A stretch of DNA of 64,000 bases from Frigoribacterium sp. PhB160. GTDB lineage: Bacteria > Actinomycetota > Actinomycetes > Actinomycetales > Microbacteriaceae. The notes under the pieces are model-generated. The model made no database searches. It was not told the DNA's origin and saw nothing but the letters and a program-made list of their open reading frames with translations. Shown here in pieces: positions 1-64,000 of this stretch. Every line of letters begins with the position of its first letter. Position 1 is the stretch's first letter. The stretch is from NCBI RefSeq assembly GCF_003751785.1, contig NZ_RKIE01000001.1, positions 783,564 through 847,563 of the forward strand, in the 5' to 3' direction. The position numbers and the translations under genes were made by a program.

Positions 1-181
1 CGAGGCGGAGTTCGCCGACATCGTCCGTCAGCTGCGCGAGCACGACGTCACCCGCCGCACCCGGGCGGAGGCTCACCGCTGGGCCAGCGAGGCGCTCGCC
101 GCGCTCGACGCGCTGCCGTCGGGGCCCGTCAAGAAGGCGCTGACGCGCTTCGCCGACCAGGTGGTCGAGCGCTCCGCCTGA
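1..181 (+). CDS. Polyprenyl diphosphate synthase, C-terminal end (partial)
   Basis: The frame is open from the left edge to a TGA at 179-181 and gives about 59 residues of the end of a protein. The visible tail contains EALAALDALPSGPVKKAL followed by an Arg/Ala-rich end, which matches the C-terminal helices of trans-isoprenyl diphosphate synthases of actinobacteria (geranylgeranyl or heptaprenyl class). Such enzymes extend allylic diphosphates with isopentenyl diphosphate to make chains for menaquinone or glycan carriers. The catalytic Asp-rich motifs lie outside the window, so chain length and exact class cannot be judged. It sits 88 bp before a reductase gene on the same strand. Confidence 0.6.
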   Translation, partial: EAEFADIVRQLREHDVTRRTRAEAHRWASEALAALDALPSGPVKKALTRFADQVVERSA

Positions 182-269
182 CCGGCACCGAGCCTCCGCG
201 GCCCCCGTTCCGAACCAGACCAGACCCTCCGTCGGGCAGCACCCGACGCCCACAGCACCAGGAGAACCC

Positions 270-1646
270 GTGACCACCTTGCGACTGGCCATCGTCGGCG
301 CCGGCCCCGCCGGCATCTACGCCGCCGACATCCTCGCCAAGGCCGAGAAGGCCTTCGACGTCTCGATCGACCTCTTCGAGCAGCTGCCCGCCCCCTACGG
401 CCTCGTCCGCTACGGCGTCGCGCCCGACCACCCCCGCATCAAGGGCATCGTCAACGCGCTGCGCGACGTGCTCGACAGCGGCGACATCCGGGTCTTCGGC
501 AACGTCCGCTACGGCGTCGACATCACGCTCGACGACCTGAAGGCGCACTACAACGCCGTCATCTTCTCGACCGGCGCGATCCGCGACGCCGACCTCGACA
601 TCCCCGGCATCGAGCTCGAGGGCAGCTACGGCGCCGCCGACTTCGTGAGCTGGTTCGACGGGCACCCCGACTTCCCGCGCACCTGGCCGCTCGACGCACA
701 GTCGGTCGCCGTGGTGGGCGTCGGGAACGTCGCGCTCGACGTGTCGCGCATCCTCGCGAAGCACGCGGACGACCTGCTGCCCACCGAGATCCCCGACAAC
801 GTCTACGAGGGCCTGAAGCAGTCGTCGATCACCGACGTGCACGTGTTCGGCCGACGCGGCCCGGCCCAGGTCAAGTTCACGCCGCTCGAGCTGCGCGAGC
901 TCGGCGAGGTGCGCGACGTCGACATGATCGTCTACGACGAGGACTTCGACCACGACGAGGCCTCGAAGACCGCGATCGCGACGAACAAGCAGGTCTTCGT
1001 CATCGACAAGGTGCTGAACCAGTGGCGCCAGCGCGAGGTCGGCACCGCGTCCCGCCGCCTCCACCTGCACTTCTACGCCAAGCCCGTCGAGGTCGTCGGC
1101 GACGAGCAGGGCCGCGTCGCCGCGTTCCGGTACGAGCGGACCCGGCCCGACGGCCAGGGCGGCGTCGAGGGCACCGGCGAGATGCGCGACGTGCCGATCC
1201 AGGCGATCTACCGCGCCGTCGGCTACTTCGGCTCGCCGCTCGACGGCATCCCGTTCGACGAGCGCCGAGGCGTCATCCCGAACCACGAGGGCCAGGTGAT
1301 GGACGACGACAACCAGATCGTGCCCGGCGTCTACGCCACCGGCTGGATCAAGCGTGGCCCCGTCGGCCTCATCGGCCACACGAAGTCCGACGCCATGGAG
1401 ACCGTCAAGCACGTCATCACCGACCAGGGCAGCTGGTGGCAGCCCGTCGACCCGTCGCCCGAGGCGATGCCGGCCCTGCTCGCGCAGCGCGGCGTCGAGT
1501 ACACCGACCTCGAGGGCTGGCACCGGCTCGACGAGCACGAGCAGTCGCTCGGCGCCCGTCACGAGCACGAGCGGGCGCGCGTGAAGGTCGTCCCGCGCGA
1601 CGAGATGGTGCGCGTCTCGCGCGAGAGCGAGCCCGCGGGGGCCTGA
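270..1646 (+). CDS. FAD-dependent ferredoxin/adrenodoxin-type NADP+ reductase (FprA-like)
   Basis: This 458-residue flavoprotein probably moves electrons between NADPH and ferredoxin. Near the N-terminus it has the FAD Rossmann motif [14 protein letters not shown], followed by [19 protein letters not shown], a hallmark of the adrenodoxin reductase family. A second dinucleotide fold for NADP(H), [13 protein letters not shown], lies near residue 150. The segment [17 protein letters not shown] near residue 370 is the usual C-terminal FAD contact. The GTG at 270 is the start because AGGAG lies just upstream (260-264) and the length fits the family. The redox partner is not encoded nearby. Confidence 0.9.
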
Positions 1647-1683
1647 CCCTCGGCCGGTGCGTACCGTGCGCGGCCCGCGTCGG

Positions 1684-1689
1684 TAAGCT
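1684..1689 (+). promoter_or_regulatory. Candidate -10 box (TAAGCT) of yajQ
   Basis: TAAGCT lies 7 nt before the yajQ ATG, the spacing expected for a leaderless transcript. A GGAGGG that could act as a ribosome binding site lies in the same gap, so the reading is ambiguous. Confidence 0.3.
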
Positions 1690-1696
1690 GGAGGGC

Positions 1697-2185
1697 ATGG
1701 CAGACAGCTCATTCGACGTGGTCAGCAAGGTCGACAAGATGGAGGCGGACAACGCCCTCCACCAGGCGCAGAAGGAGATCGAGCAGCGCTACGACTTCAA
1801 GAACGTCGGTGCCTCGGTCGACTGGAGCGGCGAGAAGCTCCTCCTCAAGGCGTCGACGGAGGAGCGTGTGAAGGCCGTCCTCGACGTCCTCGAGTCGAAG
1901 TTCATCAAGCGCAGCATCAGCCTGAAGCACCTCGACGTCGGCGAGCCCTTCGCCAGCGGCAAGGAGTACCGCATCGAGGCCGCCCTCAAGGAGGGCATCG
2001 AGCAGGACGCCGCGAAGAAGATCGGCAAGATCATCCGCGACGAGGGCCCGAAGAGCGTCAAGAGCCAGATCCAGGGCGACGAGCTCCGCGTCCAGTCGAA
2101 GAGCCGTGACGACCTGCAGGCCACCATGGCGCTGCTGAAGAAGGCCGACCTCGACGTCGACCTCCAGTTCGTCAACTTCCGCTAG
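1697..2185 (+). CDS. yajQ: YajQ-family nucleotide-binding protein
   Basis: The 162-residue product begins [20 protein letters not shown] and ends DLQFVNFR, both conserved signatures of the YajQ/DUF520 family. The two ferredoxin-like domains include the [10 protein letters not shown] and [14 protein letters not shown] regions. In Xanthomonas a family member binds cyclic di-GMP and acts with a regulator; in actinobacteria the role is less clear. The ATG at 1697 is preceded by GGAGGG and gives the normal family length. It stands alone between the reductase and the cardiolipin synthase, 8 bp before the latter. Confidence 0.93.
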
Positions 2186-2192
2186 CACCGAT

Positions 2193-3659
2193 GTGACCGA
2201 GCCCTCCTGGGTGCCCGCCGCCCTCGGGGTGCTCGGCCTCGTCGTCGACATCGCGATCCGCGTCTTCGCGATCGTCTACGTGCCGATCAACCGGCGCCCT
2301 CAGACGGCGGCGGCGTGGCTGCTGGCGATCTTCCTCATCCCGTACGTCGGGTTCGTCCTCTTCCTCCTGCTCGGCAGCTCGAAGCTGCCGGCGTCGCGGC
2401 GGGCCAAGCAGACCGAGATCAACACCTACATCGTCGAGACGACCGAGGGCATGGAGCGGGTGCGCCGCGACCACCCGTGGCCCCTCTGGCTCGACAGCGT
2501 CATCGAGCTCAACCGTACGCTCGGGGCGATGCCGCTCGTCGGCGGCAACACGGCCGAGCTGCACCCCGACTACGACCGCTCGATCGCGGCGATGGCCGAG
2601 GCCGTCGACCAGGCCCGCAAGTGGGTGCACGTCGAGTTCTACATCACGAGCCTCGACGCGACGACCGAGCCGTTCTTCATCGCCCTCGAGAACGCGCGCC
2701 GGCGCGGCGTGACGGTCCGGCTGCTGATGGACCACATCGCCAGCCGTGGCTACCCGGGCTATCGGCGCACCCGGCGTCGACTGACCCGCATCGGCGTCGA
2801 GTGGCAGCTCATGCTGCCGGTGCTGCCCCTCCGCGGCAAGTACCAGCGGCCCGACCTCCGCAACCACCGCAAGCTGCTCGTCGTCGACGGGCTCGTGGCC
2901 TTCACCGGCTCGCAGAACATGATCGACCGCGGCTACCAGCGACGGTCGAACCGCCGCCGCGGCCTCGCCTGGAAGGACTTCATGGTGAGGTTCGAGGGCC
3001 CGGTCGTCGCCGGCGTCAACGCCCTCTTCGTCACCGACTGGTACTCCGAGACCGACGAACTGCTGATCCGCGAGAGCGACCCGGTGCACACGAGCGACGA
3101 CGACGAGACGATCGACTGCCAGGTCGTGCCGAGCGGACCGGGCTTCGACGGCGAGAACAACCTGCGCCTGTTCAACACGCTCCTCTACAACGCGCAGGAG
3201 CGCATCATCCTCACCAGCCCGTACTTCGTGCCCGACGACTCGATGCTCTACGCGGTGACGACCGCGGCGCAGCGCGGCGTCGACGTGCAGCTCTTCGTGA
3301 GCGAGATCGGCGACCAGGCGGTCGTCTACCACGCGCAGCGGTCGTACTACGAGGCCCTGCTGCGGGCGGGGGTCCGCATCTTCCTCTACCGCAGCCCCAC
3401 CGTGCTGCACGCGAAGCACTTCACGATCGACGACGAGGTCGCCGTCATCGGCTCGAGCAACATGGACATGCGCTCGTTCAGCCTCAACCTCGAGATCTCG
3501 GTCATGATCCGCGGCCGGCACTTCGTGTCGCAGCTGCGCGAGGTCGAGCAGTCGTACCGCGAGGCCAGCACCGAGCTCACTCTCGACGAGTGGCTGCACC
3601 GTCCGTTCCGGTCGAAGGTGCTCGACAACGTCGCGCGGCTCGCCGCCGCGGTGCAGTAG
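2193..3659 (+). CDS. cls: Cardiolipin synthase, phospholipase D family
   Basis: This 488-residue membrane enzyme should condense phosphatidyl groups to make cardiolipin. Two hydrophobic segments occupy roughly residues 5-60. Two phospholipase D catalytic motifs follow: HRKLLVVDG with GSQNM in the middle, and HAKHFTIDD with GSSNMDMRS in the last quarter. Both HxK(x)4D motifs are intact, so the enzyme should be active. The GTG start at 2193 follows the yajQ stop by 8 bp, and no strong ribosome binding site is seen, so translation may be coupled. The end is followed by a copy of the dispersed GGAGGCGCG word at 3665-3673. Confidence 0.92.
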   Translation: MTEPSWVPAALGVLGLVVDIAIRVFAIVYVPINRRPQTAAAWLLAIFLIPYVGFVLFLLLGSSKLPASRRAKQTEINTYIVETTEGMERVRRDHPWPLWLDSVIELNRTLGAMPLVGGNTAELHPDYDRSIAAMAEAVDQARKWVHVEFYITSLDATTEPFFIALENARRRGVTVRLLMDHIASRGYPGYRRTRRRLTRIGVEWQLMLPVLPLRGKYQRPDLRNHRKLLVVDGLVAFTGSQNMIDRGYQRRSNRRRGLAWKDFMVRFEGPVVAGVNALFVTDWYSETDELLIRESDPVHTSDDDETIDCQVVPSGPGFDGENNLRLFNTLLYNAQERIILTSPYFVPDDSMLYAVTTAAQRGVDVQLFVSEIGDQAVVYHAQRSYYEALLRAGVRIFLYRSPTVLHAKHFTIDDEVAVIGSSNMDMRSFSLNLEISVMIRGRHFVSQLREVEQSYREASTELTLDEWLHRPFRSKVLDNVARLAAAVQ

Positions 3660-3706
3660 CCGGGGGAGGCGCGGGGCCGGTGGTCGTAGGGAGGGCCGGG
3701 AGGATG

Positions 3707-3712
3707 TATATT
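3707..3712 (+). promoter_or_regulatory. Possible -10 box (TATATT) for tRNA-Tyr
   Basis: TATATT at 3707-3712 is the only AT-rich hexamer in the 97-bp gap before tRNA-Tyr and lies about 45 nt from the mature 5' end. I see no convincing -35 at the right distance. Confidence 0.35.
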
Positions 3713-3756
3713 TGTCTGGCGCCTCCGGTCGATGAACATCTGGGCCGGGCGTGCAT

Positions 3757-3838
3757 GGCAAGTTACCCAAGCGGCCAAAGGGATCTGACTGTAAATCAGC
3801 CGGCGTAGCCTCCGGGGGTTCGAATCCCTCACTTGCCA
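3757..3838 (+). tRNA. tRNA-Tyr (anticodon GTA)
   Basis: The acceptor arms GGCAAGT (3757-3763) and ACTTGCC (3831-3837) pair fully and A3838 is the discriminator. The anticodon GTA is at 3791-3793 in a CTGTAAA loop, and the D arm CCCAAGCGGCCAAAGGG and T arm GGGGGTTCGAATCCC are clear. A long variable arm places it in class II, as expected for bacterial tRNA-Tyr. No CCA is encoded. The outermost pair of the anticodon stem appears to be a T/C mismatch (TCTGA against TCAGC). Confidence 0.95.
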
Positions 3839-3874
3839 CCCTCGTGACGACGTGCAGAGCAGCGCCCGTCACGC

Positions 3875-3904
3875 CGAACGGACCCGATCACTCGGGTCCG
3901 TTCG
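3875..3904 (+). terminator. Hairpin terminator after tRNA-Tyr
   Basis: A perfect 13-bp stem, CGAACGGACCCGA against TCGGGTCCGTTCG, has the four-base loop TCAC and is followed by GTCGTCC rather than a T-run. It lies about 37 bp after tRNA-Tyr. Confidence 0.75.
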
Positions 3905-3958
3905 TCGTCCGGGCGACGACGTCGATCCGGCCTGCGCCCCGTGCCGCCGGGAGGCCCC

Positions 3959-4783
3959 GTGACCGAGACACCGACCGCCGCGTCCCCGCCACCGGCCGAG
4001 CTGCTCGAGGTCGCCCGCACCGTGGCCGTCGAGGCCGGTGCCCTCGCCGTCCGTCGCCGAGCGGCCGGGGTCGAGGTCGCCGACACGAAGAGCAGCCTCG
4101 TCGACGTCGTGACGCACACCGACCTCGAGGTCGAGGCGCTGCTGCGTCGTCGCCTCTCCGAGCTCCGGCCGGGCGACGGCTTCCTCGGGGAGGAGGGCGG
4201 GGCCGACGACTCGGAGACGGGCCTCACCTGGGTCGTCGACCCGATCGACGGCACGGTCAACTTCCTCTACGACATCCCGCAGTGGGCGGTCAGCGTCGCC
4301 GTCGTCTCCGGCGGCCGCGATCCCGAGCGGTGGACGGCCCTCGCGGGCTGCGTCGTCAACCCGGTGTCCGGCGAGGTCTGGACCGCCTCCCGAGGGGGAG
4401 GAGCGTGGCTGGGAGAGCGCCGCCTGTCGCCCTCCGCCCCCCGGTCGCTGGCCGAGTCGCTCGTCGGCACGGGCTTCTCGTACGACTCCGGACGCCGGGT
4501 GGAGCAGGCCGCCGATCTCGGCCGCCTCATCGGGGAGGTGCGCGACGTCCGTCGGATGGGCGCCGCCTCCCTGGACCTCTGCGCCGTCGCCGCCGGTCGG
4601 CTCGACGCGTACGTCGAGGAGGGGCTCAAGCCGTGGGACCACGCCGCCGGTGCGCTCGTCGCCCGCGAGGCGGGAGCGGTCGTCCACGGCGACCGACCGG
4701 ACGCCGCCCCGAGCGCGGCGTTCGTGCTCGCGGCCTCGCCGAGCATCGCCGAGGATCTGTGGACGACCCTGGGCCGGGTGTGA
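3959..4783 (+). CDS. Inositol monophosphatase family protein
   Basis: The product of about 274 residues carries the metal-binding motif DPIDGTVNFLYD, the upstream GEEGG acid motif and the downstream WDHAAGALVAREAG motif of Mg2+-dependent, Li+-sensitive phosphomonoesterases. The family hydrolyses inositol-1-phosphate, fructose-1,6-bisphosphate, histidinol-phosphate or 3'-phosphoadenosine-5'-phosphate; the substrate cannot be told from the sequence alone. I prefer the GTG at 3959, which has GGGAGG four bases upstream; an in-frame GTG at 3941 would add six residues. It has no co-directional partner close by. Confidence 0.88.
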   Translation: MTETPTAASPPPAELLEVARTVAVEAGALAVRRRAAGVEVADTKSSLVDVVTHTDLEVEALLRRRLSELRPGDGFLGEEGGADDSETGLTWVVDPIDGTVNFLYDIPQWAVSVAVVSGGRDPERWTALAGCVVNPVSGEVWTASRGGGAWLGERRLSPSAPRSLAESLVGTGFSYDSGRRVEQAADLGRLIGEVRDVRRMGAASLDLCAVAAGRLDAYVEEGLKPWDHAAGALVAREAGAVVHGDRPDAAPSAAFVLAASPSIAEDLWTTLGRV

Positions 4784-4916
4784 GAAGGGCTGCTGACGGC
4801 CGACTTCCTCGCACGGGGAGCGCCCTGGCGGGTCATCGCCGCGACCTCTGGTACACGGATGTCTCATGTCTCAGCCCGGCTGGCACCCGAACGCGGGTAG
4901 CCATCTGGTGAACGAG

Positions 4917-4971
4917 CCGCTACCCTGGACAGGTTCGTTACTTTTCCGTGACCAAGGTCACGAGGTAGCGG
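4917..4971 (+). promoter_or_regulatory. CRP/GlxR-like palindrome inside a larger inverted repeat
   Basis: GTGACCAAGGTCAC at 4948-4961 has the GTGA-N6-TCAC form bound by CRP/FNR-family regulators such as GlxR or mycobacterial CRP. It is flanked by an 8-bp inverted repeat, CCGCTACC at 4917-4924 and GGTAGCGG at 4964-4971, so the transcript could also fold. The element lies 60-115 bp before an M23 endopeptidase gene. Known CRP/GlxR control of cell-wall hydrolase genes of the rpf type in other actinobacteria makes this position plausible. Confidence 0.5.
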
Positions 4972-5032
4972 CCGAGAAGAAGAGGGTGCACTCCGCCTCT
5001 CCGTTCCCGACAACCCCGAGGATCCATCACAC

Positions 5033-6085
5033 GTGTCGAACCCCCAGCACTTCGCCGAGCCCGACGGCGACGGAAACCCGTCGAGTCGTGACGCCGAGGT
5101 CCTGACGGAACGCCCCGAGGCTCCCGTCTACCTGACCCGCCGCGAAGCCCGCGAGGCCGAGCGTGCCGCCGAGGCCGCCGCCTCCGCACGCCCGCGTCGC
5201 ACTGCCGCCGGAGCGCCCGCCTCGGCGAGGCCTGCCGCCGCGGCCCCTCGCCGCACCAGCTCGGCCGCTCCGCGCACCGCCTCCACGACGCGTCCGAGCG
5301 CACCCGCCGGGCGCGTCGCCTCCGTCGGCTCCGCACGCCGCGCCTCCGGTGCCGCTGCGCCCGCCGCGACCAGCGCCTCCGTCCCGTCGGCCTTCCGCCG
5401 CACGAGCAAGCGCGTGACGGTCGTCGGCGCGATGCTCTTCGCCGGGGCGATGCTCGTCGCGACGAGCGTGCCGGCCAACGCGTTCCTCGTCGACACCGCG
5501 TCCCCGGGCACCGCTCAGGGCTCGCCGATGTCGACGCAGACCTTCGTCGCGGGCGAGGCCACGGACGACGTCGCCGACCGCGACGGCTACTCGGTCACCG
5601 AGATGAAGGTCGCCACGCAGTACTCGTCGACCAGCACGAGCACCTTCAGCAACGACCTCGAGGGCACGGTCCAGTGGCCCTTCCAGACCGGCGTGCCGAT
5701 CAGCAGCGGCTTCGGCGCGCGCCAGGTCAGCAACTGCAGCTTCTGCTCGACCTTCCACGAGGGCCTCGACTTCGTGCCCGGCGCGGGCTCGCCGATCCAG
5801 GCGATCGCCGACGGCACCGTCAGCGTCGTCAGCGGCCCCGGCGGCGCCTTCGGCAACCACGTCGAGATCGAGCACGTCATCAACGGCCAGAAGGTCACGT
5901 CGACCTACTCGCACATGCAGACCGGCTCGGTCACGGTCTCGGTGGGCGACCCCGTCACCGTCGGCACCGTCATCGGCAAGGTCGGCTCGACCGGCAACAG
6001 CACCGGTGCGCACCTCCACTTCGAGATCCACCTCAGCGGCGTGCCCGTCGACCCGTACCCCTGGCTGCAGGCCAACACCAACTAG
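5033..6085 (+). CDS. M23-family peptidoglycan endopeptidase with basic, disordered N-terminus
   Basis: The 350-residue protein begins with about 120 residues rich in Ala, Arg, Ser and Pro, then one hydrophobic segment (VVGAMLFAGAMLVATSVPA, near residue 130) that should anchor or export it. The C-terminal half is an M23 LytM domain with GFGAR, HEGLDFVPG and the paired motif HLHFEIH. These supply the zinc ligands (HxxxD and HxH) for cutting peptide cross-bridges in the wall. The start is GTG at 5033. The long cytoplasmic tail may hold interaction sites. The gene stands alone downstream of a CRP-like palindrome and ends at a strong bidirectional hairpin. Confidence 0.87.
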   Translation: MSNPQHFAEPDGDGNPSSRDAEVLTERPEAPVYLTRREAREAERAAEAAASARPRRTAAGAPASARPAAAAPRRTSSAAPRTASTTRPSAPAGRVASVGSARRASGAAAPAATSASVPSAFRRTSKRVTVVGAMLFAGAMLVATSVPANAFLVDTASPGTAQGSPMSTQTFVAGEATDDVADRDGYSVTEMKVATQYSSTSTSTFSNDLEGTVQWPFQTGVPISSGFGARQVSNCSFCSTFHEGLDFVPGAGSPIQAIADGTVSVVSGPGGAFGNHVEIEHVINGQKVTSTYSHMQTGSVTVSVGDPVTVGTVIGKVGSTGNSTGAHLHFEIHLSGVPVDPYPWLQANTN

Positions 6086-6133
6086 CAGGGCGGGCGCGCG
6101 ACGGCCTCGAGTCGTCCCCGTGCCCCGTCAGCA

Positions 6134-6172
6134 CGACGAAGCCCCCGACCGCATCGGTCGGGGGCTTCGTCG
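6134..6172. terminator. Bidirectional terminator between convergent genes
   Basis: CGACGAAGCCCCCGACC pairs perfectly with GGTCGGGGGCTTCGTCG (17 bp) around the five-base loop GCATC. It lies between the M23 gene (+) and the GH13 gene (-). The flanks read TTCGTCG outward on both strands in place of a T-run. Confidence 0.85.
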
Positions 6173-6185
6173 TCGGACCGGGTGC

Positions 6186-7943
6186 TCAGCCGACGGCCGG
6201 CTCCGATCGCAGCCAGACGGCGGCGTTCGCCGGCAGCGCCGGCGCGTCGAGCGCCATCGTCGACAGCAGCACGTCGCCGACGGGCAGCTCGACCGCGACG
6301 TCGCCCGTGTTCGCGACCACCGTCACGCCGCCGTTGCGGAAGGCGACGACCTCCGTGCCCCAGCCGTCGAGCCACTCCACCGACCCGACGCCGAGCTCGT
6401 GCTCCGAGCGCAGAGCGAGGGCCGTCTTGTACAGCTCGAGGGTCGAGCTGGCGACGCCCTGCTGCTCGTCGCGGGCGTACGTCGACCAGTCGTCGGGCTG
6501 GGGCAGCCACGACGCACCGGTCGTCGAGAAGCCGAAGGCGGGCGAGCCCGACTCCCAGGGCAGGGGCACGCGGCATCCGTCGCGGCCGTACCGCTCACCG
6601 TGCGTACGGAACCAGGTCGGGTCCTGTCGGGCCTCGTCGGGCAGGTCGACGGCCTCGGGCAGGCCGAGCTCCTCGCCCTGGTAGAGGTAGGCGCTGCCCG
6701 GCAGGGCGAGCATCACGGCCGAGGCCGCCCGCGCCCGCGCGAGGCCCAGCTCGGGGATCGGCAGGCCGGGGCTCCTCGGCCCGATGCCGTAGCCCTGGGG
6801 GTTCTCGGCGGTCAGGGCGAGGCGGCTGGCGTGCCGGACGACGTCGTGGTTGCTCAGCACCCAGGTGCTCGGGGCGCCCACGCTCGCGAACACCTCGATC
6901 GACGAGTCGACGACGCGGCGGATCTCGGCGGCCGACCAGCCGGTCTCGAGGTACGAGAAGTTGAAGGCCTGGTGCATCTCGTCGGGGCGCACCCAGTTCG
7001 CGAGCTTCGCGAGCGGCTCGACCCACGCCTCCGCCACCATGACGCGGTCGCCGGGGTACTCGTCGAGCACCGTCCGCCACGACCGGTAGATCTCGTGCAC
7101 GCCGTCCTGGCCCCAGTACGGCGGGGTGACGGCCTCGCCCTGGCCGCCGCCCATGCTGCCCGCGTCGGCGGGCGGGGTGAAGTCGGGCAGGCCCTCGGCC
7201 TTGATCATGCCGTGGGCGACGTCGACGCGGAAGCCGTCGACGCCGCGGTCGAGCCAGAACCGCAGCACGTCGACGAAGGCGTCGCGCACCCACGGGTTCG
7301 TCCAGTCGAGGTCGGGCTGCGTGGTGTCGAAGAGGTGCAGGTACCACTGGCCCGGGGTGCCGTCGGCCTCGGTGACGCGGGTCCAGGCGGGTCCGCCGAA
7401 GATCGACTGCCAGTTGTTCGGGGGCAGCTCGCCGTCGGCGCCCTCGCCCTCGCGGAACATGTACCGGGCCCGCGCGGTCGACCCGGGCGCCGACGCGAGC
7501 GCCTCGCGGAACCAGGGGTGGTCGGACGACGAGTGGTTCGGCACGAGGTCGACGATCACGCGGAGGCCGAGCTCGGTCGCCCGGGCGCGCAGGGAGTCGA
7601 AGTCGGCGAGGGTGCCGAAGAGCGGGTCGACGTCGACGTAGTCGGCGACGTCGTAGCCCGCGTCGCGCTGGGGCGAGGTGTAGAAGGGCGACAGCCAGAC
7701 GGCGTCGACGCCGAGGTCGGCGAGCGCGTCGAGCCGGGCCGTGACGCCGGGCAGGTCGCCGACGCCGTCGCCGTCGGAGTCGGCGAACGACCGCGGGTAC
7801 ACCTGGTAGATGACGGCCGAGCGCCACCACTCCAGGCCGTCGCTGCGCACGGCGGCCGCCTCGGAGGTCGGCTCGGCCGGGGTCCGGGTGTCGTTCTCGG
7901 CGGGGGAGTCGAGCGTGTCGCTCGAGGTCTCGTGTGAGGACAT
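6186..7943 (-). CDS. GH13 alpha-glucosidase (oligo-1,6-glucosidase/alpha-glucosidase type)
   Basis: This 585-residue glycoside hydrolase should cleave terminal alpha-1,4 or alpha-1,6 glucosyl bonds of short oligosaccharides in the cytoplasm; no signal peptide is seen. Conserved regions appear in order: AVIYQVYPRSFADSDGDG, DLVPNHSS, GFRVDVAHGM with the nucleophile Asp near residue 241, VMVAEAW with the acid Glu near 305, and LSNHDVVRH with the third Asp near 367. The family also contains trehalose- and sucrose-acting members, so the substrate is uncertain. The ATG at 7943 lies six bases after a TAGGGT box, which points to a leaderless transcript. The first 35 residues are a low-complexity extension. 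Confidence 0.9.
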   Translation of the reverse strand: MSSHETSSDTLDSPAENDTRTPAEPTSEAAAVRSDGLEWWRSAVIYQVYPRSFADSDGDGVGDLPGVTARLDALADLGVDAVWLSPFYTSPQRDAGYDVADYVDVDPLFGTLADFDSLRARATELGLRVIVDLVPNHSSSDHPWFREALASAPGSTARARYMFREGEGADGELPPNNWQSIFGGPAWTRVTEADGTPGQWYLHLFDTTQPDLDWTNPWVRDAFVDVLRFWLDRGVDGFRVDVAHGMIKAEGLPDFTPPADAGSMGGGQGEAVTPPYWGQDGVHEIYRSWRTVLDEYPGDRVMVAEAWVEPLAKLANWVRPDEMHQAFNFSYLETGWSAAEIRRVVDSSIEVFASVGAPSTWVLSNHDVVRHASRLALTAENPQGYGIGPRSPGLPIPELGLARARAASAVMLALPGSAYLYQGEELGLPEAVDLPDEARQDPTWFRTHGERYGRDGCRVPLPWESGSPAFGFSTTGASWLPQPDDWSTYARDEQQGVASSTLELYKTALALRSEHELGVGSVEWLDGWGTEVVAFRNGGVTVVANTGDVAVELPVGDVLLSTMALDAPALPANAAVWLRSEPAVG

Positions 7944-7949
7944 GCGGCA

Positions 7950-7955
7950 ACCCTA
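7950..7955 (-). promoter_or_regulatory. Leaderless-type -10 box (TAGGGT) of the GH13 gene
   Basis: Read on the minus strand, TAGGGT is followed by six bases and then the ATG at 7943, so the transcript probably begins at or next to the start codon. No ribosome binding site is present. Confidence 0.5.
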
Positions 7956-7964
7956 CGGCAGCGC

Positions 7965-8543
7965 TCAGGCCTCCCGGGCGGGGCCCAGGGCGACCACCTC
8001 GCGGGCGTCGGAGTCCCACCGCCGGGCCGCCGCGGCGACGTCGGACGACGAGGAGGCGCGGGTCGGCGGGGAGGCGACGCGCGCCTCCTCGTCGGCCAGC
8101 ACCTCGAGGGCCCTGGCGAGCGTCGTCGCCGTCAGGCGGTGCGCCAGCGTCACGTGCGGGGACCAGGCGCCCGGGGCCGTGTGGGGCACGTCGCCCTCGC
8201 CCGAGGCGAGCTCGTGGACCCGCCGGTGGAGGTCGAGGAGCGCCGCCGTCGGCACGACGGACCGCGCGAGCACCCAGCCGCCGCGCCCTCCCCTGCCGGG
8301 GCGCCCGAAGACCAGCGGCGCGCCCGTTGCCAAGGGCAGGGGGAGCAGCTCGCCGAGGAGCGCCGCCAGGGCCTCGTCGTGCCGCGGGTCGACGACGGGC
8401 CGGGCGAGGAGCGTCACGTGCGGCGCATTGCTCGCGCCGGCGTGGTCGGCGAGCGAGGGCAGGTCGGCGGCTGCGAGCGCCGCCCACTCGTCGCGGACGC
8501 GCTGGTCGGCTGCCTCGTCGAGCAGCAGTTCGATGCTGTGCAC
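7965..8543 (-). CDS. 2'-5' RNA ligase / 2H phosphoesterase family protein
   Basis: The 192-residue product has the two HxT motifs of the 2H phosphoesterase fold, APHVTLLARP in the first third and SPHVTLAHR in the middle. It may open 2',3'-cyclic phosphates or handle 2'-5' linkages in RNA, but no member in this group has a settled role that can be read from sequence. The C-terminal third is unusual at DNA level: a 15-bp perfect inverted repeat built from two copies of the dispersed GGAGGCGCG word (8046-8094) encodes DEEARVASPPTRASSSS. The start is GTG at 8543, six bases after CAGGAT. Confidence 0.8.
   Translation of the reverse strand: MHSIELLLDEAADQRVRDEWAALAAADLPSLADHAGASNAPHVTLLARPVVDPRHDEALAALLGELLPLPLATGAPLVFGRPGRGGRGGWVLARSVVPTAALLDLHRRVHELASGEGDVPHTAPGAWSPHVTLAHRLTATTLARALEVLADEEARVASPPTRASSSSDVAAAARRWDSDAREVVALGPAREA
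8046..8094. repeat. Inverted pair of the dispersed word inside a coding region
   Basis: CGACGAGGAGGCGCG at 8046-8060 is the exact reverse complement of CGCGCCTCCTCGTCG at 8080-8094, with 19 bases between. Both arms hold the core GGAGGCGCG. The pair is read through in frame by the RNA ligase-family gene. Confidence 0.8.
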
Positions 8544-8549
8544 GACGCC

Positions 8550-8555
8550 ATCCTG
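8550..8555 (-). promoter_or_regulatory. Possible leaderless-type -10 box (CAGGAT)
   Basis: CAGGAT on the minus strand is six bases from the GTG of the RNA ligase-family gene. It departs from TANNNT at the first base, so support is modest. Confidence 0.33.
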
Positions 8556-8615
8556 GACCCGGCGGGGGCGGTCGGGGCGGGTCTCGCGGGCGGTGGTCGG
8601 GGGAGGGCGCCGGTG

Positions 8616-8645
8616 TTCACCGAGCCGTCCGCGCTCTGCTACCCT
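8616..8645 (+). promoter_or_regulatory. Candidate promoter of the tRNA-Thr/tRNA-Met pair
   Basis: TTCACC at 8616-8621 and TACCCT at 8640-8645 are separated by 18 bp and lie about 45 bp before tRNA-Thr. No other promoter-like pair is visible in the gap. Confidence 0.45.
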
Positions 8646-8691
8646 TGTCTGGTGCCGATCGGCAGCGGCTCGTCCGCGGCCTTCTGGTCAC

Positions 8692-8763
<72 letters not shown>

Positions 8764-8798
8764 CCGGCTGGTCACGGCGCGACGCCCTGACAGCCTGC

Positions 8799-8872
8799 GG
8801 CGGGGTAGCTCAGTTGGTTAGAGCACACGGCTCATAATCGTGGTGTCGCGGGTTCGAGTCCCGCCCTCGCTA
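8799..8872 (+). tRNA. tRNA-Met (anticodon CAT)
   Basis: GGCGGGG (8799-8805) pairs with CCTCGCT (8865-8871) using two G-T pairs. The D arm GCTC/GAGC, anticodon stem CACGG/TCGTG and T arm GCGGG/CCCGC are intact, and the anticodon CAT is at 8833-8835. The first base pair is formed, unlike initiator tRNA with its 1-72 mismatch, so this is an elongator tRNA-Met or possibly a lysidine-modified tRNA-Ile2. No CCA is encoded. Confidence 0.9.
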
Positions 8873-8876
8873 CCGC

Positions 8877-8907
8877 AGGCCCGAATCACTCCCTGGGATT
8901 CGGGCCT
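8877..8907 (+). terminator. Terminator of the tRNA-Thr/tRNA-Met pair
   Basis: AGGCCCGAATC pairs perfectly with GATTCGGGCCT (11 bp) around a nine-base loop, starting four bases after the mature tRNA-Met end and followed by CTGTCGTTG. Confidence 0.8.
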
Positions 8908-8972
8908 CTGTCGTTGCCGGCGCAGGCGGTCACCCGGCCCCCGCCTCCCAGGCGAACATGCCCCGGTCGGAA

Positions 8973-8978
8973 TACCAT
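8973..8978 (+). promoter_or_regulatory. Leaderless-type -10 box (TACCAT) of the polyketide operon
   Basis: TACCAT ends five bases before the ATG of the polyketide synthase gene, and no ribosome binding site is visible. Confidence 0.45.
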
Positions 8979-8983
8979 GACGC

Positions 8984-10159
8984 ATGCCCGTCAGCATCCG
9001 AAGCATCGGGACGGCCGTGCCCCCGACGGCCATCCGCCAGCCCGACGTCCGCGACCTCTTCCGCAGCCAGCCGGGGCTCGGACGACTCGCCCCGCGCCTC
9101 ATCGGCGCGGTCTTCGACGCGTCCGGCATCGAGACGAGGCACACCGTCGTCGACGAGCTCGGGGTGGCCGGCGGCGACGTCCCCGTGCCCCGAGGCCCCG
9201 AGGACGGCGTGCCCGACGGCCCGGTCTTCGTCGACCAGGACGGCCGCGTGCTCGCCCCGACCACCGGCGTCCGCAACGCCGAGTACGTCGCGCGCAGCCC
9301 CGACCTCTTCGGCCGCGCCGCCGAGGCGGCCCTGGCCGGGGCCGCCGGCGTCGAGGCCTCCGACGTCACCCACGTCGTGACCGTCTCGTGCACGGGCTTC
9401 TTCGCGCCCGGGCCCGACTACCTGCTCGTCCGCCGGCTCGGGCTCGCCCCGTCGACGCGGCGGCTGCACATCGGCTTCATGGGCTGCTACGGCGCGTTCC
9501 CCGCCCTCCGCGCGGCGCGCGACACCTGCCTCGCCGAGCCCGACGCGGTCGTGCTCGTCGTCTGCGCCGAGCTCTGCACCCTGCACCTGCGGTCGTCCGA
9601 CGACCCCGACGCGATCGTCGCCTCCTCCGTCTTCGCCGACGGCGCCGCGGCGGCGGTCGTGTCGGCGCGCCCGGCGCCCGCCGGATCGACCGTGCTCGAC
9701 CTCGACGTGCTCGAGTCGGTGCTCACGCCGGTCGGCGAGGACGACATGGCCTGGAGCATCGGCGACCAGGGCTTCGACATGGTGCTGAGCAGCTACGTGC
9801 CGCACATCGTCGAGGAGAACATCGACGACGCCCTCGTGCCGCTCCTCGCCGCGGCGGGCTGCTCGATCGCCGACGTCGAGCGATGGGCCGTGCACCCGGG
9901 CGGCCGCAGCATCCTCGACCGGGTCGAGAAGCGCCTCGGCCTCAGCGCCGAGCAGCTCGCCCCGTCCCGCGACGTCCTCCGCCGCCACGGCAACATGTCG
10001 AGCGCGACGGTCCTCTTCATCCTGCAGCAGCACCTCGAGGCCGCCGGAGGCGCGGCGCCGGTCGCCCTCCCGCCCACCACGTCGAGGGTGTGCGCCATGG
10101 CCTTCGGGCCCGGGCTGACCGTCGAGACGGCCCTGCTCACCCGACGGACGACGTCGTGA
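8984..10159 (+). CDS. Type III polyketide synthase (alkylresorcinol/alkylpyrone synthase-like)
   Basis: This 391-residue chalcone-synthase-fold enzyme should extend a starter acyl-CoA with malonyl-type units and cyclise the product. The catalytic triad is visible: Cys136 in VTVSCTGFFAPG, His304 in WAVHPGGRSILD and Asn337 in HGNMSSATVLF. The family AFGPGLTVE loop is near residue 375. Start ATG 8984 lies five bases after a TACCAT box. Its stop overlaps the GTG of a methyltransferase, which in turn overlaps an FAD monooxygenase. This order matches the srsA-srsB-srsC phenolic lipid operon of Streptomyces griseus, so an alkyl-resorcinol or alkyl-pyrone is the best guess for the product; chain length cannot be read. 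Confidence 0.88.
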   Translation: MPVSIRSIGTAVPPTAIRQPDVRDLFRSQPGLGRLAPRLIGAVFDASGIETRHTVVDELGVAGGDVPVPRGPEDGVPDGPVFVDQDGRVLAPTTGVRNAEYVARSPDLFGRAAEAALAGAAGVEASDVTHVVTVSCTGFFAPGPDYLLVRRLGLAPSTRRLHIGFMGCYGAFPALRAARDTCLAEPDAVVLVVCAELCTLHLRSSDDPDAIVASSVFADGAAAAVVSARPAPAGSTVLDLDVLESVLTPVGEDDMAWSIGDQGFDMVLSSYVPHIVEENIDDALVPLLAAAGCSIADVERWAVHPGGRSILDRVEKRLGLSAEQLAPSRDVLRRHGNMSSATVLFILQQHLEAAGGAAPVALPPTTSRVCAMAFGPGLTVETALLTRRTTS

Positions 10160-10926
10160 CGCCCGGCGCGCCGGCCACCACGAGGGAGTCGCCGACCGCC
10201 CGCCCCGCGGGCGCCCGACGCCTCGACCTCCGCCGCCGCGACGTCGACCTCGTCGAGCTGATGGACGACGAGGCCGCCGACCTCGCGGGCCTGCGACGCA
10301 CCTACGCCGTCTTCCCGCTGGTCAACGCCCTCGTGGCGGGGTGGCGGCGGGCCTACGTCGAGCGCCTGAGGCCGCTGCTCGACCGCGACCGTCCGACGAC
10401 CCTGCTCGACCTCGGGTCCGGGGGCGGCGACCTCGCCCGGCGCCTCGCCGGCTGGGCCGCCCGCGACGGGCTGCGGCTCGAGGTCACGGCGGTCGACCCC
10501 GACGCGCGGGCGCACGACTTCGCGTCCCGACGACCGCGATCGGGCGTCGCCTACCGGTGCGCGTCGAGCGGCGACCTCGTGGCCGCGGGGGAGTCCTTCG
10601 ACGTCGTCGTCTCGAACCACGTCCTCCACCACCTCGACGACGAGGCGCGCCGGGCGGTGCTCGCCGACAGCGAGCGGCTCGCCCGGCGCCTCGTGCTGCA
10701 CAGCGACATCCGGCGCAGCACCGTCGCGTACGTCGCCTACGCGGTCGGCACGCTGCCGCTCGCCGGCACCTCGTTCGTCCGCACCGACGGGCTCCGCTCG
10801 ATCCGCCGCAGCTGGAACGCCGACGAGCTGCGGTCGGCGGTGCCGCCGCGGTGGCGCGTCCTCCGGCGGCCCCCCTTCCGGCTCTGGCTGGTGCTCGAGC
10901 CGCTCGACGGGGACGGCCGACCGTGA
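10156..10926 (+). CDS. SAM-dependent class I methyltransferase (SrsB-like)
   Basis: The 256-residue product has the SAM-binding motif LLDLGSGGGDLARRL near residue 75 and the post-I acid in VTAVDPDARA. A later FDVVVSNHVLHHL segment matches motif IV of methyltransferase domain families. The GTG at 10156 overlaps the TGA of the polyketide synthase as GTGA, and the stop overlaps the next gene in the same way, so all three are probably translated as a coupled set. By analogy with SrsB it may methylate a resorcinol ring or hydroxyl made upstream. The first 25 residues are Pro/Arg/Ala-rich and probably disordered. Confidence 0.8.
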   Translation: MTPGAPATTRESPTARPAGARRLDLRRRDVDLVELMDDEAADLAGLRRTYAVFPLVNALVAGWRRAYVERLRPLLDRDRPTTLLDLGSGGGDLARRLAGWAARDGLRLEVTAVDPDARAHDFASRRPRSGVAYRCASSGDLVAAGESFDVVVSNHVLHHLDDEARRAVLADSERLARRLVLHSDIRRSTVAYVAYAVGTLPLAGTSFVRTDGLRSIRRSWNADELRSAVPPRWRVLRRPPFRLWLVLEPLDGDGRP

Positions 10927-12119
10927 TCACCCACGACGTGGTCGTCGTCGGCGGCGGCCCGGTGGGGGTCTACGCCGCCGCCCTGCTCGCGCGGCGCGGC
11001 CACGACGTCGTCGTCTGGGAGGCGCGGACCGGCACCCCCGTGCTCTCCCGCGCGATCGGGGTCCACCCGCCCTCGCTCGACGCCCTCCAGCTCGTCGAGG
11101 CCGCCGACCCCCTCCTCGCCCGCGCCGTCCGCATCCGCCGCGGCCTGGCGCGGAGCGGAGACCGTGCCCTCGGCGTCGTCGACTTCGGCCGGCTGCCCGG
11201 CCCCTGGCCGTTCGTCGCCGCGGTGCCGCAGGACGCGACCGAGGCCGTGCTGAGGGGCCGCCTCGACGAGCTCGCGCCCGGTTCCCTCCGCACGGGCACG
11301 ACCCTCAGCGGGCTCGACGCCGACGACGAGCGCGTGGTCCTCCGGGGCGAGGGCCCCGACGGCCCGCACGAGGTCGCCGCCCGCTACGTCGTCGCCGCCG
11401 ACGGCGCGCGCAGCACGGTCCGCGACCTGCTCGGCGTCGCGGCCCCCGAGCGCCTCTACCGCGACCGCTTCGTCATGGGCGACTTCGCCGACGGCACGGG
11501 CCACGGCGACGACGCCGTCGTCGACGTCGGACGCGACGGCGTCGTCGAGTCGTTCCCGCTGCCCGGGGGAGTGCGCCGCTTCGTCGTCTCGGTCGGCGAC
11601 GCGCGTCCCGGCCGGGAGGGCCCCGGGGAGGCGCGGGGCGGGTCGACGACGCCCCTCACCGCCGACGACCTGGCCGCCCTCGTGCACCGGCGCACGGGCG
11701 CGGACGTCGACCCGTCGACCTCCACCATGCTGAGCGAGTTCGCGCCGCGGCGCCGGACGGCCGAGCGGACCGTGGTCGGGCGCGCGCTGCTCATCGGCGA
11801 CGCCGCCCACGAGATCAGCCCGATCGGCGGCCAGGGCATGAACCTCGGCTGGCTCGACGCGGTGGCGTGGGAGCCCGTGCTGACCCGCGCCCTCCGCTCG
11901 GCGGGCGGTCGTCGTCACGACGCGGCGGCCTTCACGGCCACTGAGTCGGCGCGGCGACGCGCCGCAGGCCGGGCCGGCCGTCAGGCCGAGATCAACATGG
12001 CCCTGGGACGACCGACCGGCCTCGGGGGCCACCTGGCGCGTCAGGCCGCGCTCGCGACGGCGCTGCGGTCGCCTGCGTCGCGGCTGCTCGCCGCCACCTA
12101 CGCCATGCGCTTCGCCTGA
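10923..12119 (+). CDS. FAD-dependent monooxygenase (SrsC-like hydroxylase)
   Basis: This 398-residue flavoprotein belongs to the aromatic hydroxylase group. It has the FAD motif VVVVGGGPVGVYAAALLARR at the N-terminus, the DG motif YVVAADGARSTVRDLLG in the middle and GDAAHEISPIGGQGMNLGW near residue 295. These are the three fingerprints of PHBH-type monooxygenases that hydroxylate phenolic rings with NAD(P)H and oxygen. GTG 10923 overlaps the methyltransferase stop as GTGA. With the upstream genes it should convert a phenolic lipid to a hydroxylated or quinone form. A copy of the dispersed word lies inside the gene at 11627-11635. Confidence 0.85.
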   Translation: MITHDVVVVGGGPVGVYAAALLARRGHDVVVWEARTGTPVLSRAIGVHPPSLDALQLVEAADPLLARAVRIRRGLARSGDRALGVVDFGRLPGPWPFVAAVPQDATEAVLRGRLDELAPGSLRTGTTLSGLDADDERVVLRGEGPDGPHEVAARYVVAADGARSTVRDLLGVAAPERLYRDRFVMGDFADGTGHGDDAVVDVGRDGVVESFPLPGGVRRFVVSVGDARPGREGPGEARGGSTTPLTADDLAALVHRRTGADVDPSTSTMLSEFAPRRRTAERTVVGRALLIGDAAHEISPIGGQGMNLGWLDAVAWEPVLTRALRSAGGRRHDAAAFTATESARRRAAGRAGRQAEINMALGRPTGLGGHLARQAALATALRSPASRLLAATYAMRFA

Positions 12120-12177
12120 CGACGGCCGGACCGAGCAGGCCGGGACGGGCCGAGGGGGTCATGCCGACGAGACGTGT

Positions 12178-13047
12178 TCAGGCGACGAGCGCGGTGCCGC
12201 TCAGCGCCAGCTGCACGACGAGCACCAGTGCCGAGGCGAGCACGAGGCGGAACAGCGTCCGGGTCGCCCCGCCCCGCGCGACGATCACCGCTCCGGTGCC
12301 GGCGAGACCGAGCACGACGACGAGACCGGCCACGGCGACCACCACGGCGGCGACCCCGGACCCGGTGACGAGCTGCCCCGCTGCCGTCAGGCCGGCCGAG
12401 ACGGCGAGGGCCGCGAACGCGACGAGACCGGCCCGGCGACGACCGAGGCGGTGCGGCAGGCCGGACACGCCCGTCGCCGCGTCGTCCCCGAGGTCGGGCA
12501 GCACGTTCGTGAAGTGGATCGCCACGCCGAAGACCGCGCCGACGGCGACGACCCAGGCGGCCGGCGTCGCCGGTGGGTCGGACGACGTGATCACGACGAC
12601 CGGCAGCAGGCCGAAGCTGACGACGAACGGGACGACCGACCAGCGGGTGCGCTTGAGGCCGACGTTGTAGGCCCATCCCGACACGACGAGCACGACGTGC
12701 GCCAGGCCTGCGGTCAGCGAGAGGGAGAACGGGAGGGCCACTCCCACGACGAACGAGGCGACGGCCGCCACGGCGACCGCCTGGCCCGAGACGAGGCCCT
12801 GGGCCAGCGGCTTGTCGGTACGCCCGACCCGGCGGTCGCGGTCGACGTCGAGCAGGTCGTTCGAGAACCCGATGGAGAGCTGGCCCGCCAGCACGCCGAC
12901 CACGACGAGGGCGAGCGTGAGCGGCTCGAGGCCGGCCGCGAGGCCCAGCACCAGCGAGAGGAAGGTGACGGTCGCCGTCGGGCCCGGGTGGCACGATCGC
13001 AGCAGCGCCACGACGGGGGAGGTCTTCGGGGTCGCGATCGTGGCCAT
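12178..13047 (-). CDS. UbiA-family prenyltransferase
   Basis: This 289-residue integral membrane protein has about eight hydrophobic segments and the aspartate-rich motif FSNDLLDVDRDRR near residue 62. A second acidic motif, VLPDLGDDAATG, near residue 182 completes the Mg2+-diphosphate site of aromatic prenyltransferases. Such enzymes attach an isoprenoid to a ring as in menaquinone or tocopherol synthesis. It converges on the polyketide-methyltransferase-monooxygenase operon with 58 bp between ends, so it may prenylate that product; it could instead serve an unrelated lipid. ATG 13047 lies six bases after TATGTT. Confidence 0.88.
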   Translation of the reverse strand: MATIATPKTSPVVALLRSCHPGPTATVTFLSLVLGLAAGLEPLTLALVVVGVLAGQLSIGFSNDLLDVDRDRRVGRTDKPLAQGLVSGQAVAVAAVASFVVGVALPFSLSLTAGLAHVVLVVSGWAYNVGLKRTRWSVVPFVVSFGLLPVVVITSSDPPATPAAWVVAVGAVFGVAIHFTNVLPDLGDDAATGVSGLPHRLGRRRAGLVAFAALAVSAGLTAAGQLVTGSGVAAVVVAVAGLVVVLGLAGTGAVIVARGGATRTLFRLVLASALVLVVQLALSGTALVA

Positions 13048-13053
13048 CAGACG

Positions 13054-13059
13054 AACATA
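13054..13059 (-). promoter_or_regulatory. Leaderless-type -10 box (TATGTT) of the UbiA-family gene
   Basis: On the minus strand TATGTT is followed by six bases and then the ATG at 13047. Confidence 0.5.
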
Positions 13060-13110
13060 CGGCAGGCGCCGGGCCGCCCGGTCGAGGAGGCGTCGGCCAC
13101 GGACGACGAA

Positions 13111-13146
13111 GGACGTGGCCGGATCGATGACGATCCGGCCACGTCC
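13111..13146. terminator. Strong hairpin between DUF3072 and UbiA genes
   Basis: GGACGTGGCCGGATCG pairs perfectly with CGATCCGGCCACGTCC (16 bp) around ATGA. On the minus strand it is followed by TTCGTCGTCC, the tail seen after other terminators here. It is about 160 bp past the DUF3072 stop and 64 bp before the UbiA start, so it may insulate the UbiA promoter. Confidence 0.6.
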
Positions 13147-13257
13147 CGGGCCCGGGGACCGTGGCCAGGGGGCCGGCGGATCAGAGCCGGTCCCGTGACC
13201 TGGTCAACAGGGGCACGCGTCGAGGCACCATCCCAGACGTGCGACGAGTGTACGTCC

Positions 13258-13280
13258 GACCCTCCCGCGCGGGAAGGGTC
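13258..13280 (-). terminator. Likely terminator of the DUF3072 gene
   Basis: GACCCT and AGGGTC flank a CCCG/CGGG inner stem with one unpaired A. The hairpin starts 28 bp after the minus-strand stop of the DUF3072 gene. Confidence 0.5.
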
Positions 13281-13307
13281 GTCAGCACACCGGGCGCTGA
13301 GCGACGA

Positions 13308-13610
13308 TCAGGCCCCGCGGCCGGTCTTCTGCTGCAGGCGGTCGATGTTCTCGCTCGCCTCCGCCTTGGTCATGTCGGCGGGGAGCTCCTCGCCCGCCTC
13401 GCGGGCGAGGGTGTCGAGGTAGCTGGCCTGGGGGCCGGTGATCGGCTCGTCGCCGGTCACCCACTGCTCCGGGTCTTTCGAGGCGGTGTTGGAGGCGTCG
13501 GGGCGCTCGCCGCCGAGCGTCTCGCCGGCCGTGGGGGCCGGGGCGTCGCCGCCCTCGGGGGCGGCGGGGTCGACGGGCGTGATGTCGGGATCGATGTTGG
13601 AGTCGCTCAT
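13308..13610 (-). CDS. Small DUF3072-domain protein
   Basis: This 100-residue acidic protein has a disordered first half rich in Pro, Asp and Ala. The conserved C-terminal part, DPITGPQASYLDTL-like (here EPITGPQASYLDTLAREAG) followed by MTKAEASENIDRLQQKTG, fits the short DUF3072 family found mainly in actinobacteria. Related small domains with KAEAS..ID are thought to bind nucleic acid or partners, but no function is established. ATG 13610 lies seven bases after a TACGGT box. It has no operon partner. Confidence 0.75.
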   Translation of the reverse strand: MSDSNIDPDITPVDPAAPEGGDAPAPTAGETLGGERPDASNTASKDPEQWVTGDEPITGPQASYLDTLAREAGEELPADMTKAEASENIDRLQQKTGRGA

Positions 13611-13617
13611 GCCCGTG

Positions 13618-13623
13618 ACCGTA
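13618..13623 (-). promoter_or_regulatory. Leaderless-type -10 box (TACGGT) of the DUF3072 gene
   Basis: On the minus strand TACGGT lies seven bases before the ATG at 13610. Confidence 0.45.
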
Positions 13624-13684
13624 CGCCCGACCACCGACATCGGCCCCAGGGTGCGGGCCCGGCCTGCGTCCGACGTCCCCCGTC

Positions 13685-13690
13685 TAGACT
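13685..13690 (+). promoter_or_regulatory. Leaderless-type -10 box (TAGACT) of hadA-hadB-murB
   Basis: TAGACT is followed by seven bases and then the GTG at 13698. There is no ribosome binding site, so the operon transcript probably starts at the first codon. Confidence 0.55.
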
Positions 13691-13697
13691 CGACGCC

Positions 13698-14147
13698 GTG
13701 CCAGTGAACCCCGAGCTCCGAGGGCGGGTCTTCCCGCCGGCCCCTCCCTACCTCGTCGGACGTGAGAAGGTGCGCGAGTTCGCGCGTGCCACCGCCTCGA
13801 CCAGCCCCCTCTCCGTCGACGTCGACGCGGCCCGCGCCGCCGGCCACGCCGACCTCGTCGCGCCGCCGACCTTCCCGGTCGTCGTGCAGGAGGCCACGCT
13901 CGCGCAGCTGCTGGCCGAGCCCGACGCCGGCATCGACTTCGCGCGGGTCGTCCACGGCGAGCAGCGCTTCTCCTACAGCCGCCCCGTCGTGGCCGGCGAC
14001 GAGCTCACGGCGACGCTGACCGTGACGGCCGTCAAGGCCCTCGGCGGCAACGCCATGGTGACCGCGTCCTCCGAGATGGTCGACGCCTCCGGCGAGCACG
14101 TCGTGACCGCGGTCTCGACCCTCGTGGTGCGGGGGGACGACGCGTGA
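13698..14147 (+). CDS. MaoC/FAS1-like dehydratase subunit (HadA-like)
   Basis: The 149-residue product has the N-terminal MaoC hot-dog fold seen in HadA/HadC of mycobacteria: REKVREFARAT near the start, PTFPVVVQEATL in the middle and HGEQRFSYSRPVVAGDELTA. It lacks the catalytic Asp/His pair, as expected for the partner subunit of a heterodimeric 3-hydroxyacyl dehydratase. The following gene supplies the active-site subunit and overlaps it by GTGA. In a member without mycolic acids the complex probably acts on fatty acyl substrates, which is an inference. GTG 13698 is chosen from the TAGACT box and the family N-terminus. Confidence 0.8.
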   Translation: MPVNPELRGRVFPPAPPYLVGREKVREFARATASTSPLSVDVDAARAAGHADLVAPPTFPVVVQEATLAQLLAEPDAGIDFARVVHGEQRFSYSRPVVAGDELTATLTVTAVKALGGNAMVTASSEMVDASGEHVVTAVSTLVVRGDDA

Positions 14148-14575
14148 GCGCCCTCGAGGTCGGCACGGTCGTGGCCGAGAAGACGTACGCGGTCACCCGC
14201 GACTCCCTGGTGCGCTACGCCGGCGCCTCGGGCGACTTCAACCCCATCCACTACCGCGACGACGTCGCCGCGTCGGTGGGCCTGCCCGGCGTCCTCGCCC
14301 ACGGCATGCTGACGATGGGCACGGCCGTGCAGCCCGTCGTCGAGTGGCTCGACGGCGCCGGCGACGACGGCGGCGTGATCGGCTGGGTGTCCGACTACCA
14401 GGTTCGCTTCACGCGGCCGGTCGTCGTCGACCCCGAGGCGGGCGCCGAGATCGTCGTCACCGCGACGGTCGCGAAGGTCGACCCCGAGACCGGCACCGTG
14501 CGGGTCGACCTCACGGTCGCGTCGGGCGGCCAGACCGTGCTCGGCAAGGCCCAGGTCGTGGTGACGCTGGCGTGA
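14144..14575 (+). CDS. MaoC-family (R)-specific enoyl hydratase/dehydratase subunit (HadB-like)
   Basis: The 143-residue hot-dog-fold protein holds the hydratase 2 motif ASGDFNPIHYRDDVAAS with catalytic Asp and His, followed by GVLAHGMLTMG. It should interconvert 3-hydroxyacyl and enoyl thioesters together with the upstream subunit. The GTG at 14144 overlaps the previous stop and its own stop overlaps murB. The same neighbourhood (hadA-hadB, then tRNA-Trp-secE-nusG-rplK-rplA) is known in Mycobacterium, here with murB fused into the operon. Confidence 0.87.
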   Translation: MSALEVGTVVAEKTYAVTRDSLVRYAGASGDFNPIHYRDDVAASVGLPGVLAHGMLTMGTAVQPVVEWLDGAGDDGGVIGWVSDYQVRFTRPVVVDPEAGAEIVVTATVAKVDPETGTVRVDLTVASGGQTVLGKAQVVVTLA

Positions 14576-15663
14576 CCTCGTTCGCCGACCTCACCACGAT
14601 GCGCGTCGGCGGAGAGCCGGCCCGCCTCGTCGAGCCCGAGACGACCGACGAGCTGCTCGAGGCCGTCCGCGCCGCATGGGCCGACGGCGACGAGTGGTTC
14701 GTCCTGGGCGGCGGGTCGAACACGCTGGCCTCGGACGAGCCGTACGACGGGACCGTGGTGCGCGTCGCGACCCGTGGGGTCGAGCGGCTCGACGACGTCG
14801 ACGGGCGCGTGCGCCTCCGCGTGGCCGCGGGCGAGCCGTGGGAGGACCTCGTCGCGCTGACGGTGGCCGAGGGCTGGTCGGGCCTCGAGGCCCTGAGCGG
14901 CATCCCCGGCTCGACGGGCGCCTCGCCCGTCCAGAACATCGGTGCCTACGGGCAGGAGGTCGCCTCGACCCTCGCCTCCGTCGACTTCCTCGACGACGAG
15001 AGCGGCGAGTTCGTCCGCCTCCCCGCCTCCTCGCTCGGTCTCGGCTACCGCACGAGCGTCTTCAAGCAGGGGCGTCGAGGCGTCGTGACCGCCGTCGAGT
15101 TCTCGCTCCGCGACGACGGCGGCGTCAGCGAGCAGGTCTCCTACCCGCAGCTCGCCTCGGCGCTCGGGGTCATGGTGGGCGCGCGCGTCCCGGTGGCCGA
15201 CGTGCGCGAGCGCGTGCTCGAGCTCCGCGCCTCCAAGGGGATGGTGCTCGACGACGGCGACGCCGACACGACCTCGTGCGGCTCGTTCTTCACGAACCCC
15301 GTCGTGCCGCGGAGGGTCGCGAGCGAGCTGCCGACCGACGCCCCGCGCTGGCCCACCGAGCCCGAGGCGGAGGACCGCGTCGTGCCGCTCGGCGAGGAGC
15401 CCGCCGCCCCGCCGCCCCCGTCGGCCGGCACCGTCAAGCTGAGCGCGGCCTGGCTCATCGAGCACGCCGGCGTCGCCAGGGGCTTCCGGCTGCCCGGCTC
15501 GGGCGCGGCGGTGTCGTCGAAGCACACGCTCGCGCTGACGAACCGCGGCTCGGCCACGGCCGAGGACGTCGTCGAGCTCGCCCGGTTCGTCCAGCAGCGC
15601 GTCGCGTCCGAGTTCGGCGTCGTCCTGCACCCCGAGCCCGTGCTGCTCGGCCTCTCCCTCTAG
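14572..15663 (+). CDS. murB: UDP-N-acetylenolpyruvoylglucosamine reductase
   Basis: This 363-residue FAD enzyme reduces UDP-GlcNAc-enolpyruvate to UDP-MurNAc with NADPH, an early cytoplasmic step of peptidoglycan synthesis. Visible family features are LTTMRVGGEPARLVEP at the start, FVLGGGSNTLASDE for FAD, SGIPGSTGASPVQNIGAYGQE in the middle and SCGSFFTNP with the catalytic Ser. The last conserved block is AAWLIEHAG, with a terminal Glu in the EFGVVLHPEPVLLG tail. A Pro/Ala-rich insert lies near residue 270. The GTG at 14572 overlaps the hadB stop as GTGA. Confidence 0.95.
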   Translation: MTSFADLTTMRVGGEPARLVEPETTDELLEAVRAAWADGDEWFVLGGGSNTLASDEPYDGTVVRVATRGVERLDDVDGRVRLRVAAGEPWEDLVALTVAEGWSGLEALSGIPGSTGASPVQNIGAYGQEVASTLASVDFLDDESGEFVRLPASSLGLGYRTSVFKQGRRGVVTAVEFSLRDDGGVSEQVSYPQLASALGVMVGARVPVADVRERVLELRASKGMVLDDGDADTTSCGSFFTNPVVPRRVASELPTDAPRWPTEPEAEDRVVPLGEEPAAPPPPSAGTVKLSAAWLIEHAGVARGFRLPGSGAAVSSKHTLALTNRGSATAEDVVELARFVQQRVASEFGVVLHPEPVLLGLSL

Positions 15664-15694
15664 TCGGCCGGGGAGGCGCCGGGCCCCGCCCGCC

Positions 15695-16897
15695 TCAGGA
15701 GAACAACCGCTGGAGGCGCTGCACGCCCTCCAGCAGCGGTGCGTCCCCGAGGGCGTACGACAGGCGCAGGTAGCCGCTCGGGCCGAACGCCTCCCCGGGC
15801 ACGACGGCGACGTCGGCCTGATCGAGGATCAGGTCGGCGAGCTCGAGCGACGTGGTCGGCGTGACGCCGCCCCACTCGCGGCCGAGGAGGCCGCTCACGT
15901 CGGGGTAGACGTAGAACGCCCCCTGCGGCGTCGGGGTCACGACTCCGTCGATGGAGTTCAGCTCGCGCACGATGGTCGCCCGCCGGGCGTCGAAGGCGCG
16001 ACGCATGACCTCGACCTCGTCCTGCGGGCCGGTCAGGGCGGCCAGCGCCGCTCGCTGCGACACGTTCGACACGTTCGACGAGAGGTGCGACTGGAGGTTG
16101 GCGGCGCCGGCGACGACGTCGGCCGGGCCGACCATCCAGCCCACGCGCCAGCCCGTCATGGCGTAGGTCTTCGCGACGCCGTTGACGAGGATCGTCTGGT
16201 CGGCCACCTCGGGCACGGCCTCGGTGACGGAGACCGCCTCGACCCCGTCGTAGGTCAGGTCCTGGTAGATCTCGTCGCTGATGATCCAGACCCCGTGCTC
16301 GAGGGCCCAGGTCGCGATCGCGGTGACCTCGTCGCGCGTGTAGACGGCGCCCGTCGGGTTCGAGGGCGAGCAGAACACCAGCACCTTGGTGCGCTCGGTG
16401 CGGGCGGCCTCGAGCTGGTCGACCGTGACCTTGTACTCCTGGTCGGCACCGGCGAAGACCTCGACGGTGACGCCGCCCGCGAGGGCGATCGCCTCGGGGT
16501 AGGTGGTCCAGTACGGGGCCGGGAGGATGACCTCGTCACCGTCGTCGAGGAGCGCGGCGAACGACTGGTAGACCGCCTGCTTGCCGCCGTTGGTGACGAT
16601 CACCTGCGAGGGCGAGACCGTCGTGCCGCTGTCGCGGAGGGTCTTCTCGGCGATCGCCTCGCGCAGGTCGGGCAGCCCGGCCGCGGGGGAGTACCGGTGG
16701 TTGCGCGGGTCGCGCGCCGCGGCGACGGCCGCCTCGACGACGTGCGCCGGGGTGGGGAAGTCGGGCTCGCCCGCGCCGTAGCTGACGACGGGTCGTCCCT
16801 CGGCGATGAGGGCCTTGGCCTTCGCGTCGACCTTGAGGGTCGCGGACTCGGCGATGGCGGCGATGCGGGACGAGAGGCGGCGGGCTGGCGTGGTCAC
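15695..16897 (-). CDS. Pyridoxal-phosphate aminotransferase (aspartate aminotransferase-like)
   Basis: This 400-residue fold-type I enzyme has [15 protein letters not shown] near the start, [10 protein letters not shown] near 104, [10 protein letters not shown] near 180, [10 protein letters not shown] near 210 and the lysine site [16 protein letters not shown] with Lys243. The pattern is that of the Ib aspartate aminotransferase subgroup, so oxaloacetate/aspartate is the most probable pair, with prephenate as another known substrate of the group. GTG 16897 lies six bases from a TAGGCT box. It is divergent from the tRNA-Trp operon and converges on murB, with 31 bp between their ends. Confidence 0.9.
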
Positions 16898-16903
16898 GCC
16901 GTC

Positions 16904-16909
16904 AGCCTA
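16904..16909 (-). promoter_or_regulatory. Leaderless-type -10 box (TAGGCT) of the aminotransferase gene
   Basis: On the minus strand TAGGCT is six bases before the GTG at 16897. Confidence 0.55.
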
Positions 16910-16990
16910 GCCGGGGGCGTCCGGGCGGTGACGGGCACGTCGGGCGCGGGGTCGGCCGCCGGCCCGGCCGCCGGCCCGGCGTGGCGGGCT

Positions 16991-17019
16991 TTGCGCGGCG
17001 GGCGGCGGTCGCCTACACT
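16991..17019 (+). promoter_or_regulatory. Promoter of the tRNA-Trp-secE-nusG transcription unit
   Basis: TTGCGC at 16991-16996 and TACACT at 17014-17019 are separated by exactly 17 bp. The pair is about 95 bp before tRNA-Trp and is the only good candidate in the gap. Confidence 0.65.
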
Positions 17020-17112
17020 CGATCAGGCGGTCGAAGATCGCCGAGTTTCTGCGCGCCTCACGGCGTGCGTGCTCCGCCCTCGGGGCGGGGCGGGCTCGGC
17101 GGACGACGCCGA

Positions 17113-17185
17113 AGGGCGGTGGCTCAATTGGTAGAGCAGCGGTCTCCAAAACCGCAGGTTGCAGGTTCGAGTCCTGTCCGCCCTG
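17113..17185 (+). tRNA. tRNA-Trp (anticodon CCA)
   Basis: AGGGCGG (17113-17119) pairs with CCGCCCT (17178-17184) and G17185 is the discriminator. The D arm GCTC/GAGC, anticodon stem and T arm GCAGG/CCTGT are complete, and the anticodon CCA is at 17146-17148. No 3' CCA is encoded. Its place before secE-nusG is a conserved actinobacterial arrangement. Confidence 0.96.
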
Positions 17186-17212
17186 CAGCCCGGCCGGGTC
17201 GCCGCGACTGAC

Positions 17213-17313
17213 CCCGAGACTCGTCTCGGGAACGGGTCGCGACGACCCGGGCAACCGGACGACAGTCCGGTCCCCGGACGACTGTCCGCTCATCGGACAG
17301 GCCCCTCGGGGCC
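17213..17313 (+). promoter_or_regulatory. Chain of small hairpins between tRNA-Trp and secE
   Basis: Consecutive inverted repeats fill this spacer: CCCGAGAC/GTCTCGGG at 17213-17230, CGGGTCG/CGACCCG at 17233-17249, ACCGGAC/GTCCGGT at 17254-17271, CTGTCCG/CGGACAG at 17282-17300 and GGCCCC/GGGGCC at 17300-17313. CCGGAC and GTCCGG alternate five times (17255, 17265, 17274, 17284, 17294), so several pairings exclude one another. It may govern processing of the tRNA from the mRNA or attenuation into secE-nusG. Confidence 0.5.
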
Positions 17314-17335
17314 GAGCTCGGAAGGTACCCCAACA

Positions 17336-17617
17336 GTGGCGAGAAAAGACCTCGACGTCCCCAGTGAGGACGTCGTCGAGAAGGCGAAGACCGACGGCGC
17401 CGCCAAGCGCACTCCCTTCGCGCGCATCGCGCTGTTCCTCCGTCAGGTGGTGGGCGAGCTCAAGAAGGTCGTCACGCCGACGCGCAAGGAGCTCTTCAGC
17501 TACACCGGCGTCGTGCTGGTCTTCGTCGTCATCATGATGGCGCTCGTCACCGGCCTCGACTCGCTCTTCGGCCTGGTGGTCGGCTACGTGTTCGGCAACG
17601 GGCCGACCGGCAGCTGA
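17336..17617 (+). CDS. secE: Preprotein translocase subunit SecE
   Basis: The 93-residue product has a charged N-terminus, the conserved cytoplasmic helix FLRQVVGELKKVVTPTRKEL and a single membrane segment (VLVFVVIMMALVTGLDSLFG), which is the minimal SecE layout. It clamps SecY in the protein-export channel. GTG 17336 follows GGAAGG by about ten bases. The gene lies between tRNA-Trp and nusG and is most likely co-transcribed with both. Confidence 0.95.
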   Translation: MARKDLDVPSEDVVEKAKTDGAAKRTPFARIALFLRQVVGELKKVVTPTRKELFSYTGVVLVFVVIMMALVTGLDSLFGLVVGYVFGNGPTGS

Positions 17618-17702
17618 CATCACCTGCGCGGCCCCGGCCGCGACGCGCGGCCGCACCGACGGCGCGCCGGCCCGACACCCCACGAACGGAAGAAGAACAC
17701 CC

Positions 17703-18806
17703 TTGCCTGACAACGAGCGCGACGACATCGATCTCGCCCCCGCCGCCGAGCAGTCCTCCGAGGTCGCCGAGACCCAGGAGGGCGACCTCACCGACGTCGA
17801 CACCGACGGCGACCAGGGCTCCTCCGAGGAAGACGCGATCCACGTCGTCGACGAGGGCGACGAGGGCACCGACGACACGAGCGACCTCGACGGCCTGCTC
17901 GACACGCTCGCCGAGGCGTCCGACCCCGAGGCCGACGCCGTCGTCGACGACGCGCTCGACGTGCACGACGCCGACGAAGCCGAGGCCGCCGTCGAGGCGA
18001 CCGACGACGAGGCCGACTCCGAGGCCGAGGCGCTGGCCGCCGAGGGCGACGCGCTCGGCGCCGACGCCGTGATCACCGAGGCCGAGCAGTCCGTCCAGGA
18101 CGCCGACGCCGAGGTCGCGCACGACGACGTCGAGGTCGACGTCGAGACCGCCGACGACTCGCTCGTCGACGACGAGCCGGCCGAGGTCGACCCGTACGAG
18201 GCCTTCCGCTCCGAGCTGCGCGGCAAGCCGGGCAAGTGGTACGTCATCCACAGCTACGCCGGCTTCGAGCGCCGCGTGAAGCAGAACATCGAGAACCGCA
18301 TGGTGTCGATGACCATGGAGGACTACATCTACCAGGTCGAGGTCCCGATGGAGGACGTCGTCGAGATCAAGAACGGCCAGCGCAAGCTGGTCACGCGCGT
18401 GCGCATCCCCGGCTACGTGCTGGTCCGCATCGACCTCAACGAGGACAGCTGGTCCGTCGTCCGCCACACCCCCGGCGTCACGGGCTTCGTGGGCAACGCC
18501 CACAACCCCACGCCCCTCCGCTTCGAGGAGGCCTTCAACATGCTGAAGAGCCTCGTCCAGGTGCAGGAGGCGGCTCCCGTCGCCAAGGGCGGAGCCAAGG
18601 GCGGCAAGCAGGCCCAGCGCGTCATCCCCGCCGAGGTCGACTTCGAGATCGGCGAGACGATCACCATCAAGGAGGGCTCGTTCGCGGGTCTTCCCGGTAC
18701 GATCAACGAGATCAAGCCCGAGAGCGGCAAGCTCACCGTGCTCGTCTCGCTCTTCGAGCGCGAGACCCCGGTCGAGCTCAGCTTCGACCAGGTCACCAAG
18801 CTCTAG
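17703..18806 (+). CDS. nusG: Transcription elongation/antitermination factor NusG with long acidic N-terminus
   Basis: The 367-residue protein is about twice the length of enterobacterial NusG. Roughly the first 170 residues are a very acidic Asp/Glu/Ala-rich tail; the NGN domain begins at [19 protein letters not shown] and includes [12 protein letters not shown] and [10 protein letters not shown], and the KOW domain contains [10 protein letters not shown]. It binds RNA polymerase and couples it to Rho or ribosomes. Acidic extensions are typical of actinobacterial NusG. The start is TTG 17703, supported by GGAAGAAG upstream. Confidence 0.95.
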
Positions 18807-18948
18807 TAGCCTGGAGCGTCGGCACCGTCCGACACCCCCCCCAGATTCACGAGGCTCGTCCTCGAGATCACCGGAGCCCGTCCGCGGGCCACCGGGAGAG
18901 ACGACCGCGACCGCGGCCGGCTCGAACCCCACACGAAGGAAAAGAACA

Positions 18949-19380
18949 ATGGCACCGAAAAAGAAGGTCACGGGTCTGATCAAGCTTCAGATCAACGCCG
19001 GCGCCGCGAACCCCGCCCCGCCCATCGGCCCGGCCCTGGGTCAGCACGGCGTGAACATCATGGAGTTCTGCAAGGCCTACAACGCCGCGACCGAGTCGCA
19101 GCGCGGCAACGTCGTGCCGGTCGAGATCACGGTCTACGAAGACCGCTCGTTCACGTTCGTCCTGAAGACCCCGCCCGCCGCCGAGCTCATCAAGAAGGCC
19201 GCCGGCGTCGCCAAGGGCTCCTCGACGCCGCACACCGACAAGGTCGGCAAGCTGACGATGGACCAGGTCCGCGAGATCGCCGCCACCAAGCAGGCCGACC
19301 TCAACGCCAACGACATCGACGCCGCGGCGAAGATCATCGCCGGCACCGCCCGCTCCATGGGCATCACGGTCGACGCGTAA
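18949..19380 (+). CDS. rplK: 50S ribosomal protein L11
   Basis: The 143-residue product begins [20 protein letters not shown] and has the Pro-rich [20 protein letters not shown] loop of the L11 N-terminal domain. The C-terminal 23S-binding domain contains [14 protein letters not shown] and ARSMGI. L11 forms the GTPase-associated centre with L10-L12. The ATG is preceded by GAAGGAAAAG. It forms a pair with rplA. Confidence 0.98.
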
Positions 19381-19480
19381 GCAGACCCCCCTCGTGCAGG
19401 CGACCCGCCTGCACGCCCCAGACATCAGTGGGAGAGCCGGCCAGGCTCGCTACCACGTCCCCAGCACGAAGAGGTCCAAC

Positions 19481-20170
19481 ATGGCTCAGAAGTCCAAGGC
19501 GTACCGCGCCGCCGCCGAGAAGATCGAGGCGGGCAAGTTCTACAGCACCAGCGAGGCCGTCTCGGTCGCGCGTGAGACCGGCTCGAAGAAGTTCGACTCG
19601 ACCGTCGAGGTCGCGCTGAAGCTCGGCGTCGACCCGCGCAAGGCCGACCAGATGGTCCGCGGCACGGTCATCCTGCCGCACGGCACGGGCAAGACCGCCC
19701 GCGTCATCGTCTTCGCCACCGGCGCCGCGGCCGAGGCCGCCATCGCCGCGGGCGCCGACGAGGTCGGTGGCGACGAGCTCATCGAGAAGGTCGCCGGCGG
19801 CTACACGTCGTTCGACTCGGCGGTCTCGACCCCCGAGCTCATGGGCAAGGTCGGTCGTCTCGGCAAGGTGCTCGGCCCCCGCGGCCTCATGCCCAACCCG
19901 AAGACCGGCACCGTCACGCCGAACGTCGCGCAGGCCGTGAACGACATCAAGGGCGGCAAGATCGAGTTCCGCGTCGACAAGCACGCCAACGTGCACTTCG
20001 TCATCGGCAAGGCCGGCTTCTCGGAAGAGCAGCTGAACACCAACCTCGACGCCGCGCTCGACGAGGTCGTCCGCCTCAAGCCGTCCTCCTCCAAGGGCCG
20101 CTACATCACCAAGGGCACGCTGTCGACGACCTTCGGTCCCGGCATCCCCCTCGACATCAACGCTTTCTAG
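19481..20170 (+). CDS. rplA: 50S ribosomal protein L1
   Basis: The 229-residue protein starts [19 protein letters not shown] and has the L1 signature [17 protein letters not shown] near residue 125, followed by [18 protein letters not shown]1 builds the mobile L1 stalk and in many bacteria represses its own operon by binding mRNA; I could not recognise the mRNA target here. The gene is 100 bp after rplK and ends just before a terminator hairpin. Confidence 0.98.
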
Positions 20171-20186
20171 GCGCGTCGCGAACCAC

Positions 20187-20224
20187 CGGAGGCCGTCCTG
20201 CTCACCAGAGCAGGGCGGCCTCCG
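20187..20224 (+). terminator. Terminator after rplA
   Basis: CGGAGGCCGTCCTGCT pairs with AGCAGGGCGGCCTCCG with one G-T pair (16 bp) around CACCAG and is followed by TCGTCGTCC. Confidence 0.8.
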
Positions 20225-20248
20225 TCGTCGTCCCCGGGCGGCGTGAGC

Positions 20249-20262
20249 CGAGGAGGCGCGGG
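20249..20262 (+). repeat. Full-length copy of the dispersed word
   Basis: Exact CGAGGAGGCGCGGG. Here its GAGGAGG part sits five bases before the GTG of a GNAT gene and can serve as the ribosome binding site. Confidence 0.75.
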
Positions 20263-20840
20263 TGCGGCACGATGGGGAGGTGACCGTCATCGCCCGCCCC
20301 GCCACCGCCTCCGACGCCTCCCGCCTCGCCGAGGTGGCGGCCCTCACGTTCCCGCTCGCGTGCCCGCCCGGGACCCAGCTCGTCGACATCGCCCGCTTCG
20401 TCACGACCCTGCTGAGCGAGGGCGCCTTCGAGGGCTACCTGGCCGACCCGGCCCGCCGAGTCCTGCTCGTCGTCGACGACCACGACGGCGACGCGGGTGC
20501 CGAGGGTGCGGAGACCACCCTCGGCTACGCGATGGTCGTCGGCGGCGAGCCCGCCGACGCCGCGGTCGCCGCCGTCGTGCCGACCCGGCCGACGGTGGAG
20601 CTGAGCAAGTTCTACCTCGTGCCCGACCAGCACGGCAGCGGCGCGGCGGGGGTGCTCATGGGGGCCGTGCTCGACGCTGCCCGCTCGACCCGCGCCTCCT
20701 CGGCGTGGCTCGGGGTCAACCAGGAGAACGCCCGGGCCCGCGCGTTCTACGCCAAGCACGGGTTCGAGCGGGTCGGCGTGAAGCAGTTCGTCGTCGGCGC
20801 CGAGACGCACGACGACTTCGTGCTGGCCCGGACCCTCTGA
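20262..20840 (+). CDS. GNAT-family N-acetyltransferase
   Basis: The 192-residue product has a GNAT fold. VELSKFYLVPDQHGSGAAGVLM carries the acetyl-CoA pyrophosphate loop (Q/RxxGxG/A, here QHGSGA), and NQENARARAFYAKHGFERVG is the usual motif B helix and strand. It probably acetylates a small amine or antibiotic, but the substrate is not predictable. GTG 20262 is chosen because GAGGAGG lies five bases upstream; an internal GTG at 20280 has worse spacing. A reverse copy of the dispersed word at 20689-20702 encodes RASS within the domain. Confidence 0.82.
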   Translation: MRHDGEVTVIARPATASDASRLAEVAALTFPLACPPGTQLVDIARFVTTLLSEGAFEGYLADPARRVLLVVDDHDGDAGAEGAETTLGYAMVVGGEPADAAVAAVVPTRPTVELSKFYLVPDQHGSGAAGVLMGAVLDAARSTRASSAWLGVNQENARARAFYAKHGFERVGVKQFVVGAETHDDFVLARTL

Positions 20841-20847
20841 CGACAGC

Positions 20848-21813
20848 TCACTCGTCGGTGACGCGCAGCACGAGCTTGCCCCGGGTGTGCCGCTGCTCGA
20901 GCCGGCTGTGAGCGTCGGCGGCCTCGTCGAGGTCGTACACGTCGTCGACGTAGACACGGACGTCGCCCGAGTCGAGCAGGCGCGACACGATCGCCAGCGT
21001 GGCGGCGTCGGGCGCGACCGCGAAGCCCGTCGAGCGCAGGCCGGCCGCGGCGGCCTTGGGGGCGAGGGCCGCCCAGGAGGCGTGCGGGGCGTGCACGACG
21101 AGCCCGCCCGGCCGGAGGGCGGCCAGCGACCGCTCGGCGACCGCGTCGTCGTCGACGAGGTTGAGCACGACGTCGACGTCGCGGACGACCCGGTCGGCGG
21201 AGCTCGAGGCGTAGTCGACCACCTCGGCCGCGCCGAGGTCGCGCAGCCAGCCCGCGTTCCGCTCGGAGCCGGTCGCGACGACGTGCGCGCCGAAGTAGGC
21301 GGCGAACTGCACGGCGAAGTGGCCCACCCCGCCCGCGCCGGCGTTGACGAGCACGCGCTGCCCCTCGTGCGCCTTGGCCACCTCGACGACCATCCCCCAC
21401 GCGGTGAGCGCGGCGAGCGGCACCCCGGCGGCCTCGACGTGCGTGAGCGAGGCGGGCTTGCGGGCGACCGACATCGCGGGGACGCTGACGTACTCGGCGT
21501 AGCTGCCGGTCGAGTGCGGGAACATCGCCATGCCGTAGACCGGGTCGCCGGGCTTCAGCGCGTGGGCGGCGTAGGGGGCCTCGACGACCACCCCGCTGAA
21601 GTCGTGGCCCAGCACCGCGGGCCAGGCGTCGGTGGCAGCGCTGTCGGGGCGGCCGGCGCGGGTGTCGGCGTCGCAGCGGTTGACGCCGGCGGCGACGACG
21701 CGGACGAGCACCTCCGACCCGACGCGGCTCGGGTACGGGACCGCGGCGGGCACGAGCTCCTCGGGTCCGCCGGTCCTCTCGATCACCATGGCACGCATCG
21801 TCGTGTGCGTCAT
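20848..21813 (-). CDS. NADPH-dependent quinone oxidoreductase-like MDR protein
   Basis: The 321-residue protein belongs to the zinc-free medium-chain dehydrogenase/reductase superfamily. It has the GroES-like N-terminal part with AAGVNRCDADTRAG, LGHDFSGVV and GDPVYGMAMF, and the nucleotide-binding motif VNAGAGGVGHFAVQFA near residue 150. Such enzymes reduce quinones or enones with NADPH. ATG 21813 is preceded by GGGAG. It ends seven bases from the convergent GNAT gene. The substrate cannot be assigned. Confidence 0.87.
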   Translation of the reverse strand: MTHTTMRAMVIERTGGPEELVPAAVPYPSRVGSEVLVRVVAAGVNRCDADTRAGRPDSAATDAWPAVLGHDFSGVVVEAPYAAHALKPGDPVYGMAMFPHSTGSYAEYVSVPAMSVARKPASLTHVEAAGVPLAALTAWGMVVEVAKAHEGQRVLVNAGAGGVGHFAVQFAAYFGAHVVATGSERNAGWLRDLGAAEVVDYASSSADRVVRDVDVVLNLVDDDAVAERSLAALRPGGLVVHAPHASWAALAPKAAAAGLRSTGFAVAPDAATLAIVSRLLDSGDVRVYVDDVYDLDEAADAHSRLEQRHTRGKLVLRVTDE

Positions 21814-21948
21814 CGGGCTCCCTGCCGCTCGGGGGAGGCGCGCGACACGGAGCCTCCCTGCTCACCTCATCGAACAGGGGCGATGTCACCGCCGTGTTTC
21901 CGCGGCGTCACCGGCGGGCAAACTCTGTCGCGCCCGGCGCCCGGACGC

Positions 21949-21954
21949 TACGGT
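21949..21954 (+). promoter_or_regulatory. Leaderless-type -10 box (TACGGT) of the Pr6Pr gene
   Basis: TACGGT is followed by six bases and then the ATG at 21961, with no ribosome binding site. Confidence 0.5.
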
Positions 21955-21960
21955 GTCGGC

Positions 21961-22695
21961 ATGACCCGCCCCGTCGCCGCCTCGCGGCCCCGCCCCGCCC
22001 CGGTCGTGGAGCTCGCGCCGCGCCTCGACGGCCCGACGGCCCGTCTCGCGGTCGTGCTGCGCGCCCTCGTCGCCCTCATGGTCGTCGTGGCCGTCTCGGC
22101 CCAGTGGTCGGCCTCGGTCGCGACGCCGGTCTACCGGTTCGTCAACTTCTTCGGGTACTTCACGATCCAGAGCAACCTGATCATGACCCTCGCGCTGGTC
22201 GTCGGCGTCGTCACGGTGGTGAGCCCCGCCGCGGCGAGCCGGTGGACGGACGGCCTCCGCGGCGCCGCGACGGCGTACATCGCCACGACGGGGGTCGTCT
22301 ACAACCTCCTGCTGACCGACGCGGGGCTGGGGTCGTCGGCGTCGCTGCCGTGGGCGAGCGACGTGATGCACAAGGTCCTGCCGCTCTACGCGGTGCTCGA
22401 CTGGATCGTGTTCCGCGACCGGGCCCCGATCCCGTGGTCGCGCCTCCCGCTGTTCCTCGCGTACCCGCTGGCGTGGACGATCGTGGTGCTCGTCCGCGGG
22501 CATGACTTCGTGCCGTACCCGTTCCTCGACGTGGAGCGACTGGGGGGCGGCGTCGTCGCGGCGTACTGCGTGGGCATCGCCGTCTTCATCGCCGGGGCGA
22601 GCGCCCTGGCGATCGCCGCCACGCGGTTCGCGTTCGTGCGGGTGGAGCGCCCGGCCGACGGGCCGACGGCGCGGGCTCAGCGCAGCGGGTCGTAG
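21961..22695 (+). CDS. Pr6Pr-family membrane protein
   Basis: The 244-residue protein has about six membrane helices and the family features FVNFFGYFTIQSNLI, VYNLLL and HKVLPLYAVLDWIVF followed by a final helix pair. These match the Pr6Pr (FAR-17a/AIG1-like) membrane family, whose eukaryotic relatives hydrolyse fatty acid esters of hydroxy fatty acids; the bacterial role is not known. ATG 21961 lies six bases after TACGGT. The last 19 bases overlap the convergent YqaJ-type gene. Confidence 0.75.
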   Translation: MTRPVAASRPRPAPVVELAPRLDGPTARLAVVLRALVALMVVVAVSAQWSASVATPVYRFVNFFGYFTIQSNLIMTLALVVGVVTVVSPAAASRWTDGLRGAATAYIATTGVVYNLLLTDAGLGSSASLPWASDVMHKVLPLYAVLDWIVFRDRAPIPWSRLPLFLAYPLAWTIVVLVRGHDFVPYPFLDVERLGGGVVAAYCVGIAVFIAGASALAIAATRFAFVRVERPADGPTARAQRSGS

Positions 22696-23402
22696 GGCGG
22701 CGGCTCGTACGCGCGCACGCCGGGGGCGAACGGGTCGACCGGGGCCTGCCGGGCCAGCGTGTCGAGCACCGTGTCGGCGAGGGCGACCAGACGGTGGATC
22801 TCGTCGTCGTCGCGGTCGACCCAACGGCACATCGGCACCGTGTCGAGGGGCACGAAGTCGACGTGCTGCTCCCACACGACGAGGGTGCGCTCGGCACCGA
22901 GCACGTACTGCTGCCAGAAGACCTGCCGCAGGTACGAGCGGGGGATGCTCGACCAGGCCTTCTTCGTGGTCTTGATCTCGCAGAGCTCGACGCTGCCGTC
23001 GGCCCGCACGGCGACCCCGTCGGGGGTGGCCAGGTGCCGCGGCCGGTCGAGCGCGTGGAAGAGCTTCGAGCTCGGCGCGATCGCGTGCTCGCCGAGCACC
23101 CAGCGGGCGATCTCGGGCTCGCGGGCCCGGCCGTGGTCGGTGTAGGCGTTGCCGCCGAAGCCGTTGCCGTAGAGCTTGTCGAGCACGACGGCCTGCACGG
23201 CACGGGGGCTGGAGAGGCGTGCCACGTCGGTCGCCGTGATGCCCCGGCTGCGGGCGCGGAGCCACGCGATGCGGTCGCTCGAGTCGGCGAGCACCCTCGA
23301 CTCGTGAGCCGGACGCACCGGAGGCGCGGGGCGGACCGGCGCACCGGTCGCCAGGTCGTCGTCGTCGTCCCAGAGCGAGAGCATGGGCTGGACGACGGAC
23401 AT
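22677..23402 (-). CDS. YqaJ-family recombinase/exonuclease-like protein
   Basis: This 241-residue protein has the PD-(D/E)xK nuclease core of the YqaJ family: SRGITATDVARLSSPRAVQ near residue 53, DHGRAREPEIARWV with the first acid, DGVAVRADGSVELCEIKTT with the DxnExK metal site, and QVFWQQYVLGAER. In phages the family works with a RecT-type annealing protein; no such partner, integrase or phage gene is near. The product may therefore be a housekeeping DNA-processing enzyme of this lineage. ATG 23402 has GGAGG six bases before it. A copy of the dispersed word lies at 23320-23328. Confidence 0.8.
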   Translation of the reverse strand: MSVVQPMLSLWDDDDDLATGAPVRPAPPVRPAHESRVLADSSDRIAWLRARSRGITATDVARLSSPRAVQAVVLDKLYGNGFGGNAYTDHGRAREPEIARWVLGEHAIAPSSKLFHALDRPRHLATPDGVAVRADGSVELCEIKTTKKAWSSIPRSYLRQVFWQQYVLGAERTLVVWEQHVDFVPLDTVPMCRWVDRDDDEIHRLVALADTVLDTLARQAPVDPFAPGVRAYEPPPYDPLR

Positions 23403-23482
23403 GCCTCCATGCTCTCACCGGACGGGCGCCGGGTGCGACACCGCGCCTCCTCGTGTCGCGTCGGGAGGCCGGGCGGGCCGGG

Positions 23483-24673
23483 TCAGACGGCGGCGGCCAG
23501 CTCGTCGAGGGCGGCGGGGGAGAGGGCGTGGTGGATGGCGAGCATGCCGGCGCCGATGATCGCCGCGTCGACGCCGCTGCGCGACTGCACGATGCTGAGG
23601 TGCTCGGTGGCGAGGGGCATCGAGCGCGAGTAGACGACCTCGCGGACGCCCGCGATGAGGTGCTCGCCGGCCTGCGCCATCGAGCCGCCGATCGCGATCA
23701 CGGAGGGGTTGACGAGGTTCACGCAGGCGGTCAGCACCTCGCCGAGGTCGCGTCCGGCCTGGCGCACCGCCATGATCGCGTCGAGGTCGCCCCGGCGGAC
23801 GAGGTCGATGACCTCGGCCCCGCCCGGCACGTCGTGGCCGACGCGGCGGAGGGCGGCCGCGACCGCCGGGCCCGAGGCGACGGCCTCGAGGCAGCCGACG
23901 TTGCCGCAGTGGCAGGGGATGCCGGCGCCGCGGGCGACCTGCACGTGGCCGATGTCGCCGGCGATGCCCTGGGCGCCGCGCTGCAGCCGACCGCCCGAGA
24001 TGATGCCCGCGCCGATGCCGGTGGCGACCTTGACGAAGAGGAAGTGGTCACGGTCGGGCCACGAGCGGCTGCGCTCGCCGAGCGCCATGAGGTTGACGTC
24101 GTTGTCGACGAGCACGGGGACGTCGAGGTGACGGCGCATCCAGCCGGGCACGTCGAAGCCGTCCCAGCCGGGCATGATCGGCGGGTTGACGGGGCGGCCG
24201 GTGGCGAACTCGACCGGGCCGGGCAGGCCGATGCCCACGCCGATCAGGTCGTCGCGGCTGCGGCCGAGCTCGGCCAGGAGGGCGTCGGCCTCGGCGACGA
24301 GGAGGGACAGGACCGGCTCGGGGCCGTCGGAGACCTCGAGGGCGGTGCGGCGGCTGATCAGCTGACGTCCCATGAGGTCGGTGAGGGCCGTGCTGAGGTG
24401 GCCCGCTCCGACGTCGGCGCCGAGCACCACCCGGGCGGAGGGGATCAGGGCGACGCGCGACGGGGGGCGCCCGCCGGTCGACACGGCGTCGGCGTACGGG
24501 CCGACGAGCCCGAGCTCGCCGAGGGCCTCGAGGCGGAGGCCGACCGTCGAGCGGGCGAGCCCCGTCATGGCGGCGAGCTCGGCCCGGGTGCGCGGGAGGC
24601 CGTCGCGCAGCAGCTGGAAGAGCTCGCTGGCCCCCGTGCTGCCGAGCGCTGACGACCTCGTCGTGTCGGACAT
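23483..24673 (-). CDS. ROK-family transcriptional repressor
   Basis: The 396-residue regulator has an N-terminal winged helix (LPRTRAELAAMTGLARSTVG) followed by a sugar-kinase-like ROK domain with LGADVGAGHLSTAL, IGVGIGLPGPVE, KVATGIGAGII and the zinc motif CHCGNVGCLEAVAS. ROK repressors bind a sugar or sugar phosphate and release DNA. It is divergent from the 24.8-32.2 kb uptake operon and should control it; two inverted GC(A/G)CAAGC elements in the shared gap are operator candidates. The dimer probably lacks kinase activity, as is usual for members with an HTH. ATG 24673 lies seven bases after TTTACT. Confidence 0.88.
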   Translation of the reverse strand: MSDTTRSSALGSTGASELFQLLRDGLPRTRAELAAMTGLARSTVGLRLEALGELGLVGPYADAVSTGGRPPSRVALIPSARVVLGADVGAGHLSTALTDLMGRQLISRRTALEVSDGPEPVLSLLVAEADALLAELGRSRDDLIGVGIGLPGPVEFATGRPVNPPIMPGWDGFDVPGWMRRHLDVPVLVDNDVNLMALGERSRSWPDRDHFLFVKVATGIGAGIISGGRLQRGAQGIAGDIGHVQVARGAGIPCHCGNVGCLEAVASGPAVAAALRRVGHDVPGGAEVIDLVRRGDLDAIMAVRQAGRDLGEVLTACVNLVNPSVIAIGGSMAQAGEHLIAGVREVVYSRSMPLATEHLSIVQSRSGVDAAIIGAGMLAIHHALSPAALDELAAAV

Positions 24674-24680
24674 GTCGAGC

Positions 24681-24769
24681 AGTAAAGCACAAGCGGAGGC
24701 GACGATCGAGACAAGGGCGGCGATCGGCGACGACTTTTGCTTGCGCTCCGACAGAAGTGGTCCTATCGT
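24681..24769. promoter_or_regulatory. Divergent control region of the ROK gene and the sugar operon
   Basis: For the operon (+), TTGCGC at 24741-24746 and TATCGT at 24764-24769 are 17 bp apart. For the ROK gene (-), TTTACT at 24681-24686 lies seven bases from its ATG. GCACAAGC at about 24687-24694 and its inverted relative GCTTGCGC at 24739-24746 overlap the two promoters and could be ROK half-sites; the match is imperfect. Confidence 0.5.
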
Positions 24770-24850
24770 CGGTCTCGATCGACGGCGATCGGCTCCCGTA
24801 CGGGGGTGGACAGGTCGTCACGCCAGCCACTCGACAAGGGAGTCCCCCAG

Positions 24851-25588
24851 GTGACATCACCGATCTCGGTCCAGCTCTACACGGTCAGGGAGGCCATCGC
24901 GGCCGACCTCCCCGGCACCCTCCAGCGCCTCGCCGACATCGGCTACACGCAGGTCGAGCCCTGGGGCTTCGTCGAGCGGGTCGAGGAGTACGCGACGGCC
25001 CTGCCGGCGGCCGGGCTCACCGCGCCGAGCGCCCACGCGAAGCTCGTCGGGCAGGACCTCGAGCCGATCTTCGCCGCCGCGACGCGGCTCGGCGTCGGCA
25101 CCGTGATCGACCCGCACGTCGACGAGACGCGCTGGGTCACGCGCGAGGACGTCGAGGAGATCGCGGCCGAGCTCGGCCGCATCTCGGACGCCGCCGCCGA
25201 GCACGGCCTCTCGGTGGGGTACCACAACCACGCGTTCGAGCTGGAGAACCTCATCGACGGCACCCCCGCGCTCGAGGTGTTCGCCGCCGCGCTGCCGAAG
25301 GGCGTCGTGCTCGAGGTCGACACCTACTGGGTCGAGGTCGGCGGCGTCGGCGCCGCCGAGCTGCTCGCCCGCCTCGGTGACCAGGTGCAGTTCCTGCACG
25401 TCAAGGACGGCCCCAAGACCATGGACGACACCGAGCAGGTGGCCGTGGGCAAGGGCACGATGCCCGTCCGTGACATCCTCCGCGCGGCTCCCCAGGCGCT
25501 CGCGGTCGTCGAGCTCGACGACCACGCGGGCGACGTCTTCACGGCGCTGCGCGACAGCTTCACGTACCTCGACGGCGTGCGGGCATGA
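24851..25588 (+). CDS. Sugar phosphate isomerase/epimerase (xylose isomerase-like TIM barrel)
   Basis: The 245-residue protein starts TSPISVQLYTVREAIAADLP and has the AP endonuclease 2/IolE-type TIM barrel with YHNHAFELE, VVLEVDTYW, LHVKDGP and the final VVELDDH, which supply the metal ligands. It probably isomerises a keto-sugar or inositol derivative made by the next gene's oxidoreductase. GTG 24851 is preceded by AAGGGAG at eight bases. Its stop overlaps the next ATG as ATGA. It is the first gene of an operon facing the ROK regulator. Confidence 0.87.
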   Translation: MTSPISVQLYTVREAIAADLPGTLQRLADIGYTQVEPWGFVERVEEYATALPAAGLTAPSAHAKLVGQDLEPIFAAATRLGVGTVIDPHVDETRWVTREDVEEIAAELGRISDAAAEHGLSVGYHNHAFELENLIDGTPALEVFAAALPKGVVLEVDTYWVEVGGVGAAELLARLGDQVQFLHVKDGPKTMDDTEQVAVGKGTMPVRDILRAAPQALAVVELDDHAGDVFTALRDSFTYLDGVRA

Positions 25589-26724
25589 CCGACACGGCCA
25601 CGAGCACGACGAGCGCCTCCCCGCGCACGGGGCGCGTCGGGGTCGGCCTGATCGGCGCCGGGGTCATCAGCGACCAGTACCTCGGCAACCTCACGACTTT
25701 CCCCGACCTCGAGGTGCTGTTCGTCGCCGACCTCGACCTCGAGCGCGCCGCGGCCCAGGCCGAGAAGTGGGGCGTGCCCGCCAGCGGCACCGTCGACGAG
25801 CTGCTCGCCCGCGACGACGTCGAGATCGTCGTCAACCTCACCATCCCGGCCGCCCACGTCGAGGTCGCCCTCGCCGCGGTCGCGGCGGGCAAGCACGTCT
25901 GGGGCGAGAAGCCCTACGCGCTCGACCGCGAGAGCGGCTCGCGCCTCGCCGAGGCCGCGCGGGCCGCGGGGGTCCGGGTGGCGGTCGCCCCCGACACCAT
26001 CCTGGGCTCCGGCATCCAGACCGGCCTCCGGGCCGTGCGTCGCGGTGACATCGGCACGCCCCTCACGGGCCTCGCGCTCTTCCAGGTGCCCGGCCCCGAG
26101 TCGTGGCACCCGAGCCCGGAGTTCCTCTTCGCCCACGGCGCGGGCCCGATGTTCGACGTCGGTCCGTATTACCTCACCACCCTCGTCCAGGTCTTCGGCC
26201 CGGTGGCCAAGGTGACGGCGACGTCCTCGAAGGCCCGCGAGACGCGGGTCATCGGCTCCGGCCCGAAGGCGGGCACCGAGTTCCCCGTCGAGGTGCCGAC
26301 GCACGTGAGCGCGCTCCTGCAGTTCGAGAGCGGGGCGAGCGCGCAGGCCGTCTTCAGCTTCGACTCGAAGCTCGCCCGAGCCGGCTTCGTCGAGATCGCG
26401 GGCACCGAGGGCACCGCCGTGTTCCCCGACCCCAACATGTTCGACGGCGACACGGTCCTGCACACCGGCGGCGAGGAGACGACGGTCGTGCCGGCCAGCG
26501 GGACGACGTCGACCCGCGGCACCGGCGTGGCCGAGCTGGCGCAGGCGATCCGCGAGGGACGTCGCGAGCGCGTGCCGGGCGAGCTCGCCTTCCACGTGCT
26601 CGACGTCATGGTCTCGCTCGCCGAGTCGGCCGAGCGCGACGAGAGCGTGCGCGTCGAGTCGAGCCTCGAGCCGACCGACGAGCTGCCCGAGGACTGGGAC
26701 CCGACGGTCGCCACCCTCACCTGA
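25585..26724 (+). CDS. Gfo/Idh/MocA-family oxidoreductase
   Basis: This 379-residue NAD(P)-dependent dehydrogenase has VGLIGAGVISDQYLGNL near residue 20, the conserved EKP motif in HVWGEKPYALD near 110 and GPMFDVGPYYLTTL in the C-terminal domain. Family members oxidise inositols, glucosides or amino sugars. ATG 25585 overlaps the preceding epimerase stop, so the two are probably made together and act on the same substrate. Exact substrate is unknown. Confidence 0.88.
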   Translation: MTDTATSTTSASPRTGRVGVGLIGAGVISDQYLGNLTTFPDLEVLFVADLDLERAAAQAEKWGVPASGTVDELLARDDVEIVVNLTIPAAHVEVALAAVAAGKHVWGEKPYALDRESGSRLAEAARAAGVRVAVAPDTILGSGIQTGLRAVRRGDIGTPLTGLALFQVPGPESWHPSPEFLFAHGAGPMFDVGPYYLTTLVQVFGPVAKVTATSSKARETRVIGSGPKAGTEFPVEVPTHVSALLQFESGASAQAVFSFDSKLARAGFVEIAGTEGTAVFPDPNMFDGDTVLHTGGEETTVVPASGTTSTRGTGVAELAQAIREGRRERVPGELAFHVLDVMVSLAESAERDESVRVESSLEPTDELPEDWDPTVATLT

Positions 26725-26871
26725 GTCGTCGTGGGCCGGCCCGACCGGCCGGCCCGCGCGGGGCACCGCCCCACCCCCACCCGTCCACCCCACCGAGAAG
26801 CACCACAGCAGCACAGCACCTCCACCCGCTCGAAGAAGAGTCATCTCGAAGATGAGACACCAGGAGAAGCC

Positions 26872-28197
26872 ATGAACACGAAGTTCCGTTGGGTCGCAGC
26901 CCTCGCCGTCGGCGTCGTCGCCGCCGGCTCCATGACCGCCTGCTCCGCCTCCGGCGGCAGCGGCGACAGCGACACCATCACCTACTGGGCCAGCAACCAG
27001 GCCCCCACGGTCGAGCGCGACGCCGAGATCCTGCAGGAGTCGATCGACCGCTACACGGAGGAGACCGGGGTGAAGGTCGACCTCGAGGTCATCCCGTGGT
27101 CCGACCTCTACAACCGCATCCTCACGGCCGTCTCGAGCGGCGAGGGCCCCGACGTCCTCAACATCGGCAACACGTGGGCCGTGTCGCTGCAGTCGAGCGG
27201 CGCCTTCGTGCCGTGGGAGGGCGAGGCCCTCGACGAGATCGGCGGCCAGGACCGCTTCGTGCAGTCGAGCTTCGCCACCGGCGGCGCCGAGGGCCAGGCC
27301 CCGACCTCCGTGCCGATCTACGGCCTGTCGTACTCGCTGTACTACAACACGAAGATGTTCGAGGAGGCCGGCATCACCGCGCCCCCCGCCACGTGGGAGG
27401 AGTTCGTCGACGACGCCAAGAAGCTGACGAAGGACACCGACGGAGACGGTCAGACCGACCAGTGGGGCGTCACGATGGCCGGCTCCAGCATCTCGAACAA
27501 CGCCCACCAGGCGTTCGTCCGCGGCCTGCAGAACGGCGGCTCGCTCTACGACGACGACGGCAACCCCGACTTCGGCAACGACGGCGTCGTGGCCGGAGTC
27601 AAGGAGTGGGTCGACCTGATGGCCGTCGACAAGGTGGTCTCGCCCTCCGACGCCGAGAGCGTCAACGGCTCCGACATGGCGGCGACCTTCGCCGAGGGCC
27701 AGGCCGCGATGTTCTTCGACCAGGCTCCCGGCGACAACCTGAAGCAGCGGGGCTTCACCGACTACGCGGCCGCGCCGGTGCCGATGGAGACCGCCGACGC
27801 GACGGGCCTCCTGGGCACCCAGAGCCACGTCGCCGGCATCAACGTCAGCGTGTTCGAGAACAGCGACAACAAGGACGCCGCGATCGACTTCGTCAAGCAC
27901 CTGACGAGCGACGACGAGCAGAAGTACCTCAACGAGTCGTTCGGCTCGCTGCCCGTCGTGACCGGCGCCTACGACGACCCGGCCTTCCAGACCGACGTCA
28001 TCAAGCTGAAGCAGACGATCCTCGAGGACCACGCCCAGCCCATGCCCCTCTACCCCTCCGAGGGACAGATGGAGACCCTGGTCGGCACCGCGATCAAGGA
28101 CCTCCTCGCCACCGCAGCCCAGGGCGGCTCCGTCAGCGAGGCCGACGTCAAGTCGGCCCTCGAGGACGCGAACAGCCAGATGAGCACGGGTCAGTAA
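26872..28197 (+). CDS. Extracellular sugar-binding lipoprotein of an ABC importer (family 1)
   Basis: The 441-residue protein has a lipoprotein signal with lipobox MTAC near residue 24, then the family 1 binding fold with YWASNQAP, TGVKVDLEVIPWSDLYNRI, GPDVLNIGNTW and YGLSYSLYYNTKMFEEAG. It captures a sugar or polyol outside the membrane for the permeases downstream. ATG 26872 follows AGGAGAAG. A hairpin lies between it and the first permease gene, which would favour a higher yield of the binding protein. Confidence 0.93.
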   Translation: MNTKFRWVAALAVGVVAAGSMTACSASGGSGDSDTITYWASNQAPTVERDAEILQESIDRYTEETGVKVDLEVIPWSDLYNRILTAVSSGEGPDVLNIGNTWAVSLQSSGAFVPWEGEALDEIGGQDRFVQSSFATGGAEGQAPTSVPIYGLSYSLYYNTKMFEEAGITAPPATWEEFVDDAKKLTKDTDGDGQTDQWGVTMAGSSISNNAHQAFVRGLQNGGSLYDDDGNPDFGNDGVVAGVKEWVDLMAVDKVVSPSDAESVNGSDMAATFAEGQAAMFFDQAPGDNLKQRGFTDYAAAPVPMETADATGLLGTQSHVAGINVSVFENSDNKDAAIDFVKHLTSDDEQKYLNESFGSLPVVTGAYDDPAFQTDVIKLKQTILEDHAQPMPLYPSEGQMETLVGTAIKDLLATAAQGGSVSEADVKSALEDANSQMSTGQ

Positions 28198-28212
28198 CCC
28201 GTCCCACCGCGC

Positions 28213-28262
28213 GGGGACCCGCCCGGACGTCGGCGCCAGACGCCGTCGGCCGGGCGGGCCCC
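28213..28262 (+). other. Imperfect long hairpin between binding-protein and permease genes
   Basis: GGGGACCCGCCCGG and downstream bases pair with CCGGGCGGGCCCC over about 23 positions with three mismatches. It probably protects the upstream mRNA from 3' decay or partly stops transcription. Confidence 0.5.
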
Positions 28263-28287
28263 CTCACCCCGCTCGAGAGGACCCCTC

Positions 28288-29286
28288 ATGACCGTCAACG
28301 TCCTGCCCCCCGCCTCCGCCGAGAAGCAGTCGGCACCCGACCCCCACCAGCTCGCCCCGGTCGAGCCCGCGAAGCGGAAGAAGCACCGCTCGCCGCTCGC
28401 CTACTTCCTCGTCGCCCCGGCCGCGCTCGCCGAGCTGCTCGTGCACATCATCCCGATGGTGCTCGGCGTCTGGATCGCGTTCATCACGCTCAACCAGCTC
28501 AGCATCGCGAACTGGGTGAACGCGCCGTTCGTCGGCCTCCAGAACTTCGTCACCGCGCTCGACCCCAGCTCGCCGATCGCCGGCCAGCTCTACGGCGCGC
28601 TCGGCCGCACCCTGCTGTTCACCGTCATCGTGGTGGCCATCGCGTGGAGCATGGGCATGCTCGGCGCCGTGCTGCTGACGAGCTCGTTCAAGGGCCGCGG
28701 CATCCTCCGCACGCTCTTCCTCGTGCCCTACGCGCTGCCGTCCTACGTCGGCACCATCGCCTGGGCCTTCATGTTCAACCAGCGCGACGGGGCGATCAAC
28801 CGCTTCCTCGTGGACGACCTGGGCATCCTCCAGGACCGCCCCTTCTGGCTGCTCGGCGGCAACTCCTTCTGGGCGATCGTCATCGTGACGGCGTGGCAGT
28901 TCTGGCCGTTCGCCTTCCTCATGCTCCTCGCGGCGCTGCAGAACATCCCCGGCGACGTCTACGAGGCCGCCAGCCTCGACGGCGCCAGCCTCTGGAAGCA
29001 GTTCACGCAGATCACGCTGCCCATGGTGAAGCCGGCGAACGCCGTGCTGCTGCTCATCATGAGCCTCTGGATCTTCAACCAGTTCAACGTGCCCTACGTG
29101 CTCTTCGGGCCGGCCTCGCCCGAACAGGCGACCCTCATCTCGCCGCTCATCTACCAGCAGTCGTTCAACAACTGGAACTTCGGCCTGGGCGGAGCGATGA
29201 GCGTCATGCTCCTCGTCGTCCTGCTGATCGCCTCGGCGTTCTACATCCGCATGGTTCTCCCGAAGGGACAGCACGACAATGATTGA
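28288..29286 (+). CDS. Carbohydrate ABC transporter permease (MalF-like)
   Basis: The 332-residue protein has a cytoplasmic Pro/Lys-rich start and about six membrane helices. The ATPase-contact EAA loop reads EAASLDGASLWKQFTQITLP in the C-terminal half. It forms the import channel with the next gene, whose ATG overlaps its stop by eight bases. No ATPase gene lies in the operon, so a shared MsiK-type ATPase elsewhere is expected. Confidence 0.93.
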   Translation: MTVNVLPPASAEKQSAPDPHQLAPVEPAKRKKHRSPLAYFLVAPAALAELLVHIIPMVLGVWIAFITLNQLSIANWVNAPFVGLQNFVTALDPSSPIAGQLYGALGRTLLFTVIVVAIAWSMGMLGAVLLTSSFKGRGILRTLFLVPYALPSYVGTIAWAFMFNQRDGAINRFLVDDLGILQDRPFWLLGGNSFWAIVIVTAWQFWPFAFLMLLAALQNIPGDVYEAASLDGASLWKQFTQITLPMVKPANAVLLLIMSLWIFNQFNVPYVLFGPASPEQATLISPLIYQQSFNNWNFGLGGAMSVMLLVVLLIASAFYIRMVLPKGQHDND

Positions 29287-30118
29287 GACCCGCGGCTTCA
29301 AGATCTTCCGGTTCTTCGGGCTGGCCTTCCTGTCGATCGTCGTCATCATCCCGCTGTACGTGGTGCTGACGACCTCGATCAAGCCGCTCGCGGACGTCCA
29401 GGGGCTCTTCACCTGGATCCCGACGCGCGTCACCCTCGAGCCCTACGTCCAGATCTGGCAGACGGTGCCCCTGGCGTCGTACTTCAAGAACAGCCTCATC
29501 GTGACGGTGTCGGCGACGATCCTCTCGGTGGCCATGGCCGTCCTGGCGGCGTACTCGCTGGCGCGCATGCGGTTCCGCGGCCAGCGGAGCTTCAGCCTGG
29601 TCGTGCTGTCGACGCAGATGTTCCCCGGCATCCTGTTCCTGCTGCCGCTGTTCCTCATCTTCGTGCAGATCCAGCGCACGGTCGGCGTGCAGCTCACCGG
29701 CAGCTACCTCGGCCTGATCATCACCTACATGACGTTCTCGCTGCCGTTCTCCATCTGGATGCTCACGGGGTACTTCGCCTCGATCCCGAAGGAGCTGGAG
29801 GAGGCGTCGATGATCGACGGCACCGGTCGCCTCGGCGCCCTGTTCCGCGTCATCATCCCCGTCGCGAAGCCCGGCATCATCGCCGTCGCGGTCTACGCCT
29901 TCATCACGGCGTGGGGCGAGGTGCTGTTCGCCTCGGTGCTGACCAGCAAGGACACCCGCACGCTCTCGATCGGCCTGCGCGCGTACGCGTCGCAGCAGGA
30001 CGTGTACTGGAACCAGCTGATGGCCGCCTCGGTGGTCGTGTCGCTGCCGGTGCTGATCGGGTTCATGCTCGTGCAGAAGCACCTCATCACCGGCCTCTCG
30101 TCGGGCGCGGTGAAGTAG
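29279..30118 (+). CDS. Carbohydrate ABC transporter permease (MalG-like)
   Basis: The 279-residue membrane protein has six hydrophobic segments and the EAA loop EEASMIDGTGRLGALFRVII. The start MIETRGFKIFRFFGLAFLS is usual for MalG-type partners. ATG 29279 overlaps the preceding gene. A strong 20-bp hairpin follows the stop. Confidence 0.93.
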   Translation: MIETRGFKIFRFFGLAFLSIVVIIPLYVVLTTSIKPLADVQGLFTWIPTRVTLEPYVQIWQTVPLASYFKNSLIVTVSATILSVAMAVLAAYSLARMRFRGQRSFSLVVLSTQMFPGILFLLPLFLIFVQIQRTVGVQLTGSYLGLIITYMTFSLPFSIWMLTGYFASIPKELEEASMIDGTGRLGALFRVIIPVAKPGIIAVAVYAFITAWGEVLFASVLTSKDTRTLSIGLRAYASQQDVYWNQLMAASVVVSLPVLIGFMLVQKHLITGLSSGAVK

Positions 30119-30140
30119 CCCCGGCACCACACCCCGGCAC

Positions 30141-30182
30141 CGCGGACGGCGGCGGCGACCTCGGTCGTCGTCGCCGTCCGCG
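30141..30182 (+). terminator. Hairpin after the permease genes
   Basis: CGCGGACGGCGGCGGCGACC pairs with GGTCGTCGTCGCCGTCCGCG over 20 bp with two G-T pairs. It may end most of the transporter transcript before the second epimerase gene. Confidence 0.7.
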
Positions 30183-30219
30183 TGGGCGAGGATGACGTGA
30201 TCCCACGCGAGAGGACCCC

Positions 30220-31245
30220 ATGAGCGCCAGCACCCGGCCCGTCACCCTGTTCACCGGCCAGTGGGCCGACCTGCCCCTGGAGGAGGTCGCCCGCCTCGCG
30301 GCCGGCTGGGGCTACGACGGCCTCGAGATCGCGGCGTCGGGCGACCACCTCGACCTCGAGCGGGCCGACGCCGACCCGGCCTACCTGCGCGGCCGGCTCG
30401 AGATCCTCGACCGTCACGGGCTCGGCGTCTGGGCGATCTCGAACCACCTCACCGGGCAGGCGGTCTGCGACGACCCGATCGACTTCCGCCACCAGGCCAT
30501 CCTCCGGCCGTCGACGTGGGGGGACGGCGAGCCCGAGGGCGTCCGGAGGCGCGCGGCGGCCGACATGCAGCGCGCGGCCCGCGTGGCCCGCCGCATGGGC
30601 GTCGACACCGTCGTCGGCTTCACGGGCTCGTCGATCTGGCCGTACGTGGCGATGTTCCCGCCCGTGCCGGAGAGCGTCGTCGACGCCGGGTACGACGACT
30701 TCGCCGACCGTTGGAACCCGATCCTCGACGTCTTCGACGACGAAGGGGTCCGGTTCGCGCTCGAGGTGCACCCGAGCGAGATCGCCTACGACCACTGGAC
30801 GAGCGTCCGGGCCCTCGAGGCGATCGGCCACCGACCGGCGTTCGGCTTCAACTGGGACCCGTCCCACCTGCTCTGGCAGGGCGTCGACACCGTCGGCTTC
30901 ATCGTCGACTTCGCCGACCGCATCCACCACGTCGACTGCAAGGACACCCGCGTGCGGCCCGCCAACGGCCGCTCGGGCCTGCTCGGCTCGCACCTGCCGT
31001 GGGGCGACCCGCGTCGCCGGTGGGACTTCGTCTCCACGGGACACGGCGACGTCGACTGGGAGAGCGCCTTCCGAGCCCTCGACTCGATCGGCTACGACGG
31101 ACCGATCTCGGTCGAGTGGGAGGACGCCGGCATGGACCGCCTCCACGGGGCGCCCGAGGCGCTGGCCCACGTGCGCTCGCTGCTCTGGGACCGGCCGCGC
31201 GCCTCCTTCGACGCGGCCTTCCGGCAGCAGCAGACCGACCGGTGA
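30220..31245 (+). CDS. Second sugar phosphate isomerase/epimerase
   Basis: This 341-residue TIM-barrel protein is longer than the first epimerase and clearly different from it. It starts VTLFTGQWADLPLEEVARLA and contains WGYDGLEIAASGDHLDLE, FALEVHPSEIAYD, FGFNWDPSHLLWQGVD, HVDCKDTRVR and ISVEWEDAGMDR, which give the Glu/Asp/His/Glu metal site. It is likely to act on the same imported compound or on the dehydrogenase product. ATG 30220 follows GAGAGGA. It lies after a terminator, so it may be expressed at a lower level. Confidence 0.87.
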   Translation: MSASTRPVTLFTGQWADLPLEEVARLAAGWGYDGLEIAASGDHLDLERADADPAYLRGRLEILDRHGLGVWAISNHLTGQAVCDDPIDFRHQAILRPSTWGDGEPEGVRRRAAADMQRAARVARRMGVDTVVGFTGSSIWPYVAMFPPVPESVVDAGYDDFADRWNPILDVFDDEGVRFALEVHPSEIAYDHWTSVRALEAIGHRPAFGFNWDPSHLLWQGVDTVGFIVDFADRIHHVDCKDTRVRPANGRSGLLGSHLPWGDPRRRWDFVSTGHGDVDWESAFRALDSIGYDGPISVEWEDAGMDRLHGAPEALAHVRSLLWDRPRASFDAAFRQQQTDR

Positions 31246-31271
31246 CGGGCGCGTCGCCCGCGTCGGCGGGC

Positions 31272-31277
31272 CAGACT
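31272..31277 (+). promoter_or_regulatory. Possible leaderless-type -10 box (CAGACT)
   Basis: CAGACT is followed by six bases and then the ATG at 31284, but the first base departs from the TANNNT form. Confidence 0.33.
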
Positions 31278-31283
31278 GGCGGC

Positions 31284-32249
31284 ATGCCCCGCACGCTCCT
31301 GCCCGGCCGGTCCAGCCGCCTGCTCGTCGTCGACCCCGCGACCGGCCACGCCGAGGTCGTGCTCGAGAGCCGTCGGCTGCTCGTCGAGGCCCCGAACTGG
31401 AGCCCCGACGGCCGCTGGCTCGTCGTCAACGGCGACGGGCTGCTCTGGCGGGTGCCGGCCGACGCCCGGGGCGTCGACGAGTCGGCGCTCGAGCCCGTCG
31501 CGATGGGCGACGTGCCCGAGATCAACAACGACCACGTCGTCGTCCCCGACCAGTCCGCGATCGTCGTGAGCGCCCGCGACGGCCACCTGTACGAGGTGCC
31601 CTGGGCCGGGGTCGCGCCGGGCGGGGCCGCACGGCGCGTGACCCGCGAGCACCCCGCGGGGCGCTCGTACAAGAACTACCTGCACGGGGTGTCGCCCGAC
31701 GGCCGCACCCTCAGCGTCGTCGTCGGCGCCCTGCCGACCGCCGTCGCCGACCCCCGGGACGAGGAGGCGCGGGCCGCCTGGCGGACGGACGTCGCGCTGG
31801 TCTCGCGGTCCGACGGCACCACCACCCCCGTCACCGCCGACGACCACCCCGACGACGGGCCGGAGTTCTCGCCCGACGGGCGCTGGCTCTGGTGGAACTC
31901 GGAGCGGGCCTCGGTCGCGCCGGGCCACGCGCAGCTCTTCCGCGCGCCGGCCGACGGCAGCGGGCAGCCCGTGCAGGTGACGAGCGGGCCGCGGGTCGAC
32001 TGGTTCCCGCACGTGTCGCCCGACGGCCGCGCCCTGCTCTGGATCAGCTACGACCCCGGCACCACCGGCCACCCGGAGGACCGCGACGTCGTGCTGCACG
32101 TGCTGCCGCTCGGCGACGACGGCCTGCCGGCCGAGGGCGCCGTGCCGCGCGACGTGCTGCGGACGGTCGGGGGCCAGGGCACGATCAACGTGCCGTGCTG
32201 GGCCCCCGACTCGGCGCGCTTCGCCTGCGCCGACTACCCGCGGGGCTGA
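31284..32249 (+). CDS. TolB-like beta-propeller (WD40-like PD40 repeat) protein
   Basis: The 321-residue protein has repeated blades of the form SPDGRWL or SPDGRAL (LVVEAPNWSPDGRWLVVNG, HGVSPDGRTLS, PEFSPDGRWLWWNSE, PHVSPDGRALLWISY), a TolB-type propeller. It has no signal peptide, so it should be cytoplasmic and may be an oligogalacturonate-lyase-like or sensor protein. It follows the second epimerase by 38 bp. An in-frame GTG at 31242 overlapping the epimerase stop is an alternative start. A full-length copy of the dispersed word at 31760-31773 encodes DEEAR in a loop. Confidence 0.75.
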   Translation: MPRTLLPGRSSRLLVVDPATGHAEVVLESRRLLVEAPNWSPDGRWLVVNGDGLLWRVPADARGVDESALEPVAMGDVPEINNDHVVVPDQSAIVVSARDGHLYEVPWAGVAPGGAARRVTREHPAGRSYKNYLHGVSPDGRTLSVVVGALPTAVADPRDEEARAAWRTDVALVSRSDGTTTPVTADDHPDDGPEFSPDGRWLWWNSERASVAPGHAQLFRAPADGSGQPVQVTSGPRVDWFPHVSPDGRALLWISYDPGTTGHPEDRDVVLHVLPLGDDGLPAEGAVPRDVLRTVGGQGTINVPCWAPDSARFACADYPRG

Positions 32250-32926
32250 CCGGCGGCCTCGACCTCGCGCACCTGGCCGTCCTCCAGGTGCAGGCGGCGC
32301 TCGGCGCGCCGGGCGACCGACGAGTCGTGCGTCACGATCACGAGGGTCAGCCCCCGCTCGCGCCAGGCGGCCTCGAGCAGGTCCATGATCTCGTCCCGGG
32401 TCGCCTCGTCGAGCGCCCCCGTCGGCTCGTCGGCGAGCAGCACCGCGGGCTCGGTGACGAGGGCGCGGGCGACGGCGACGCGCTGCTGCTGGCCGCCCGA
32501 CAGCTCGGCGGGCCGGTGGTCGGCCCGGTCGCCGAGCCCGACGGACGCGAGGGCCTCCGCCGACCGGCGTCGCCTCTCGTCCCTCGGCACCGAGCCGTCG
32601 GCGAACGCCGTCTCGACGTTCTCGGCGGCCGTCAGCGTCGGGATGAGGTTGAACCCCTGGAAGACGAACCCGATGCGCCGGGCCCGCGCCGCCGTCAGCG
32701 CTCGGTCGCCCGCGGCCGACAGGTCGTCGTCGCCGAGGCGCACCGTGCCGGAGGTGGGCCGGTCGAGCGCCCCGAGCATCTGCAGCAGGGTCGACTTGCC
32801 GCCGCCCGTGGGGCCCTGGATCGCGACCATCTGACCGGCCGGGATCTCGAGGTCGACGCCCGACAGGGCCGTCACCGTGCGCGTGCCCTGCCGGTAGGTC
32901 TTCGTGACGTCGGTGAGCGTGTACAT
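32234..32926 (-). CDS. ABC transporter ATPase (MacB/LolD type)
   Basis: This ATPase of about 230 residues has Walker A GPTGGGKST, the Q-loop FVFQGFNLIP, signature LSGGQQQRVAVARAL, Walker B VLLADEPTGALD and the switch VTHDSSVARRA. The fold is that of MacB/LolD exporters that pair with FtsX-type permeases, encoded just upstream. I chose ATG 32926 because GGAGG lies eight bases before it. A GTG at 33037 overlapping the permease stop as GTGA would add 37 disordered residues that include a copy of the dispersed word, and cannot be excluded. The end overlaps the convergent propeller gene by 16 bases. Confidence 0.88.
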   Translation of the reverse strand: MYTLTDVTKTYRQGTRTVTALSGVDLEIPAGQMVAIQGPTGGGKSTLLQMLGALDRPTSGTVRLGDDDLSAAGDRALTAARARRIGFVFQGFNLIPTLTAAENVETAFADGSVPRDERRRRSAEALASVGLGDRADHRPAELSGGQQQRVAVARALVTEPAVLLADEPTGALDEATRDEIMDLLEAAWRERGLTLVIVTHDSSVARRAERRLHLEDGQVREVEAAGQPRG

Positions 32927-32980
32927 GGGCGTGCCTCCGGGGGCGGTGGTGGGGTCGGTCGTGGGGGAGGGGAAGGGCGA

Positions 32981-32994
32981 CGAGGAGGCGCGGG
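32981..32994 (+). repeat. Full-length copy of the dispersed word
   Basis: Exact CGAGGAGGCGCGGG, between the permease gene and the preferred start of the ATPase gene. Confidence 0.7.
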
Positions 32995-33033
32995 AACGGT
33001 CGTCGAGACCGGTCGCCCCGCCCGGCACCGCGG

Positions 33034-34566
33034 TCACGCGACGCTCCGCAGCGCCTCGGCCGGACGGAGCCGCGAGGCCCGCCAGCCGCCGATCGCGCCG
33101 GCGAGCAGCCCGCCGAGGAGGGCGAGGCCGACCGCGACGACGATGATCGGCACCGACACGGGCACGTGCAGCACGACGTCGGTCGTCGCCTGGGCGACCT
33201 GCTGGCCGAAGCCGCCGCCCGCCGCGCCCGCGGCCGCGGTGCCGGCCGCGTCGGCGGCACCGCCGCCGGGACCGCCGCCCGGCCCGCCGGTGGTCGTCGC
33301 CGCAGCCGACAGCGTCGGCGCGACGAGGTTCACGACGAGGATGCCGACGAGGCCGGCCGCGACGCCGACGACCCCGCCCACGAGGCCCTGCACGAGCGAC
33401 TCGCCCGCCACCTGGCGGGTGATGCGGGCGTTGCTCCAGCCGATGGCCTTGAGGGTGCCGAACTCCCGGGTGCGACGGCCGACGCCGGAGACTGTGAAGA
33501 GGATCGCGAGCAGGAACGCCGCGGCCAGGACGACCACGGAGAGCCAGGTGCCGAGGCTCGAGACGAGCCCCGAGGCGGTCGACAGCGAGCCCGAGACGCT
33601 CGCGGCGAGGTCGGACTGCGTGCTGACCGTGGCGTCGGGCAGCGCGGTCTCGAGGTCGCTCGCGACCGCGTCGACGTCGGAGGCGCTCGCCGCGGTGACG
33701 TAGATGTCGCTGACCTGGCCGGTGAGGCCGCTCACGGTCTGGGCGGTGTCGAGGGGCACGTACGTGTCGGCCGCGGTCGCCGCGTCGGACGAGGTGGAGC
33801 CGACGACGCCGATGACCGTGAAGTCGGTGCCGCCGACGGCGAGCACGTCGCCGACCGCGAGCTCGGCGCTCGTCGCGTAGGCCTGGTCGAGCACGACCAC
33901 GTCCGTGCCGGCGTCGTCCGCCGTGAAGGTGCGGCCGTCGACGAGCGCGACGCTCGTCAGCGGGCCGACCGCGTCGGCGGCGACGTCGACGCCGTCGACG
34001 GAGAACGAGTCGACGCCGAACGAGCTGCCGCCCGCGCCGTCGGCGCCCCCGGACGGCGGACCGGCCTGCGTGCCGTCGGTGGTGCCCGTGCCGTCGTCGG
34101 TGCCGGTCCCGGGGGCCGTGCCCGCGCCTCCGGCGGTCTGCGACTGGTCGGGCAGGGTGCCCGAGAAGGTCGACGACTCGAGGCTGAGGGTGGCGGTGGC
34201 GGCGGAGACCCCGTCGACGCCCTGGACGGTCGCGAGGGCGCTCGCGTCGAACGTGGCGGTGCCCCGCGCGGCCGAGAGCGTGCTCTGCGCGACCTCGGTG
34301 CTGCCGTCGCTGGTGGCGCCGTCGTCGGCGCCGAACGAGAACTGCTGGCCGGGGCCGCCCGCGCCGGGCTCGGCGGCCTGGGTGACGGTGACGTCGGTGC
34401 CGACGCCGTAGACGGACGCGAGAACGGACGACTGGGCGCTGCGGACGCCCGCCGAGACGCCGGCGACGATGATGACGAGGGCGATGGCGAGTGCCATGCC
34501 GATCGCCACCACGGCGGTCTGCTTGCGTCTGCCGCTCAGCTCGCGGGACAGGTAGGTCAGGAACAT
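33034..34566 (-). CDS. FtsX/MacB-type ABC transporter permease
   Basis: The 510-residue protein has one N-terminal membrane helix (VVAIGMALAIALVIIVAGVS), a large extracytoplasmic domain of about 270 residues and three C-terminal helices, the MacB layout. The segment FGTLKAIGWSNARITRQVAGES is the conserved ATPase contact. Two low-complexity linkers rich in Gly, Thr and Pro lie near residues 140-175 and 445-475. ATG 34566 has GGAG nine bases upstream; longer reading frames lack a site. It is divergent from a response regulator/kinase pair, which suggests that the exporter answers to a cell-surface signal. Confidence 0.87.
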   Translation of the reverse strand: MFLTYLSRELSGRRKQTAVVAIGMALAIALVIIVAGVSAGVRSAQSSVLASVYGVGTDVTVTQAAEPGAGGPGQQFSFGADDGATSDGSTEVAQSTLSAARGTATFDASALATVQGVDGVSAATATLSLESSTFSGTLPDQSQTAGGAGTAPGTGTDDGTGTTDGTQAGPPSGGADGAGGSSFGVDSFSVDGVDVAADAVGPLTSVALVDGRTFTADDAGTDVVVLDQAYATSAELAVGDVLAVGGTDFTVIGVVGSTSSDAATAADTYVPLDTAQTVSGLTGQVSDIYVTAASASDVDAVASDLETALPDATVSTQSDLAASVSGSLSTASGLVSSLGTWLSVVVLAAAFLLAILFTVSGVGRRTREFGTLKAIGWSNARITRQVAGESLVQGLVGGVVGVAAGLVGILVVNLVAPTLSAAATTTGGPGGGPGGGAADAAGTAAAGAAGGGFGQQVAQATTDVVLHVPVSVPIIVVAVGLALLGGLLAGAIGGWRASRLRPAEALRSVA

Positions 34567-34734
34567 GGGACGGGTCTCCTCGGCGGTGGTGCAGGGTCGG
34601 GGGGCGCGGCGGGTGCCGACACCGGGAGACCGTAGGGAGGACGTCGATGGGCCCGCCATGGAGCGGCTATGAGGACGTCATGAAGGTCGCGGCTCACGCA
34701 TGGTCGAGCCACAGGTCGCTCATAGGGAACTCTC

Positions 34735-34740
34735 GATACT
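34735..34740 (+). promoter_or_regulatory. Leaderless-type -10 box (GATACT) of the response regulator gene
   Basis: GATACT ends seven bases before the GTG at 34748. There is no ribosome binding site. Confidence 0.4.
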
Positions 34741-34747
34741 TGGACTC

Positions 34748-35494
34748 GTGACCACTTCGACCTCCGCCCCCGCCGCCGCCCCGAGGCTCACCCGGGCCGA
34801 CGGATCGCCCCTCCGAGTCCTCGTCGTCGACGACGAGAACAGCCTCACCGACCTGCTCTCGATGGCCCTCCGCTACGAGGGGTGGGACGTCAAGGCCGCG
34901 AACGACGGCCAGGGCGCCCTCGCCCTCGCCCGCGAGTTCGGCCCCGACGCGATCGTGCTCGACTGGATGCTGCCCGACATCGACGGCATGCAGGTGCTCG
35001 GCCGGCTGCGCCAGGGCGGCGACGACACGCCGATCCTCTTCCTCACGGCGAAGGACTCCGTCGAGGACCGCGTCTCCGGGCTCACGGCCGGCGGCGACGA
35101 CTACGTCACGAAGCCGTTCTCCCTCGAAGAGGTCGTGGCGCGCCTCCGCGGGCTGATCCGCCGCTCGGCCTCGGCCGTCAGCGAGAGCAGCGACTCGCGC
35201 ATCGTCGTCGGCGACCTCGTGCTCGACGAGGAGAGCTACGAGGTCTCCCGCGCGGGCCGCGAGATCGAGCTCACCGCGACCGAGTTCGAGCTGCTGCGCT
35301 TCCTCATGCGCAACCCGCGCCGCGTGCTGAGCAAGGCGCAGATCCTCGACCGGGTGTGGAGCTACGACTTCGGCGGCAAGTCGAGCGTCGTCGAGATCTA
35401 CATCTCGTACCTGCGCAAGAAGATCGACGCGGGCGAAGAGGCGATGATCCACACCGTGCGCGGCGTGGGCTACGTCATCAAGCCGACGTCGTGA
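34748..35494 (+). CDS. OmpR/PhoB-family response regulator
   Basis: The 248-residue protein has a receiver domain with LRVLVVDDEN, the phosphorylation site Asp72 in VLDWMLPDIDG, Thr100 in FLTAK and Lys122 in YVTKPF. The C-terminal winged helix includes ELTATEFELLRFLMRNPRRVLSK-type sequence from about residue 175 and ends in HTVRGVGYVI. It is co-encoded with the next gene by a GTGA overlap and divergent from the MacB-like exporter. The first 20 residues are a low-complexity lead; GTG 34748 is chosen from the -10 box. Confidence 0.93.
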   Translation: MTTSTSAPAAAPRLTRADGSPLRVLVVDDENSLTDLLSMALRYEGWDVKAANDGQGALALAREFGPDAIVLDWMLPDIDGMQVLGRLRQGGDDTPILFLTAKDSVEDRVSGLTAGGDDYVTKPFSLEEVVARLRGLIRRSASAVSESSDSRIVVGDLVLDEESYEVSRAGREIELTATEFELLRFLMRNPRRVLSKAQILDRVWSYDFGGKSSVVEIYISYLRKKIDAGEEAMIHTVRGVGYVIKPTS

Positions 35495-37089
35495 GCAGCG
35501 CCTCGCCCGGGCGGGCGGGGGCACGACTCGCGAGCCTGGGGAGGCGCGTGCCCGGCCTCGCCGGACCGCTCACCCTCCGCAAGCGCCTGATCCTCAGCAT
35601 CGTCGCCCTCGTCGTCCTGCTCACGGTCGCCATCGGGGCCGTCAGCGTCGTCGTGCTGCGCGTCTCGCTCCTGTCGCAGCTCGACGGCGAGCTCGCCGAC
35701 GCGACGCAGCGCGCGCTGACGAACGCCACCCAGGGCTCCGCCGGCCGACCGAGCCTCACGCCCGACCAGTACGACATCAGCGCACCGCGACAGGCCCCCG
35801 GCACGTTCACCGCGTTCGTCGTCGGCGACCAGGTCATCGACGCCTACAGCATCACCCGCACCGGTCAGCTCGACGACCCGGTCACCGCGCAGAGCTCGGC
35901 CACCCTGCAGGGGGTCGTCGACGAGCCCGAGCCCGTCTCGGTCGACCTGGGCGGCACCCTCGGCAGCTACCGGGTCGAGTCGGTGCCCGTGTCGATCGCC
36001 ACGGCCTCCGGCGGCTCGTTCTCGCAGGCCTGGCTCGTCGTCGGCCTGCCGCTCGACGGCGTCACCTCGACCGTCACGGTGATGGTCGTGTCGATCGCCG
36101 CCGTCACCCTGCTCGGCCTCGCCGTCGCGATCGGCATCGCCTTCGGCGTGGTGCGGAGCGCGCTCCGTCCGCTCGAGCGCATGTCGGCCACGGCCCTCCG
36201 CGTCGCGGAGCTCCCGCTCGACCGCGGCGAGGTCGCCCTCGCCGAGCGCGTCGCGGCGGAGGACACCGACACGCGCACCGAGGTCGGCCGGGTCGGCGCC
36301 TCGCTGAACCGCATGCTCGGCCACGTCGAGGGAGCGCTGGAGGCGCGGCAGCAGAGCGAGAACAAGGTGCGCCAGTTCGTCGCCGACGCCTCGCACGAGC
36401 TGCGCACGCCGCTCGCGTCGGTGCGGGGCTACGCCGAGCTCACCCGCCGGATGAACGCCGACCTGCCCGACGACGTCGTCTACGCCATGGGCCGCATCGA
36501 GTCGGAGTCGCTGCGGATGACCACGCTCGTGGAGGACCTGCTGCTGCTCGCCCGCCTCGACGAGGGCCGCGACCTGGTCGTCGGCGAGGTCGACCTGACC
36601 CGCATCGTGCTCGACGCGGTCAACGACGCGCACGCGGCGTCGACCACGCACGAGGTCGACGTCGACGTGCCCGACGAGCCGGTCGTCGTGCCGGGCGACG
36701 GCATGCGCCTGCAGCAGATCGTCGCGAACCTGCTGACGAACGCCCGCACGCACACCCCCGAGGGCACCAACGTGCACGTCGTGCTGGGCGTCGACGACCG
36801 TGCCCGCGAGGCCGTGGTCACCGTCGCCGACGACGGGCCGGGCATCGACCCCGCGGTGCTGCCGGTGCTCTTCGAGCGCTTCGCGCGGGCCGACAGCTCG
36901 CGCTCCCGCCTCGCGGGGTCGACGGGGCTCGGCCTCGCGATCGTCGAGGCCGTGGCGCACTCGCACGGCGGCTCGGTCGTCGTCACGAGCGACGAGCGGG
37001 GCGCGGTCTTCACCGTCCGCCTGCCGCTCGAGGGCGCCGCGGTGCCCTCGTCCGGCGCCGTCGCGACCGCCGCCGGCGTCCCGACCTGA
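35491..37089 (+). CDS. HAMP-domain sensor histidine kinase
   Basis: The 532-residue protein has a membrane helix near residues 35-57, an extracytoplasmic sensor domain to about 192, a second helix to about 222, a HAMP segment, then HisKA with DASHELRTPLASVRGY (His302). The HATPase_c domain follows with LLTNARTHTPEG (N box), DDGPGIDP (G1) and GSTGLGLAIV (G2). It should phosphorylate the upstream regulator. GTG 35491 overlaps that gene's stop. The stop is followed at once by a perfect 17-bp hairpin. Confidence 0.93.
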   Translation: MSSASPGRAGARLASLGRRVPGLAGPLTLRKRLILSIVALVVLLTVAIGAVSVVVLRVSLLSQLDGELADATQRALTNATQGSAGRPSLTPDQYDISAPRQAPGTFTAFVVGDQVIDAYSITRTGQLDDPVTAQSSATLQGVVDEPEPVSVDLGGTLGSYRVESVPVSIATASGGSFSQAWLVVGLPLDGVTSTVTVMVVSIAAVTLLGLAVAIGIAFGVVRSALRPLERMSATALRVAELPLDRGEVALAERVAAEDTDTRTEVGRVGASLNRMLGHVEGALEARQQSENKVRQFVADASHELRTPLASVRGYAELTRRMNADLPDDVVYAMGRIESESLRMTTLVEDLLLLARLDEGRDLVVGEVDLTRIVLDAVNDAHAASTTHEVDVDVPDEPVVVPGDGMRLQQIVANLLTNARTHTPEGTNVHVVLGVDDRAREAVVTVADDGPGIDPAVLPVLFERFARADSSRSRLAGSTGLGLAIVEAVAHSHGGSVVVTSDERGAVFTVRLPLEGAAVPSSGAVATAAGVPT

Positions 37090-37090
37090 C

Positions 37091-37131
37091 GACGGAGGAG
37101 GCGCGACTTGCGCGGTCGCGCCTCCTCCGTC
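37091..37131. terminator. Perfect 17-bp hairpin after the kinase gene, made of two dispersed-word copies
   Basis: GACGGAGGAGGCGCGAC pairs perfectly with GTCGCGCCTCCTCCGTC around the seven-base loop TTGCGCG. Both arms hold the core GGAGGCGCG. It begins two bases after the kinase stop. The loop also supplies the -35 hexamer for the ribosomal protein promoter. Confidence 0.85.
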
Positions 37132-37137
37132 TACTCT
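37108..37137 (+). promoter_or_regulatory. Promoter of rplJ-rplL embedded in the preceding terminator
   Basis: TTGCGC at 37108-37113 lies in the hairpin loop and TACTCT at 37132-37137 begins at the base after the stem, with an 18-bp spacer formed by the 3' arm. The TTGCGC hexamer also occurs in the tRNA-Trp and sugar-operon promoters of this window. Confidence 0.6.
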
Positions 37138-37358
37138 GTACGAAGCCCAAGACCGCCGGTTGTCTCCGCATGCTCGCATGCAGAGACCGAAGGTTCTCGA
37201 CCGAGAGCAGCCAGCGCAGGTGTGTGAAGTCGTTCCTCGCTCTCGAGCGAGATCCAGCTCCGTGCGCTTGCGCCGGAGCTTTCTTCATTCCCCCGCCTCG
37301 GCGGTGGACGTGAGCGAGTGCCCAGGGGCTGCCGGCACACCCACGTTTTAGGAGAGCC
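37138..37358 (+). promoter_or_regulatory. rplJ leader with internal attenuator-like hairpin
   Basis: The 221-nt untranslated leader has several foldable parts, including GCATGC repeats near 37170, CTCGCT/AGCGAG near 37238-37253 and AGCTCCG/CGGAGCT at 37256-37280. The last is followed by TTTCTTCATTC, the most T-rich tail after any hairpin seen here. A leader bound by L10-L12 is standard for rplJL operons, and the last hairpin is a good attenuator candidate. Confidence 0.6.
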
Positions 37359-37874
37359 ATGGCGAACAAGGAAGCATCGGTCGCCGAGCTCACGGAGAAC
37401 TTCCGTGACTCGACCGCCGTCCTGCTCACCGAGTACCGCGGTCTCACGGTGGCGGAGCTCAAGGAGCTCCGCACGATCATCAGTGCAGACGCGACGTACG
37501 CCGTGGTGAAGAACACGCTCAGCAAGATCGCGGCGAACAACGCCGGCATCTCGTCGTTCGACGACGAGCTCGTCGGACCGTCGGCGATCGCCTTCGTGCA
37601 CGGAGACCCCGTCGCCGTCGCCAAGGGCTTGCGTGACTTCGCCAAGGCACACCCCGCTCTGATCGTGAAGAACGGTTACTTCGACGGTAACCCGCTCACG
37701 GCGGACGAGGTCAAGAAGCTCGCCGACCTCGAGTCCCGGGAGGTGCTGCTGGGCAAGCTGGCCGGCGCCTTCAAGGCCTCGCTGTTCGGTGCGGCCTACC
37801 TGTTCCAGGCTCCGCTCTCGCAGGCCGTCCGCACGGTCGAGGCGCTGCGCGCGAAGCAGGACGCCGACAGCTAA
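37359..37874 (+). CDS. rplJ: 50S ribosomal protein L10
   Basis: The 171-residue protein has the L10 core [30 protein letters not shown] and [11 protein letters not shown], then a C-terminal helix that carries L7/L12 dimers. It is the base of the ribosomal stalk. ATG 37359 follows TAGGAGAG. rplL follows after 49 bp. Confidence 0.98.
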
Positions 37875-37923
37875 CGAGCTGTCAGCACCACCCCCACTTC
37901 AGTAAGACAACAAGGAGAAAACA

Positions 37924-38307
37924 ATGGCGAAGCTCACGCAGGACGAACTGATCGAGGCCTTCAAGGAGCTCACGCTCATCGAGCTCAGCGAGTTCGTGAA
38001 GAAGTTCGAAGAGGTCTTCGAGGTCACCGCTGCTGCCCCCGTGGCCGCCGCCGGTGCCGCCGGCCCCGCCGCCGCTGCCGAAGAGGTCGAGGAGAAGGAC
38101 TCCTTCGACGTCGTCCTCGACTCGGTCGGCGACAAGAAGATCCAGGTCATCAAGGAGGTCCGCGCGCTCACGAGCCTCGGTCTCGGCGAGGCCAAGGCCG
38201 TCGTCGACGGTGCCCCCAGCACCGTCCTCGAGGGCGCCAACAAGGAGACGGCCGAGAAGGCCAAGGCTCAGCTCGAGGCTGCCGGCGCCACCGTCACCCT
38301 CAAGTAG
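37924..38307 (+). CDS. rplL: 50S ribosomal protein L7/L12
   Basis: The 127-residue protein starts [20 protein letters not shown], has an Ala/Gly/Pro hinge near residues 40-57 and the C-terminal domain with [20 protein letters not shown] and [15 protein letters not shown]. It recruits translation GTPases. AGGAG lies a few bases before the ATG. Confidence 0.98.
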
Positions 38308-38355
38308 TCCCCGGGGCCACGCGCCCCTCGCGGCCCCGGCCGCATCGCAGCACCT

Positions 38356-38387
38356 GAAAGGCGTCACCCTCCGGGGTGGCGCCTTTC
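38356..38387 (+). terminator. Terminator of rplJ-rplL
   Basis: GAAAGGCGTCACCC pairs with GGGTGGCGCCTTTC with one G-T pair (14 bp) around TCCG, 48 bp after the rplL stop. Confidence 0.8.
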
Positions 38388-38427
38388 GGCGTTCCCGGGG
38401 GCGGAGCCCGGCGGGGGAGGGCGGAGC

Positions 38428-39867
38428 CTAGGAGGCGCGACCGACGACCGACCGGCGGCGTCCGTACCCGAGGTACACCGCGCCTCCGACGGTCATCCAC
38501 ACGGCGAACGCGACCCAGGTCACCCAGCCCAGCGTGACCATGAGCAGCACGCACGAGGCGCAGCCGAGGATCGGCACGACCGGGTAGAGCGGCACCCTGA
38601 AGGTGCGGTCGAGCTCGGGCCGGTGGCGCCGCAGCCACATCACGGAGAGGTTCACGAGCGCGAAGGCGAAGAGGGTGCCGATGCTCGTGGCGTCGGCGAG
38701 GGCCCCCAGCGGCACGAACGCGGCGGTGGCGGCGACCGCCCCGCCGACGAGGAGGGTGCCCGCGACGGGCGTCCCGGTGCGCGGCGAGACGCGGCCGAGC
38801 ACGCGGGGGACGAGGCCGTCCCGGGCCATCGCGACGAAGATGCGGGTCTGGCCGTAGAGCACGGTGAGCACGACGCTCGCGATGGCGGCGACCGCGGTCA
38901 CGGCGAACACGAAGGCCACCCACGGCTGGCCGGTGATCGTCGCGACGATCGTCACGAGGGTCGCCTCGCCGTCGGTGAAGGCCGTCCACGGGCGGGCGCC
39001 GATCGCCGCCACGGCGACGAGCACGTAGAGCACGGTGATGACGACGATCGACGCGATGATGGCGCGGGGCAGGTCGCGGCGGGGGTCGCGGGCCTCCTCG
39101 CCGGCCGTGGAGGCGGCGTCGAAGCCGATGTACGAGAAGAACAAGCGAGAGGCCGCAGCCGAGACCCCCGCGGCGCCCATCGGGGCCAGCGGCTCGAAGT
39201 TGCCCGCGGAGAAGGCCGTGGCCGCGACCGCGACGAAGAAGACGAGCAGCCCGACCTTGACGACCACGAGCACCGTGTTGACCCAGGCGCCCTCGCGGGC
39301 GCCCGGCAGCAGCACGGCCGTGGCGAGCAGCACGAGCACGGCCGCGGGCAGGTTGACGACGCCGCCGGCGCCGGGCGGGTCGGCGATCGCGGCGGGCAGC
39401 GAGAGGCCGACGACCTGGAGCGCCTCGTCGACGTACTGCCCGGCGCCCACGGCCACCGCGGCGACCGAGACGGCGTACTCGAGCACGAGGCACCAGCCGC
39501 AGACCCAGGCGACCCCCTCGCCGAGGGTGGCGTAGGCGTAGCTGTAGCTCGACCCGGAGACGGGCACGCTGCCCGCCATCTCGGCGTACGAGAGGGCCGA
39601 GAGCAGGGCGGCGACGCCCGCCAGCACGAACGACATCCAGACGGCGGGCCCGGCGAGGGGCACCGCGGTGCCGAGCACGACGAGGATGCCCGTGCCGAGC
39701 GTGGCGCCGATGCTGATGGCGGTGAGGTGCCAGACCCCGAGGGTGCGGCGGAGGGGCGTCGCCGACCCGTCGACGTCGGCCGCGAACGACTCGAGCGGCT
39801 TCCGTCGACGCAGCTGCGTCGTCAGGGGCAGGCGGGCGGGAGCGGGGGAGGGGCTGTCGTGCGGCAC
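38428..39867 (-). CDS. APC-superfamily amino acid permease
   Basis: This 479-residue transporter has about 12 membrane helices. ISIGATLGTGILVVLGTAV in helix 1 is the substrate and Na+/H+ site of the family, and FFSYIGFDAASTAGEEARDP is the helix 6 region typical of cationic amino acid transporters (YfnA/CAT type). It should import an amino acid by proton coupling. GTG 39867 is six bases from a TAGCCT box. Two copies of the dispersed word lie near its 3' end at 38431 and 38479. Confidence 0.9.
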   Translation of the reverse strand: MPHDSPSPAPARLPLTTQLRRRKPLESFAADVDGSATPLRRTLGVWHLTAISIGATLGTGILVVLGTAVPLAGPAVWMSFVLAGVAALLSALSYAEMAGSVPVSGSSYSYAYATLGEGVAWVCGWCLVLEYAVSVAAVAVGAGQYVDEALQVVGLSLPAAIADPPGAGGVVNLPAAVLVLLATAVLLPGAREGAWVNTVLVVVKVGLLVFFVAVAATAFSAGNFEPLAPMGAAGVSAAASRLFFSYIGFDAASTAGEEARDPRRDLPRAIIASIVVITVLYVLVAVAAIGARPWTAFTDGEATLVTIVATITGQPWVAFVFAVTAVAAIASVVLTVLYGQTRIFVAMARDGLVPRVLGRVSPRTGTPVAGTLLVGGAVAATAAFVPLGALADATSIGTLFAFALVNLSVMWLRRHRPELDRTFRVPLYPVVPILGCASCVLLMVTLGWVTWVAFAVWMTVGGAVYLGYGRRRSVVGRAS

Positions 39868-39873
39868 CGCGAG

Positions 39874-39879
39874 AGGCTA
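39874..39879 (-). promoter_or_regulatory. Leaderless-type -10 box (TAGCCT) of the permease gene
   Basis: On the minus strand TAGCCT is six bases before the GTG at 39867. Confidence 0.5.
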
Positions 39880-39898
39880 CCGCAGCGGCGGCGGCGGG

Positions 39899-41494
39899 TC
39901 AGTCGTCGTCGACGTGCAGCCCGAGCTGGCGCACGCGGGCCATCGCCTCGCGGCGGGAGCTCGCCTGCAGCTTGCGGTAGATGCTCCGCACGTGGCTCTT
40001 CACCGTGTTCACCGAGATGTAGAGCTGGCTGCCGATCTGCCCGAGGGTCTGTCCCGTGGCGAGGTGGCGCACGATGACGAGCTCCCGGTCGCTGAGCGGC
40101 TCGGCGAGCTGCGGCACCGTCTCGGCGGCCCGGCCGCGCAGGCGCTCGAGCACCGACGTCATGAGCGGCGGGTGCGCCCGGCGCGACGCGCGCTCGACCA
40201 GCTCGCGCAGGTCGTCGTCGGGCAGGGTCGCGAAGGGCCAGATCGAGCCCATGCGCCCGGCCGAGAGCAGGGCGCGGTCGAACTCGATGTCGGCCCGGGC
40301 CGTGTCGCCCGTCGCCAGGTGCGCGGAGGCCGTGATGACGTGCACGTGGCCCATCGAGCGCTCGCTGTGCAGGTCGCCGAGCACGTGGCACGCCTCGAGC
40401 GCCGCCAGGGCGGCCTCGGGCTCGCCGGCCTCGAGGTGCACGAGGGCGACGACGCGGGCCGGGCAGAGCACGTGGCGGGCGTTCGGCACCACCGGGGCCG
40501 CGAGGCGGCGGGCCTCGTGGGGCTGGCCGAGCTGGCGCATGGTCTCGGCGCGCAGCACCGCGCTCGCGGCGGGCAGGTCGCTGCGGCCCGAGAAGCCCTG
40601 CGCGAGGCGCGTGATGCGGGCCAGGTGGTCGAGCACCTCGATGAAGCGTCGCTCGGCGAAGCAGACGCTTGCCTCGGCGAACGAGCCGAGGGGCTCCCAG
40701 TCCGTGCCGCGGGTCGACAGCAGCACGGCCTCGACGATCGCCGGCAGGTCGCGGGTCTCGTCCTGCTCGAGGGCCAGGTGCAGGCGCGTGATCTGCGAGA
40801 GCGCCGCGAACGCGCTCGTCATGAGCTCGGTGCCCTCGGCGAGGCGCTCGGCGCGGCGGACGTGGTCGCCGGCGAGGGCGAAGTCGCCGAGCAGCATCGA
40901 GACGTAGGCGAGGGCCGAGTGGCACTCGACGCGCTCGGCGGGGCTGAGGTGCTCCTCGCCGAGGCCGGCCGCCAGCCCGAGCGAGAACTGCGCCTGGTCG
41001 TACTCGCCGTAGTGGACGCGGACGAGGCCGAGCTGCAGGGCGAAGGAGGCGCTGAGCGCGACGCGCACGTCGATCGAGCTCTCGAGGTCGGTCTCGATCA
41101 TCGTGCGGCAGATCTCGAGGTGCTCGTGGGCGACGACGAGGTCGCCCATCGTGCGGAGGGTCGCGGCGAGGTGCACGTGGTAGCCGGCGCGGACGTCGAG
41201 GGGCACGGTCGGGTCGGCGTCGATGGCCTTGGCCACGCCGCGGAACCAGGGCAGGGCCGCGCTGTGCGAGCGCGAGCCCACGGAGCGGTGGCTCGCCGCG
41301 AGGGCCAGGAGGATGCGCGGGCGACCACGCCACTCGGCCTCGGGCGCCGAGCGCACCGCGGCGCGCAGGCGGGCGCCCTGGAGGGGCGCGACGTGCGGCC
41401 AGGCCGCCTCGATCGCGTCGAGGGCAGCACGGTGGTCGGTGTGGGCTAGCTCGTCGCCGGGTCTGTCCGCGGCGGTCGCGTCTGTCGGGTTCAC
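39899..41494 (-). CDS. LuxR-family regulator with helical-repeat sensor region
   Basis: The 531-residue protein has a C-terminal LuxR HTH, LSDRELVIVRHLATGQTLGQ then YISVNTVKSHVRSIYRKLQ, from about residue 460. The first 430 residues are Ala/Leu/Arg-rich helices resembling the TPR-like superhelix of MalT-type regulators, without the P-loop NTPase domain. It may sense a ligand or protein. The gene lies 32 bp after the permease start region on the same strand, so the two could be related in function. The GTG at 41494 has AGGTAGGA upstream. Confidence 0.82.
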   Translation of the reverse strand: MNPTDATAADRPGDELAHTDHRAALDAIEAAWPHVAPLQGARLRAAVRSAPEAEWRGRPRILLALAASHRSVGSRSHSAALPWFRGVAKAIDADPTVPLDVRAGYHVHLAATLRTMGDLVVAHEHLEICRTMIETDLESSIDVRVALSASFALQLGLVRVHYGEYDQAQFSLGLAAGLGEEHLSPAERVECHSALAYVSMLLGDFALAGDHVRRAERLAEGTELMTSAFAALSQITRLHLALEQDETRDLPAIVEAVLLSTRGTDWEPLGSFAEASVCFAERRFIEVLDHLARITRLAQGFSGRSDLPAASAVLRAETMRQLGQPHEARRLAAPVVPNARHVLCPARVVALVHLEAGEPEAALAALEACHVLGDLHSERSMGHVHVITASAHLATGDTARADIEFDRALLSAGRMGSIWPFATLPDDDLRELVERASRRAHPPLMTSVLERLRGRAAETVPQLAEPLSDRELVIVRHLATGQTLGQIGSQLYISVNTVKSHVRSIYRKLQASSRREAMARVRQLGLHVDDD

Positions 41495-41665
41495 GGGTCC
41501 TACCTCTGCCGCATCGGGGGGTCCCCCGTCGGGTACGGGGACTGCAGCTGCGGAGCGTCGGTGAGCCGCCCCGGCCTCATCCTAAACTGAGTGTTCTTCC
41601 CGGTCCTCGACTTCGACCGTCTCGACCCCGAACTGGGGTGGGCTCGGGGGCCCGCCGAGCAGGCG

Positions 41666-41671
41666 TACCGT
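41666..41671 (+). promoter_or_regulatory. Leaderless-type -10 box (TACCGT) of the ABC exporter gene
   Basis: TACCGT is six bases before the ATG at 41678. Confidence 0.5.
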
Positions 41672-41677
41672 GGCGGG

Positions 41678-43570
41678 ATGAGCAGGATGGACTCGGTCGC
41701 GGGCGGCGGCGGGATGCGCGCGGGCGGCGGTCGCCTGGGCGGCGGGGGCGGGCGCGTCTCGAGCGGCGACGCCCGGGCGCAGAAGGCGGCGAACGCCCAG
41801 GCGCCGCGCATCCCCGACCTCTTCCGGCGCATCCGCGGGCTGTTCTCGCCCCATCGACGGGCCCTCGTCGTCACGGTGGTGCTCGTCCTCGTCGGCGCCG
41901 CCATCGGCGTGGCCCCGCCGCTGCTGACCAAGCAGGCCTTCGACCGCGGCCTCTTCCCGGCCGGCGGGCCCGACGTGCCCGTGCTGCTCGAGATCGTCGG
42001 CGCGATGGTCGCGCTCTGGGTGGTCTCCGCGGGCATCGGCGTCTGGCAGACGTACCTCACGGCCACCGTCGGCAACAAGGTCATGGGCGCCCTGCGCATC
42101 CGGCTGTTCGGGCACCTCCAGCGCATGGAGCTCGCCTTCTTCACCCGCACCAAGACCGGCGTCATCCAGTCGCGCCTCCAGAACGACGTCGGCGGCGTGG
42201 CCTCGGTGCTCAGCAACACGATCTCGAGCGTGCTCGGCAACACCGTCACGGTCATCGCCGCCTTCGTCTCGATGCTCGTGCTGAGCTGGCAGATGACGGT
42301 CGTCACGGTGATCCTGCTGCCGCTGCTCGTCGTGGCGCAGCGACGCGTCGGGCAGGTGCGGGCCCGCATCGCGACGAAGACGCAGGAGTCGCTCTCCGAC
42401 ATGACGGCCATCACGCAGGAGGCCCTGAGCGTCAGCGGCATCCTGCTCGCGAAGAGCTTCAACCAGCAGCGCGCCGAGGTCGAGCGCTACTCGGCCGAGA
42501 ACCGGACGCAGATCGGGCTGCAGGTGCGGCAGCAGATGAGCGGGCAGTGGTTCTTCGCCGTCGTCCAGATCTTCCTGTCGGTCATCCCCGCGCTCATCTA
42601 CCTCGTCGCCGCGTGGCTGATCCTCCGCGACGTGCCGGTCACGGCCGGCACGGTCGTCGCGTTCACGACCGTCCAGGCCCGGCTGACCTTCCCGCTCATG
42701 GGGCTGCTGCGGGTGGCCCTCGACCTGCAGACGTCGGGCGCGCTCTTCGCCCGCATCTTCGAGTACCTCGACCTGCGGCCCGCCATCACCGACGCGGGCA
42801 CCCCCGTGCGCGTCGACCGCACGCAGCTCGGCCGCGTCGAGTTCGACGCCGTCGAGTTCGCCTACCCCGACGCCGAGCCGGGCGCCCGCACGCTCAAGGG
42901 CGTCTCGTTCGACATCGAGCCCGGCCAGTTCGCGGCCTTCGTCGGCCCGAGCGGCGCGGGCAAGACGACGGTGTCGTACCTCATCCCGCGCTTCTACGAG
43001 GCGACCGGCGGCGTCGTGCGCTTCGCCGGGACGGACGTGCGCGAGCTCGAGCAGGACGACCTCGTCGCGAACATCGGCGTCGTGAGCCAGGAGACCTACC
43101 TCTTCCACGCCTCGATCGGCGACAACCTCCGCTACGCGCGGCCGGGCGCCACCGACGAGCAGCTCGTCGACGCGGCGCGGCGCGCCAACATCCACGACAC
43201 GATCGCGTCGTTCCCCGACGGCTACGACACGATCGTCGGCGAGCGGGGCTACCGGCTCTCCGGCGGCGAGAAGCAGCGCATCGCGATCGCCCGCGTGCTG
43301 CTCAAGGACCCCGCCGTGCTCGTCCTCGACGAGGCGACGAGCGCCCTCGACACGGTCTCCGAGCGCGTCGTGCAGGAGGCCCTCGAGACGGCGGCGCGGG
43401 GCCGCACGACCATCGCCATCGCGCACCGCCTCTCGACCGTGCGGAAGGCCGACGTCATCTTCGTCGTGGCCGACGGCGAGATCGCCGAACGGGGGACGCA
43501 CGACGAGCTGCTGGCGCGTGGCGGCGCCTACGCCGAGCTCTACGGGCAGCAGGTGACGCAGGCGGGCTGA
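41678..43570 (+). CDS. ABC exporter with fused membrane and ATPase domains (MsbA/MdlB type)
   Basis: The 630-residue half-transporter begins with about 40 Gly-rich residues, then a six-helix exporter domain (ALVVTVVLVLVGAAIGVAPP onward). The ATPase domain has Walker A VGPSGAGKTTVSY, signature RLSGGEKQRIAIARVLL, Walker B VLVLDEATSALD and AHRLSTVRKAD. It would work as a homodimer to export a lipid or drug. ATG 41678 is chosen from the TACCGT box and from the start of the Gly-rich region; a longer frame upstream has no signal. It ends 21 bp from a convergent DUF305 gene. Confidence 0.9.
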   Translation: MSRMDSVAGGGGMRAGGGRLGGGGGRVSSGDARAQKAANAQAPRIPDLFRRIRGLFSPHRRALVVTVVLVLVGAAIGVAPPLLTKQAFDRGLFPAGGPDVPVLLEIVGAMVALWVVSAGIGVWQTYLTATVGNKVMGALRIRLFGHLQRMELAFFTRTKTGVIQSRLQNDVGGVASVLSNTISSVLGNTVTVIAAFVSMLVLSWQMTVVTVILLPLLVVAQRRVGQVRARIATKTQESLSDMTAITQEALSVSGILLAKSFNQQRAEVERYSAENRTQIGLQVRQQMSGQWFFAVVQIFLSVIPALIYLVAAWLILRDVPVTAGTVVAFTTVQARLTFPLMGLLRVALDLQTSGALFARIFEYLDLRPAITDAGTPVRVDRTQLGRVEFDAVEFAYPDAEPGARTLKGVSFDIEPGQFAAFVGPSGAGKTTVSYLIPRFYEATGGVVRFAGTDVRELEQDDLVANIGVVSQETYLFHASIGDNLRYARPGATDEQLVDAARRANIHDTIASFPDGYDTIVGERGYRLSGGEKQRIAIARVLLKDPAVLVLDEATSALDTVSERVVQEALETAARGRTTIAIAHRLSTVRKADVIFVVADGEIAERGTHDELLARGGAYAELYGQQVTQAG

Positions 43571-43591
43571 GCCGCGCCTCCGTCGACGGGG

Positions 43592-44323
43592 CTATCCGCG
43601 GGCGGCGAGCATCTGCTGCATCGCGTCGATGTCGCTCTGCTGCGTCGCGATCATGCCGCGGGCGAAGTCGTCGACCTGACGGTCGTCGCTGCGGGCGACG
43701 ACGGCCTCGGCCATCTCGATGCCGCCGCGGTGGTGGGCGATCATGAGCGTGAGGTAGAGGCGCTCGGCGTCGACGCCGTCGGCGGCCCGCAGCTCGGTCA
43801 TCTGCTCGGCGGTCGCGAGGCCCGGCATGGGCTCGCCCGGCACGTGGCTCGGCGCGGGCGTCGCCGACCCGTCGGCACCGGTCGTCGCGCCGCCGTGGGC
43901 GTGGTCGCCGTAGGAGCCGTCGAGGGTGGGCCGGGTCATCCAGGTCATGCTCGGCTCGGACGGCGCCTGCGGCACGCCCCAGACCTCGAGCCACGCGAAC
44001 ATCTGCCCGGCCTGCTGGGCCTGCGCCGTGGCGATGTCGTAGGCGATCGTCCGGACGTCGTCGGCGTCGCTGCGGTCGCGGACGATCATCGACATCTCGA
44101 CGGCCTGCTCGTGGTGCACCTGCATGTCGCGCGAGAAGCCGGCCTCGACGCTGTGGTCGCCCGGCACGACCGGCGTCGGCGACGTGAGGCGGCCCACGGC
44201 GACGCCCGCCACGAGCACGAGGGCCAGCGTGATCACCGCGGCGACCACGAGGCGGGCGCGACGCGACGAGGAGGCGCGGGTCGCGCCTCCCTCGCCGGTC
44301 GCGTCGTCGGGGGCGTCGGTCAC
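43592..44323 (-). CDS. DUF305-family exported protein
   Basis: This 243-residue protein has an N-terminal membrane anchor (VVAAVITLALVLVAGVAVG) and two DUF305 motifs, MQVHHEQAVEMSMIV and MIAHHRGGIEMAEAVV, which form a ferritin-like four-helix fold with His and Glu clusters. Some relatives occur with copper-handling genes, so metal binding is possible but not shown here. A His/Gly-rich loop GDHAHGG lies between the halves. GTG 44323 overlaps the DUF3105 stop as GTGA. The anchor is preceded by a segment encoded by an inverted pair of the dispersed word. Confidence 0.85.
   Translation of the reverse strand: MTDAPDDATGEGGATRASSSRRARLVVAAVITLALVLVAGVAVGRLTSPTPVVPGDHSVEAGFSRDMQVHHEQAVEMSMIVRDRSDADDVRTIAYDIATAQAQQAGQMFAWLEVWGVPQAPSEPSMTWMTRPTLDGSYGDHAHGGATTGADGSATPAPSHVPGEPMPGLATAEQMTELRAADGVDAERLYLTLMIAHHRGGIEMAEAVVARSDDRQVDDFARGMIATQQSDIDAMQQMLAARG
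44267..44294. repeat. Near-palindromic pair of the dispersed word
   Basis: CGAGGAGGCGCG at 44267-44278 and CGCGCCTCCCTCG at 44282-44294 are inverted with a three-base gap and one extra base. It lies in the first codons of the DUF305 gene, encoding ATRASSSRRAR. Confidence 0.7.
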
Positions 44324-44979
44324 GCGACCCGTCCGGGGCCGTCGACGCCGCCGGTGCAGGCGGCGCCCGGCTCGGGGGCGTTGGTCGACTTCCAGTACTT
44401 CGTGACGAAGTCGGCGACGGCGGGGTCGGCCGGGTCGTCGAAGGCCAGCTGGGCGCCCCAGGCGCTGACGTACATCGGGGAGTCCATGCCCTCGTAGGGC
44501 GAGACGACCGAGTAGGTCGAGGGGGCGAGGTCGGTGACGGCCTCGATCTGGTCGTCGGTGACCTGCGCGGGGTCGTAGGTGAACCAGATCGCGCCGTGCT
44601 CGAGGTCGTGCACGGCGTTCTCGTTCGGCACCTGCTCGGTGTAGACGCCACAGTTCATCCAGACGCCGGCGTGGTCGCCGCCGGCGGGCGGGGTCATCTC
44701 GTAGTCGACGGTGCCCGTGACGTGGTTCGCGGTCAGGTCGTCCCAGGTCTGCACGCCGGCGACCACGACGTCGTCGGGGTCCTGCCGGGGCTGCCCGCTC
44801 GTGACCACGAACGACACGACGAGGGCGACCGCCGCGGCACCCGCGACGGAGGCCGCGACGATGCCGATGCGGCGGTTGCGCCTCGCGGTGGCCTGCTGCT
44901 TCTTGAGCGCCGCGACCTTCTCCTGGCGGCGGGCGTCGCGCTGCTGCTTGACGCTGGGCTTGTTGTCGTTGCTGGCCAC
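44320..44979 (-). CDS. DUF3105-family membrane-anchored protein
   Basis: The 219-residue protein has a Lys/Arg/Gln-rich cytoplasmic start, one membrane helix (IGIVAASVAGAAAVALVVSF), then an extracytoplasmic domain with MNCGVYTEQVP, VHDLEHGAIWFTYDP and SAWGAQL. These Cys, His and Glu positions are typical of DUF3105, a family of unknown function often next to DUF305 proteins. GTG 44979 has AGAGGA upstream. It is translationally coupled to the DUF305 gene. Confidence 0.82.
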   Translation of the reverse strand: MASNDNKPSVKQQRDARRQEKVAALKKQQATARRNRRIGIVAASVAGAAAVALVVSFVVTSGQPRQDPDDVVVAGVQTWDDLTANHVTGTVDYEMTPPAGGDHAGVWMNCGVYTEQVPNENAVHDLEHGAIWFTYDPAQVTDDQIEAVTDLAPSTYSVVSPYEGMDSPMYVSAWGAQLAFDDPADPAVADFVTKYWKSTNAPEPGAACTGGVDGPGRVA

Positions 44980-45296
44980 GGGTTGGTCCTCTGCTGGGGG
45001 GATCGGGTCGGGTGGTCGGGTCGGGTGCCGGCGCCGGGCTGGCTCCGGTCCGGTCGGGTCGGGCTCGGGGACCGAGCCGCCTGATCGGGGATGCGTCACC
45101 AATTTGTTCCACAGGTGTCTGGGAAGTCGGTCACAGCGCATCCCGTGGACGGCACGCTACCGCGGGCCCGCACCTGCCATCGCCCGTAACGCGCGGGCGG
45201 TCGCCGGTAGACTCGACAGACGGGCCACCACCCGTCAGAAAGCCCCCTCACCCGATCCGGTCGCCCCACGACGGCACCGGAGAACCCGGAGCAGCC
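44980..45296. other. 317-bp divergent spacer between DUF3105 and cystathionine beta-synthase genes
   Basis: No gene is seen. On the right, TAGACT at 45208-45213 is a possible -10 for the synthase gene. The middle has an AT-richer stretch near 45100-45112 flanked by CACC and GGTG, enclosed by an inverted repeat GGGATGCG (45088-45095) and CGCATCCC (45137-45144). It looks like a regulatory region, perhaps with an operator, but I cannot name the regulator. Confidence 0.4.
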
Positions 45297-46661
45297 GTGA
45301 AGTACGCCGAGACCGTCCTCGACCTCGTGGGCGACACCCCGCTCGTCAAGCTCAACAAGGTCACCGAGGGCATCTCCGCGACCGTGCTGGTCAAGGTCGA
45401 GTACCTGAACCCGGGCGGGTCGTCGAAGGACCGCATCGCGACGCGCATCATCGACGCCGCCGAGCGCGAGGGGCTGTTGAAGCCGGGCGGCACGATCGTC
45501 GAGCCGACGAGCGGCAACACCGGCGTCGGCCTGGCTCTCGTCGCCCAGCAGCGCGGCTACCGTTGCGTCTTCGTGCTGCCCGACAAGGTCGGCGACGACA
45601 AGCGCAACGTGCTGAGGGCGTACGGCGCCGAGATCGTCGTGACGCCGACCGCGGTCGAGCCGTCGAGCCCCGAGTCGTACTACAGCGTCTCCGACCGCCT
45701 CGTGCGCGAGATCCCGGGCGCGTTCAAGCCGAACCAGTACGCGAACCCCAACGGGCCGCTCAGCCACTACGAGACGACCGGGCCCGAGATCTGGCGCGAC
45801 ACCGACGGCCGCGTGACGCACTTCGTCGCGGGCGTCGGCACCGGCGGCACGATCAGCGGCACCGGCAAGTACCTGAAAGAGGTCTCGGGCGGGGCCGTGC
45901 AGGTCATCGGCGCCGACCCCGAGGGCAGCGTCTACAGCGGCGGCACGGGTCGCCCGTACCTCGTCGAGGGCGTGGGCGAGGACTTCTGGCCGACCGCCTA
46001 CGACCCCACCGTCGTCGACCGCATCATCGCGGCCTCCGACGCCCGCTCGTTCGCGCTCACCCGTCGACTCGCCCGCGAGGAGGGGCTGCTGGTCGGCGGC
46101 TCGTCCGGCCTCGCCGTCGCGGCGGCCCTCGACGTCGCCCGCGACCTCGGGCCCGACGACGTGGTGGTCGTGCTGCTGCCCGACAGCGGCCGCGGCTACC
46201 TCGGCAAGATCTTCAACGACTCGTGGATGCGCTCGTACGGCTTCTCCGACAGCGCCGACGAGCGCACGGTGCGCGACCTCATCGCGTCGAAGTCGGGCGA
46301 GCTGCCCGACCTCGTCCACGCGCACCCGTCCGACACCGTGCACGACGTCATCGGCATCATGTCGACCTACGGCGTCTCGCAGATGCCCGTGCTCTCGGCC
46401 GAGCCGCCCGTCGTCATCGGCGAGGTCGTCGGCGCCATCGAGGAGAAGGCGCTGCTCGAGCACGTCTTCACGAAGGGCGCGGCGATGAGCGACGCCGTCG
46501 CCGGCTTCGTCGGGGCGCCCCTGCCGCTCATCGGCATCAACGAGTCGATCACCGCGGCCCGCGCCGCGCTCGAGACCACCGACGCGTTGCTCGTGACCGA
46601 CGACGGCAAGCCCGCCGGGGTGCTGACGCGCCACGACGTGCTCGCGTTCCTCTCGGCCTGA
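45297..46661 (+). CDS. Cystathionine beta-synthase
   Basis: The 454-residue enzyme joins homocysteine and serine into cystathionine. The PLP domain has the lysine site NPGGSSKDRIA (Lys44), the substrate loop TSGNTGVGLA, KPNQYANPNGPLSHYETTGPE-type sequence near residue 145 and the PLP phosphate loop GVGTGGTISGTGK. Two CBS domains (about 340-454) may bind AdoMet or adenosine derivatives. GTG 45297 has GGAG six bases before it. The next gene makes or cleaves cystathionine, so both belong to transsulfuration. Confidence 0.92.
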   Translation: MKYAETVLDLVGDTPLVKLNKVTEGISATVLVKVEYLNPGGSSKDRIATRIIDAAEREGLLKPGGTIVEPTSGNTGVGLALVAQQRGYRCVFVLPDKVGDDKRNVLRAYGAEIVVTPTAVEPSSPESYYSVSDRLVREIPGAFKPNQYANPNGPLSHYETTGPEIWRDTDGRVTHFVAGVGTGGTISGTGKYLKEVSGGAVQVIGADPEGSVYSGGTGRPYLVEGVGEDFWPTAYDPTVVDRIIAASDARSFALTRRLAREEGLLVGGSSGLAVAAALDVARDLGPDDVVVVLLPDSGRGYLGKIFNDSWMRSYGFSDSADERTVRDLIASKSGELPDLVHAHPSDTVHDVIGIMSTYGVSQMPVLSAEPPVVIGEVVGAIEEKALLEHVFTKGAAMSDAVAGFVGAPLPLIGINESITAARAALETTDALLVTDDGKPAGVLTRHDVLAFLSA

Positions 46662-46729
46662 GCTGCGCCTCCTCCCCGCACGCCCCCACGCGACCCACCA
46701 CCACGCCCGCCCCGACCGGAAGACCGCAG

Positions 46730-47902
46730 ATGAGCGACCCCACCACCCCCCAGCACGGCTTCTCGACCCGCGCCATCCACGCCGGGCAGGCGTTCGACCC
46801 CACGACGGGCGCCGTCGTGCCGCCGATCTACCAGTCGTCGACCTTCGTGCAGGACGGCATCGGCGGGTTCCGCGGCGGCTACGAGTACGCCCGGTCGGCC
46901 AACCCGACCCGCGACTCCCTGCAAGAGCTCCTCGCCGCCCTCGAGGGCGGCACCGCCGCGTTCAGCTTCGCCTCCGGCCTCGCCGCCGAGGACGCCCTGC
47001 TCCGTGCCGTGCTGCGGCCGGGCTCGCGGATCGTCATGGGCAACGACGTCTACGGTGGCACGCACCGGCTCGTGAACCGCCTCTGGACCTCGTGGGGGGT
47101 CACGCTCGAGACCGTCGAGATGACCGATCTCGACGCCGTCCGCGCCGTGGTCCGCCCGGGCGAGACCGACGTGCTCTGGGTCGAGACGCCCAGCAACCCG
47201 CTGATGAAGATCAGCGACGTGACCGCCCTGGCCGAGATCGGCCACGCCGCGGGCGCGCTCGTCGTCGTCGACAACACCTTCGCCTCGCCGTACCTGCAGC
47301 AGCCGCTCGCGCTCGGCGCCGACGTCGTCGTGCACTCGACGACGAAGTACATCGGCGGCCACTCCGACGTCGTCGGCGGCGCCCTCGTGGTGACCGACGA
47401 CGAGCTGGCGGAGAAGATCGCCTTCGTGCAGTTCGGCGCGGGCGCCGTGTCGGCCCCGATGGAGGCGTGGCTCACCGTGCGGGGCATCAAGACGCTCGGC
47501 GTGCGCGTCGACCGGCACTCGTCGAACGGGCTCGCCCTCGCGCACGCGCTCGAGGCGCACCCGGCGATCGACCGCGTCTACTACCCGGGCCTCGAGTCGC
47601 ACCCGGGCCACGAGCTCGCGGCCCGACAGATGAAGGCCTTCGGCGGCATGATCTCGGTCTCGCTCGCCGCGGGCGCCGCAGCGGCCCGCCGCTTCGCCGA
47701 GTCGACCGAGATCTTCCAGCTCGCCGAGTCGCTCGGCGGCGTCGAGTCGCTGATCGGCTACCCGACCGAGATGACCCACGCGTCGGTGCGGGGCACCGAG
47801 CTCGAGGTGCCCGACACGATCGTGCGCCTCTCCGTCGGCATCGAGGACGTCGACGACCTCCTCGCCGACGTCGAGCAGGCCCTCGGGCGCGCGAGCGCGT
47901 AG
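46730..47902 (+). CDS. Cystathionine gamma-synthase or gamma-lyase
   Basis: The 390-residue PLP enzyme of the Cys/Met metabolism family has YEYARSANPTRDSLQ, ASGLAAEDA, YGGTHRL, DNTFASPYLQQPL and the lysine site HSTTKYIGGHSD (Lys206). The final block GVESLIGYPTEMTHAS is also typical. Synthase and lyase cannot be separated safely by sequence. Next to cystathionine beta-synthase, a gamma-lyase role in making cysteine from methionine is the better fit. ATG 46730 is 68 bp after the synthase stop. Confidence 0.9.
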   Translation: MSDPTTPQHGFSTRAIHAGQAFDPTTGAVVPPIYQSSTFVQDGIGGFRGGYEYARSANPTRDSLQELLAALEGGTAAFSFASGLAAEDALLRAVLRPGSRIVMGNDVYGGTHRLVNRLWTSWGVTLETVEMTDLDAVRAVVRPGETDVLWVETPSNPLMKISDVTALAEIGHAAGALVVVDNTFASPYLQQPLALGADVVVHSTTKYIGGHSDVVGGALVVTDDELAEKIAFVQFGAGAVSAPMEAWLTVRGIKTLGVRVDRHSSNGLALAHALEAHPAIDRVYYPGLESHPGHELAARQMKAFGGMISVSLAAGAAAARRFAESTEIFQLAESLGGVESLIGYPTEMTHASVRGTELEVPDTIVRLSVGIEDVDDLLADVEQALGRASA

Positions 47903-47943
47903 CCGCACGGCCGGACGGCCGCCTGGCGGCACGGCCCGCGAGT

Positions 47944-47993
47944 GACGAGACGGGCCGGGCGCCGCATCCCTGCGGTGCCCGGCCCGTCTCGTC
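47944..47993. terminator. 23-bp bidirectional terminator
   Basis: GACGAGACGGGCCGGGCGCC and following GCA pair with TGC then GGTGCCCGGCCCGTCTCGTC, 23 bp with one G-T pair and loop TCCC. It separates the convergent cystathionine enzyme and lysozyme genes and is followed by GTCGCG. Confidence 0.85.
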
Positions 47994-48030
47994 GTCGCGA
48001 GGGCGGTCGCCCTCGTCGTCGCGAGGGCGG
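47988..48030. repeat. Two 19-bp direct repeats overlapping the terminator flank
   Basis: CTCGTCGTCGCGAGGGCGG occurs at 47988-48006 and again at 48012-48030. Each copy can also form a short CGAGGGCG/CGCCCTCG hairpin with its neighbour. Confidence 0.7.
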
Positions 48031-48038
48031 CCGCCCGC

Positions 48039-49865
48039 CTAGAGGGACGCCTCCACGGCGGTGCTCACGGCCACGGGCCCGCCGAGGACGACGATCCCGT
48101 CGGGGTCGAGCGCGTCGAGGCGCTGACGCACCACGGGCGGGACGGCGCCGGGCTGGGTGAGGAGGACGGGCGCGCGCAGGCGACCCGCGGCCGACGCGCC
48201 GGCGAGGGCGTCGGGGATCGACGACCCCGTCGCGAGGAACGCCGTGTCGGCGCCCTTGCCGTAGCCGTACTCGGCGATGCGTGCCGACGTCGCGAACCGG
48301 TTGACGCCGGAGAGGCGCGTGACCGGGGCGACCGTCGCGAGCTGGGTCGCCACGGCCGCGCTGACGGCCGCCTCGCCGCCGAGGACGACGATGCGCGCCG
48401 GCCGCAGGCGGGCCAGCTCGGAGGCGACGCTCGGCGGCACGCGGTCGGGGCGCGTCAGCAGCATGGGGCCGGCGTCCGCGCCGCTCGCGAGGGCGGCTCC
48501 CGACAGGGCGTCGGGGAAGTTCGTGCCGGTGGCGACGTAGGCGGTGCCGCCCCGACCGGCGGGGAAGGTCGCCGCCGACACGACCGCGGACGTCGTGAAC
48601 CGGTCGCTGCCCGAGAGGCGCGTGACCTTCTTCCCCGAGCCCGTCGCGAAGGCGGCCAGCTGCTTCTCCACCGCCGTGCTGACGGCGGCGGGGCCGCCGA
48701 GGACGACGATGCGGGCGGGCTTCAGCAGTCGCAGCTCGGCCTGGGTCGGCGCCGGGAGGCGGTTGCCGAGGGTGAGCAGGACGGGAGCCTTGCCGTAGCC
48801 GGCCGCCGCGCCTCCGGAGAGGGCGTCGGGGTAGCTCGCGCGGGTGGCGACGTAGACGAGCGGCACCGAGCCGCCCGAGCGGGCGGGGCCGTCGACGACG
48901 ACCGGCGGGGTGAAGGTCGAGGCGGCGATCGAGGCCGCCGTCGCGAACGCGTCGGAGCCGGCCACGCGACCGACCGCGGTCGCGGCGGGGCGGGTCAGGG
49001 CGTCGAGCTGCGTGGCGGTGCCGTTGAAGACGTCCTGGTTGCCGGGGAAGGGCGAGTTCGCGGTCTGCGACCACTGCCAGAAGGTCCAGGTCGCGAACGA
49101 CGACTTGGGGGGAGTAGCGACAGGTGCATTGGTCGAGGAGGGAGCGTAGGAGGCGACCCAGAGGCGGTCCTTCGGGAAAGCGGTGCTGTTGCCGGTGCAT
49201 GCCGACCAGAAGTTCTGGTTCGTGTAGATGATCGGCTGAACGCCCTCTTGCGCCACCACGGTGCCGACCCAGGACTGGATCCAGAGCACCATCTCGGGCT
49301 TCGACAGGCCCCAGCACTGGTCCCCGCCCTGCTTGTCCCAGTTTTCCTCCACCACGGTCTCCATGTCGAGGACAGGCGGAATCATGCCCGGCTGCCACGT
49401 CGGCGTGGAGTCGAGGAAGAACTGCGCCTGCGGGGCCCCGGCCGAGTAGAAGGGCGTGGCGAAATGGTAGAAGCCCGTCACCAGGCCGGCGGCCCGTGCG
49501 CCCGCTGCATGGGACGCCCGGCGGCTGTCGGAGAGCCCCGTGTAGTTCCCGTTCTTGTACGTGCCCGGCACACCCTCTGACGCCTTGATAAGAGCGAACC
49601 TGGCTCCGTCCTTCTTGGCTTGGACGAAATTCGGGTTCTTCTGGAACTCGCTGACATCGAAACCGGGCAACCCGGCAGGTCGAGCTGATCCCGCGTCGGT
49701 CGATGCCAGCGCCTGGCGTGAGGACGACCCGAGGTCGTGGCTCTCGATCGCGCCGGCGTCCGTCGCCGTGCCGGCCGCGGACGCGGGCGTCACGACGCCG
49801 ACGACGAGGCCGGCGGCGAGGAGCAGGGCCGCGGGCAGGGCGCGGCGACGTGTCGATGTGTGCAA
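48039..49865 (-). CDS. Secreted GH25 lysozyme with three cell-wall-binding type 2 repeats
   Basis: The 608-residue protein has a signal peptide ending near AAGTA (residue 31) and a GH25 muramidase domain, about residues 67-290, with GFDVSEFQKNPNF, KASEGV and PVLDMETVVE, which carry the catalytic Asp and Glu. Three CWB2 repeats follow, each with LSG(S/V)xRFxT and ARIVVLGGxAAVS-type motifs (about 300-410, 410-510 and 510-608), which bind wall polymers. The start is TTG 49865; an alternative is not obvious. The lysozyme domain is visibly less G+C-rich with rarer codons than its own repeats, which suggests that the domain was acquired. Confidence 0.88.
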   Translation of the reverse strand: MHTSTRRRALPAALLLAAGLVVGVVTPASAAGTATDAGAIESHDLGSSSRQALASTDAGSARPAGLPGFDVSEFQKNPNFVQAKKDGARFALIKASEGVPGTYKNGNYTGLSDSRRASHAAGARAAGLVTGFYHFATPFYSAGAPQAQFFLDSTPTWQPGMIPPVLDMETVVEENWDKQGGDQCWGLSKPEMVLWIQSWVGTVVAQEGVQPIIYTNQNFWSACTGNSTAFPKDRLWVASYAPSSTNAPVATPPKSSFATWTFWQWSQTANSPFPGNQDVFNGTATQLDALTRPAATAVGRVAGSDAFATAASIAASTFTPPVVVDGPARSGGSVPLVYVATRASYPDALSGGAAAGYGKAPVLLTLGNRLPAPTQAELRLLKPARIVVLGGPAAVSTAVEKQLAAFATGSGKKVTRLSGSDRFTTSAVVSAATFPAGRGGTAYVATGTNFPDALSGAALASGADAGPMLLTRPDRVPPSVASELARLRPARIVVLGGEAAVSAAVATQLATVAPVTRLSGVNRFATSARIAEYGYGKGADTAFLATGSSIPDALAGASAAGRLRAPVLLTQPGAVPPVVRQRLDALDPDGIVVLGGPVAVSTAVEASL

Positions 49866-49979
49866 GGGGACCCCCGTGATCGTCGGGCGCGACGACCCCC
49901 GTCGGCCCCGGGGCGATCCTAGGTGCTGCCGGGCGACCCGTCACGCCAGCCGGGCCCCGGCCGTGTCGGCGGCCCGCCG

Positions 49980-49985
49980 TAGGCT
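49980..49985 (+). promoter_or_regulatory. Leaderless-type -10 box (TAGGCT) of the MFS gene
   Basis: TAGGCT is six bases before the GTG at 49992. Confidence 0.55.
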
Positions 49986-49991
49986 GACCCG

Positions 49992-51374
49992 GTGAGCACC
50001 ACCGAGGCCGTCGACGTCCCCCGCGGGGGAGTCCTGTCGGCCCGCTACCGCCTGGCGACGCTCGGCATGGTGGCGCTGATCGGCATCGCGGCCTTCGAGT
50101 CGCTGGCGGTCACGACGGTGATGCCGACCATCGCCCGCGAGCTCGACGGCGAGACGCTCTACTCGCTCGCCTTCGCGTCGCCGCTCGCGTCGGGCGTGGT
50201 GGGGATGGTGGTGGCCGGCAACTGGGCCGACCGCAGCGGCCCCCGGGTCGTCGTCACCGCCTCCATGATCGCCTTCGCCGTGGGTCTCGCCGTCGTCGGC
50301 ACCGCGCCCGACATGGTCGTGCTGCTGCTCGGGCGGCTCGTCCAGGGCCTCGGCTCGGGCGCCGTCATCGTCGGCCTCTACGTCATGGTGTCGCGGCTCT
50401 ACCCGCCGCCGCTGCACCCCTCGATCTTCGCGGGGTTCGCCGCCGCGTGGGTGGTGCCCGGGCTCGTCGGGCCGGTCATCGCGGGGGCGGTCACCGAGAC
50501 GCTCGGCTGGCACTGGGTCTTCCTCGGGGCCCTCGTGGCGGCCGTGCCCGCGTTCGCCATGGTCCTGCCGAGCCTGAGGCGCGTGCCGCCGACCGTGCCG
50601 GCCGAGGGCGAGGCCCGCGTCGCCTGGAGCGTCGGCCGCATCGCCTGGTCGGTCGGGGCCGCGCTCGCCGTGCTCGCCCTCAACCTCGTCGGCGAGCTCC
50701 CGGTCTGGGCCGGGGCCGTCGTCGTCGTGGGGGCCGTCGCCGTGCTCGGCGTCGCGCTCCGACCGCTCCTCCCGGCGGGCACGTTCCGGGCCGCGCCCGG
50801 CGTGCCTGCCCTCGTCCTGCTCCGTGGCCTCGTCGGCGCGGCCTTCCTCGGCAGCGACGTGTACCTGCCCTACATGCTCTCGGCGGAGTACGGCTTCTCG
50901 ACCACCGCCTCCGGCATCACCCTGACGCTCGGCGCCGTCGCGTGGGCGGCCTCGAGCTGGCTGCAGGGCCGCCTCGGCGACCGCGTGCCCCAGCTCGCGG
51001 GCATCCGCGTCGGCATCGCGCTCGTCGTCGTCGGCACCGCGTCGGCGGCGGCGACGCCGCTCTGGCACCTGCCGCCCACGGTCGTCATCGTCGGGTGGTC
51101 GCTCGCCGGCGCTGGCATGGGCTTCATGTACCCGCGCTTCTCCGTGCTCGTGCTGCGCTGGTCGGGCGACGACGAGAAGGGCTTCAACAGCTCGTCGCTG
51201 ACCATCGCCGACTCGTCGGGCTCCGCCGTCGCCCTCGCCGTGACGGGCGCCGCCTTCGTGCAGCTCGGGGGAGCGGAGCAGCCCGCCGCGTTCGTCGCCT
51301 GCTTCGTCGTCGCGCTCGCCGTGGCGGTGCTCGCGCTGGGGGTCAGCGGGCGGGGCGTCCCTCGCGGCCGGTGA
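49992..51374 (+). CDS. MFS transporter (drug/multi-solute exporter)
   Basis: The 460-residue protein has about 12-14 membrane segments. The MFS motif A in the loop after helix 2 reads GNWADRSGPRVVV and the antiporter-type motif C region is GFAAAWVVPGLVGPVIAGAV. It is probably a proton-driven exporter of the DHA group, with no clue to its substrate. GTG 49992 is six bases from a TAGGCT box. It is divergent from the lysozyme gene. Confidence 0.87.
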   Translation: MSTTEAVDVPRGGVLSARYRLATLGMVALIGIAAFESLAVTTVMPTIARELDGETLYSLAFASPLASGVVGMVVAGNWADRSGPRVVVTASMIAFAVGLAVVGTAPDMVVLLLGRLVQGLGSGAVIVGLYVMVSRLYPPPLHPSIFAGFAAAWVVPGLVGPVIAGAVTETLGWHWVFLGALVAAVPAFAMVLPSLRRVPPTVPAEGEARVAWSVGRIAWSVGAALAVLALNLVGELPVWAGAVVVVGAVAVLGVALRPLLPAGTFRAAPGVPALVLLRGLVGAAFLGSDVYLPYMLSAEYGFSTTASGITLTLGAVAWAASSWLQGRLGDRVPQLAGIRVGIALVVVGTASAAATPLWHLPPTVVIVGWSLAGAGMGFMYPRFSVLVLRWSGDDEKGFNSSSLTIADSSGSAVALAVTGAAFVQLGGAEQPAAFVACFVVALAVAVLALGVSGRGVPRGR

Positions 51375-51422
51375 CGCGCCTCCGGCGGTCGAGGGGCGGT
51401 CGAGGGGTCGGCCGGTCGAATG

Positions 51423-51428
51423 CATAAT
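51423..51428 (+). promoter_or_regulatory. Candidate -10 (CATAAT) of the LacI-family gene
   Basis: TGCATAATG resembles an extended -10. It lies 13 bp before the LacI-type operator and about 54 bp before the start codon. No clear -35 is seen. Confidence 0.42.
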
Positions 51429-51441
51429 GGTGTCCGCACGA

Positions 51442-51455
51442 TGTGTACGGTCACA
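51442..51455 (+). promoter_or_regulatory. LacI-type operator 1
   Basis: TGTGTACGGTCACA has the TGTGNNCGNNCACA form with central CG used by LacI-family repressors. It lies downstream of the LacI gene's own -10, so the gene is probably autoregulated. Confidence 0.65.
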
Positions 51456-51481
51456 TCGTCGATCAGCGATGGAGCGACGTG

Positions 51482-52498
51482 ATGCCTGAGGTCGACAAGG
51501 TGCGCGCCCCCAACATCCGCGACGTGGCCGCCCTCGCCGGCGTCTCGTACCAGACCGTCTCGCGCGTGCTGAACGACAGCCCGAGCATCCGCCCCGCCAC
51601 GCGGCAGCGCGTGCTCGACGTCATCGACGAGATCGGGTACCGGCCGAACCAGGCGGCCCGGGCGCTCGTCACGAGCCGGTCGAAGGCGATCGGCGTGCTG
51701 ACCCTGCAGAACGTGCACTTCGGGCCGCAGACCATGGTCAACGCGATCGAGGTCGAGGCGCGCGCCGCCGGCTACCGGCTCAGCATCGCCAGCACCACGC
51801 GCGCCGACGACGACGTGCGGGCGAGCGTCGACCTGCTGACGAACCAGGCGGTGGAGGCGATCATCGTCATCGCCCCCCAGCGCAAGTTCTTCGACGTGCT
51901 CGACGAGCTCGAGCTCTCGGTGCCGATCGTCGCCCTCGACTCCACCGCGCGCAGCACCGCGCACAGCCTGTCCGTCGACCAGCACGCGGGGGCGCGTCTC
52001 GCGACGCGGCACCTCATCGACCTCGGCCACCGGCACATCGTGCACGTGGCCGGCCCGCAGGACTGGATCGAGGCCGACGAGCGGATGCAGGGCTTCCTCT
52101 ACGAGATGGGGGAGGCCGAGCTGTCGGTGGAACCGCCGATCCTCGGCGACCTGACCGCCGACTTCGGCTACCTCGCCGGCAAGGAGCTGCTGCGGCGGCG
52201 CGACTTCACGGCCGTCTTCTCGGCGAACGACCTGATGGCGGTCGGCCTGCTGCACGCCTTCCGCGAGGCGGACGTCGACGTGCCCCGCGAGGTGAGCGTC
52301 GTCGGCTTCGACGACTCGCCGACGGCGGCGCACCTCTGGCCGCCGCTCACGACCGTCCGCCAGGACTTCGAGCTGATCGGGAGGCGCGCGGTCGAGCTGG
52401 TCGTCGCCGAGATCGCCGGGCGCACGGTCGCCGACCGCACCCTGCTGCCGGCCGAGCTGATCGTCCGCGGGTCGACCGACCGGCCCTGGTTCCTCTGA
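51482..52498 (+). CDS. LacI-family transcriptional repressor
   Basis: The 338-residue regulator has the HTH NIRDVAALAGVSYQTVSRVL with the hinge helix IGYRPNQAARAL, then a periplasmic-binding-like effector domain with AVFSANDLMAVGLLHA and VSVVGFDDSPTAA. It should bind a monosaccharide and release DNA. Matching TGTGNACGGTCACA sites lie before it and before the transporter operon that follows on the same strand, so both are likely targets. ATG 51482 has GGAG upstream; an upstream in-frame ATG at 51443 falls inside the operator and is rejected. Confidence 0.93.
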   Translation: MPEVDKVRAPNIRDVAALAGVSYQTVSRVLNDSPSIRPATRQRVLDVIDEIGYRPNQAARALVTSRSKAIGVLTLQNVHFGPQTMVNAIEVEARAAGYRLSIASTTRADDDVRASVDLLTNQAVEAIIVIAPQRKFFDVLDELELSVPIVALDSTARSTAHSLSVDQHAGARLATRHLIDLGHRHIVHVAGPQDWIEADERMQGFLYEMGEAELSVEPPILGDLTADFGYLAGKELLRRRDFTAVFSANDLMAVGLLHAFREADVDVPREVSVVGFDDSPTAAHLWPPLTTVRQDFELIGRRAVELVVAEIAGRTVADRTLLPAELIVRGSTDRPWFL

Positions 52499-52648
52499 GG
52501 CCGTCGGGTCCGTCGGGTCCGCCGACGACGCCGTGCTCGGCTCTCGTCGGGCGCTCGTCCGAGCCTCGTCCGGACCTGGTCAAGCTCCCGTCCACGACCT
52601 CCGCGACGATCCCGCCGGGAGCCCTCCATAACGGATGCGCATCGGCAT

Positions 52649-52677
52649 TTGACAGCGACCACCGCCGGGTCTAGCTT
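52649..52677 (+). promoter_or_regulatory. Promoter of mmsA-mmsB-chvE
   Basis: TTGACA at 52649-52654 is the perfect -35 consensus and TAGCTT at 52672-52677 a good -10, with exactly 17 bp between. Confidence 0.8.
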
Positions 52678-52691
52678 TGCTCCAGTCGCGG

Positions 52692-52705
52692 TGTGAACGG
52701 TCACA
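52692..52705 (+). promoter_or_regulatory. LacI-type operator 2
   Basis: TGTGAACGGTCACA differs from operator 1 by one base and from the palindrome TGTGAACGTTCACA by one. It starts 14 bases after the -10, where a bound repressor would block transcription. Confidence 0.78.
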
Positions 52706-52829
52706 TCACGAGCACCGGCTGGCCGACAGGCCCCCGGGTGCCCGGGCCGCCGCCGCGACTGCCGAGAAGTGCCCGCCACGCCCGCGAGGGAGTGACCGGC
52801 CGACGACGAAGTCGAACCTGGAGGTCGAT

Positions 52830-52889
52830 GTGCCGAGTGCACCGATGACGACGAGCACCGAGCGCGGAGGTGCGGGCCGTGGCCGTTGA
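52830..52889 (+). CDS. Possible 19-residue upstream leader peptide
   Basis: GTG 52830 follows GGAGG (52820-52824) by five bases and opens a reading frame [19 protein letters not shown] that stops at 52887-52889, eleven bases past the mmsA start. The overlap would couple translation. An ATG at 52828 gives instead MCRVHR. I do not know whether either is translated. Confidence 0.3.
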
Positions 52890-54429
52890 CGCCCCGATCA
52901 TCCTCGAGATGCGGTCCATCACCAAGGAGTTCCCCGGGGTCAAGGCCCTCGACCACGTGTCGATGGAGGTCCGCGCCGGCGAGGTCCACGCCATCTGCGG
53001 CGAGAACGGCGCCGGCAAGTCGACGCTGATGAAGGTGCTGTCGGGCGTCTACCCGTACGGCAGCTACACGGGCGAGATCGTCTACCAGGGCGACGAGATG
53101 CGCTTCCGCGACATCCGCTCCAGCGAGTCGCAGGGCATCGTGATCATCCACCAGGAGCTCGCGCTGATCCCCGAGCTGTCGATCACCGAGAACATCTTCC
53201 TCGGCAACGAGCCGACGAAGTTCGGCGCCATCGACTGGCGCGCCGCCAAGTCGCGCGCCGTCGACCTGCTCGCCCGCGTCGGCCTCGCGGACGACCCCGA
53301 CACCGCCGTCAAGAACCTCGGCGTCGGCAAGCAGCAGCTCGTCGAGATCGCGAAGGCGCTGAACAAGAACGTCAAGCTGCTCATCCTCGACGAGCCCACG
53401 GCGGCCCTCAACGAGGCCGACTCGCAGCACCTGCTCGACCTCATCCGCGGGCTCAAGGGCCGCGGCATCGCGTCGATCATGATCAGCCACAAGCTCAACG
53501 AGATCGAGGCCATCGCCGACTCGATCACGATCATCCGCGACGGCAAGACCATCGAGACGCTCGACGTCGTCGCCGACGGCGTCAACGAGGACCGCATCAT
53601 CCGCGGCATGGTCGGCCGCAACCTCGCGAGCCGCTTCCCCGACCGCACGCCGAAGATCGGCGAGGTCTTCTTCGAGGTCAAGGACTGGTGGGTGCGCCAC
53701 CCGCAGACCGCCGAGCGGTTCGTCTGCAAGGGATCGTCCATCAGCGTCCGCCGCGGCGAGATCGTCGGCCTCGCCGGGCTCATGGGCGCCGGCCGCACCG
53801 AGCTCGCGATGAGCATCTTCGGCCGCTCGTACGGCCAGTTCGTCTCCGGCGAGATCGTCAAGGACGGCGAGACGATCCAGCTCAAGAACGTCTCCGACGC
53901 CATCGACCACGGCCTCGCCTACGTCTCGGAGGACCGCAAGGTGCTCGGGCTGAACCTGCTCGACGACATCAAGCGCTCGACCGTCGCGGCCAAGCTCACG
54001 AAGATCTCCCGCGCCTCCGTCGTCAACACGTACGAGGAGCACTCGATCGCCGAGTCGTACCGCAAGAGCCTGCGGGTCAAGACGCCGACGGTCGACGAGG
54101 GGGTCGCCAAGCTCTCCGGCGGCAACCAGCAGAAGGTCGTCCTGGCGAAGTGGATGTTCACCGACCCCGACCTGCTCATCCTCGACGAGCCGACCCGTGG
54201 CATCGACGTGGGCGCCAAGTTCGAGATCTACAACATCATCAACCAGCTCGCGGCCCAGGGGAAAGGCGTGATCGTCATCTCGTCCGAGCTCCCCGAGCTG
54301 CTGGGGCTCTCCGATCGCATCTACACGATCTTCGAGGGCTCCGTCACCAACGAGATCGACGCGTCGGAGGCCGACGCCGAGACGCTCATGAGGACCATGA
54401 CGTCGAAGAAGAAGGAGCACGCCGCATGA
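52879..54429 (+). CDS. mmsA: Multiple monosaccharide ABC transporter ATPase (MmsA/GguA-like)
   Basis: The 516-residue protein has two ATPase halves. The first has [16 protein letters not shown] and [10 protein letters not shown]; the second has [32 protein letters not shown] and [13 protein letters not shown]. This tandem form is typical of RbsA/XylG/MmsA ATPases that energise sugar uptake. The GTG at 52879 is chosen because GGAGG lies eight bases before it; GTG 52870 falls too close. Its stop overlaps the permease ATG as ATGA. Confidence 0.92.
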
Positions 54430-55808
54430 GTGGCATCAAAGACCTGAAGAAGGTGTTCGGCGGCAACACGTCGAACGCCCGCCAGTTCGGCATGATCGCG
54501 ACGCTCGTCGTCGCCATCCTGTTCTTCCAGGTGCTGACGGGGGGCCTGACGCTCGACCCGCCGAACCTCATCGCCCTGGTCAGCCAGTACTCCTACATCC
54601 TCATCCTCGCCATCGGCATGGTGATGGTCATCGTCGCCGGCCACATCGACCTCTCGGTCGGCTCGGTCGCCGCCTTCGTCGGCATCATGGTCGCGACGTC
54701 GATGACGAACTGGGACTTCCCATGGCCCGTCGCCATCGTGTTCGGCCTCGTGGTCGGCGCGGCGATCGGCGCCTGGCAGGGCTTCTGGGTCGCGTACGTC
54801 GGCGTCCCGGCCTTCATCGTCACCCTCGCGGGCATGCTCCTCTTCCGCGGTGCGAACCAGTTCGTCGGCAACGCCGTCACGCTGCCCGTGCCGGAGGGCT
54901 TCACCGTCATCGGCGCCGGCTACCTGCCCGAGTTCGGGCCCAACACCGGCTACAACAACGCGACCCTGCTGCTCGGCCTCCTGCTGGCCCTGGTCGTCGT
55001 GTTCCGCGAGGTGCGACTGCGCCGCGTGCAGCGCTCGATGGGCTCCGAGATGGCGCCCCTCTGGGTCAGCGTGTTCAAGGTGCTCGTGCTCGCCGCGGTC
55101 ATCCTCTACGCCGCGACGCTCTTCGGCGGCGGTCGCGTCGGAACGTCGTTCCCGGTGTCGGGCATCATCCTCGGCGTCCTCGTGCTGGTCTACGGCTTCG
55201 TCACGCAGAACACGATCTTCGGCCGCCACATCTACGCGGTCGGCGGCAACGCCCACGCCGCCGAGCTGTCGGGCGTCAAGGCGAAGCGGATCAACTTCTT
55301 CGTCATGATGAACATGTCGGTGCTCGCCGCCGTGGCCGGAATGATCTACGTGGCCCGCGCCGGCGCCTCCGGCCCCCAGGACGGCCTGAACTGGGAGCTC
55401 GACGCGATCGCGTCGGTCTTCATCGGCGGCGCGGCCGTCGCCGGCGGCATCGGCACGGTCACGGGCTCGATCGTCGGTGGCTTCGTCATCGCCGTCCTCA
55501 ACAACGGCCTCCAGCTGCTCGGCGTCGGCTCCGACAAGGTGCAGATGATCAAGGGCCTGGTCCTGCTGATCGCCGTCGCCATCGACGTCTACAACAAGAG
55601 CCAGGGCCGCCCGTCGATCACCGGCTTCCTCACCCGCGGCCTCCGCCGCGACAAGGACGGCATCGCGGCCCCGGCCGCGGCCGGCACGAGCGGCGCCTCC
55701 GGCGGCCAGGGCGGCGTCGGCACCGACGCCTCCACGACCGAGGGCCCGCTGCAGCCGAACGGCGACCTGTCCGACCAGCAGCGGCCGCGCGCCACGACCC
55801 CCAACTAG
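54426..55808 (+). CDS. mmsB: Multiple monosaccharide ABC transporter permease (MmsB/GguB-like)
   Basis: The 460-residue protein has ten or more membrane helices with [20 protein letters not shown] in the RbsC/XylH-type core, [20 protein letters not shown], and [19 protein letters not shown] followed by [19 protein letters not shown]. The last 60 residues are a Gly/Ala/Ser/Thr-rich tail that is probably disordered. It forms the sugar channel with MmsA. ATG 54426 overlaps the mmsA stop. Confidence 0.92.
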
Positions 55809-55913
55809 ACCCGCTCCTGCGCGCCCGTCCACCGACGGCCGGACGCGCCTCCCCAGGGCTCCCTCACCGGCAGCCCGACCATCGCACCACCCCTACGAGA
55901 AAGTAGACACAGC

Positions 55914-57011
55914 ATGCGCAAAATCGCGCTGGCGACCATGGCGGTCGCCGCAGCAACGACGCTGATCCTGAGCGGCTGCTCCAACTCCGCCCGCACCGAG
56001 GCCGGAGCCGGCGACGCCACCAGCGGCTTCGCCGACGGCTCGACGATCGGCGTCGCGCTGCCCGCGAAGACCTCGGAGAACTGGGTCCTCGCCGGCGACC
56101 TGTTCACCCAGGACCTCACCGACGCGGGCTTCAAGCCCGACGTGCAGTACGCGGCCGCCTCCGGCACCGTCGCGAACCAGCAGGAGGAGATCCAGTCGAT
56201 GGTCACCAAGGGCGCGAAGGTGATCATCATCGGCGCGGCCGACGGCGGCCAGCTCGGCACCCAGGTCAAGGCGGCGCACGACGCCGGCGCCGTCGTCATC
56301 GCGTACGACCGCCTCATCCTCAACACCGAGGACGTCGACTACTACGTCGCGTACGACAACTTCAAGGTCGGCGAGCTCCAGGGCCAGGCCCTGCTCGACG
56401 GCATGGCCGCCAAGAAGGCGGAGGGCCCGTACAACATCGAGCTCTTCTCCGGCTCGTCGGACGACGCCAACTCGGCCGTCTTCTTCGACGGCGCGATGAG
56501 CGTCCTCCAGCCCAAGATCGACGACGGCACCGTCGTGGTCGGCTCGGGCCAGACCGACATCAAGCAGACGGCGACCGACGGCTGGAAGGCCGAGAACGCC
56601 CAGCGCCGCATGGACTCGCTGATCAACAGCACCTACGCCGACAAGGAGCTCGACGGCGTCCTGAGCCCGAACGACACCCTCGCCCGCGCCATCATCACCT
56701 CGGTGAAGCAGGCCGGCAAGACGGTCCCCGTCGTCACCGGTCAGGACTCCGAGGTCGAGTCGGTCAAGTCGATCATGGCCGGCGAGCAGTACTCGACGAT
56801 CAACAAGGACACGCGCAACCTGGTCAAGCAGGCCGTCGCGATGGTCTCGTCGATCGCCGCCGGCGACAAGGCCGAGACGAACGACGACAAGTCGTACGAC
56901 AACGGCTCCAAGGTCGTCCCGGCGTACCTGCTGCCCCCGCAGATCGTCACCAAGGAGAACGCCGCCGAGGCCTACGCCAACGACCCGACCCTCGAGCCGC
57001 TGACCAAGTAG
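55914..57011 (+). CDS. chvE: Monosaccharide-binding lipoprotein (ChvE-like)
   Basis: The 365-residue lipoprotein has the lipobox LSGC near residue 21, then a type 1 periplasmic-binding fold: SEENWV-like SENWVLAGDLF, AANQQEEIQSMVTKGAKVIIIGAA-type region, VIAYDRLILNTEDVDYYVAYDN, and GVLSPNDTLARAII. ChvE-type proteins bind several sugars such as xylose, arabinose, glucose and galactose. It lies 105 bp after mmsB and ends at two hairpins. The preceding gap carries a copy of the dispersed word at 55844. Confidence 0.92.
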   Translation: MRKIALATMAVAAATTLILSGCSNSARTEAGAGDATSGFADGSTIGVALPAKTSENWVLAGDLFTQDLTDAGFKPDVQYAAASGTVANQQEEIQSMVTKGAKVIIIGAADGGQLGTQVKAAHDAGAVVIAYDRLILNTEDVDYYVAYDNFKVGELQGQALLDGMAAKKAEGPYNIELFSGSSDDANSAVFFDGAMSVLQPKIDDGTVVVGSGQTDIKQTATDGWKAENAQRRMDSLINSTYADKELDGVLSPNDTLARAIITSVKQAGKTVPVVTGQDSEVESVKSIMAGEQYSTINKDTRNLVKQAVAMVSSIAAGDKAETNDDKSYDNGSKVVPAYLLPPQIVTKENAAEAYANDPTLEPLTK

Positions 57012-57025
57012 TCCCGCACCACGCC

Positions 57026-57090
57026 CGGCGGCGGTCCCCGACCGCCGCCGGCACCGAGAGCCGATCGCCCGCCCGGGCGGTCGGCTCTCG
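57026..57090 (+). terminator. Tandem hairpins after chvE
   Basis: CGGCGGCGGT/ACCGCCGCCG at 57026-57050 is followed by CGAGAGCCGATCGCCC/GGGCGGTCGGCTCTCG at 57055-57090 (16 bp, one G-T pair, loop GCCC), then TCGTCCCG. Confidence 0.8.
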
Positions 57091-57175
57091 TCGTCCCGCC
57101 CGCGTACCCGGCCCGCCTGCCCGGCCGTGTGGTCGCTCTCGTGCCGAGGGTCGGGAGCACGAGGGGCGGGGCGGC

Positions 57176-57181
57176 TAGCGT
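57176..57181 (+). promoter_or_regulatory. Leaderless-type -10 box (TAGCGT) of the MOSC gene
   Basis: TAGCGT is six bases before the GTG at 57188. Confidence 0.5.
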
Positions 57182-57187
57182 GGGGGC

Positions 57188-57778
57188 GTGCGAGGGGCAG
57201 ACGAGGAGGCGCGGGCCGGCCGCCCGCAGCCGGTCACCGTCGAGCTCCTGCTCTCGTCCCCGCGCCAGCGCTACGTCGGTCGGCCCGGCGACGGCCCCGC
57301 GTCGCCGCGCGGCCCCGAGCTGCACGAGAGCGTCGAGCTGCGCGCCGGCCTCGGCGTCGTCGGCGACCGGTACTTCGCTAAGCCCGCGCACCGCGACGCC
57401 TCCGTCACGCTGTTCGCGGCGGAGCAGCTCGACGCGGTCGCCGCCGAGCTGGGCGCTCCCGGTCTCGACGTCGCGGCCACCCGGCGCAACGTCGTGCTGC
57501 GCGGCGTCGACGTCGACGCCCTGCCGCGCGGCGCGGTCGTGTCGCTCGACAGCGGCGACGGCCCGGTCGAGCTGCTCGTCGGGCGACCCGCGAACCCCTG
57601 CGCGTGGATGGACGTCGTGCTCGCGCCCGGGGCGTTCCGTGGGCTGCGGGGCCGCGGGGGAGTGCGCTGCCGTCCGCTCACCGACGGCGTGCTGCGCCTC
57701 GGCCCGGCCGTGCTGACCGTGCTCGACGCCCGGGGCGACGAGCCGACGCCACCCGGCCCGTCACGGCCGCGCGACTAG
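57188..57778 (+). CDS. MOSC-domain protein
   Basis: The 196-residue protein has the MOSC beta-barrel with GVVGDRYF, NVVLRGVDVDAL and NPCAWMDVVLAPGAFRGL, which includes the conserved Cys for molybdenum cofactor sulfur or metal-ligand handling. Such stand-alone proteins are thought to take part in molybdenum cofactor delivery or in detoxification of N-hydroxylated bases; the substrate is unknown. A full-length dispersed word (57202-57215) encodes DEEAR in the first ten residues, outside the domain. GTG 57188 is six bases after TAGCGT. Confidence 0.83.
   Translation: MRGADEEARAGRPQPVTVELLLSSPRQRYVGRPGDGPASPRGPELHESVELRAGLGVVGDRYFAKPAHRDASVTLFAAEQLDAVAAELGAPGLDVAATRRNVVLRGVDVDALPRGAVVSLDSGDGPVELLVGRPANPCAWMDVVLAPGAFRGLRGRGGVRCRPLTDGVLRLGPAVLTVLDARGDEPTPPGPSRPRD
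57202..57215 (+). repeat. Full-length copy of the dispersed word at a gene start
   Basis: Exact CGAGGAGGCGCGGG read in frame as DEEAR just after the MOSC start codon. Confidence 0.75.
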
Positions 57779-57827
57779 GCCGTCACGCCGAGACCCGGCC
57801 CCGAGGGGCCCGGACGGAGGCTCCGCC

Positions 57828-58397
57828 TCACTGCCACCAGCTCGGCACCATGGCCGTGATCGTGTCGAGCAGCGTCTTGCGGCTGGTGCGCTTGCCGCCG
57901 AGCCAGGCCTCGATCGCGCCGACGAGGGCGTGGGCGAAGAAGCCCGCGGCGATGTGCACGGAGAGGCCCTCGGGCAGCGTGCCCTCGGGCAGGCGCTCGA
58001 CGTGCTGCAGGGCAGAGGTCTCGAAGTGGCCGGCGAGGGCCTGGTGGATGGAGGCGTCGAGCGGGTCGGGCAGCGCGTGGCGGTACATCTCGCGGTAGCG
58101 GACGACGTGGTCGACGACCTTCTCGACCCCGCGACGGGTGATCTCGGCGCCGTCGGTGCCCGGGGCGGCGGCCCGGGCCGCGGAGTCGTCGGCCCGGATG
58201 GCGTCGAGCTCGGGCGTGATGACGTCGGTCAGCAGGCCGCCCGGCGAGGTCGCGTGGCTGTAGAACGTCGCCCGGTTGATGCCGGCCGCGCGGGTGACGT
58301 CGGCGACCGTGATCGACGAGACGGGCTTCTGCGACGCGAGCTCGACGATGGCGCCGTGAAGGGCCTTCGTCGTCTGGACGATGCGGGCGTCGACCAT
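57828..58397 (-). CDS. TetR/AcrR-family regulator
   Basis: The 189-residue protein has an N-terminal HTH, ITVADVTRAAGINRATFYSH, and a helical effector domain. It is divergent from a Bcr/CflA-type exporter gene and probably represses it. ATG 58397 follows AGGAGGTC, a near-perfect ribosome binding site; a longer frame to 58481 has none. A 17-base palindrome in the shared gap is a likely operator. The ligand is unknown. Confidence 0.88.
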   Translation of the reverse strand: MVDARIVQTTKALHGAIVELASQKPVSSITVADVTRAAGINRATFYSHATSPGGLLTDVITPELDAIRADDSAARAAAPGTDGAEITRRGVEKVVDHVVRYREMYRHALPDPLDASIHQALAGHFETSALQHVERLPEGTLPEGLSVHIAAGFFAHALVGAIEAWLGGKRTSRKTLLDTITAMVPSWWQ

Positions 58398-58441
58398 GGC
58401 GACCTCCTGTGCTCCTGGACCGCCCGATCGGGCTGGCCCCG

Positions 58442-58491
58442 AGCCTAGACCGTCCTCGACACTCGTCGGTCTCGGCGACATCGGGTGTCGC
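58442..58491. promoter_or_regulatory. Divergent TetR control region with palindrome
   Basis: GCGACA-TCGGG-TGTCGC at 58475-58491 is a perfect inverted repeat of 6-bp halves, the size of a TetR operator. CGACAC at 58456-58461 and GTGTCG at 58485-58490 form a wider pair. TAGGCT on the minus strand (58442-58447) is a possible -10 for the regulator. Confidence 0.5.
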
Positions 58492-58675
58492 GCGGACTGT
58501 CGGGGCGGCGGCCCCGCGGGTTAGCATCGACGTGGCGGCGTCCGCACCACGGCCCCGACCGCCGCCTCCCTCCCCCCACCTCCACCACCTCCGGCACCCG
58601 GTCGTGCGTCTCGTGATCGAACCGATTCGATCCGAGTCGCCCCGCGCCTCCGGAGGGCGTCCTCGAAGGCTGACC

Positions 58676-59905
58676 GTGACCACCGTCCTGCACCCCGGCG
58701 ACTCCCTGACGCGGCGCCAGCGACTCGTCTACGTGATCGTGCTCGGCGCGCTCACCGCGCTCGGGCCGTTCACGATCGACCTGTACCTGCCGGCGTTCCC
58801 CGCGCTCGAGGACGACCTCGGCGTGACGGCGGGCCTCGTGCAGCTGACGCTGACCGCCACGACCGTCGGCTTCGGCGTCGGCCAGCTGCTGGTCGGCCCG
58901 TGGAGCGACAAGGTCGGCCGCCGCACGCCCCTGATCGCCGCCACGGCCCTGCACATCCTCGCGAGCGTCGGCGCCGCGACGGCCCCCGACATCGCGTGGC
59001 TCGGCGTGTTCCGCGTGCTGCAGGGCATGGGCGCCGCGGCCGGCGGCGTCGTCGCGATGGCGATGGTGCGCGACCTGTTCGGCGGCCTGCCGCTCGTCCG
59101 CATGCTGTCGCGTCTCGCGCTCGTCAACGGCATGGCGCCGATCCTCGCCCCGGTGATCGGCTCGCAGCTGCTCGTCTTCACGAGCTGGCGCGGCGTGTTC
59201 GTCTTCCTCGTCGCGTACGGGGCGTTCGTCATCGTCGCCGCGATGTTCCTCATCGTCGAGACGCTGCCGCCCGCCCGTCGGGCCGAGGCCGGGCACTCGA
59301 CCCTGGGCCAGCGGTACAAGTCCCTGTTCAGCGACCGGGTCTTCGTCGGCGTCGCCCTCATCGGCGCGATGGTCTTCTCCGGGCTCTTCACCTACCTGTC
59401 GGCGTCGTCCTTCCTCTTCCAGGAGGTCTACGGCCTCGACGCCCAGCAGTACGGCTACCTCTTCGCCGTCAACTCCCTCGGCATCGTCGCGGGCGTGCAG
59501 ATCAGCTCTCGCCTCGCGCGGCGGATCGGCCCGCAGTGGATCCTCGCCGGCGCCACCAGCGTGCTGCTGCTCGCCGCGATCGCCATCGTGGTGCTCGACT
59601 CGCTCGGCGCGGGCCTCGTCGGCATCCTCGTGCCGCTCTGGTTCTTCATCGCGGCGTGCGGCTTCACCTTCCCCCAGGTGCAGGTGCTCGGCCTCGCGAA
59701 CCACGGCAAGGAGGCCGGCACCGCGGCGTCCCTCCTCGGCGCGCTCAACTTCGGGCTGGCCGGCCTCATCTCGCCGGTCGTCGGGTTCCTCGGCATCGGC
59801 TCCGCCGTCCCGATGGGCAGCGTGATGATCTGCACCACGATCGTCGGCATCCTCGCGCTCTGGCTGCTGGTGCGCCCCCGCACCGTCCCGCCGCTCGGCC
59901 ACTGA
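58676..59905 (+). CDS. Bcr/CflA-family MFS drug exporter
   Basis: The 409-residue protein has 12 membrane helices, the start VIVLGALTALGPFTIDLYLPAFPAL with the acidic TMS1 site typical of DHA1 Bcr/CflA transporters, motif A GPWSDKVGRRTPLI, and QGMGAAAGGVVAMAMVRDLF. It should export drugs such as bicyclomycin or related compounds against protons. GTG 58676 has GAAGG seven bases before it. The TetR gene is divergent. A dispersed-word copy lies at 58643 in the leader. Confidence 0.9.
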   Translation: MTTVLHPGDSLTRRQRLVYVIVLGALTALGPFTIDLYLPAFPALEDDLGVTAGLVQLTLTATTVGFGVGQLLVGPWSDKVGRRTPLIAATALHILASVGAATAPDIAWLGVFRVLQGMGAAAGGVVAMAMVRDLFGGLPLVRMLSRLALVNGMAPILAPVIGSQLLVFTSWRGVFVFLVAYGAFVIVAAMFLIVETLPPARRAEAGHSTLGQRYKSLFSDRVFVGVALIGAMVFSGLFTYLSASSFLFQEVYGLDAQQYGYLFAVNSLGIVAGVQISSRLARRIGPQWILAGATSVLLLAAIAIVVLDSLGAGLVGILVPLWFFIAACGFTFPQVQVLGLANHGKEAGTAASLLGALNFGLAGLISPVVGFLGIGSAVPMGSVMICTTIVGILALWLLVRPRTVPPLGH

Positions 59906-60001
59906 CCCCCGCCGGAGGCGCGGCGCGGCCGACCAGCACCGCCGCCGGCCCCGGACCGCCGCCGCTCCGCCGGCACCGGCGCCGACCCCCTCCCCGCCGG
60001 G

Positions 60002-60007
60002 TACGGT
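60002..60007 (+). promoter_or_regulatory. Leaderless-type -10 box (TACGGT) of the PAP2 gene
   Basis: TACGGT is six bases before the ATG at 60014. Confidence 0.5.
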
Positions 60008-60013
60008 CTGGTG

Positions 60014-60754
60014 ATGACCTCGACGCCGCACCGCCCGCCCGCCGGCCCCAAGCCGCCGACCCCGGCGGAGGAGCGCGTCGCCCGACGGGTGCAGCGCCGC
60101 TGGTGGGTGTTCAGCGCCCTCGGCGCGATCGGCGTGGTGCTGCTGCTCGGCGTCGTCATCACGGCCCGCGCCGGCAGCATCGCCGTCGACGAGGACTTCA
60201 TGGGCGAGCTCGTCGAGCACCGCAGCCCGTTCTGGGAGGCGCCCGCCCTCGTCTTCAACGTCGTGGGAGCGGGCCTGATCGGCGTGTTCGTCGTGCCGCT
60301 CGGCGTCGCCCTGCTGCTCGTGCTGCGACGTCGGCCCTGGGCGGCCGGCTACTGGATCGCCGCCTGCGCGGCGAGCGCGGGCGTCGTGCAGGTCGTCAAG
60401 CACCTGTTCGGCCGGGCGCGGCCGGCGGAGATCCTCGTCGTCAGCGACTACGGCTCGTTCCCCTCCGGCCACACGGCGAACGCGGCCACGATGGCCGTCG
60501 TGCTCGGGGTCGTCCTCCGGCGCGCGTGGATCTGGGCGGCGGGGGTCGCCTACACGATCCTCATGCTGCTGAGCCGCACCTACCTCGGGGCCCACTGGCT
60601 CACCGACACCGTCGGGGGCCTGCTGATCGGGGCGGGCGTCGCGGTCGTGCTCTGGGCCCCGGTCGCCCACCGCCTCCTCGACGAGCAGGAACGGGCACGG
60701 GGCCGCGGCTGGCTCTGGCAGCGCCGCGACGCCGTGCCTAGGCTGACCGCATGA
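60014..60754 (+). CDS. PAP2-family membrane phosphatase
   Basis: The 246-residue protein has a short cytoplasmic start and five or six helices, with the three PAP2 motifs KHLFGRARP, FPSGHTANAA and SRTYLGAHWLTD. Such enzymes remove phosphate from lipid or isoprenoid diphosphates such as undecaprenyl pyrophosphate. ATG 60014 follows the -10 by six bases; GTG 60011 is an alternative. Its stop overlaps the next ATG as ATGA. Confidence 0.9.
   Translation: MTSTPHRPPAGPKPPTPAEERVARRVQRRWWVFSALGAIGVVLLLGVVITARAGSIAVDEDFMGELVEHRSPFWEAPALVFNVVGAGLIGVFVVPLGVALLLVLRRRPWAAGYWIAACAASAGVVQVVKHLFGRARPAEILVVSDYGSFPSGHTANAATMAVVLGVVLRRAWIWAAGVAYTILMLLSRTYLGAHWLTDTVGGLLIGAGVAVVLWAPVAHRLLDEQERARGRGWLWQRRDAVPRLTA
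60739..60744 (+). promoter_or_regulatory. Leaderless-type -10 box (TAGGCT) of the HerA-like gene
   Basis: TAGGCT lies inside the last codons of the PAP2 gene, six bases before the ATG at 60751, so the second gene can also be made from its own transcript. Confidence 0.5.
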
Positions 60755-62688
60755 CCGACGCGCTCGAGCAGGCCAGGGCGGAGGCCGCCGCGGCGGTCGC
60801 CGCCGCCGAGAAGGCGAAGCAGGACGCGGAGGCGGCGCTCGCCCGGGCGCAGCAGCTCGCCGACGCCGCCGAGGCGGCCGAGCGGGAGGCGGCGAGCACC
60901 GCCGAGCAGGAGGCGACGAGCCGTGCCGAGCACGAGGCGAGCGCTCCGGCCGAGCCGCCCCGCGCCTCCTCGGGGCCCCTGTCGGGGGAGGCCGTCGAGG
61001 CCGTCCGTGCGGGCTACGCCTTCGCCGGGCCCGCGCTCGAGATCGGCGCGCTCGTCAACGGCGAGGCGCTCGCGGACGTGCCGGTGCGGATCCCGCTCGC
61101 GATGCTCAACCGCCACGGCCTGGTCGCGGGTGCGACCGGCACGGGCAAGACGAAGACCCTGCAGGTGCTCGCCGAACAGCTCTCCGCCGCCGGGGTGCCC
61201 GTGTTCGCCGCCGACGTCAAGGGCGACCTCTCGGGCATCGCGACCGCGGGCGAGCCCTCCGAGAAACTGCTCGCCCGCACGCGCGGCATCGGCCAGGACT
61301 GGACCCCCGCCGCCGCCCCGACCGAGTACTTCGCGCTCGGCGGCGTGGGCACCGGCGTGCCCGTCCGCGCCACGGTGAGCGGCTTCGGCTCGCTGCTGCT
61401 CAGCAAGGTGCTCGGCCTCAACGACACGCAGGAGTCGAGCCTCGGCCTGGTCTTCCACTACGCCGAGCGGGCGGGCCTGCCACTGCTCGACCTCGCCGAC
61501 CTGCGGAGCGTGCTGACCTGGCTGACGAGCGACGACGGCAAGGCCGAGCTCGACGACCTGGGCGGGCTGAGCAAGGCGACCGTCGGCGTCATCCTCCGCG
61601 AGCTGATCACGTTCGCCGACCAGGGGGCCGACCAGTTCTTCGGCGAGCCCGAGATCGACACCGCCGTCTTCCTCCGTCAGGCCGCGGACGGCCGGGGCGT
61701 CGTCAGCCTGCTCGAGGTGCCGGGCGTGCAGGACCGCCCGGCCCTCTTCTCGACCTTCCTGATGTGGCTGCTGGCCGACCTCTACAACGACCTGCCCGAG
61801 GTCGGCGACCTCGCGGCGCCGAAGCTCGTCTTCTTCTTCGACGAGGCGCACCTGCTCTTCACCGACGCGTCGAAGGAGTTCCTCGCGCAGATCACCCAGA
61901 CGGTGCGCCTGATCCGCTCGAAGGGCGTCGGCATCGTCTTCGTCACGCAGACCCCGAAGGACGTCCCGTCCGCCGTGCTCGCCCAGCTCGGCTCGCGGGT
62001 GCAGCACCAGCTGCGCGCCTTCACGCCCGACGACGCCAAGGCGCTGCGGGCGACCGTCTCGACCTACCCGACGAGCGAGTACGACCTCGGTGCCGTGCTC
62101 ACGACCCTCGCCACCGGGGAGGCGGTCGTGACGGTCATGGACGAGCGCGGCGCCCCCAGCCCGGTCGCCTGGACGCGCCTCCGGGCCCCCCGGGGCTCGA
62201 TGTCGCCGACGCCGGCCGACGTCATGCAGGCGACCGTCGACGCCTCGCCGCTGCAGGCCGTCTACGGGGCCGCGGTCGACCGCGACTCGGCCCGCGAGAT
62301 CCTCGCCCGCAAGCTCGAGGCCGCGGCCCTGGCGCAGCGCGAGCTGACCGAGGCGACGGCCCGGCAGGCGACCGTCGACGCCCAGCTGAAGGAGGCGGCG
62401 GCCCGGGAGCGCGCGGACGCCGCGGCCCAGAAGGGGGCCGAGAAGGAACGGAAGGCCGCGCAGGCCGAGTACGAGCGTCAGCAGAGGGACTTCGAGCGGG
62501 CGGAGAAGGCGGCCGCCTCGGCGCGGGCGCGGCGCTCGGGGTCGACCCGCGCCTCCTCGTCGCGGTCGGGCGGCGCGAGCGGCACGGGTGCCGGCGGGGT
62601 GATCGGCGACGTGCTCGGCTCGAGCGCCGGCAAGGCGATCGTGCGCGAGGTCGTCAAGGGCATCTTCGGGACGCTGCGACGCCGGTAG
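60751..62688 (+). CDS. HerA-like/DUF853 P-loop ATPase with coiled-coil flanks
   Basis: The 645-residue protein has an Ala/Glu coiled-coil first 65 residues, then a HerA/FtsK-like ATPase with GATGTGKTKTLQVL (Walker A), FAADVKGDLSGIA, LVFFFDEAHLLF (Walker B) and FVTQTPKDVPSAVLAQLGSR. A second Ala/Arg/Glu coiled coil spans about 510-590 and a Gly/Ser-rich linker precedes a conserved end. It is a DNA-translocase-like protein of the YjgR type, whose role is not known. The ends of the coiled coils are encoded by dispersed-word copies at 60959 and 62546. Confidence 0.87.
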   Translation: MTDALEQARAEAAAAVAAAEKAKQDAEAALARAQQLADAAEAAEREAASTAEQEATSRAEHEASAPAEPPRASSGPLSGEAVEAVRAGYAFAGPALEIGALVNGEALADVPVRIPLAMLNRHGLVAGATGTGKTKTLQVLAEQLSAAGVPVFAADVKGDLSGIATAGEPSEKLLARTRGIGQDWTPAAAPTEYFALGGVGTGVPVRATVSGFGSLLLSKVLGLNDTQESSLGLVFHYAERAGLPLLDLADLRSVLTWLTSDDGKAELDDLGGLSKATVGVILRELITFADQGADQFFGEPEIDTAVFLRQAADGRGVVSLLEVPGVQDRPALFSTFLMWLLADLYNDLPEVGDLAAPKLVFFFDEAHLLFTDASKEFLAQITQTVRLIRSKGVGIVFVTQTPKDVPSAVLAQLGSRVQHQLRAFTPDDAKALRATVSTYPTSEYDLGAVLTTLATGEAVVTVMDERGAPSPVAWTRLRAPRGSMSPTPADVMQATVDASPLQAVYGAAVDRDSAREILARKLEAAALAQRELTEATARQATVDAQLKEAAARERADAAAQKGAEKERKAAQAEYERQQRDFERAEKAAASARARRSGSTRASSSRSGGASGTGAGGVIGDVLGSSAGKAIVREVVKGIFGTLRRR

Positions 62689-62734
62689 GGACGAGCCGGG
62701 CCGCGTCGGGCCGGGGCCGCGACCCGGCGGGTCG

Positions 62735-63397
62735 TCAGCCCGCCAGCACGCCGTAGAGCAGCACGAGGCCGCCCGTCGCCGCGGCGAAGAGACCGACGAC
62801 GACGGGGCCGCTCAGCCACGGCCTGCCCTCGTACCAGTAGCGGGCCGCGGGGTGCTCGCGGTGGAACTCGCGCGGCGTGAGCGGCTTGGCGACGCGCGTC
62901 GTCGGCACGTCGAGGGCCTCGACCACGCGGGCCACGGCCTCCTCCGACCAGTACGTGCCGCGCATGCGGAACAGGCGTGCGCCGGAGGCGTCGGTGGCGT
63001 ACAGCTGCGGCACCGTCTCGGTCGAGTGGCTGAGGTACGTGCGGACGAGCACGAGCGCGGCGATGCGGTCGCGGCGCAGGCGGACGAAGCCCGGCAGCCA
63101 GCCGCGCTTGACGAACTCCGTCGGCGACACGACCGTCGACGAGACGCGGTAGCGCCAGTAGGCGACGAGGCCGATGACGATCACGACGTCGGCGACCCAG
63201 AGCACGGCGGGCCAGTCGCCGGTGTCGTGGGTCAGCCAGAGGAGGAGTGCCGCGACGGGCGCGAGGCTCGCGATCGCGGTGAGGGTGGCGCTGCGGGCGA
63301 GGGACGGGCGGGGCAGGACGACGACCTCGTCGACCGCGTCGACCAGCTCGACGTCGGCCTCGTACCCGGCCTCGTCGCGTGGCACGTCCAACGTCAT
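62735..63397 (-). CDS. Membrane protein with possible PH-like domain
   Basis: The 220-residue protein has an acidic start, two membrane helices near residues 33-75 (SLAPVAALLLWLTH and VADVVIVIGLVAYW), a soluble middle with RYRVSSTVVSPTEFVKRGWLP that resembles bacterial PH-like domains, and one C-terminal membrane hairpin (GPVVVGLFAAATGGLVLLYG). I do not recognise a specific family. ATG 63397 follows GAGGGGG. No partner is evident. Confidence 0.6.
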   Translation of the reverse strand: MTLDVPRDEAGYEADVELVDAVDEVVVLPRPSLARSATLTAIASLAPVAALLLWLTHDTGDWPAVLWVADVVIVIGLVAYWRYRVSSTVVSPTEFVKRGWLPGFVRLRRDRIAALVLVRTYLSHSTETVPQLYATDASGARLFRMRGTYWSEEAVARVVEALDVPTTRVAKPLTPREFHREHPAARYWYEGRPWLSGPVVVGLFAAATGGLVLLYGVLAG

Positions 63398-63496
63398 CCC
63401 GCCCCCTCGGCAGTCACGACGTCCCTCCCCACCGGAGGGGACCGCCACCCCGGCAGCCTGTCGTCGGGGTCGAGCCTAGGTGATCGAGAGCGCCCG

Positions 63497-63514
63497 CCGG
63501 ACGATCCTGTCCGG
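63497..63514. other. Short hairpin before the membrane-protein gene
   Basis: CCGGAC and GTCCGG flank GATCCT in the 155-bp gap between two minus-strand genes. It could be a weak terminator for the S4 gene. Nothing else is seen in the gap. Confidence 0.35.
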
Positions 63515-63552
63515 TCCGCGATGCCCCAGTGCGGGGGCGGGCCGCCGGGCCG

Positions 63553-63924
63553 TCAGCGGTCGCGGAGCTTCTCGAGGTCGCGTCGCTCGCGCTTCGTCGG
63601 ACGACCCGCGCCGCGCTCGCGGACGGGCACGGCCGCGACCTCCTCTCGCGGCGGGGGAGGGGGCGTCAGGTCGTCCGCGGCCAGCGCCGCCGCCGGGGCG
63701 CCGACCCGCTTCACGATGCACTGCCGGACGACCAGGACGCGCTCGACGCCGCCCAGCCGCACCCGCACCTCGTCGCCGGGGCGGACCGCCTGCGCCGCCT
63801 TGACCCGCTCGCCGCCGACGCGCACGTGACCCGCGCGGCAGGCCGCGGTCGCCGCCGAGCGCGTCTTCACCACGCGCACCGCCCACAGCCAGGCGTCGAC
63901 GCGGCAGGAGGCGGGGGAGTCCAT
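63553..63924 (-). CDS. S4-domain RNA-binding protein (Hsp15-like)
   Basis: The 123-residue basic protein has an S4 fold, RVDAWLWAVRVVKTRSAATAA and GHVRVGGERVKAAQAVRPGD, then a Pro-rich link and a Lys/Arg-rich tail ending RPTKRERRDLEKLRDR. Hsp15 relatives rescue stalled 50S subunits. ATG 63924 is six bases after TACGAT. Confidence 0.87.
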   Translation of the reverse strand: MDSPASCRVDAWLWAVRVVKTRSAATAACRAGHVRVGGERVKAAQAVRPGDEVRVRLGGVERVLVVRQCIVKRVGAPAAALAADDLTPPPPPREEVAAVPVRERGAGRPTKRERRDLEKLRDR

Positions 63925-63930
63925 CCGACG

Positions 63931-63936
63931 ATCGTA
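63931..63936 (-). promoter_or_regulatory. Leaderless-type -10 box (TACGAT) of the S4-domain gene
   Basis: On the minus strand TACGAT is six bases before the ATG at 63924. Confidence 0.5.
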
Positions 63937-64000
63937 CGTCGCGGGGCGGCGGCCGACCGCTCGTCCGAGGGCGTCCGCACGGGCGTCCGTCGTCCGCTAC

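Follow-up and report, generated by a model that had tools for sequence, protein, structure and literature searches.

A short, maintained, genome-wide word in Frigoribacterium with the anatomy of an uptake sequence and a putative role in DNA uptake

Copies of the word in the window

The window, the whole stretch of 64,000 nucleotides analysed from Frigoribacterium sp. PhB160, contained 41 copies of the 9-mer GGAGGCGCG, 19 forward and 22 reverse. By our own simple gene caller, which also supplied the gene starts, 28 of the 41 lay inside genes; the other 13 were intergenic or touched the edge of a gene. Intergenic copies were located at 3665..3673, 21834..21842 and 59914..59922 on the plus strand and at 5339..5347, 23442..23450, 55844..55852 and 58643..58651 on the minus strand, together with an exact 14-mer (the core in its longer context, see below) at 20249..20262 (+). 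Two further intergenic copies fell in places that aligned with congeners: 43573..43581 (–) was present in none of six, and 51375..51383 (–) was retained in three of nine with diverging flanks. Genic copies of the core occurred at 10046..10054, 11018..11026, 11627..11635, 23320..23328 and 30545..30553 (all +) and at 15226..15234 and 22439..22447 (both –), and a genic 14-mer at 20689..20702 (–). Another genic 14-mer at 8049..8062 (+) formed a head-to-head pair at 28 bp with the core at 8080..8088 (–).

Congeners aligned at several further genic copies. The 14-mer at 31760..31773 (+) kept its core in all four aligning congeners, the copy at 34123..34131 (–) was retained in three of six and that at 48807..48815 (–) in the only one that aligned; 31198..31206 (–) was present in 0/4, and 52380..52388 (+) and 54010..54018 (–) in 0/6 each. 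Near a called gene start, the 14-mer at 32981..32994 (+) retained its core in 2/5 aligning congeners while its flanks diverged, and a copy at a gene edge (35540..35548, +) was missing at the aligned place in all ten. The copy at 35139..35147 (–), in a conserved gene, was found in none of ten congeners and is thus perhaps a chance copy; the one at 42171..42179 (–), in a conserved ABC transporter gene, also scored 0/10. A sensor histidine kinase gene carried a copy at 36339..36347 (+) that was retained in 5/10. Upstream of rplJ, two copies formed the arms of a hairpin, the first (37097..37105, +) retained in six of seven aligning congeners and decayed in F. endophyticum, the second (37117..37125, –) retained in seven of eight. 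An amino-acid transporter gene carried one copy at its 3′ end (38431..38439, +), kept in 5/7 aligning congeners, and another 48 bp away (38479..38487, –), present in 0/10. In a DUF305 gene, a 14-mer at 44267..44280 (+; core retained in 4/10) was paired at 12 bp with the core at 44282..44290 (–; 1/10). The remaining copies were a 14-mer close to where the 5′ end of a MOSC-domain gene was called (57202..57215, +) and three within a HerA-type ATPase gene: 14-mers at 60959..60972 (–) and, near the 3′ end, 62546..62559 (–), and the core at 62174..62182 (–).

A sequence-only reading of the window had reported 36 copies, 18 on each strand. All 36 of its coordinates proved exact, but the totals were too low: one plus-strand copy (11018) and four reverse-strand copies (5339, 15226, 22439 and 42171) had been overlooked. 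Its nine exact 14-mers were all confirmed, as was its statement that copies lie both in genes and in gaps. Base counts gave a G+C content of 72.8%, close to the guessed 72%, and its chance estimate of about five 9-mers and far less than one 14-mer agreed with the computed 5.4 (base composition; 4.3–4.6 from Markov orders 3–4) and 0.01–0.07. Among 9-mers with at least five copies in the window, GGAGGCGCG had the top z. The density of the 9-mer (0.64 per kb) was close to that of the genome as a whole (2043 copies in 3.338 Mb). That of the 14-mer was threefold the genome's (9 vs. 2.7 expected, P 0.002), so that the prominence of the long form owes something to which window was chosen. In 464 kb of the genome, 25 exact 14-mers were outnumbered by 46 one-mismatch forms, which indicates that the 14-mer is a preferred context and no fixed unit; seven control words (six shuffled and the reversed word) gave 0 exact and 0–5 one-mismatch matches there. 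The core is GGAGGCGCG, with the preferred context CGA-core-GG plus a weaker C two bases further. It differs from its own reverse complement and is therefore no palindrome.

Abundance, placement and pairing

Across the whole genome the 9-mer occurred 2043 times (1004 and 1039 copies on the two strands, about one per 1.6 kb), far above chance and above the 256 copies of the reversed control word. For genes and gaps we used the 464-kb sample, which held 266 copies, 173 of them genic. A codon-pair model predicted 23.7 ± 5.1 genic copies, and in a congener 16.3 ± 2.9 against 149 observed. The same model predicted control words well (103 observed vs. 87.8 for a codon-pair-biased word, 25 vs. 30.9 for the reversed word). 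In gaps, 89 copies were found against 5.0 expected from a Markov model. The EAR and RAS reading frames accounted for 42 and 61 copies, together 103 of the 173 genic ones, and for 63 of 149 in a congener, so that the sequence-only description of coding copies as DEEAR or RASS was a fair one. Genic copies were sense in 76 and antisense in 97 cases (62 and 87 in the congener), and the first tenth of the gene was favoured (52/322 copies, P 4e-4, with starts from our own caller).

Gaps were 2.8-fold denser in copies than genes in this genome (1.22 vs. 0.44 per kb) and 3.6-fold in the congener (1.57 vs. 0.44). In the two genomes, density per kb was highest between convergent genes (3.9 and 4.9), followed by tandem (1.9 and 2.2) and divergent gaps (1.2 and 1.3). 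The inverted pairs described earlier were borne out by a 28-bp spacing peak of head-to-head (-> <-) pairs. Close pairs lay in gaps in 11 of 20 cases here and 10 of 11 in the congener G014 (21/31 together); of these 21, 13 had convergent neighbouring genes and one had divergent ones. Exact close pairs held 40 of 266 copies in this genome (G000) and 22 of 245 in G014. A looser partner test, allowing up to two mismatches at 9–34 bp, gave 92/266 and 70/245 partnered copies against a chance level of 580/4000. The copies thus partly form hairpin pairs at gene ends.

Conservation and distribution

Comparison of orthologous loci among congeners showed that the word is retained in place over time while its flanks diverge. 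Of 1055 aligned cases, 459 (0.435) still had the exact word, compared with 4360 of 25079 (0.174) for 9-mers of the same composition. Single-mismatch states were rarer at word sites than at control sites (0.130 vs. 0.266), and synonymous codons inside the word were retained in 1230 of 1609 cases (0.764 vs. 0.605 expected), counted over species pairs that are mutually non-independent. Indels were somewhat commoner at word sites (0.151 vs. 0.117). Of the 98 alignment gaps there, 50 were of 1–4 bases and 22 of 9–13, with no single peak at the word length (no gap-length control applies to this distribution).

The 14-mer was present in all 16 Frigoribacterium genomes, at 122–382 copies each, and at 0–9 copies in 292 genomes of 84 other genera. 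In three Frigoribacterium genomes the 9-mer reached 2043, 2167 and 1457 copies, compared with 256, 143 and 192 for the reversed word. Most relatives held the word at control level. Frondihabitans, the sister of Frigoribacterium in a one-gene tree, had no excess (201, 129 and 176 vs. 219, 155 and 182 reversed).

Curtobacterium carried a second form with the common core in an altered context, CGGCCT-core-G, of patchy occurrence (10–479 copies in 66 species). It included palindromic intergenic units. The core within genes stood at codon-shuffle level (20 vs. 17.2 ± 3.4) and 32 of 43 gap copies had a hairpin partner, which places this form closer to a terminator-like element. At the junction upstream of rplJ (the 37097 site), 20 of 26 Curtobacterium loci had a word. 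Of eight conserved junctions with data from both genera, only one was word-bearing in most loci of both. In one strain, C. pusillum AA3, TGGAGGCGCG was absent from the 280 kb sampled of the 567-kb second replicon and occurred 23 times in 200 kb of the chromosome (P 2e-9).

Competing explanations

The high G+C, the common charged and small residues that the word encodes, and the correlation of word counts with G+C over 25 stretches (rho 0.60) might raise the suspicion that base composition, codon usage or codon pairing produced an artefact. The codon-pair model, the gap counts and the control-level counts in most relatives refute this, leaving a negligible probability; none of the three accounts for the word. 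The word thereby also passed the refutation tests set by the sequence-only reading, since it exceeded the codon-pair model, was enriched in gaps and occurred in all 16 genus genomes. It is maintained, genome-wide and on both strands over the sampled genome. As a chromosome-borne, genome-wide word it resembles Chi, at which an AdnAB- or AddAB-type helicase–nuclease would pause and load RecA, with copies favoured chromosome-wide and absent from foreign replicons. Its density, its maintenance in genes and gaps and its absence from the sampled second replicon agree with such a role. However, 79 14-mers on a 1.9-Mb contig showed no orientation bias (range test P 0.58, origin position not located), strands were roughly equal in the 16 genus genomes (153 and 195 14-mers at the most unequal), and a one-sided signal needs neither a roughly threefold excess in gaps, greatest between convergent genes, nor partial hairpin pairing. 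RecC (PF04257) was matched in 0/30 genomes, the search control being positive in E. coli. The sequence-only suggestion of a Chi- or nucleoid-type word hence fits less well: a RecBCD–Chi explanation is unlikely, and so, on the whole, is a Chi-like word of the AdnAB or AddAB type. The word could instead be the binding site of an abundant protein, specific to the two genera, that organises the chromosome or acts as a regulator, the hairpins being incidental. A sequence-specific core on both strands, its spread across the sampled genome and the changed context in the neighbouring genus would suit this, but about 2000 non-palindromic 9-bp sites without a strand pattern are not known for any such protein, and we consider this decidedly unlikely.

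Part of the data points to an RNA-level element, namely transcription-terminator stems plus stray single copies: the 28-bp peak, the convergent bias of gap density and of the close pairs in gaps, the paired Curtobacterium copies and the looser partner test. We assign it a small probability, as exact close pairs hold only a minority of Frigoribacterium copies, and genic copies exceed the codon-pair model 7–9 times, sense and antisense alike. A methylation site preserved because of restriction or repair, comparable to the very frequent HIP1 word of cyanobacteria, would account for the excess in genes and gaps, but HIP1 is described as a palindrome linked to methyltransferases (PMC4390886), whereas the Frigoribacterium word is non-palindromic, 9–14 bp long and found in hairpin pairs. 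A HIP-like word of Microbacteriaceae also looks different (GGATCC in genome G049), and the probability here is very small. The palindromic intergenic hairpin units of Curtobacterium recall REP/BIME elements spread by a RAYT (Y1) transposase. These were rejected as having only the slightest chance: PF01797 was matched in 0/27 genomes (five controls, E. coli among them, were positive), most of the some 2000 copies are genic (173/266 in the sample) and not confined to gaps, and the alignment gaps at word sites showed no word-length peak.

A putative uptake word

The phylum of Frigoribacterium lacks the Gram-negative outer membrane. Uptake words are known, according to the accessible text of PMC12616744, only from two Gram-negative families, Neisseriaceae and Pasteurellaceae. 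The anatomy of the Frigoribacterium word appears DUS/USS-like. As described for Neisseriaceae DUS (PMC3630211, PMC12616744), it comprises hundreds to thousands of short non-palindromic copies at permissive positions, inverted pairs at what gene-end placement suggests are terminators, and, less certainly in view of the word-free Frondihabitans and the patchy Curtobacterium form, dialects around a conserved inner core that follow the phylogeny. With Pasteurellaceae USS it shares a 9-bp core with weaker flanking positions, occurrence on both strands and a bias towards gene ends, reported by van Passel (PMC2346458); core and phylum differ. Unlike in Neisseriaceae, the host is a Gram-positive actinobacterium, our analysis found no ComP-like receptor, and the word is missing from what appears to be the sister genus.

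That the word acts as a mark of self DNA in natural transformation, as a maintained recognition word of Frigoribacterium, is in our judgement close to an even bet. The reader would be a DNA-binding protein at the surface, perhaps a minor pilin or part of a Flp/Tad pilus. It would recognise and bind the word in DNA from its own genus and pass that DNA on to ComEA/ComEC, and RecA would recombine it. Through this bias in uptake, copies would persist and multiply at sites of little cost (gaps, gene ends and tolerant coding sites), and gene-end terminators would take up the word as stems. We propose more tentatively that Frigoribacterium and Curtobacterium both use an uptake word with genus dialects, read by a receptor other than the type IV pilus of Neisseriaceae and Pasteurellaceae. 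Flp pili are reported to serve transformation in an actinobacterium (PMC4322843), and two Microbacteriaceae are naturally transformable, with no word requirement described in the accessible text (PMC11577799). The literature searched held no account of transformation in Frigoribacterium.

The claim that the word behaves like uptake signal sequences held for most anatomical features tested and gained a second form in the neighbouring genus; it fared worse with the pilus genes. ComEC was present in 16/16 genus genomes but does not discriminate, since 10/14 control genomes had it too. PilM was matched in 13/16, this genome included, and not in G002, G007 and G014, which have the highest 14-mer counts (348, 347 and 382). 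Unless gaps in these assemblies (80, 10 and 40 contigs, ~99% complete) explain it, type IV pilus uptake does not maintain the word there. The word-free Frondihabitans, the shuffle-level genic core and paired gap copies of Curtobacterium, the single junction shared by both genera and the commoner indels at word sites likewise count against an uptake role. Scarcity in the second replicon sample counts for it, as do two low-G+C stretches of this genome, judged foreign from G+C and poor gene calls alone, where the count per 20 kb fell to 4 and 1; few elements were covered in all.

Sequence-specific DNA uptake is not known from any Gram-positive bacterium; the uptake role, if correct, would be a first case, evolved independently of Neisseriaceae and Pasteurellaceae, and such a third origin would uncouple the function from both the outer-membrane step and the known pilins. 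If the word serves no uptake, its maintenance in some 2000 copies throughout a genus still calls for an explanation and poses a directly testable problem. An uptake role would also offer a plant-surface organism in which to ask why uptake words evolve; Frigoribacterium is leaf-associated.

Abundance of the word and coding controls

The core 9-mer GGAGGCGCG occurs 41 times in the window (19 forward and 22 reverse copies) and the long form, the 14-mer CGAGGAGGCGCGGG, in nine exact copies, compared with expectations of 4.3–4.6 and 0.03–0.04, respectively, under order-3 and order-4 Markov models. The sequence-only reading had placed all of its 36 core coordinates correctly and had found the right number of exact 14-mers, but its total was too low. 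Its description of copies in both genes and gaps agrees with a split of 28 copies in called genes and 13 that are intergenic or sit on a gene edge. Among 9-mers with at least five copies in the window, the core ranked first by z. Eight copies (31198, 35139, 35540, 38479, 42171, 43573, 52380 and 54010) were exact in no aligning congener, suggesting that some of the window copies are probably chance occurrences or young. The window also contains a type III polyketide synthase gene of the chalcone/stilbene synthase family (9017–10159).

The whole host genome (3.34 Mb, four contigs; the window is positions 783564–847563 of the first) carries 1004 + 1039 copies of the core versus 256 of the reversed-word control, and 142 copies of the 14-mer versus none. 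Genes and gaps were analyzed in samples of 464 kb from the host and 400 kb from its congener Frigoribacterium sp. CFBP 13712 (G014). A synonymous-codon shuffle predicted 41.2 ± 5.5 and 31.7 ± 5.5 genic cores, respectively, while 173 and 149 were observed. Since other 8-mers with codon-pair bias reached z values of 8–10 under this shuffle in 100-kb samples, as did GGAGGCGC, the shuffle was too weak alone and a codon-pair model was therefore added. This model lowered the expectation to 23.7 ± 5.1 and 16.3 ± 2.9 genic cores, and to 0.2 and 0.1 for the genic 14-mer, which was observed 19 and 20 times. It predicted well both a strongly codon-pair-biased word (103 observed vs 87.8 predicted in the host; 66 vs 68.4 in G014) and the reversed word (25 vs 30.9; 18 vs 15.6). 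In gaps, 89 and 96 cores were counted versus 5.0 and 5.2 expected. Together, the Markov, codon-shuffle and codon-pair expectations rule out composition, codon usage and codon pairs as the cause. The sequence-only reading had named as refuting its proposal a count matching a codon-pair shuffle, or a lack of enrichment in gaps and in close relatives; the first was not observed, and gaps were enriched.

Distribution among relatives

Enrichment in close relatives was evident in all 16 Frigoribacterium genomes, with 122–382 copies of the 14-mer per genome (control 0–1). In a set of 299 family genomes, seven of them Frigoribacterium, the other 292 contained 0–9 copies each. A clear excess of the 10-mer GGAGGCGCGG in this set was seen in Frigoribacterium (842–1421 vs 103–148 reversed in the seven genomes), in all six Curtobacterium genomes drawn (216–688 vs 61–118) and in G069, a member of a third genus, g55 (399 vs 142), whose four drawn congeners had 108–133 copies vs 98–190 reversed; a few family genomes with fewer than 20 copies also exceeded their control (e.g., 17 vs 5). 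At the order level, in a set of 396 genomes that has no Curtobacterium entry and the host as its only Frigoribacterium, the host carried 536 copies of WGGAGGCGCGG (45 reversed) and every other genome at most 61, with some low-count genomes up to a few-fold over control (e.g., 34 vs 17 and 16 vs 5).

Among the best 80 of 253 loci related to a 627-residue ABC transporter of the window (Pfam), a list that possibly omits the window's own record, Frigoribacterium came first, followed by Frondihabitans, Curtobacterium and others. In a one-gene tree, the window grouped with F. endophyticum; the sister group of Frigoribacterium was Frondihabitans, and Curtobacterium branched outside the two.

Shape, pairing and maintenance

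The base following the core was G in 0.71 of copies in both host and G014, and C occupied offset 12 from the core start in 0.64 and 0.62, respectively. An A preceded the core in 0.33 of host copies as against 0.71 in G014; the word therefore varies within the genus. The samples contained 25 (host) and 39 (G014) exact 14-mers, with 46 and 67 one-mismatch forms. Neighbouring copies at most 150 bp apart lay head to head in 24 of 36 cases in the host and 13 of 28 in G014, their spacing peaking at 28 bp. Of all copies, 40 of 266 and 22 of 245 belonged to exact pairs no more than 60 bp apart, and 11 of 20 and 10 of 11 exact close pairs, respectively, were located in gaps; their inner bases were variable, yet frequently still complementary. 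A looser test found partners for 92/266 and 70/245 copies (chance, 580/4000). Gaps flanked by convergent genes were the most word-dense, and those flanked by divergent genes the least.

In pairwise alignments of eleven orthologous loci, the exact word was retained in 459 of 1055 cases compared with 4360 of 25079 for 9-mers of the same composition; a further 375 and 7611 cases, respectively, did not align. Words frequently outlasted changing flanks. Synonymous codons inside the word were retained at 0.764 versus 0.605 for the same codons elsewhere, most markedly rare GGA (0.58 vs 0.18) and TCC (0.95 vs 0.45), while CTC (0.45 vs 0.74) and CCT (4/26 vs 0.28) were less retained; this codon comparison uses ordered, non-independent species pairs. 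Indels were found at a rate of 0.151 at word sites and 0.117 at control sites. A search of the orthologue alignments for whole-copy insertion at word sites gave no single word-length peak in the uncontrolled gap lengths; of 98 gaps, 50 spanned 1–4 bases and 22 spanned 9–13.

A second form in Curtobacterium

Curtobacterium has the same core in another context, after CGGCCT, and T preceded it in 0.63–0.76 of copies in three strains. Across 66 species, CTGGAGGCGCGG exceeded 100 copies in 22 and reached at most 30 in 25 (reversed controls 4–25). A hairpin partner was present for 32 of 43 gap copies. The genic core was at chance (20 vs 17.2 ± 3.4), but above it when preceded by T (11 vs 5.0 ± 1.7). 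The junction upstream of rplJ bore a word in seven of eight Frigoribacterium loci, including the window, and in 20 of 26 Curtobacterium loci, with differing flanks and spacing. Eight conserved junctions could be compared between the two genera, and only this one had a word in the majority of loci of each; a further two had the word in 8/11 Frigoribacterium loci vs 0/26 and 1/10 Curtobacterium loci. By eye, other long, recurrent-looking hairpins seem present upstream of rplJ in loci L048, L056, L058, L111 and L115 of related genomes. Two Curtobacterium genomes, G176 and G268, had the core 10-mer in excess, 220 (61 reversed) and 456 (84) times, but the CTGG form only 30 and 48 times, and perhaps carry a further dialect.

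Ten stretches (200 kb) of the C. pusillum AA3 chromosome contained 23 copies of TGGAGGCGCG and 31 cores (5.7 expected); TGGAGGCGCG was absent from 14 stretches (280 kb) of its 567-kb second replicon, examined as putative foreign DNA, where seven cores occurred (4.7 expected). In the host, two 20-kb stretches of 66.5% G+C, also putatively foreign, had four copies and one copy, respectively, and the 23 others 6–21. Word count correlated with G+C over these 25 stretches (rho 0.60), so composition contributes.

Possible function

The word's existence, its presence throughout the genus and its maintenance are established about as firmly as sequence data by themselves permit. A role in DNA uptake has, in our assessment, an about even chance. 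Most traits match uptake words, among them apparent reuse in terminators (PMC13020248, PMC3630211) and possibly the altered form seen in Curtobacterium. Most of the remaining probability falls jointly to Chi-like, nucleoid-protein and terminator words. RecC was found in none of 30 genomes and RAYT in none of 27, with positive controls in both searches. Among the papers listed in literature searches, nothing on point was found for Chi in Actinobacteria, for repeats in Curtobacterium or for uptake words in either Actinobacteria or Microbacteriaceae.

ComEC was present in all 16 Frigoribacterium genomes and PilM in 13. PilM failed as a correlate of the word: it was not matched in G002, G007 and G014, the genus genomes with the most 14-mers, and all eight Curtobacterium genomes examined had it, whether rich or poor in the word. 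No other evidence weighs as heavily against the simplest uptake model. Uptake in an actinobacterium need not use type IV pili, since Micrococcus is transformed by means of a Flp pilus (PMC4322843). Beside PilM, the host has frames that by eye resemble a prepilin peptidase, PilN, PilO and three prepilin-like proteins; when the latter three and the PilN-like frame were compared with NCBIfam, the only match was a weak, sub-threshold one of a prepilin-like frame (PilV, ComGE). A search of the G014 sample for rpsL as a route to the pilus locus did not find it.

Other words in related genera

Frondihabitans (L134–L138, L055, L111) has a different overrepresented word, GCAGGATC, with 32 copies in called genes vs 5–6 under a codon shuffle, gene calling there being poor. 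Three 21-kb Frondihabitans loci held 17, 8 and 4 copies and nine loci of other genera 0–3; no hairpin pairing was seen. In G069 (L163–L168), the only one of five drawn g55 species with a clear GGAGGCGCGG excess, GGGAGGCG occurred 60 times in called genes vs 17–18 under the codon shuffle. G049 (genus g35, L139–L143) carries a HIP-like palindromic word centred on GGATCC at about 195 sites per 100 kb (390 on both strands), and CGGATCCG was about elevenfold over the codon shuffle in its genes. G031 (L144–L148) contains a tandem-like repeat based on GGGCGTGGGCGT, with 16 copies in 100 kb.
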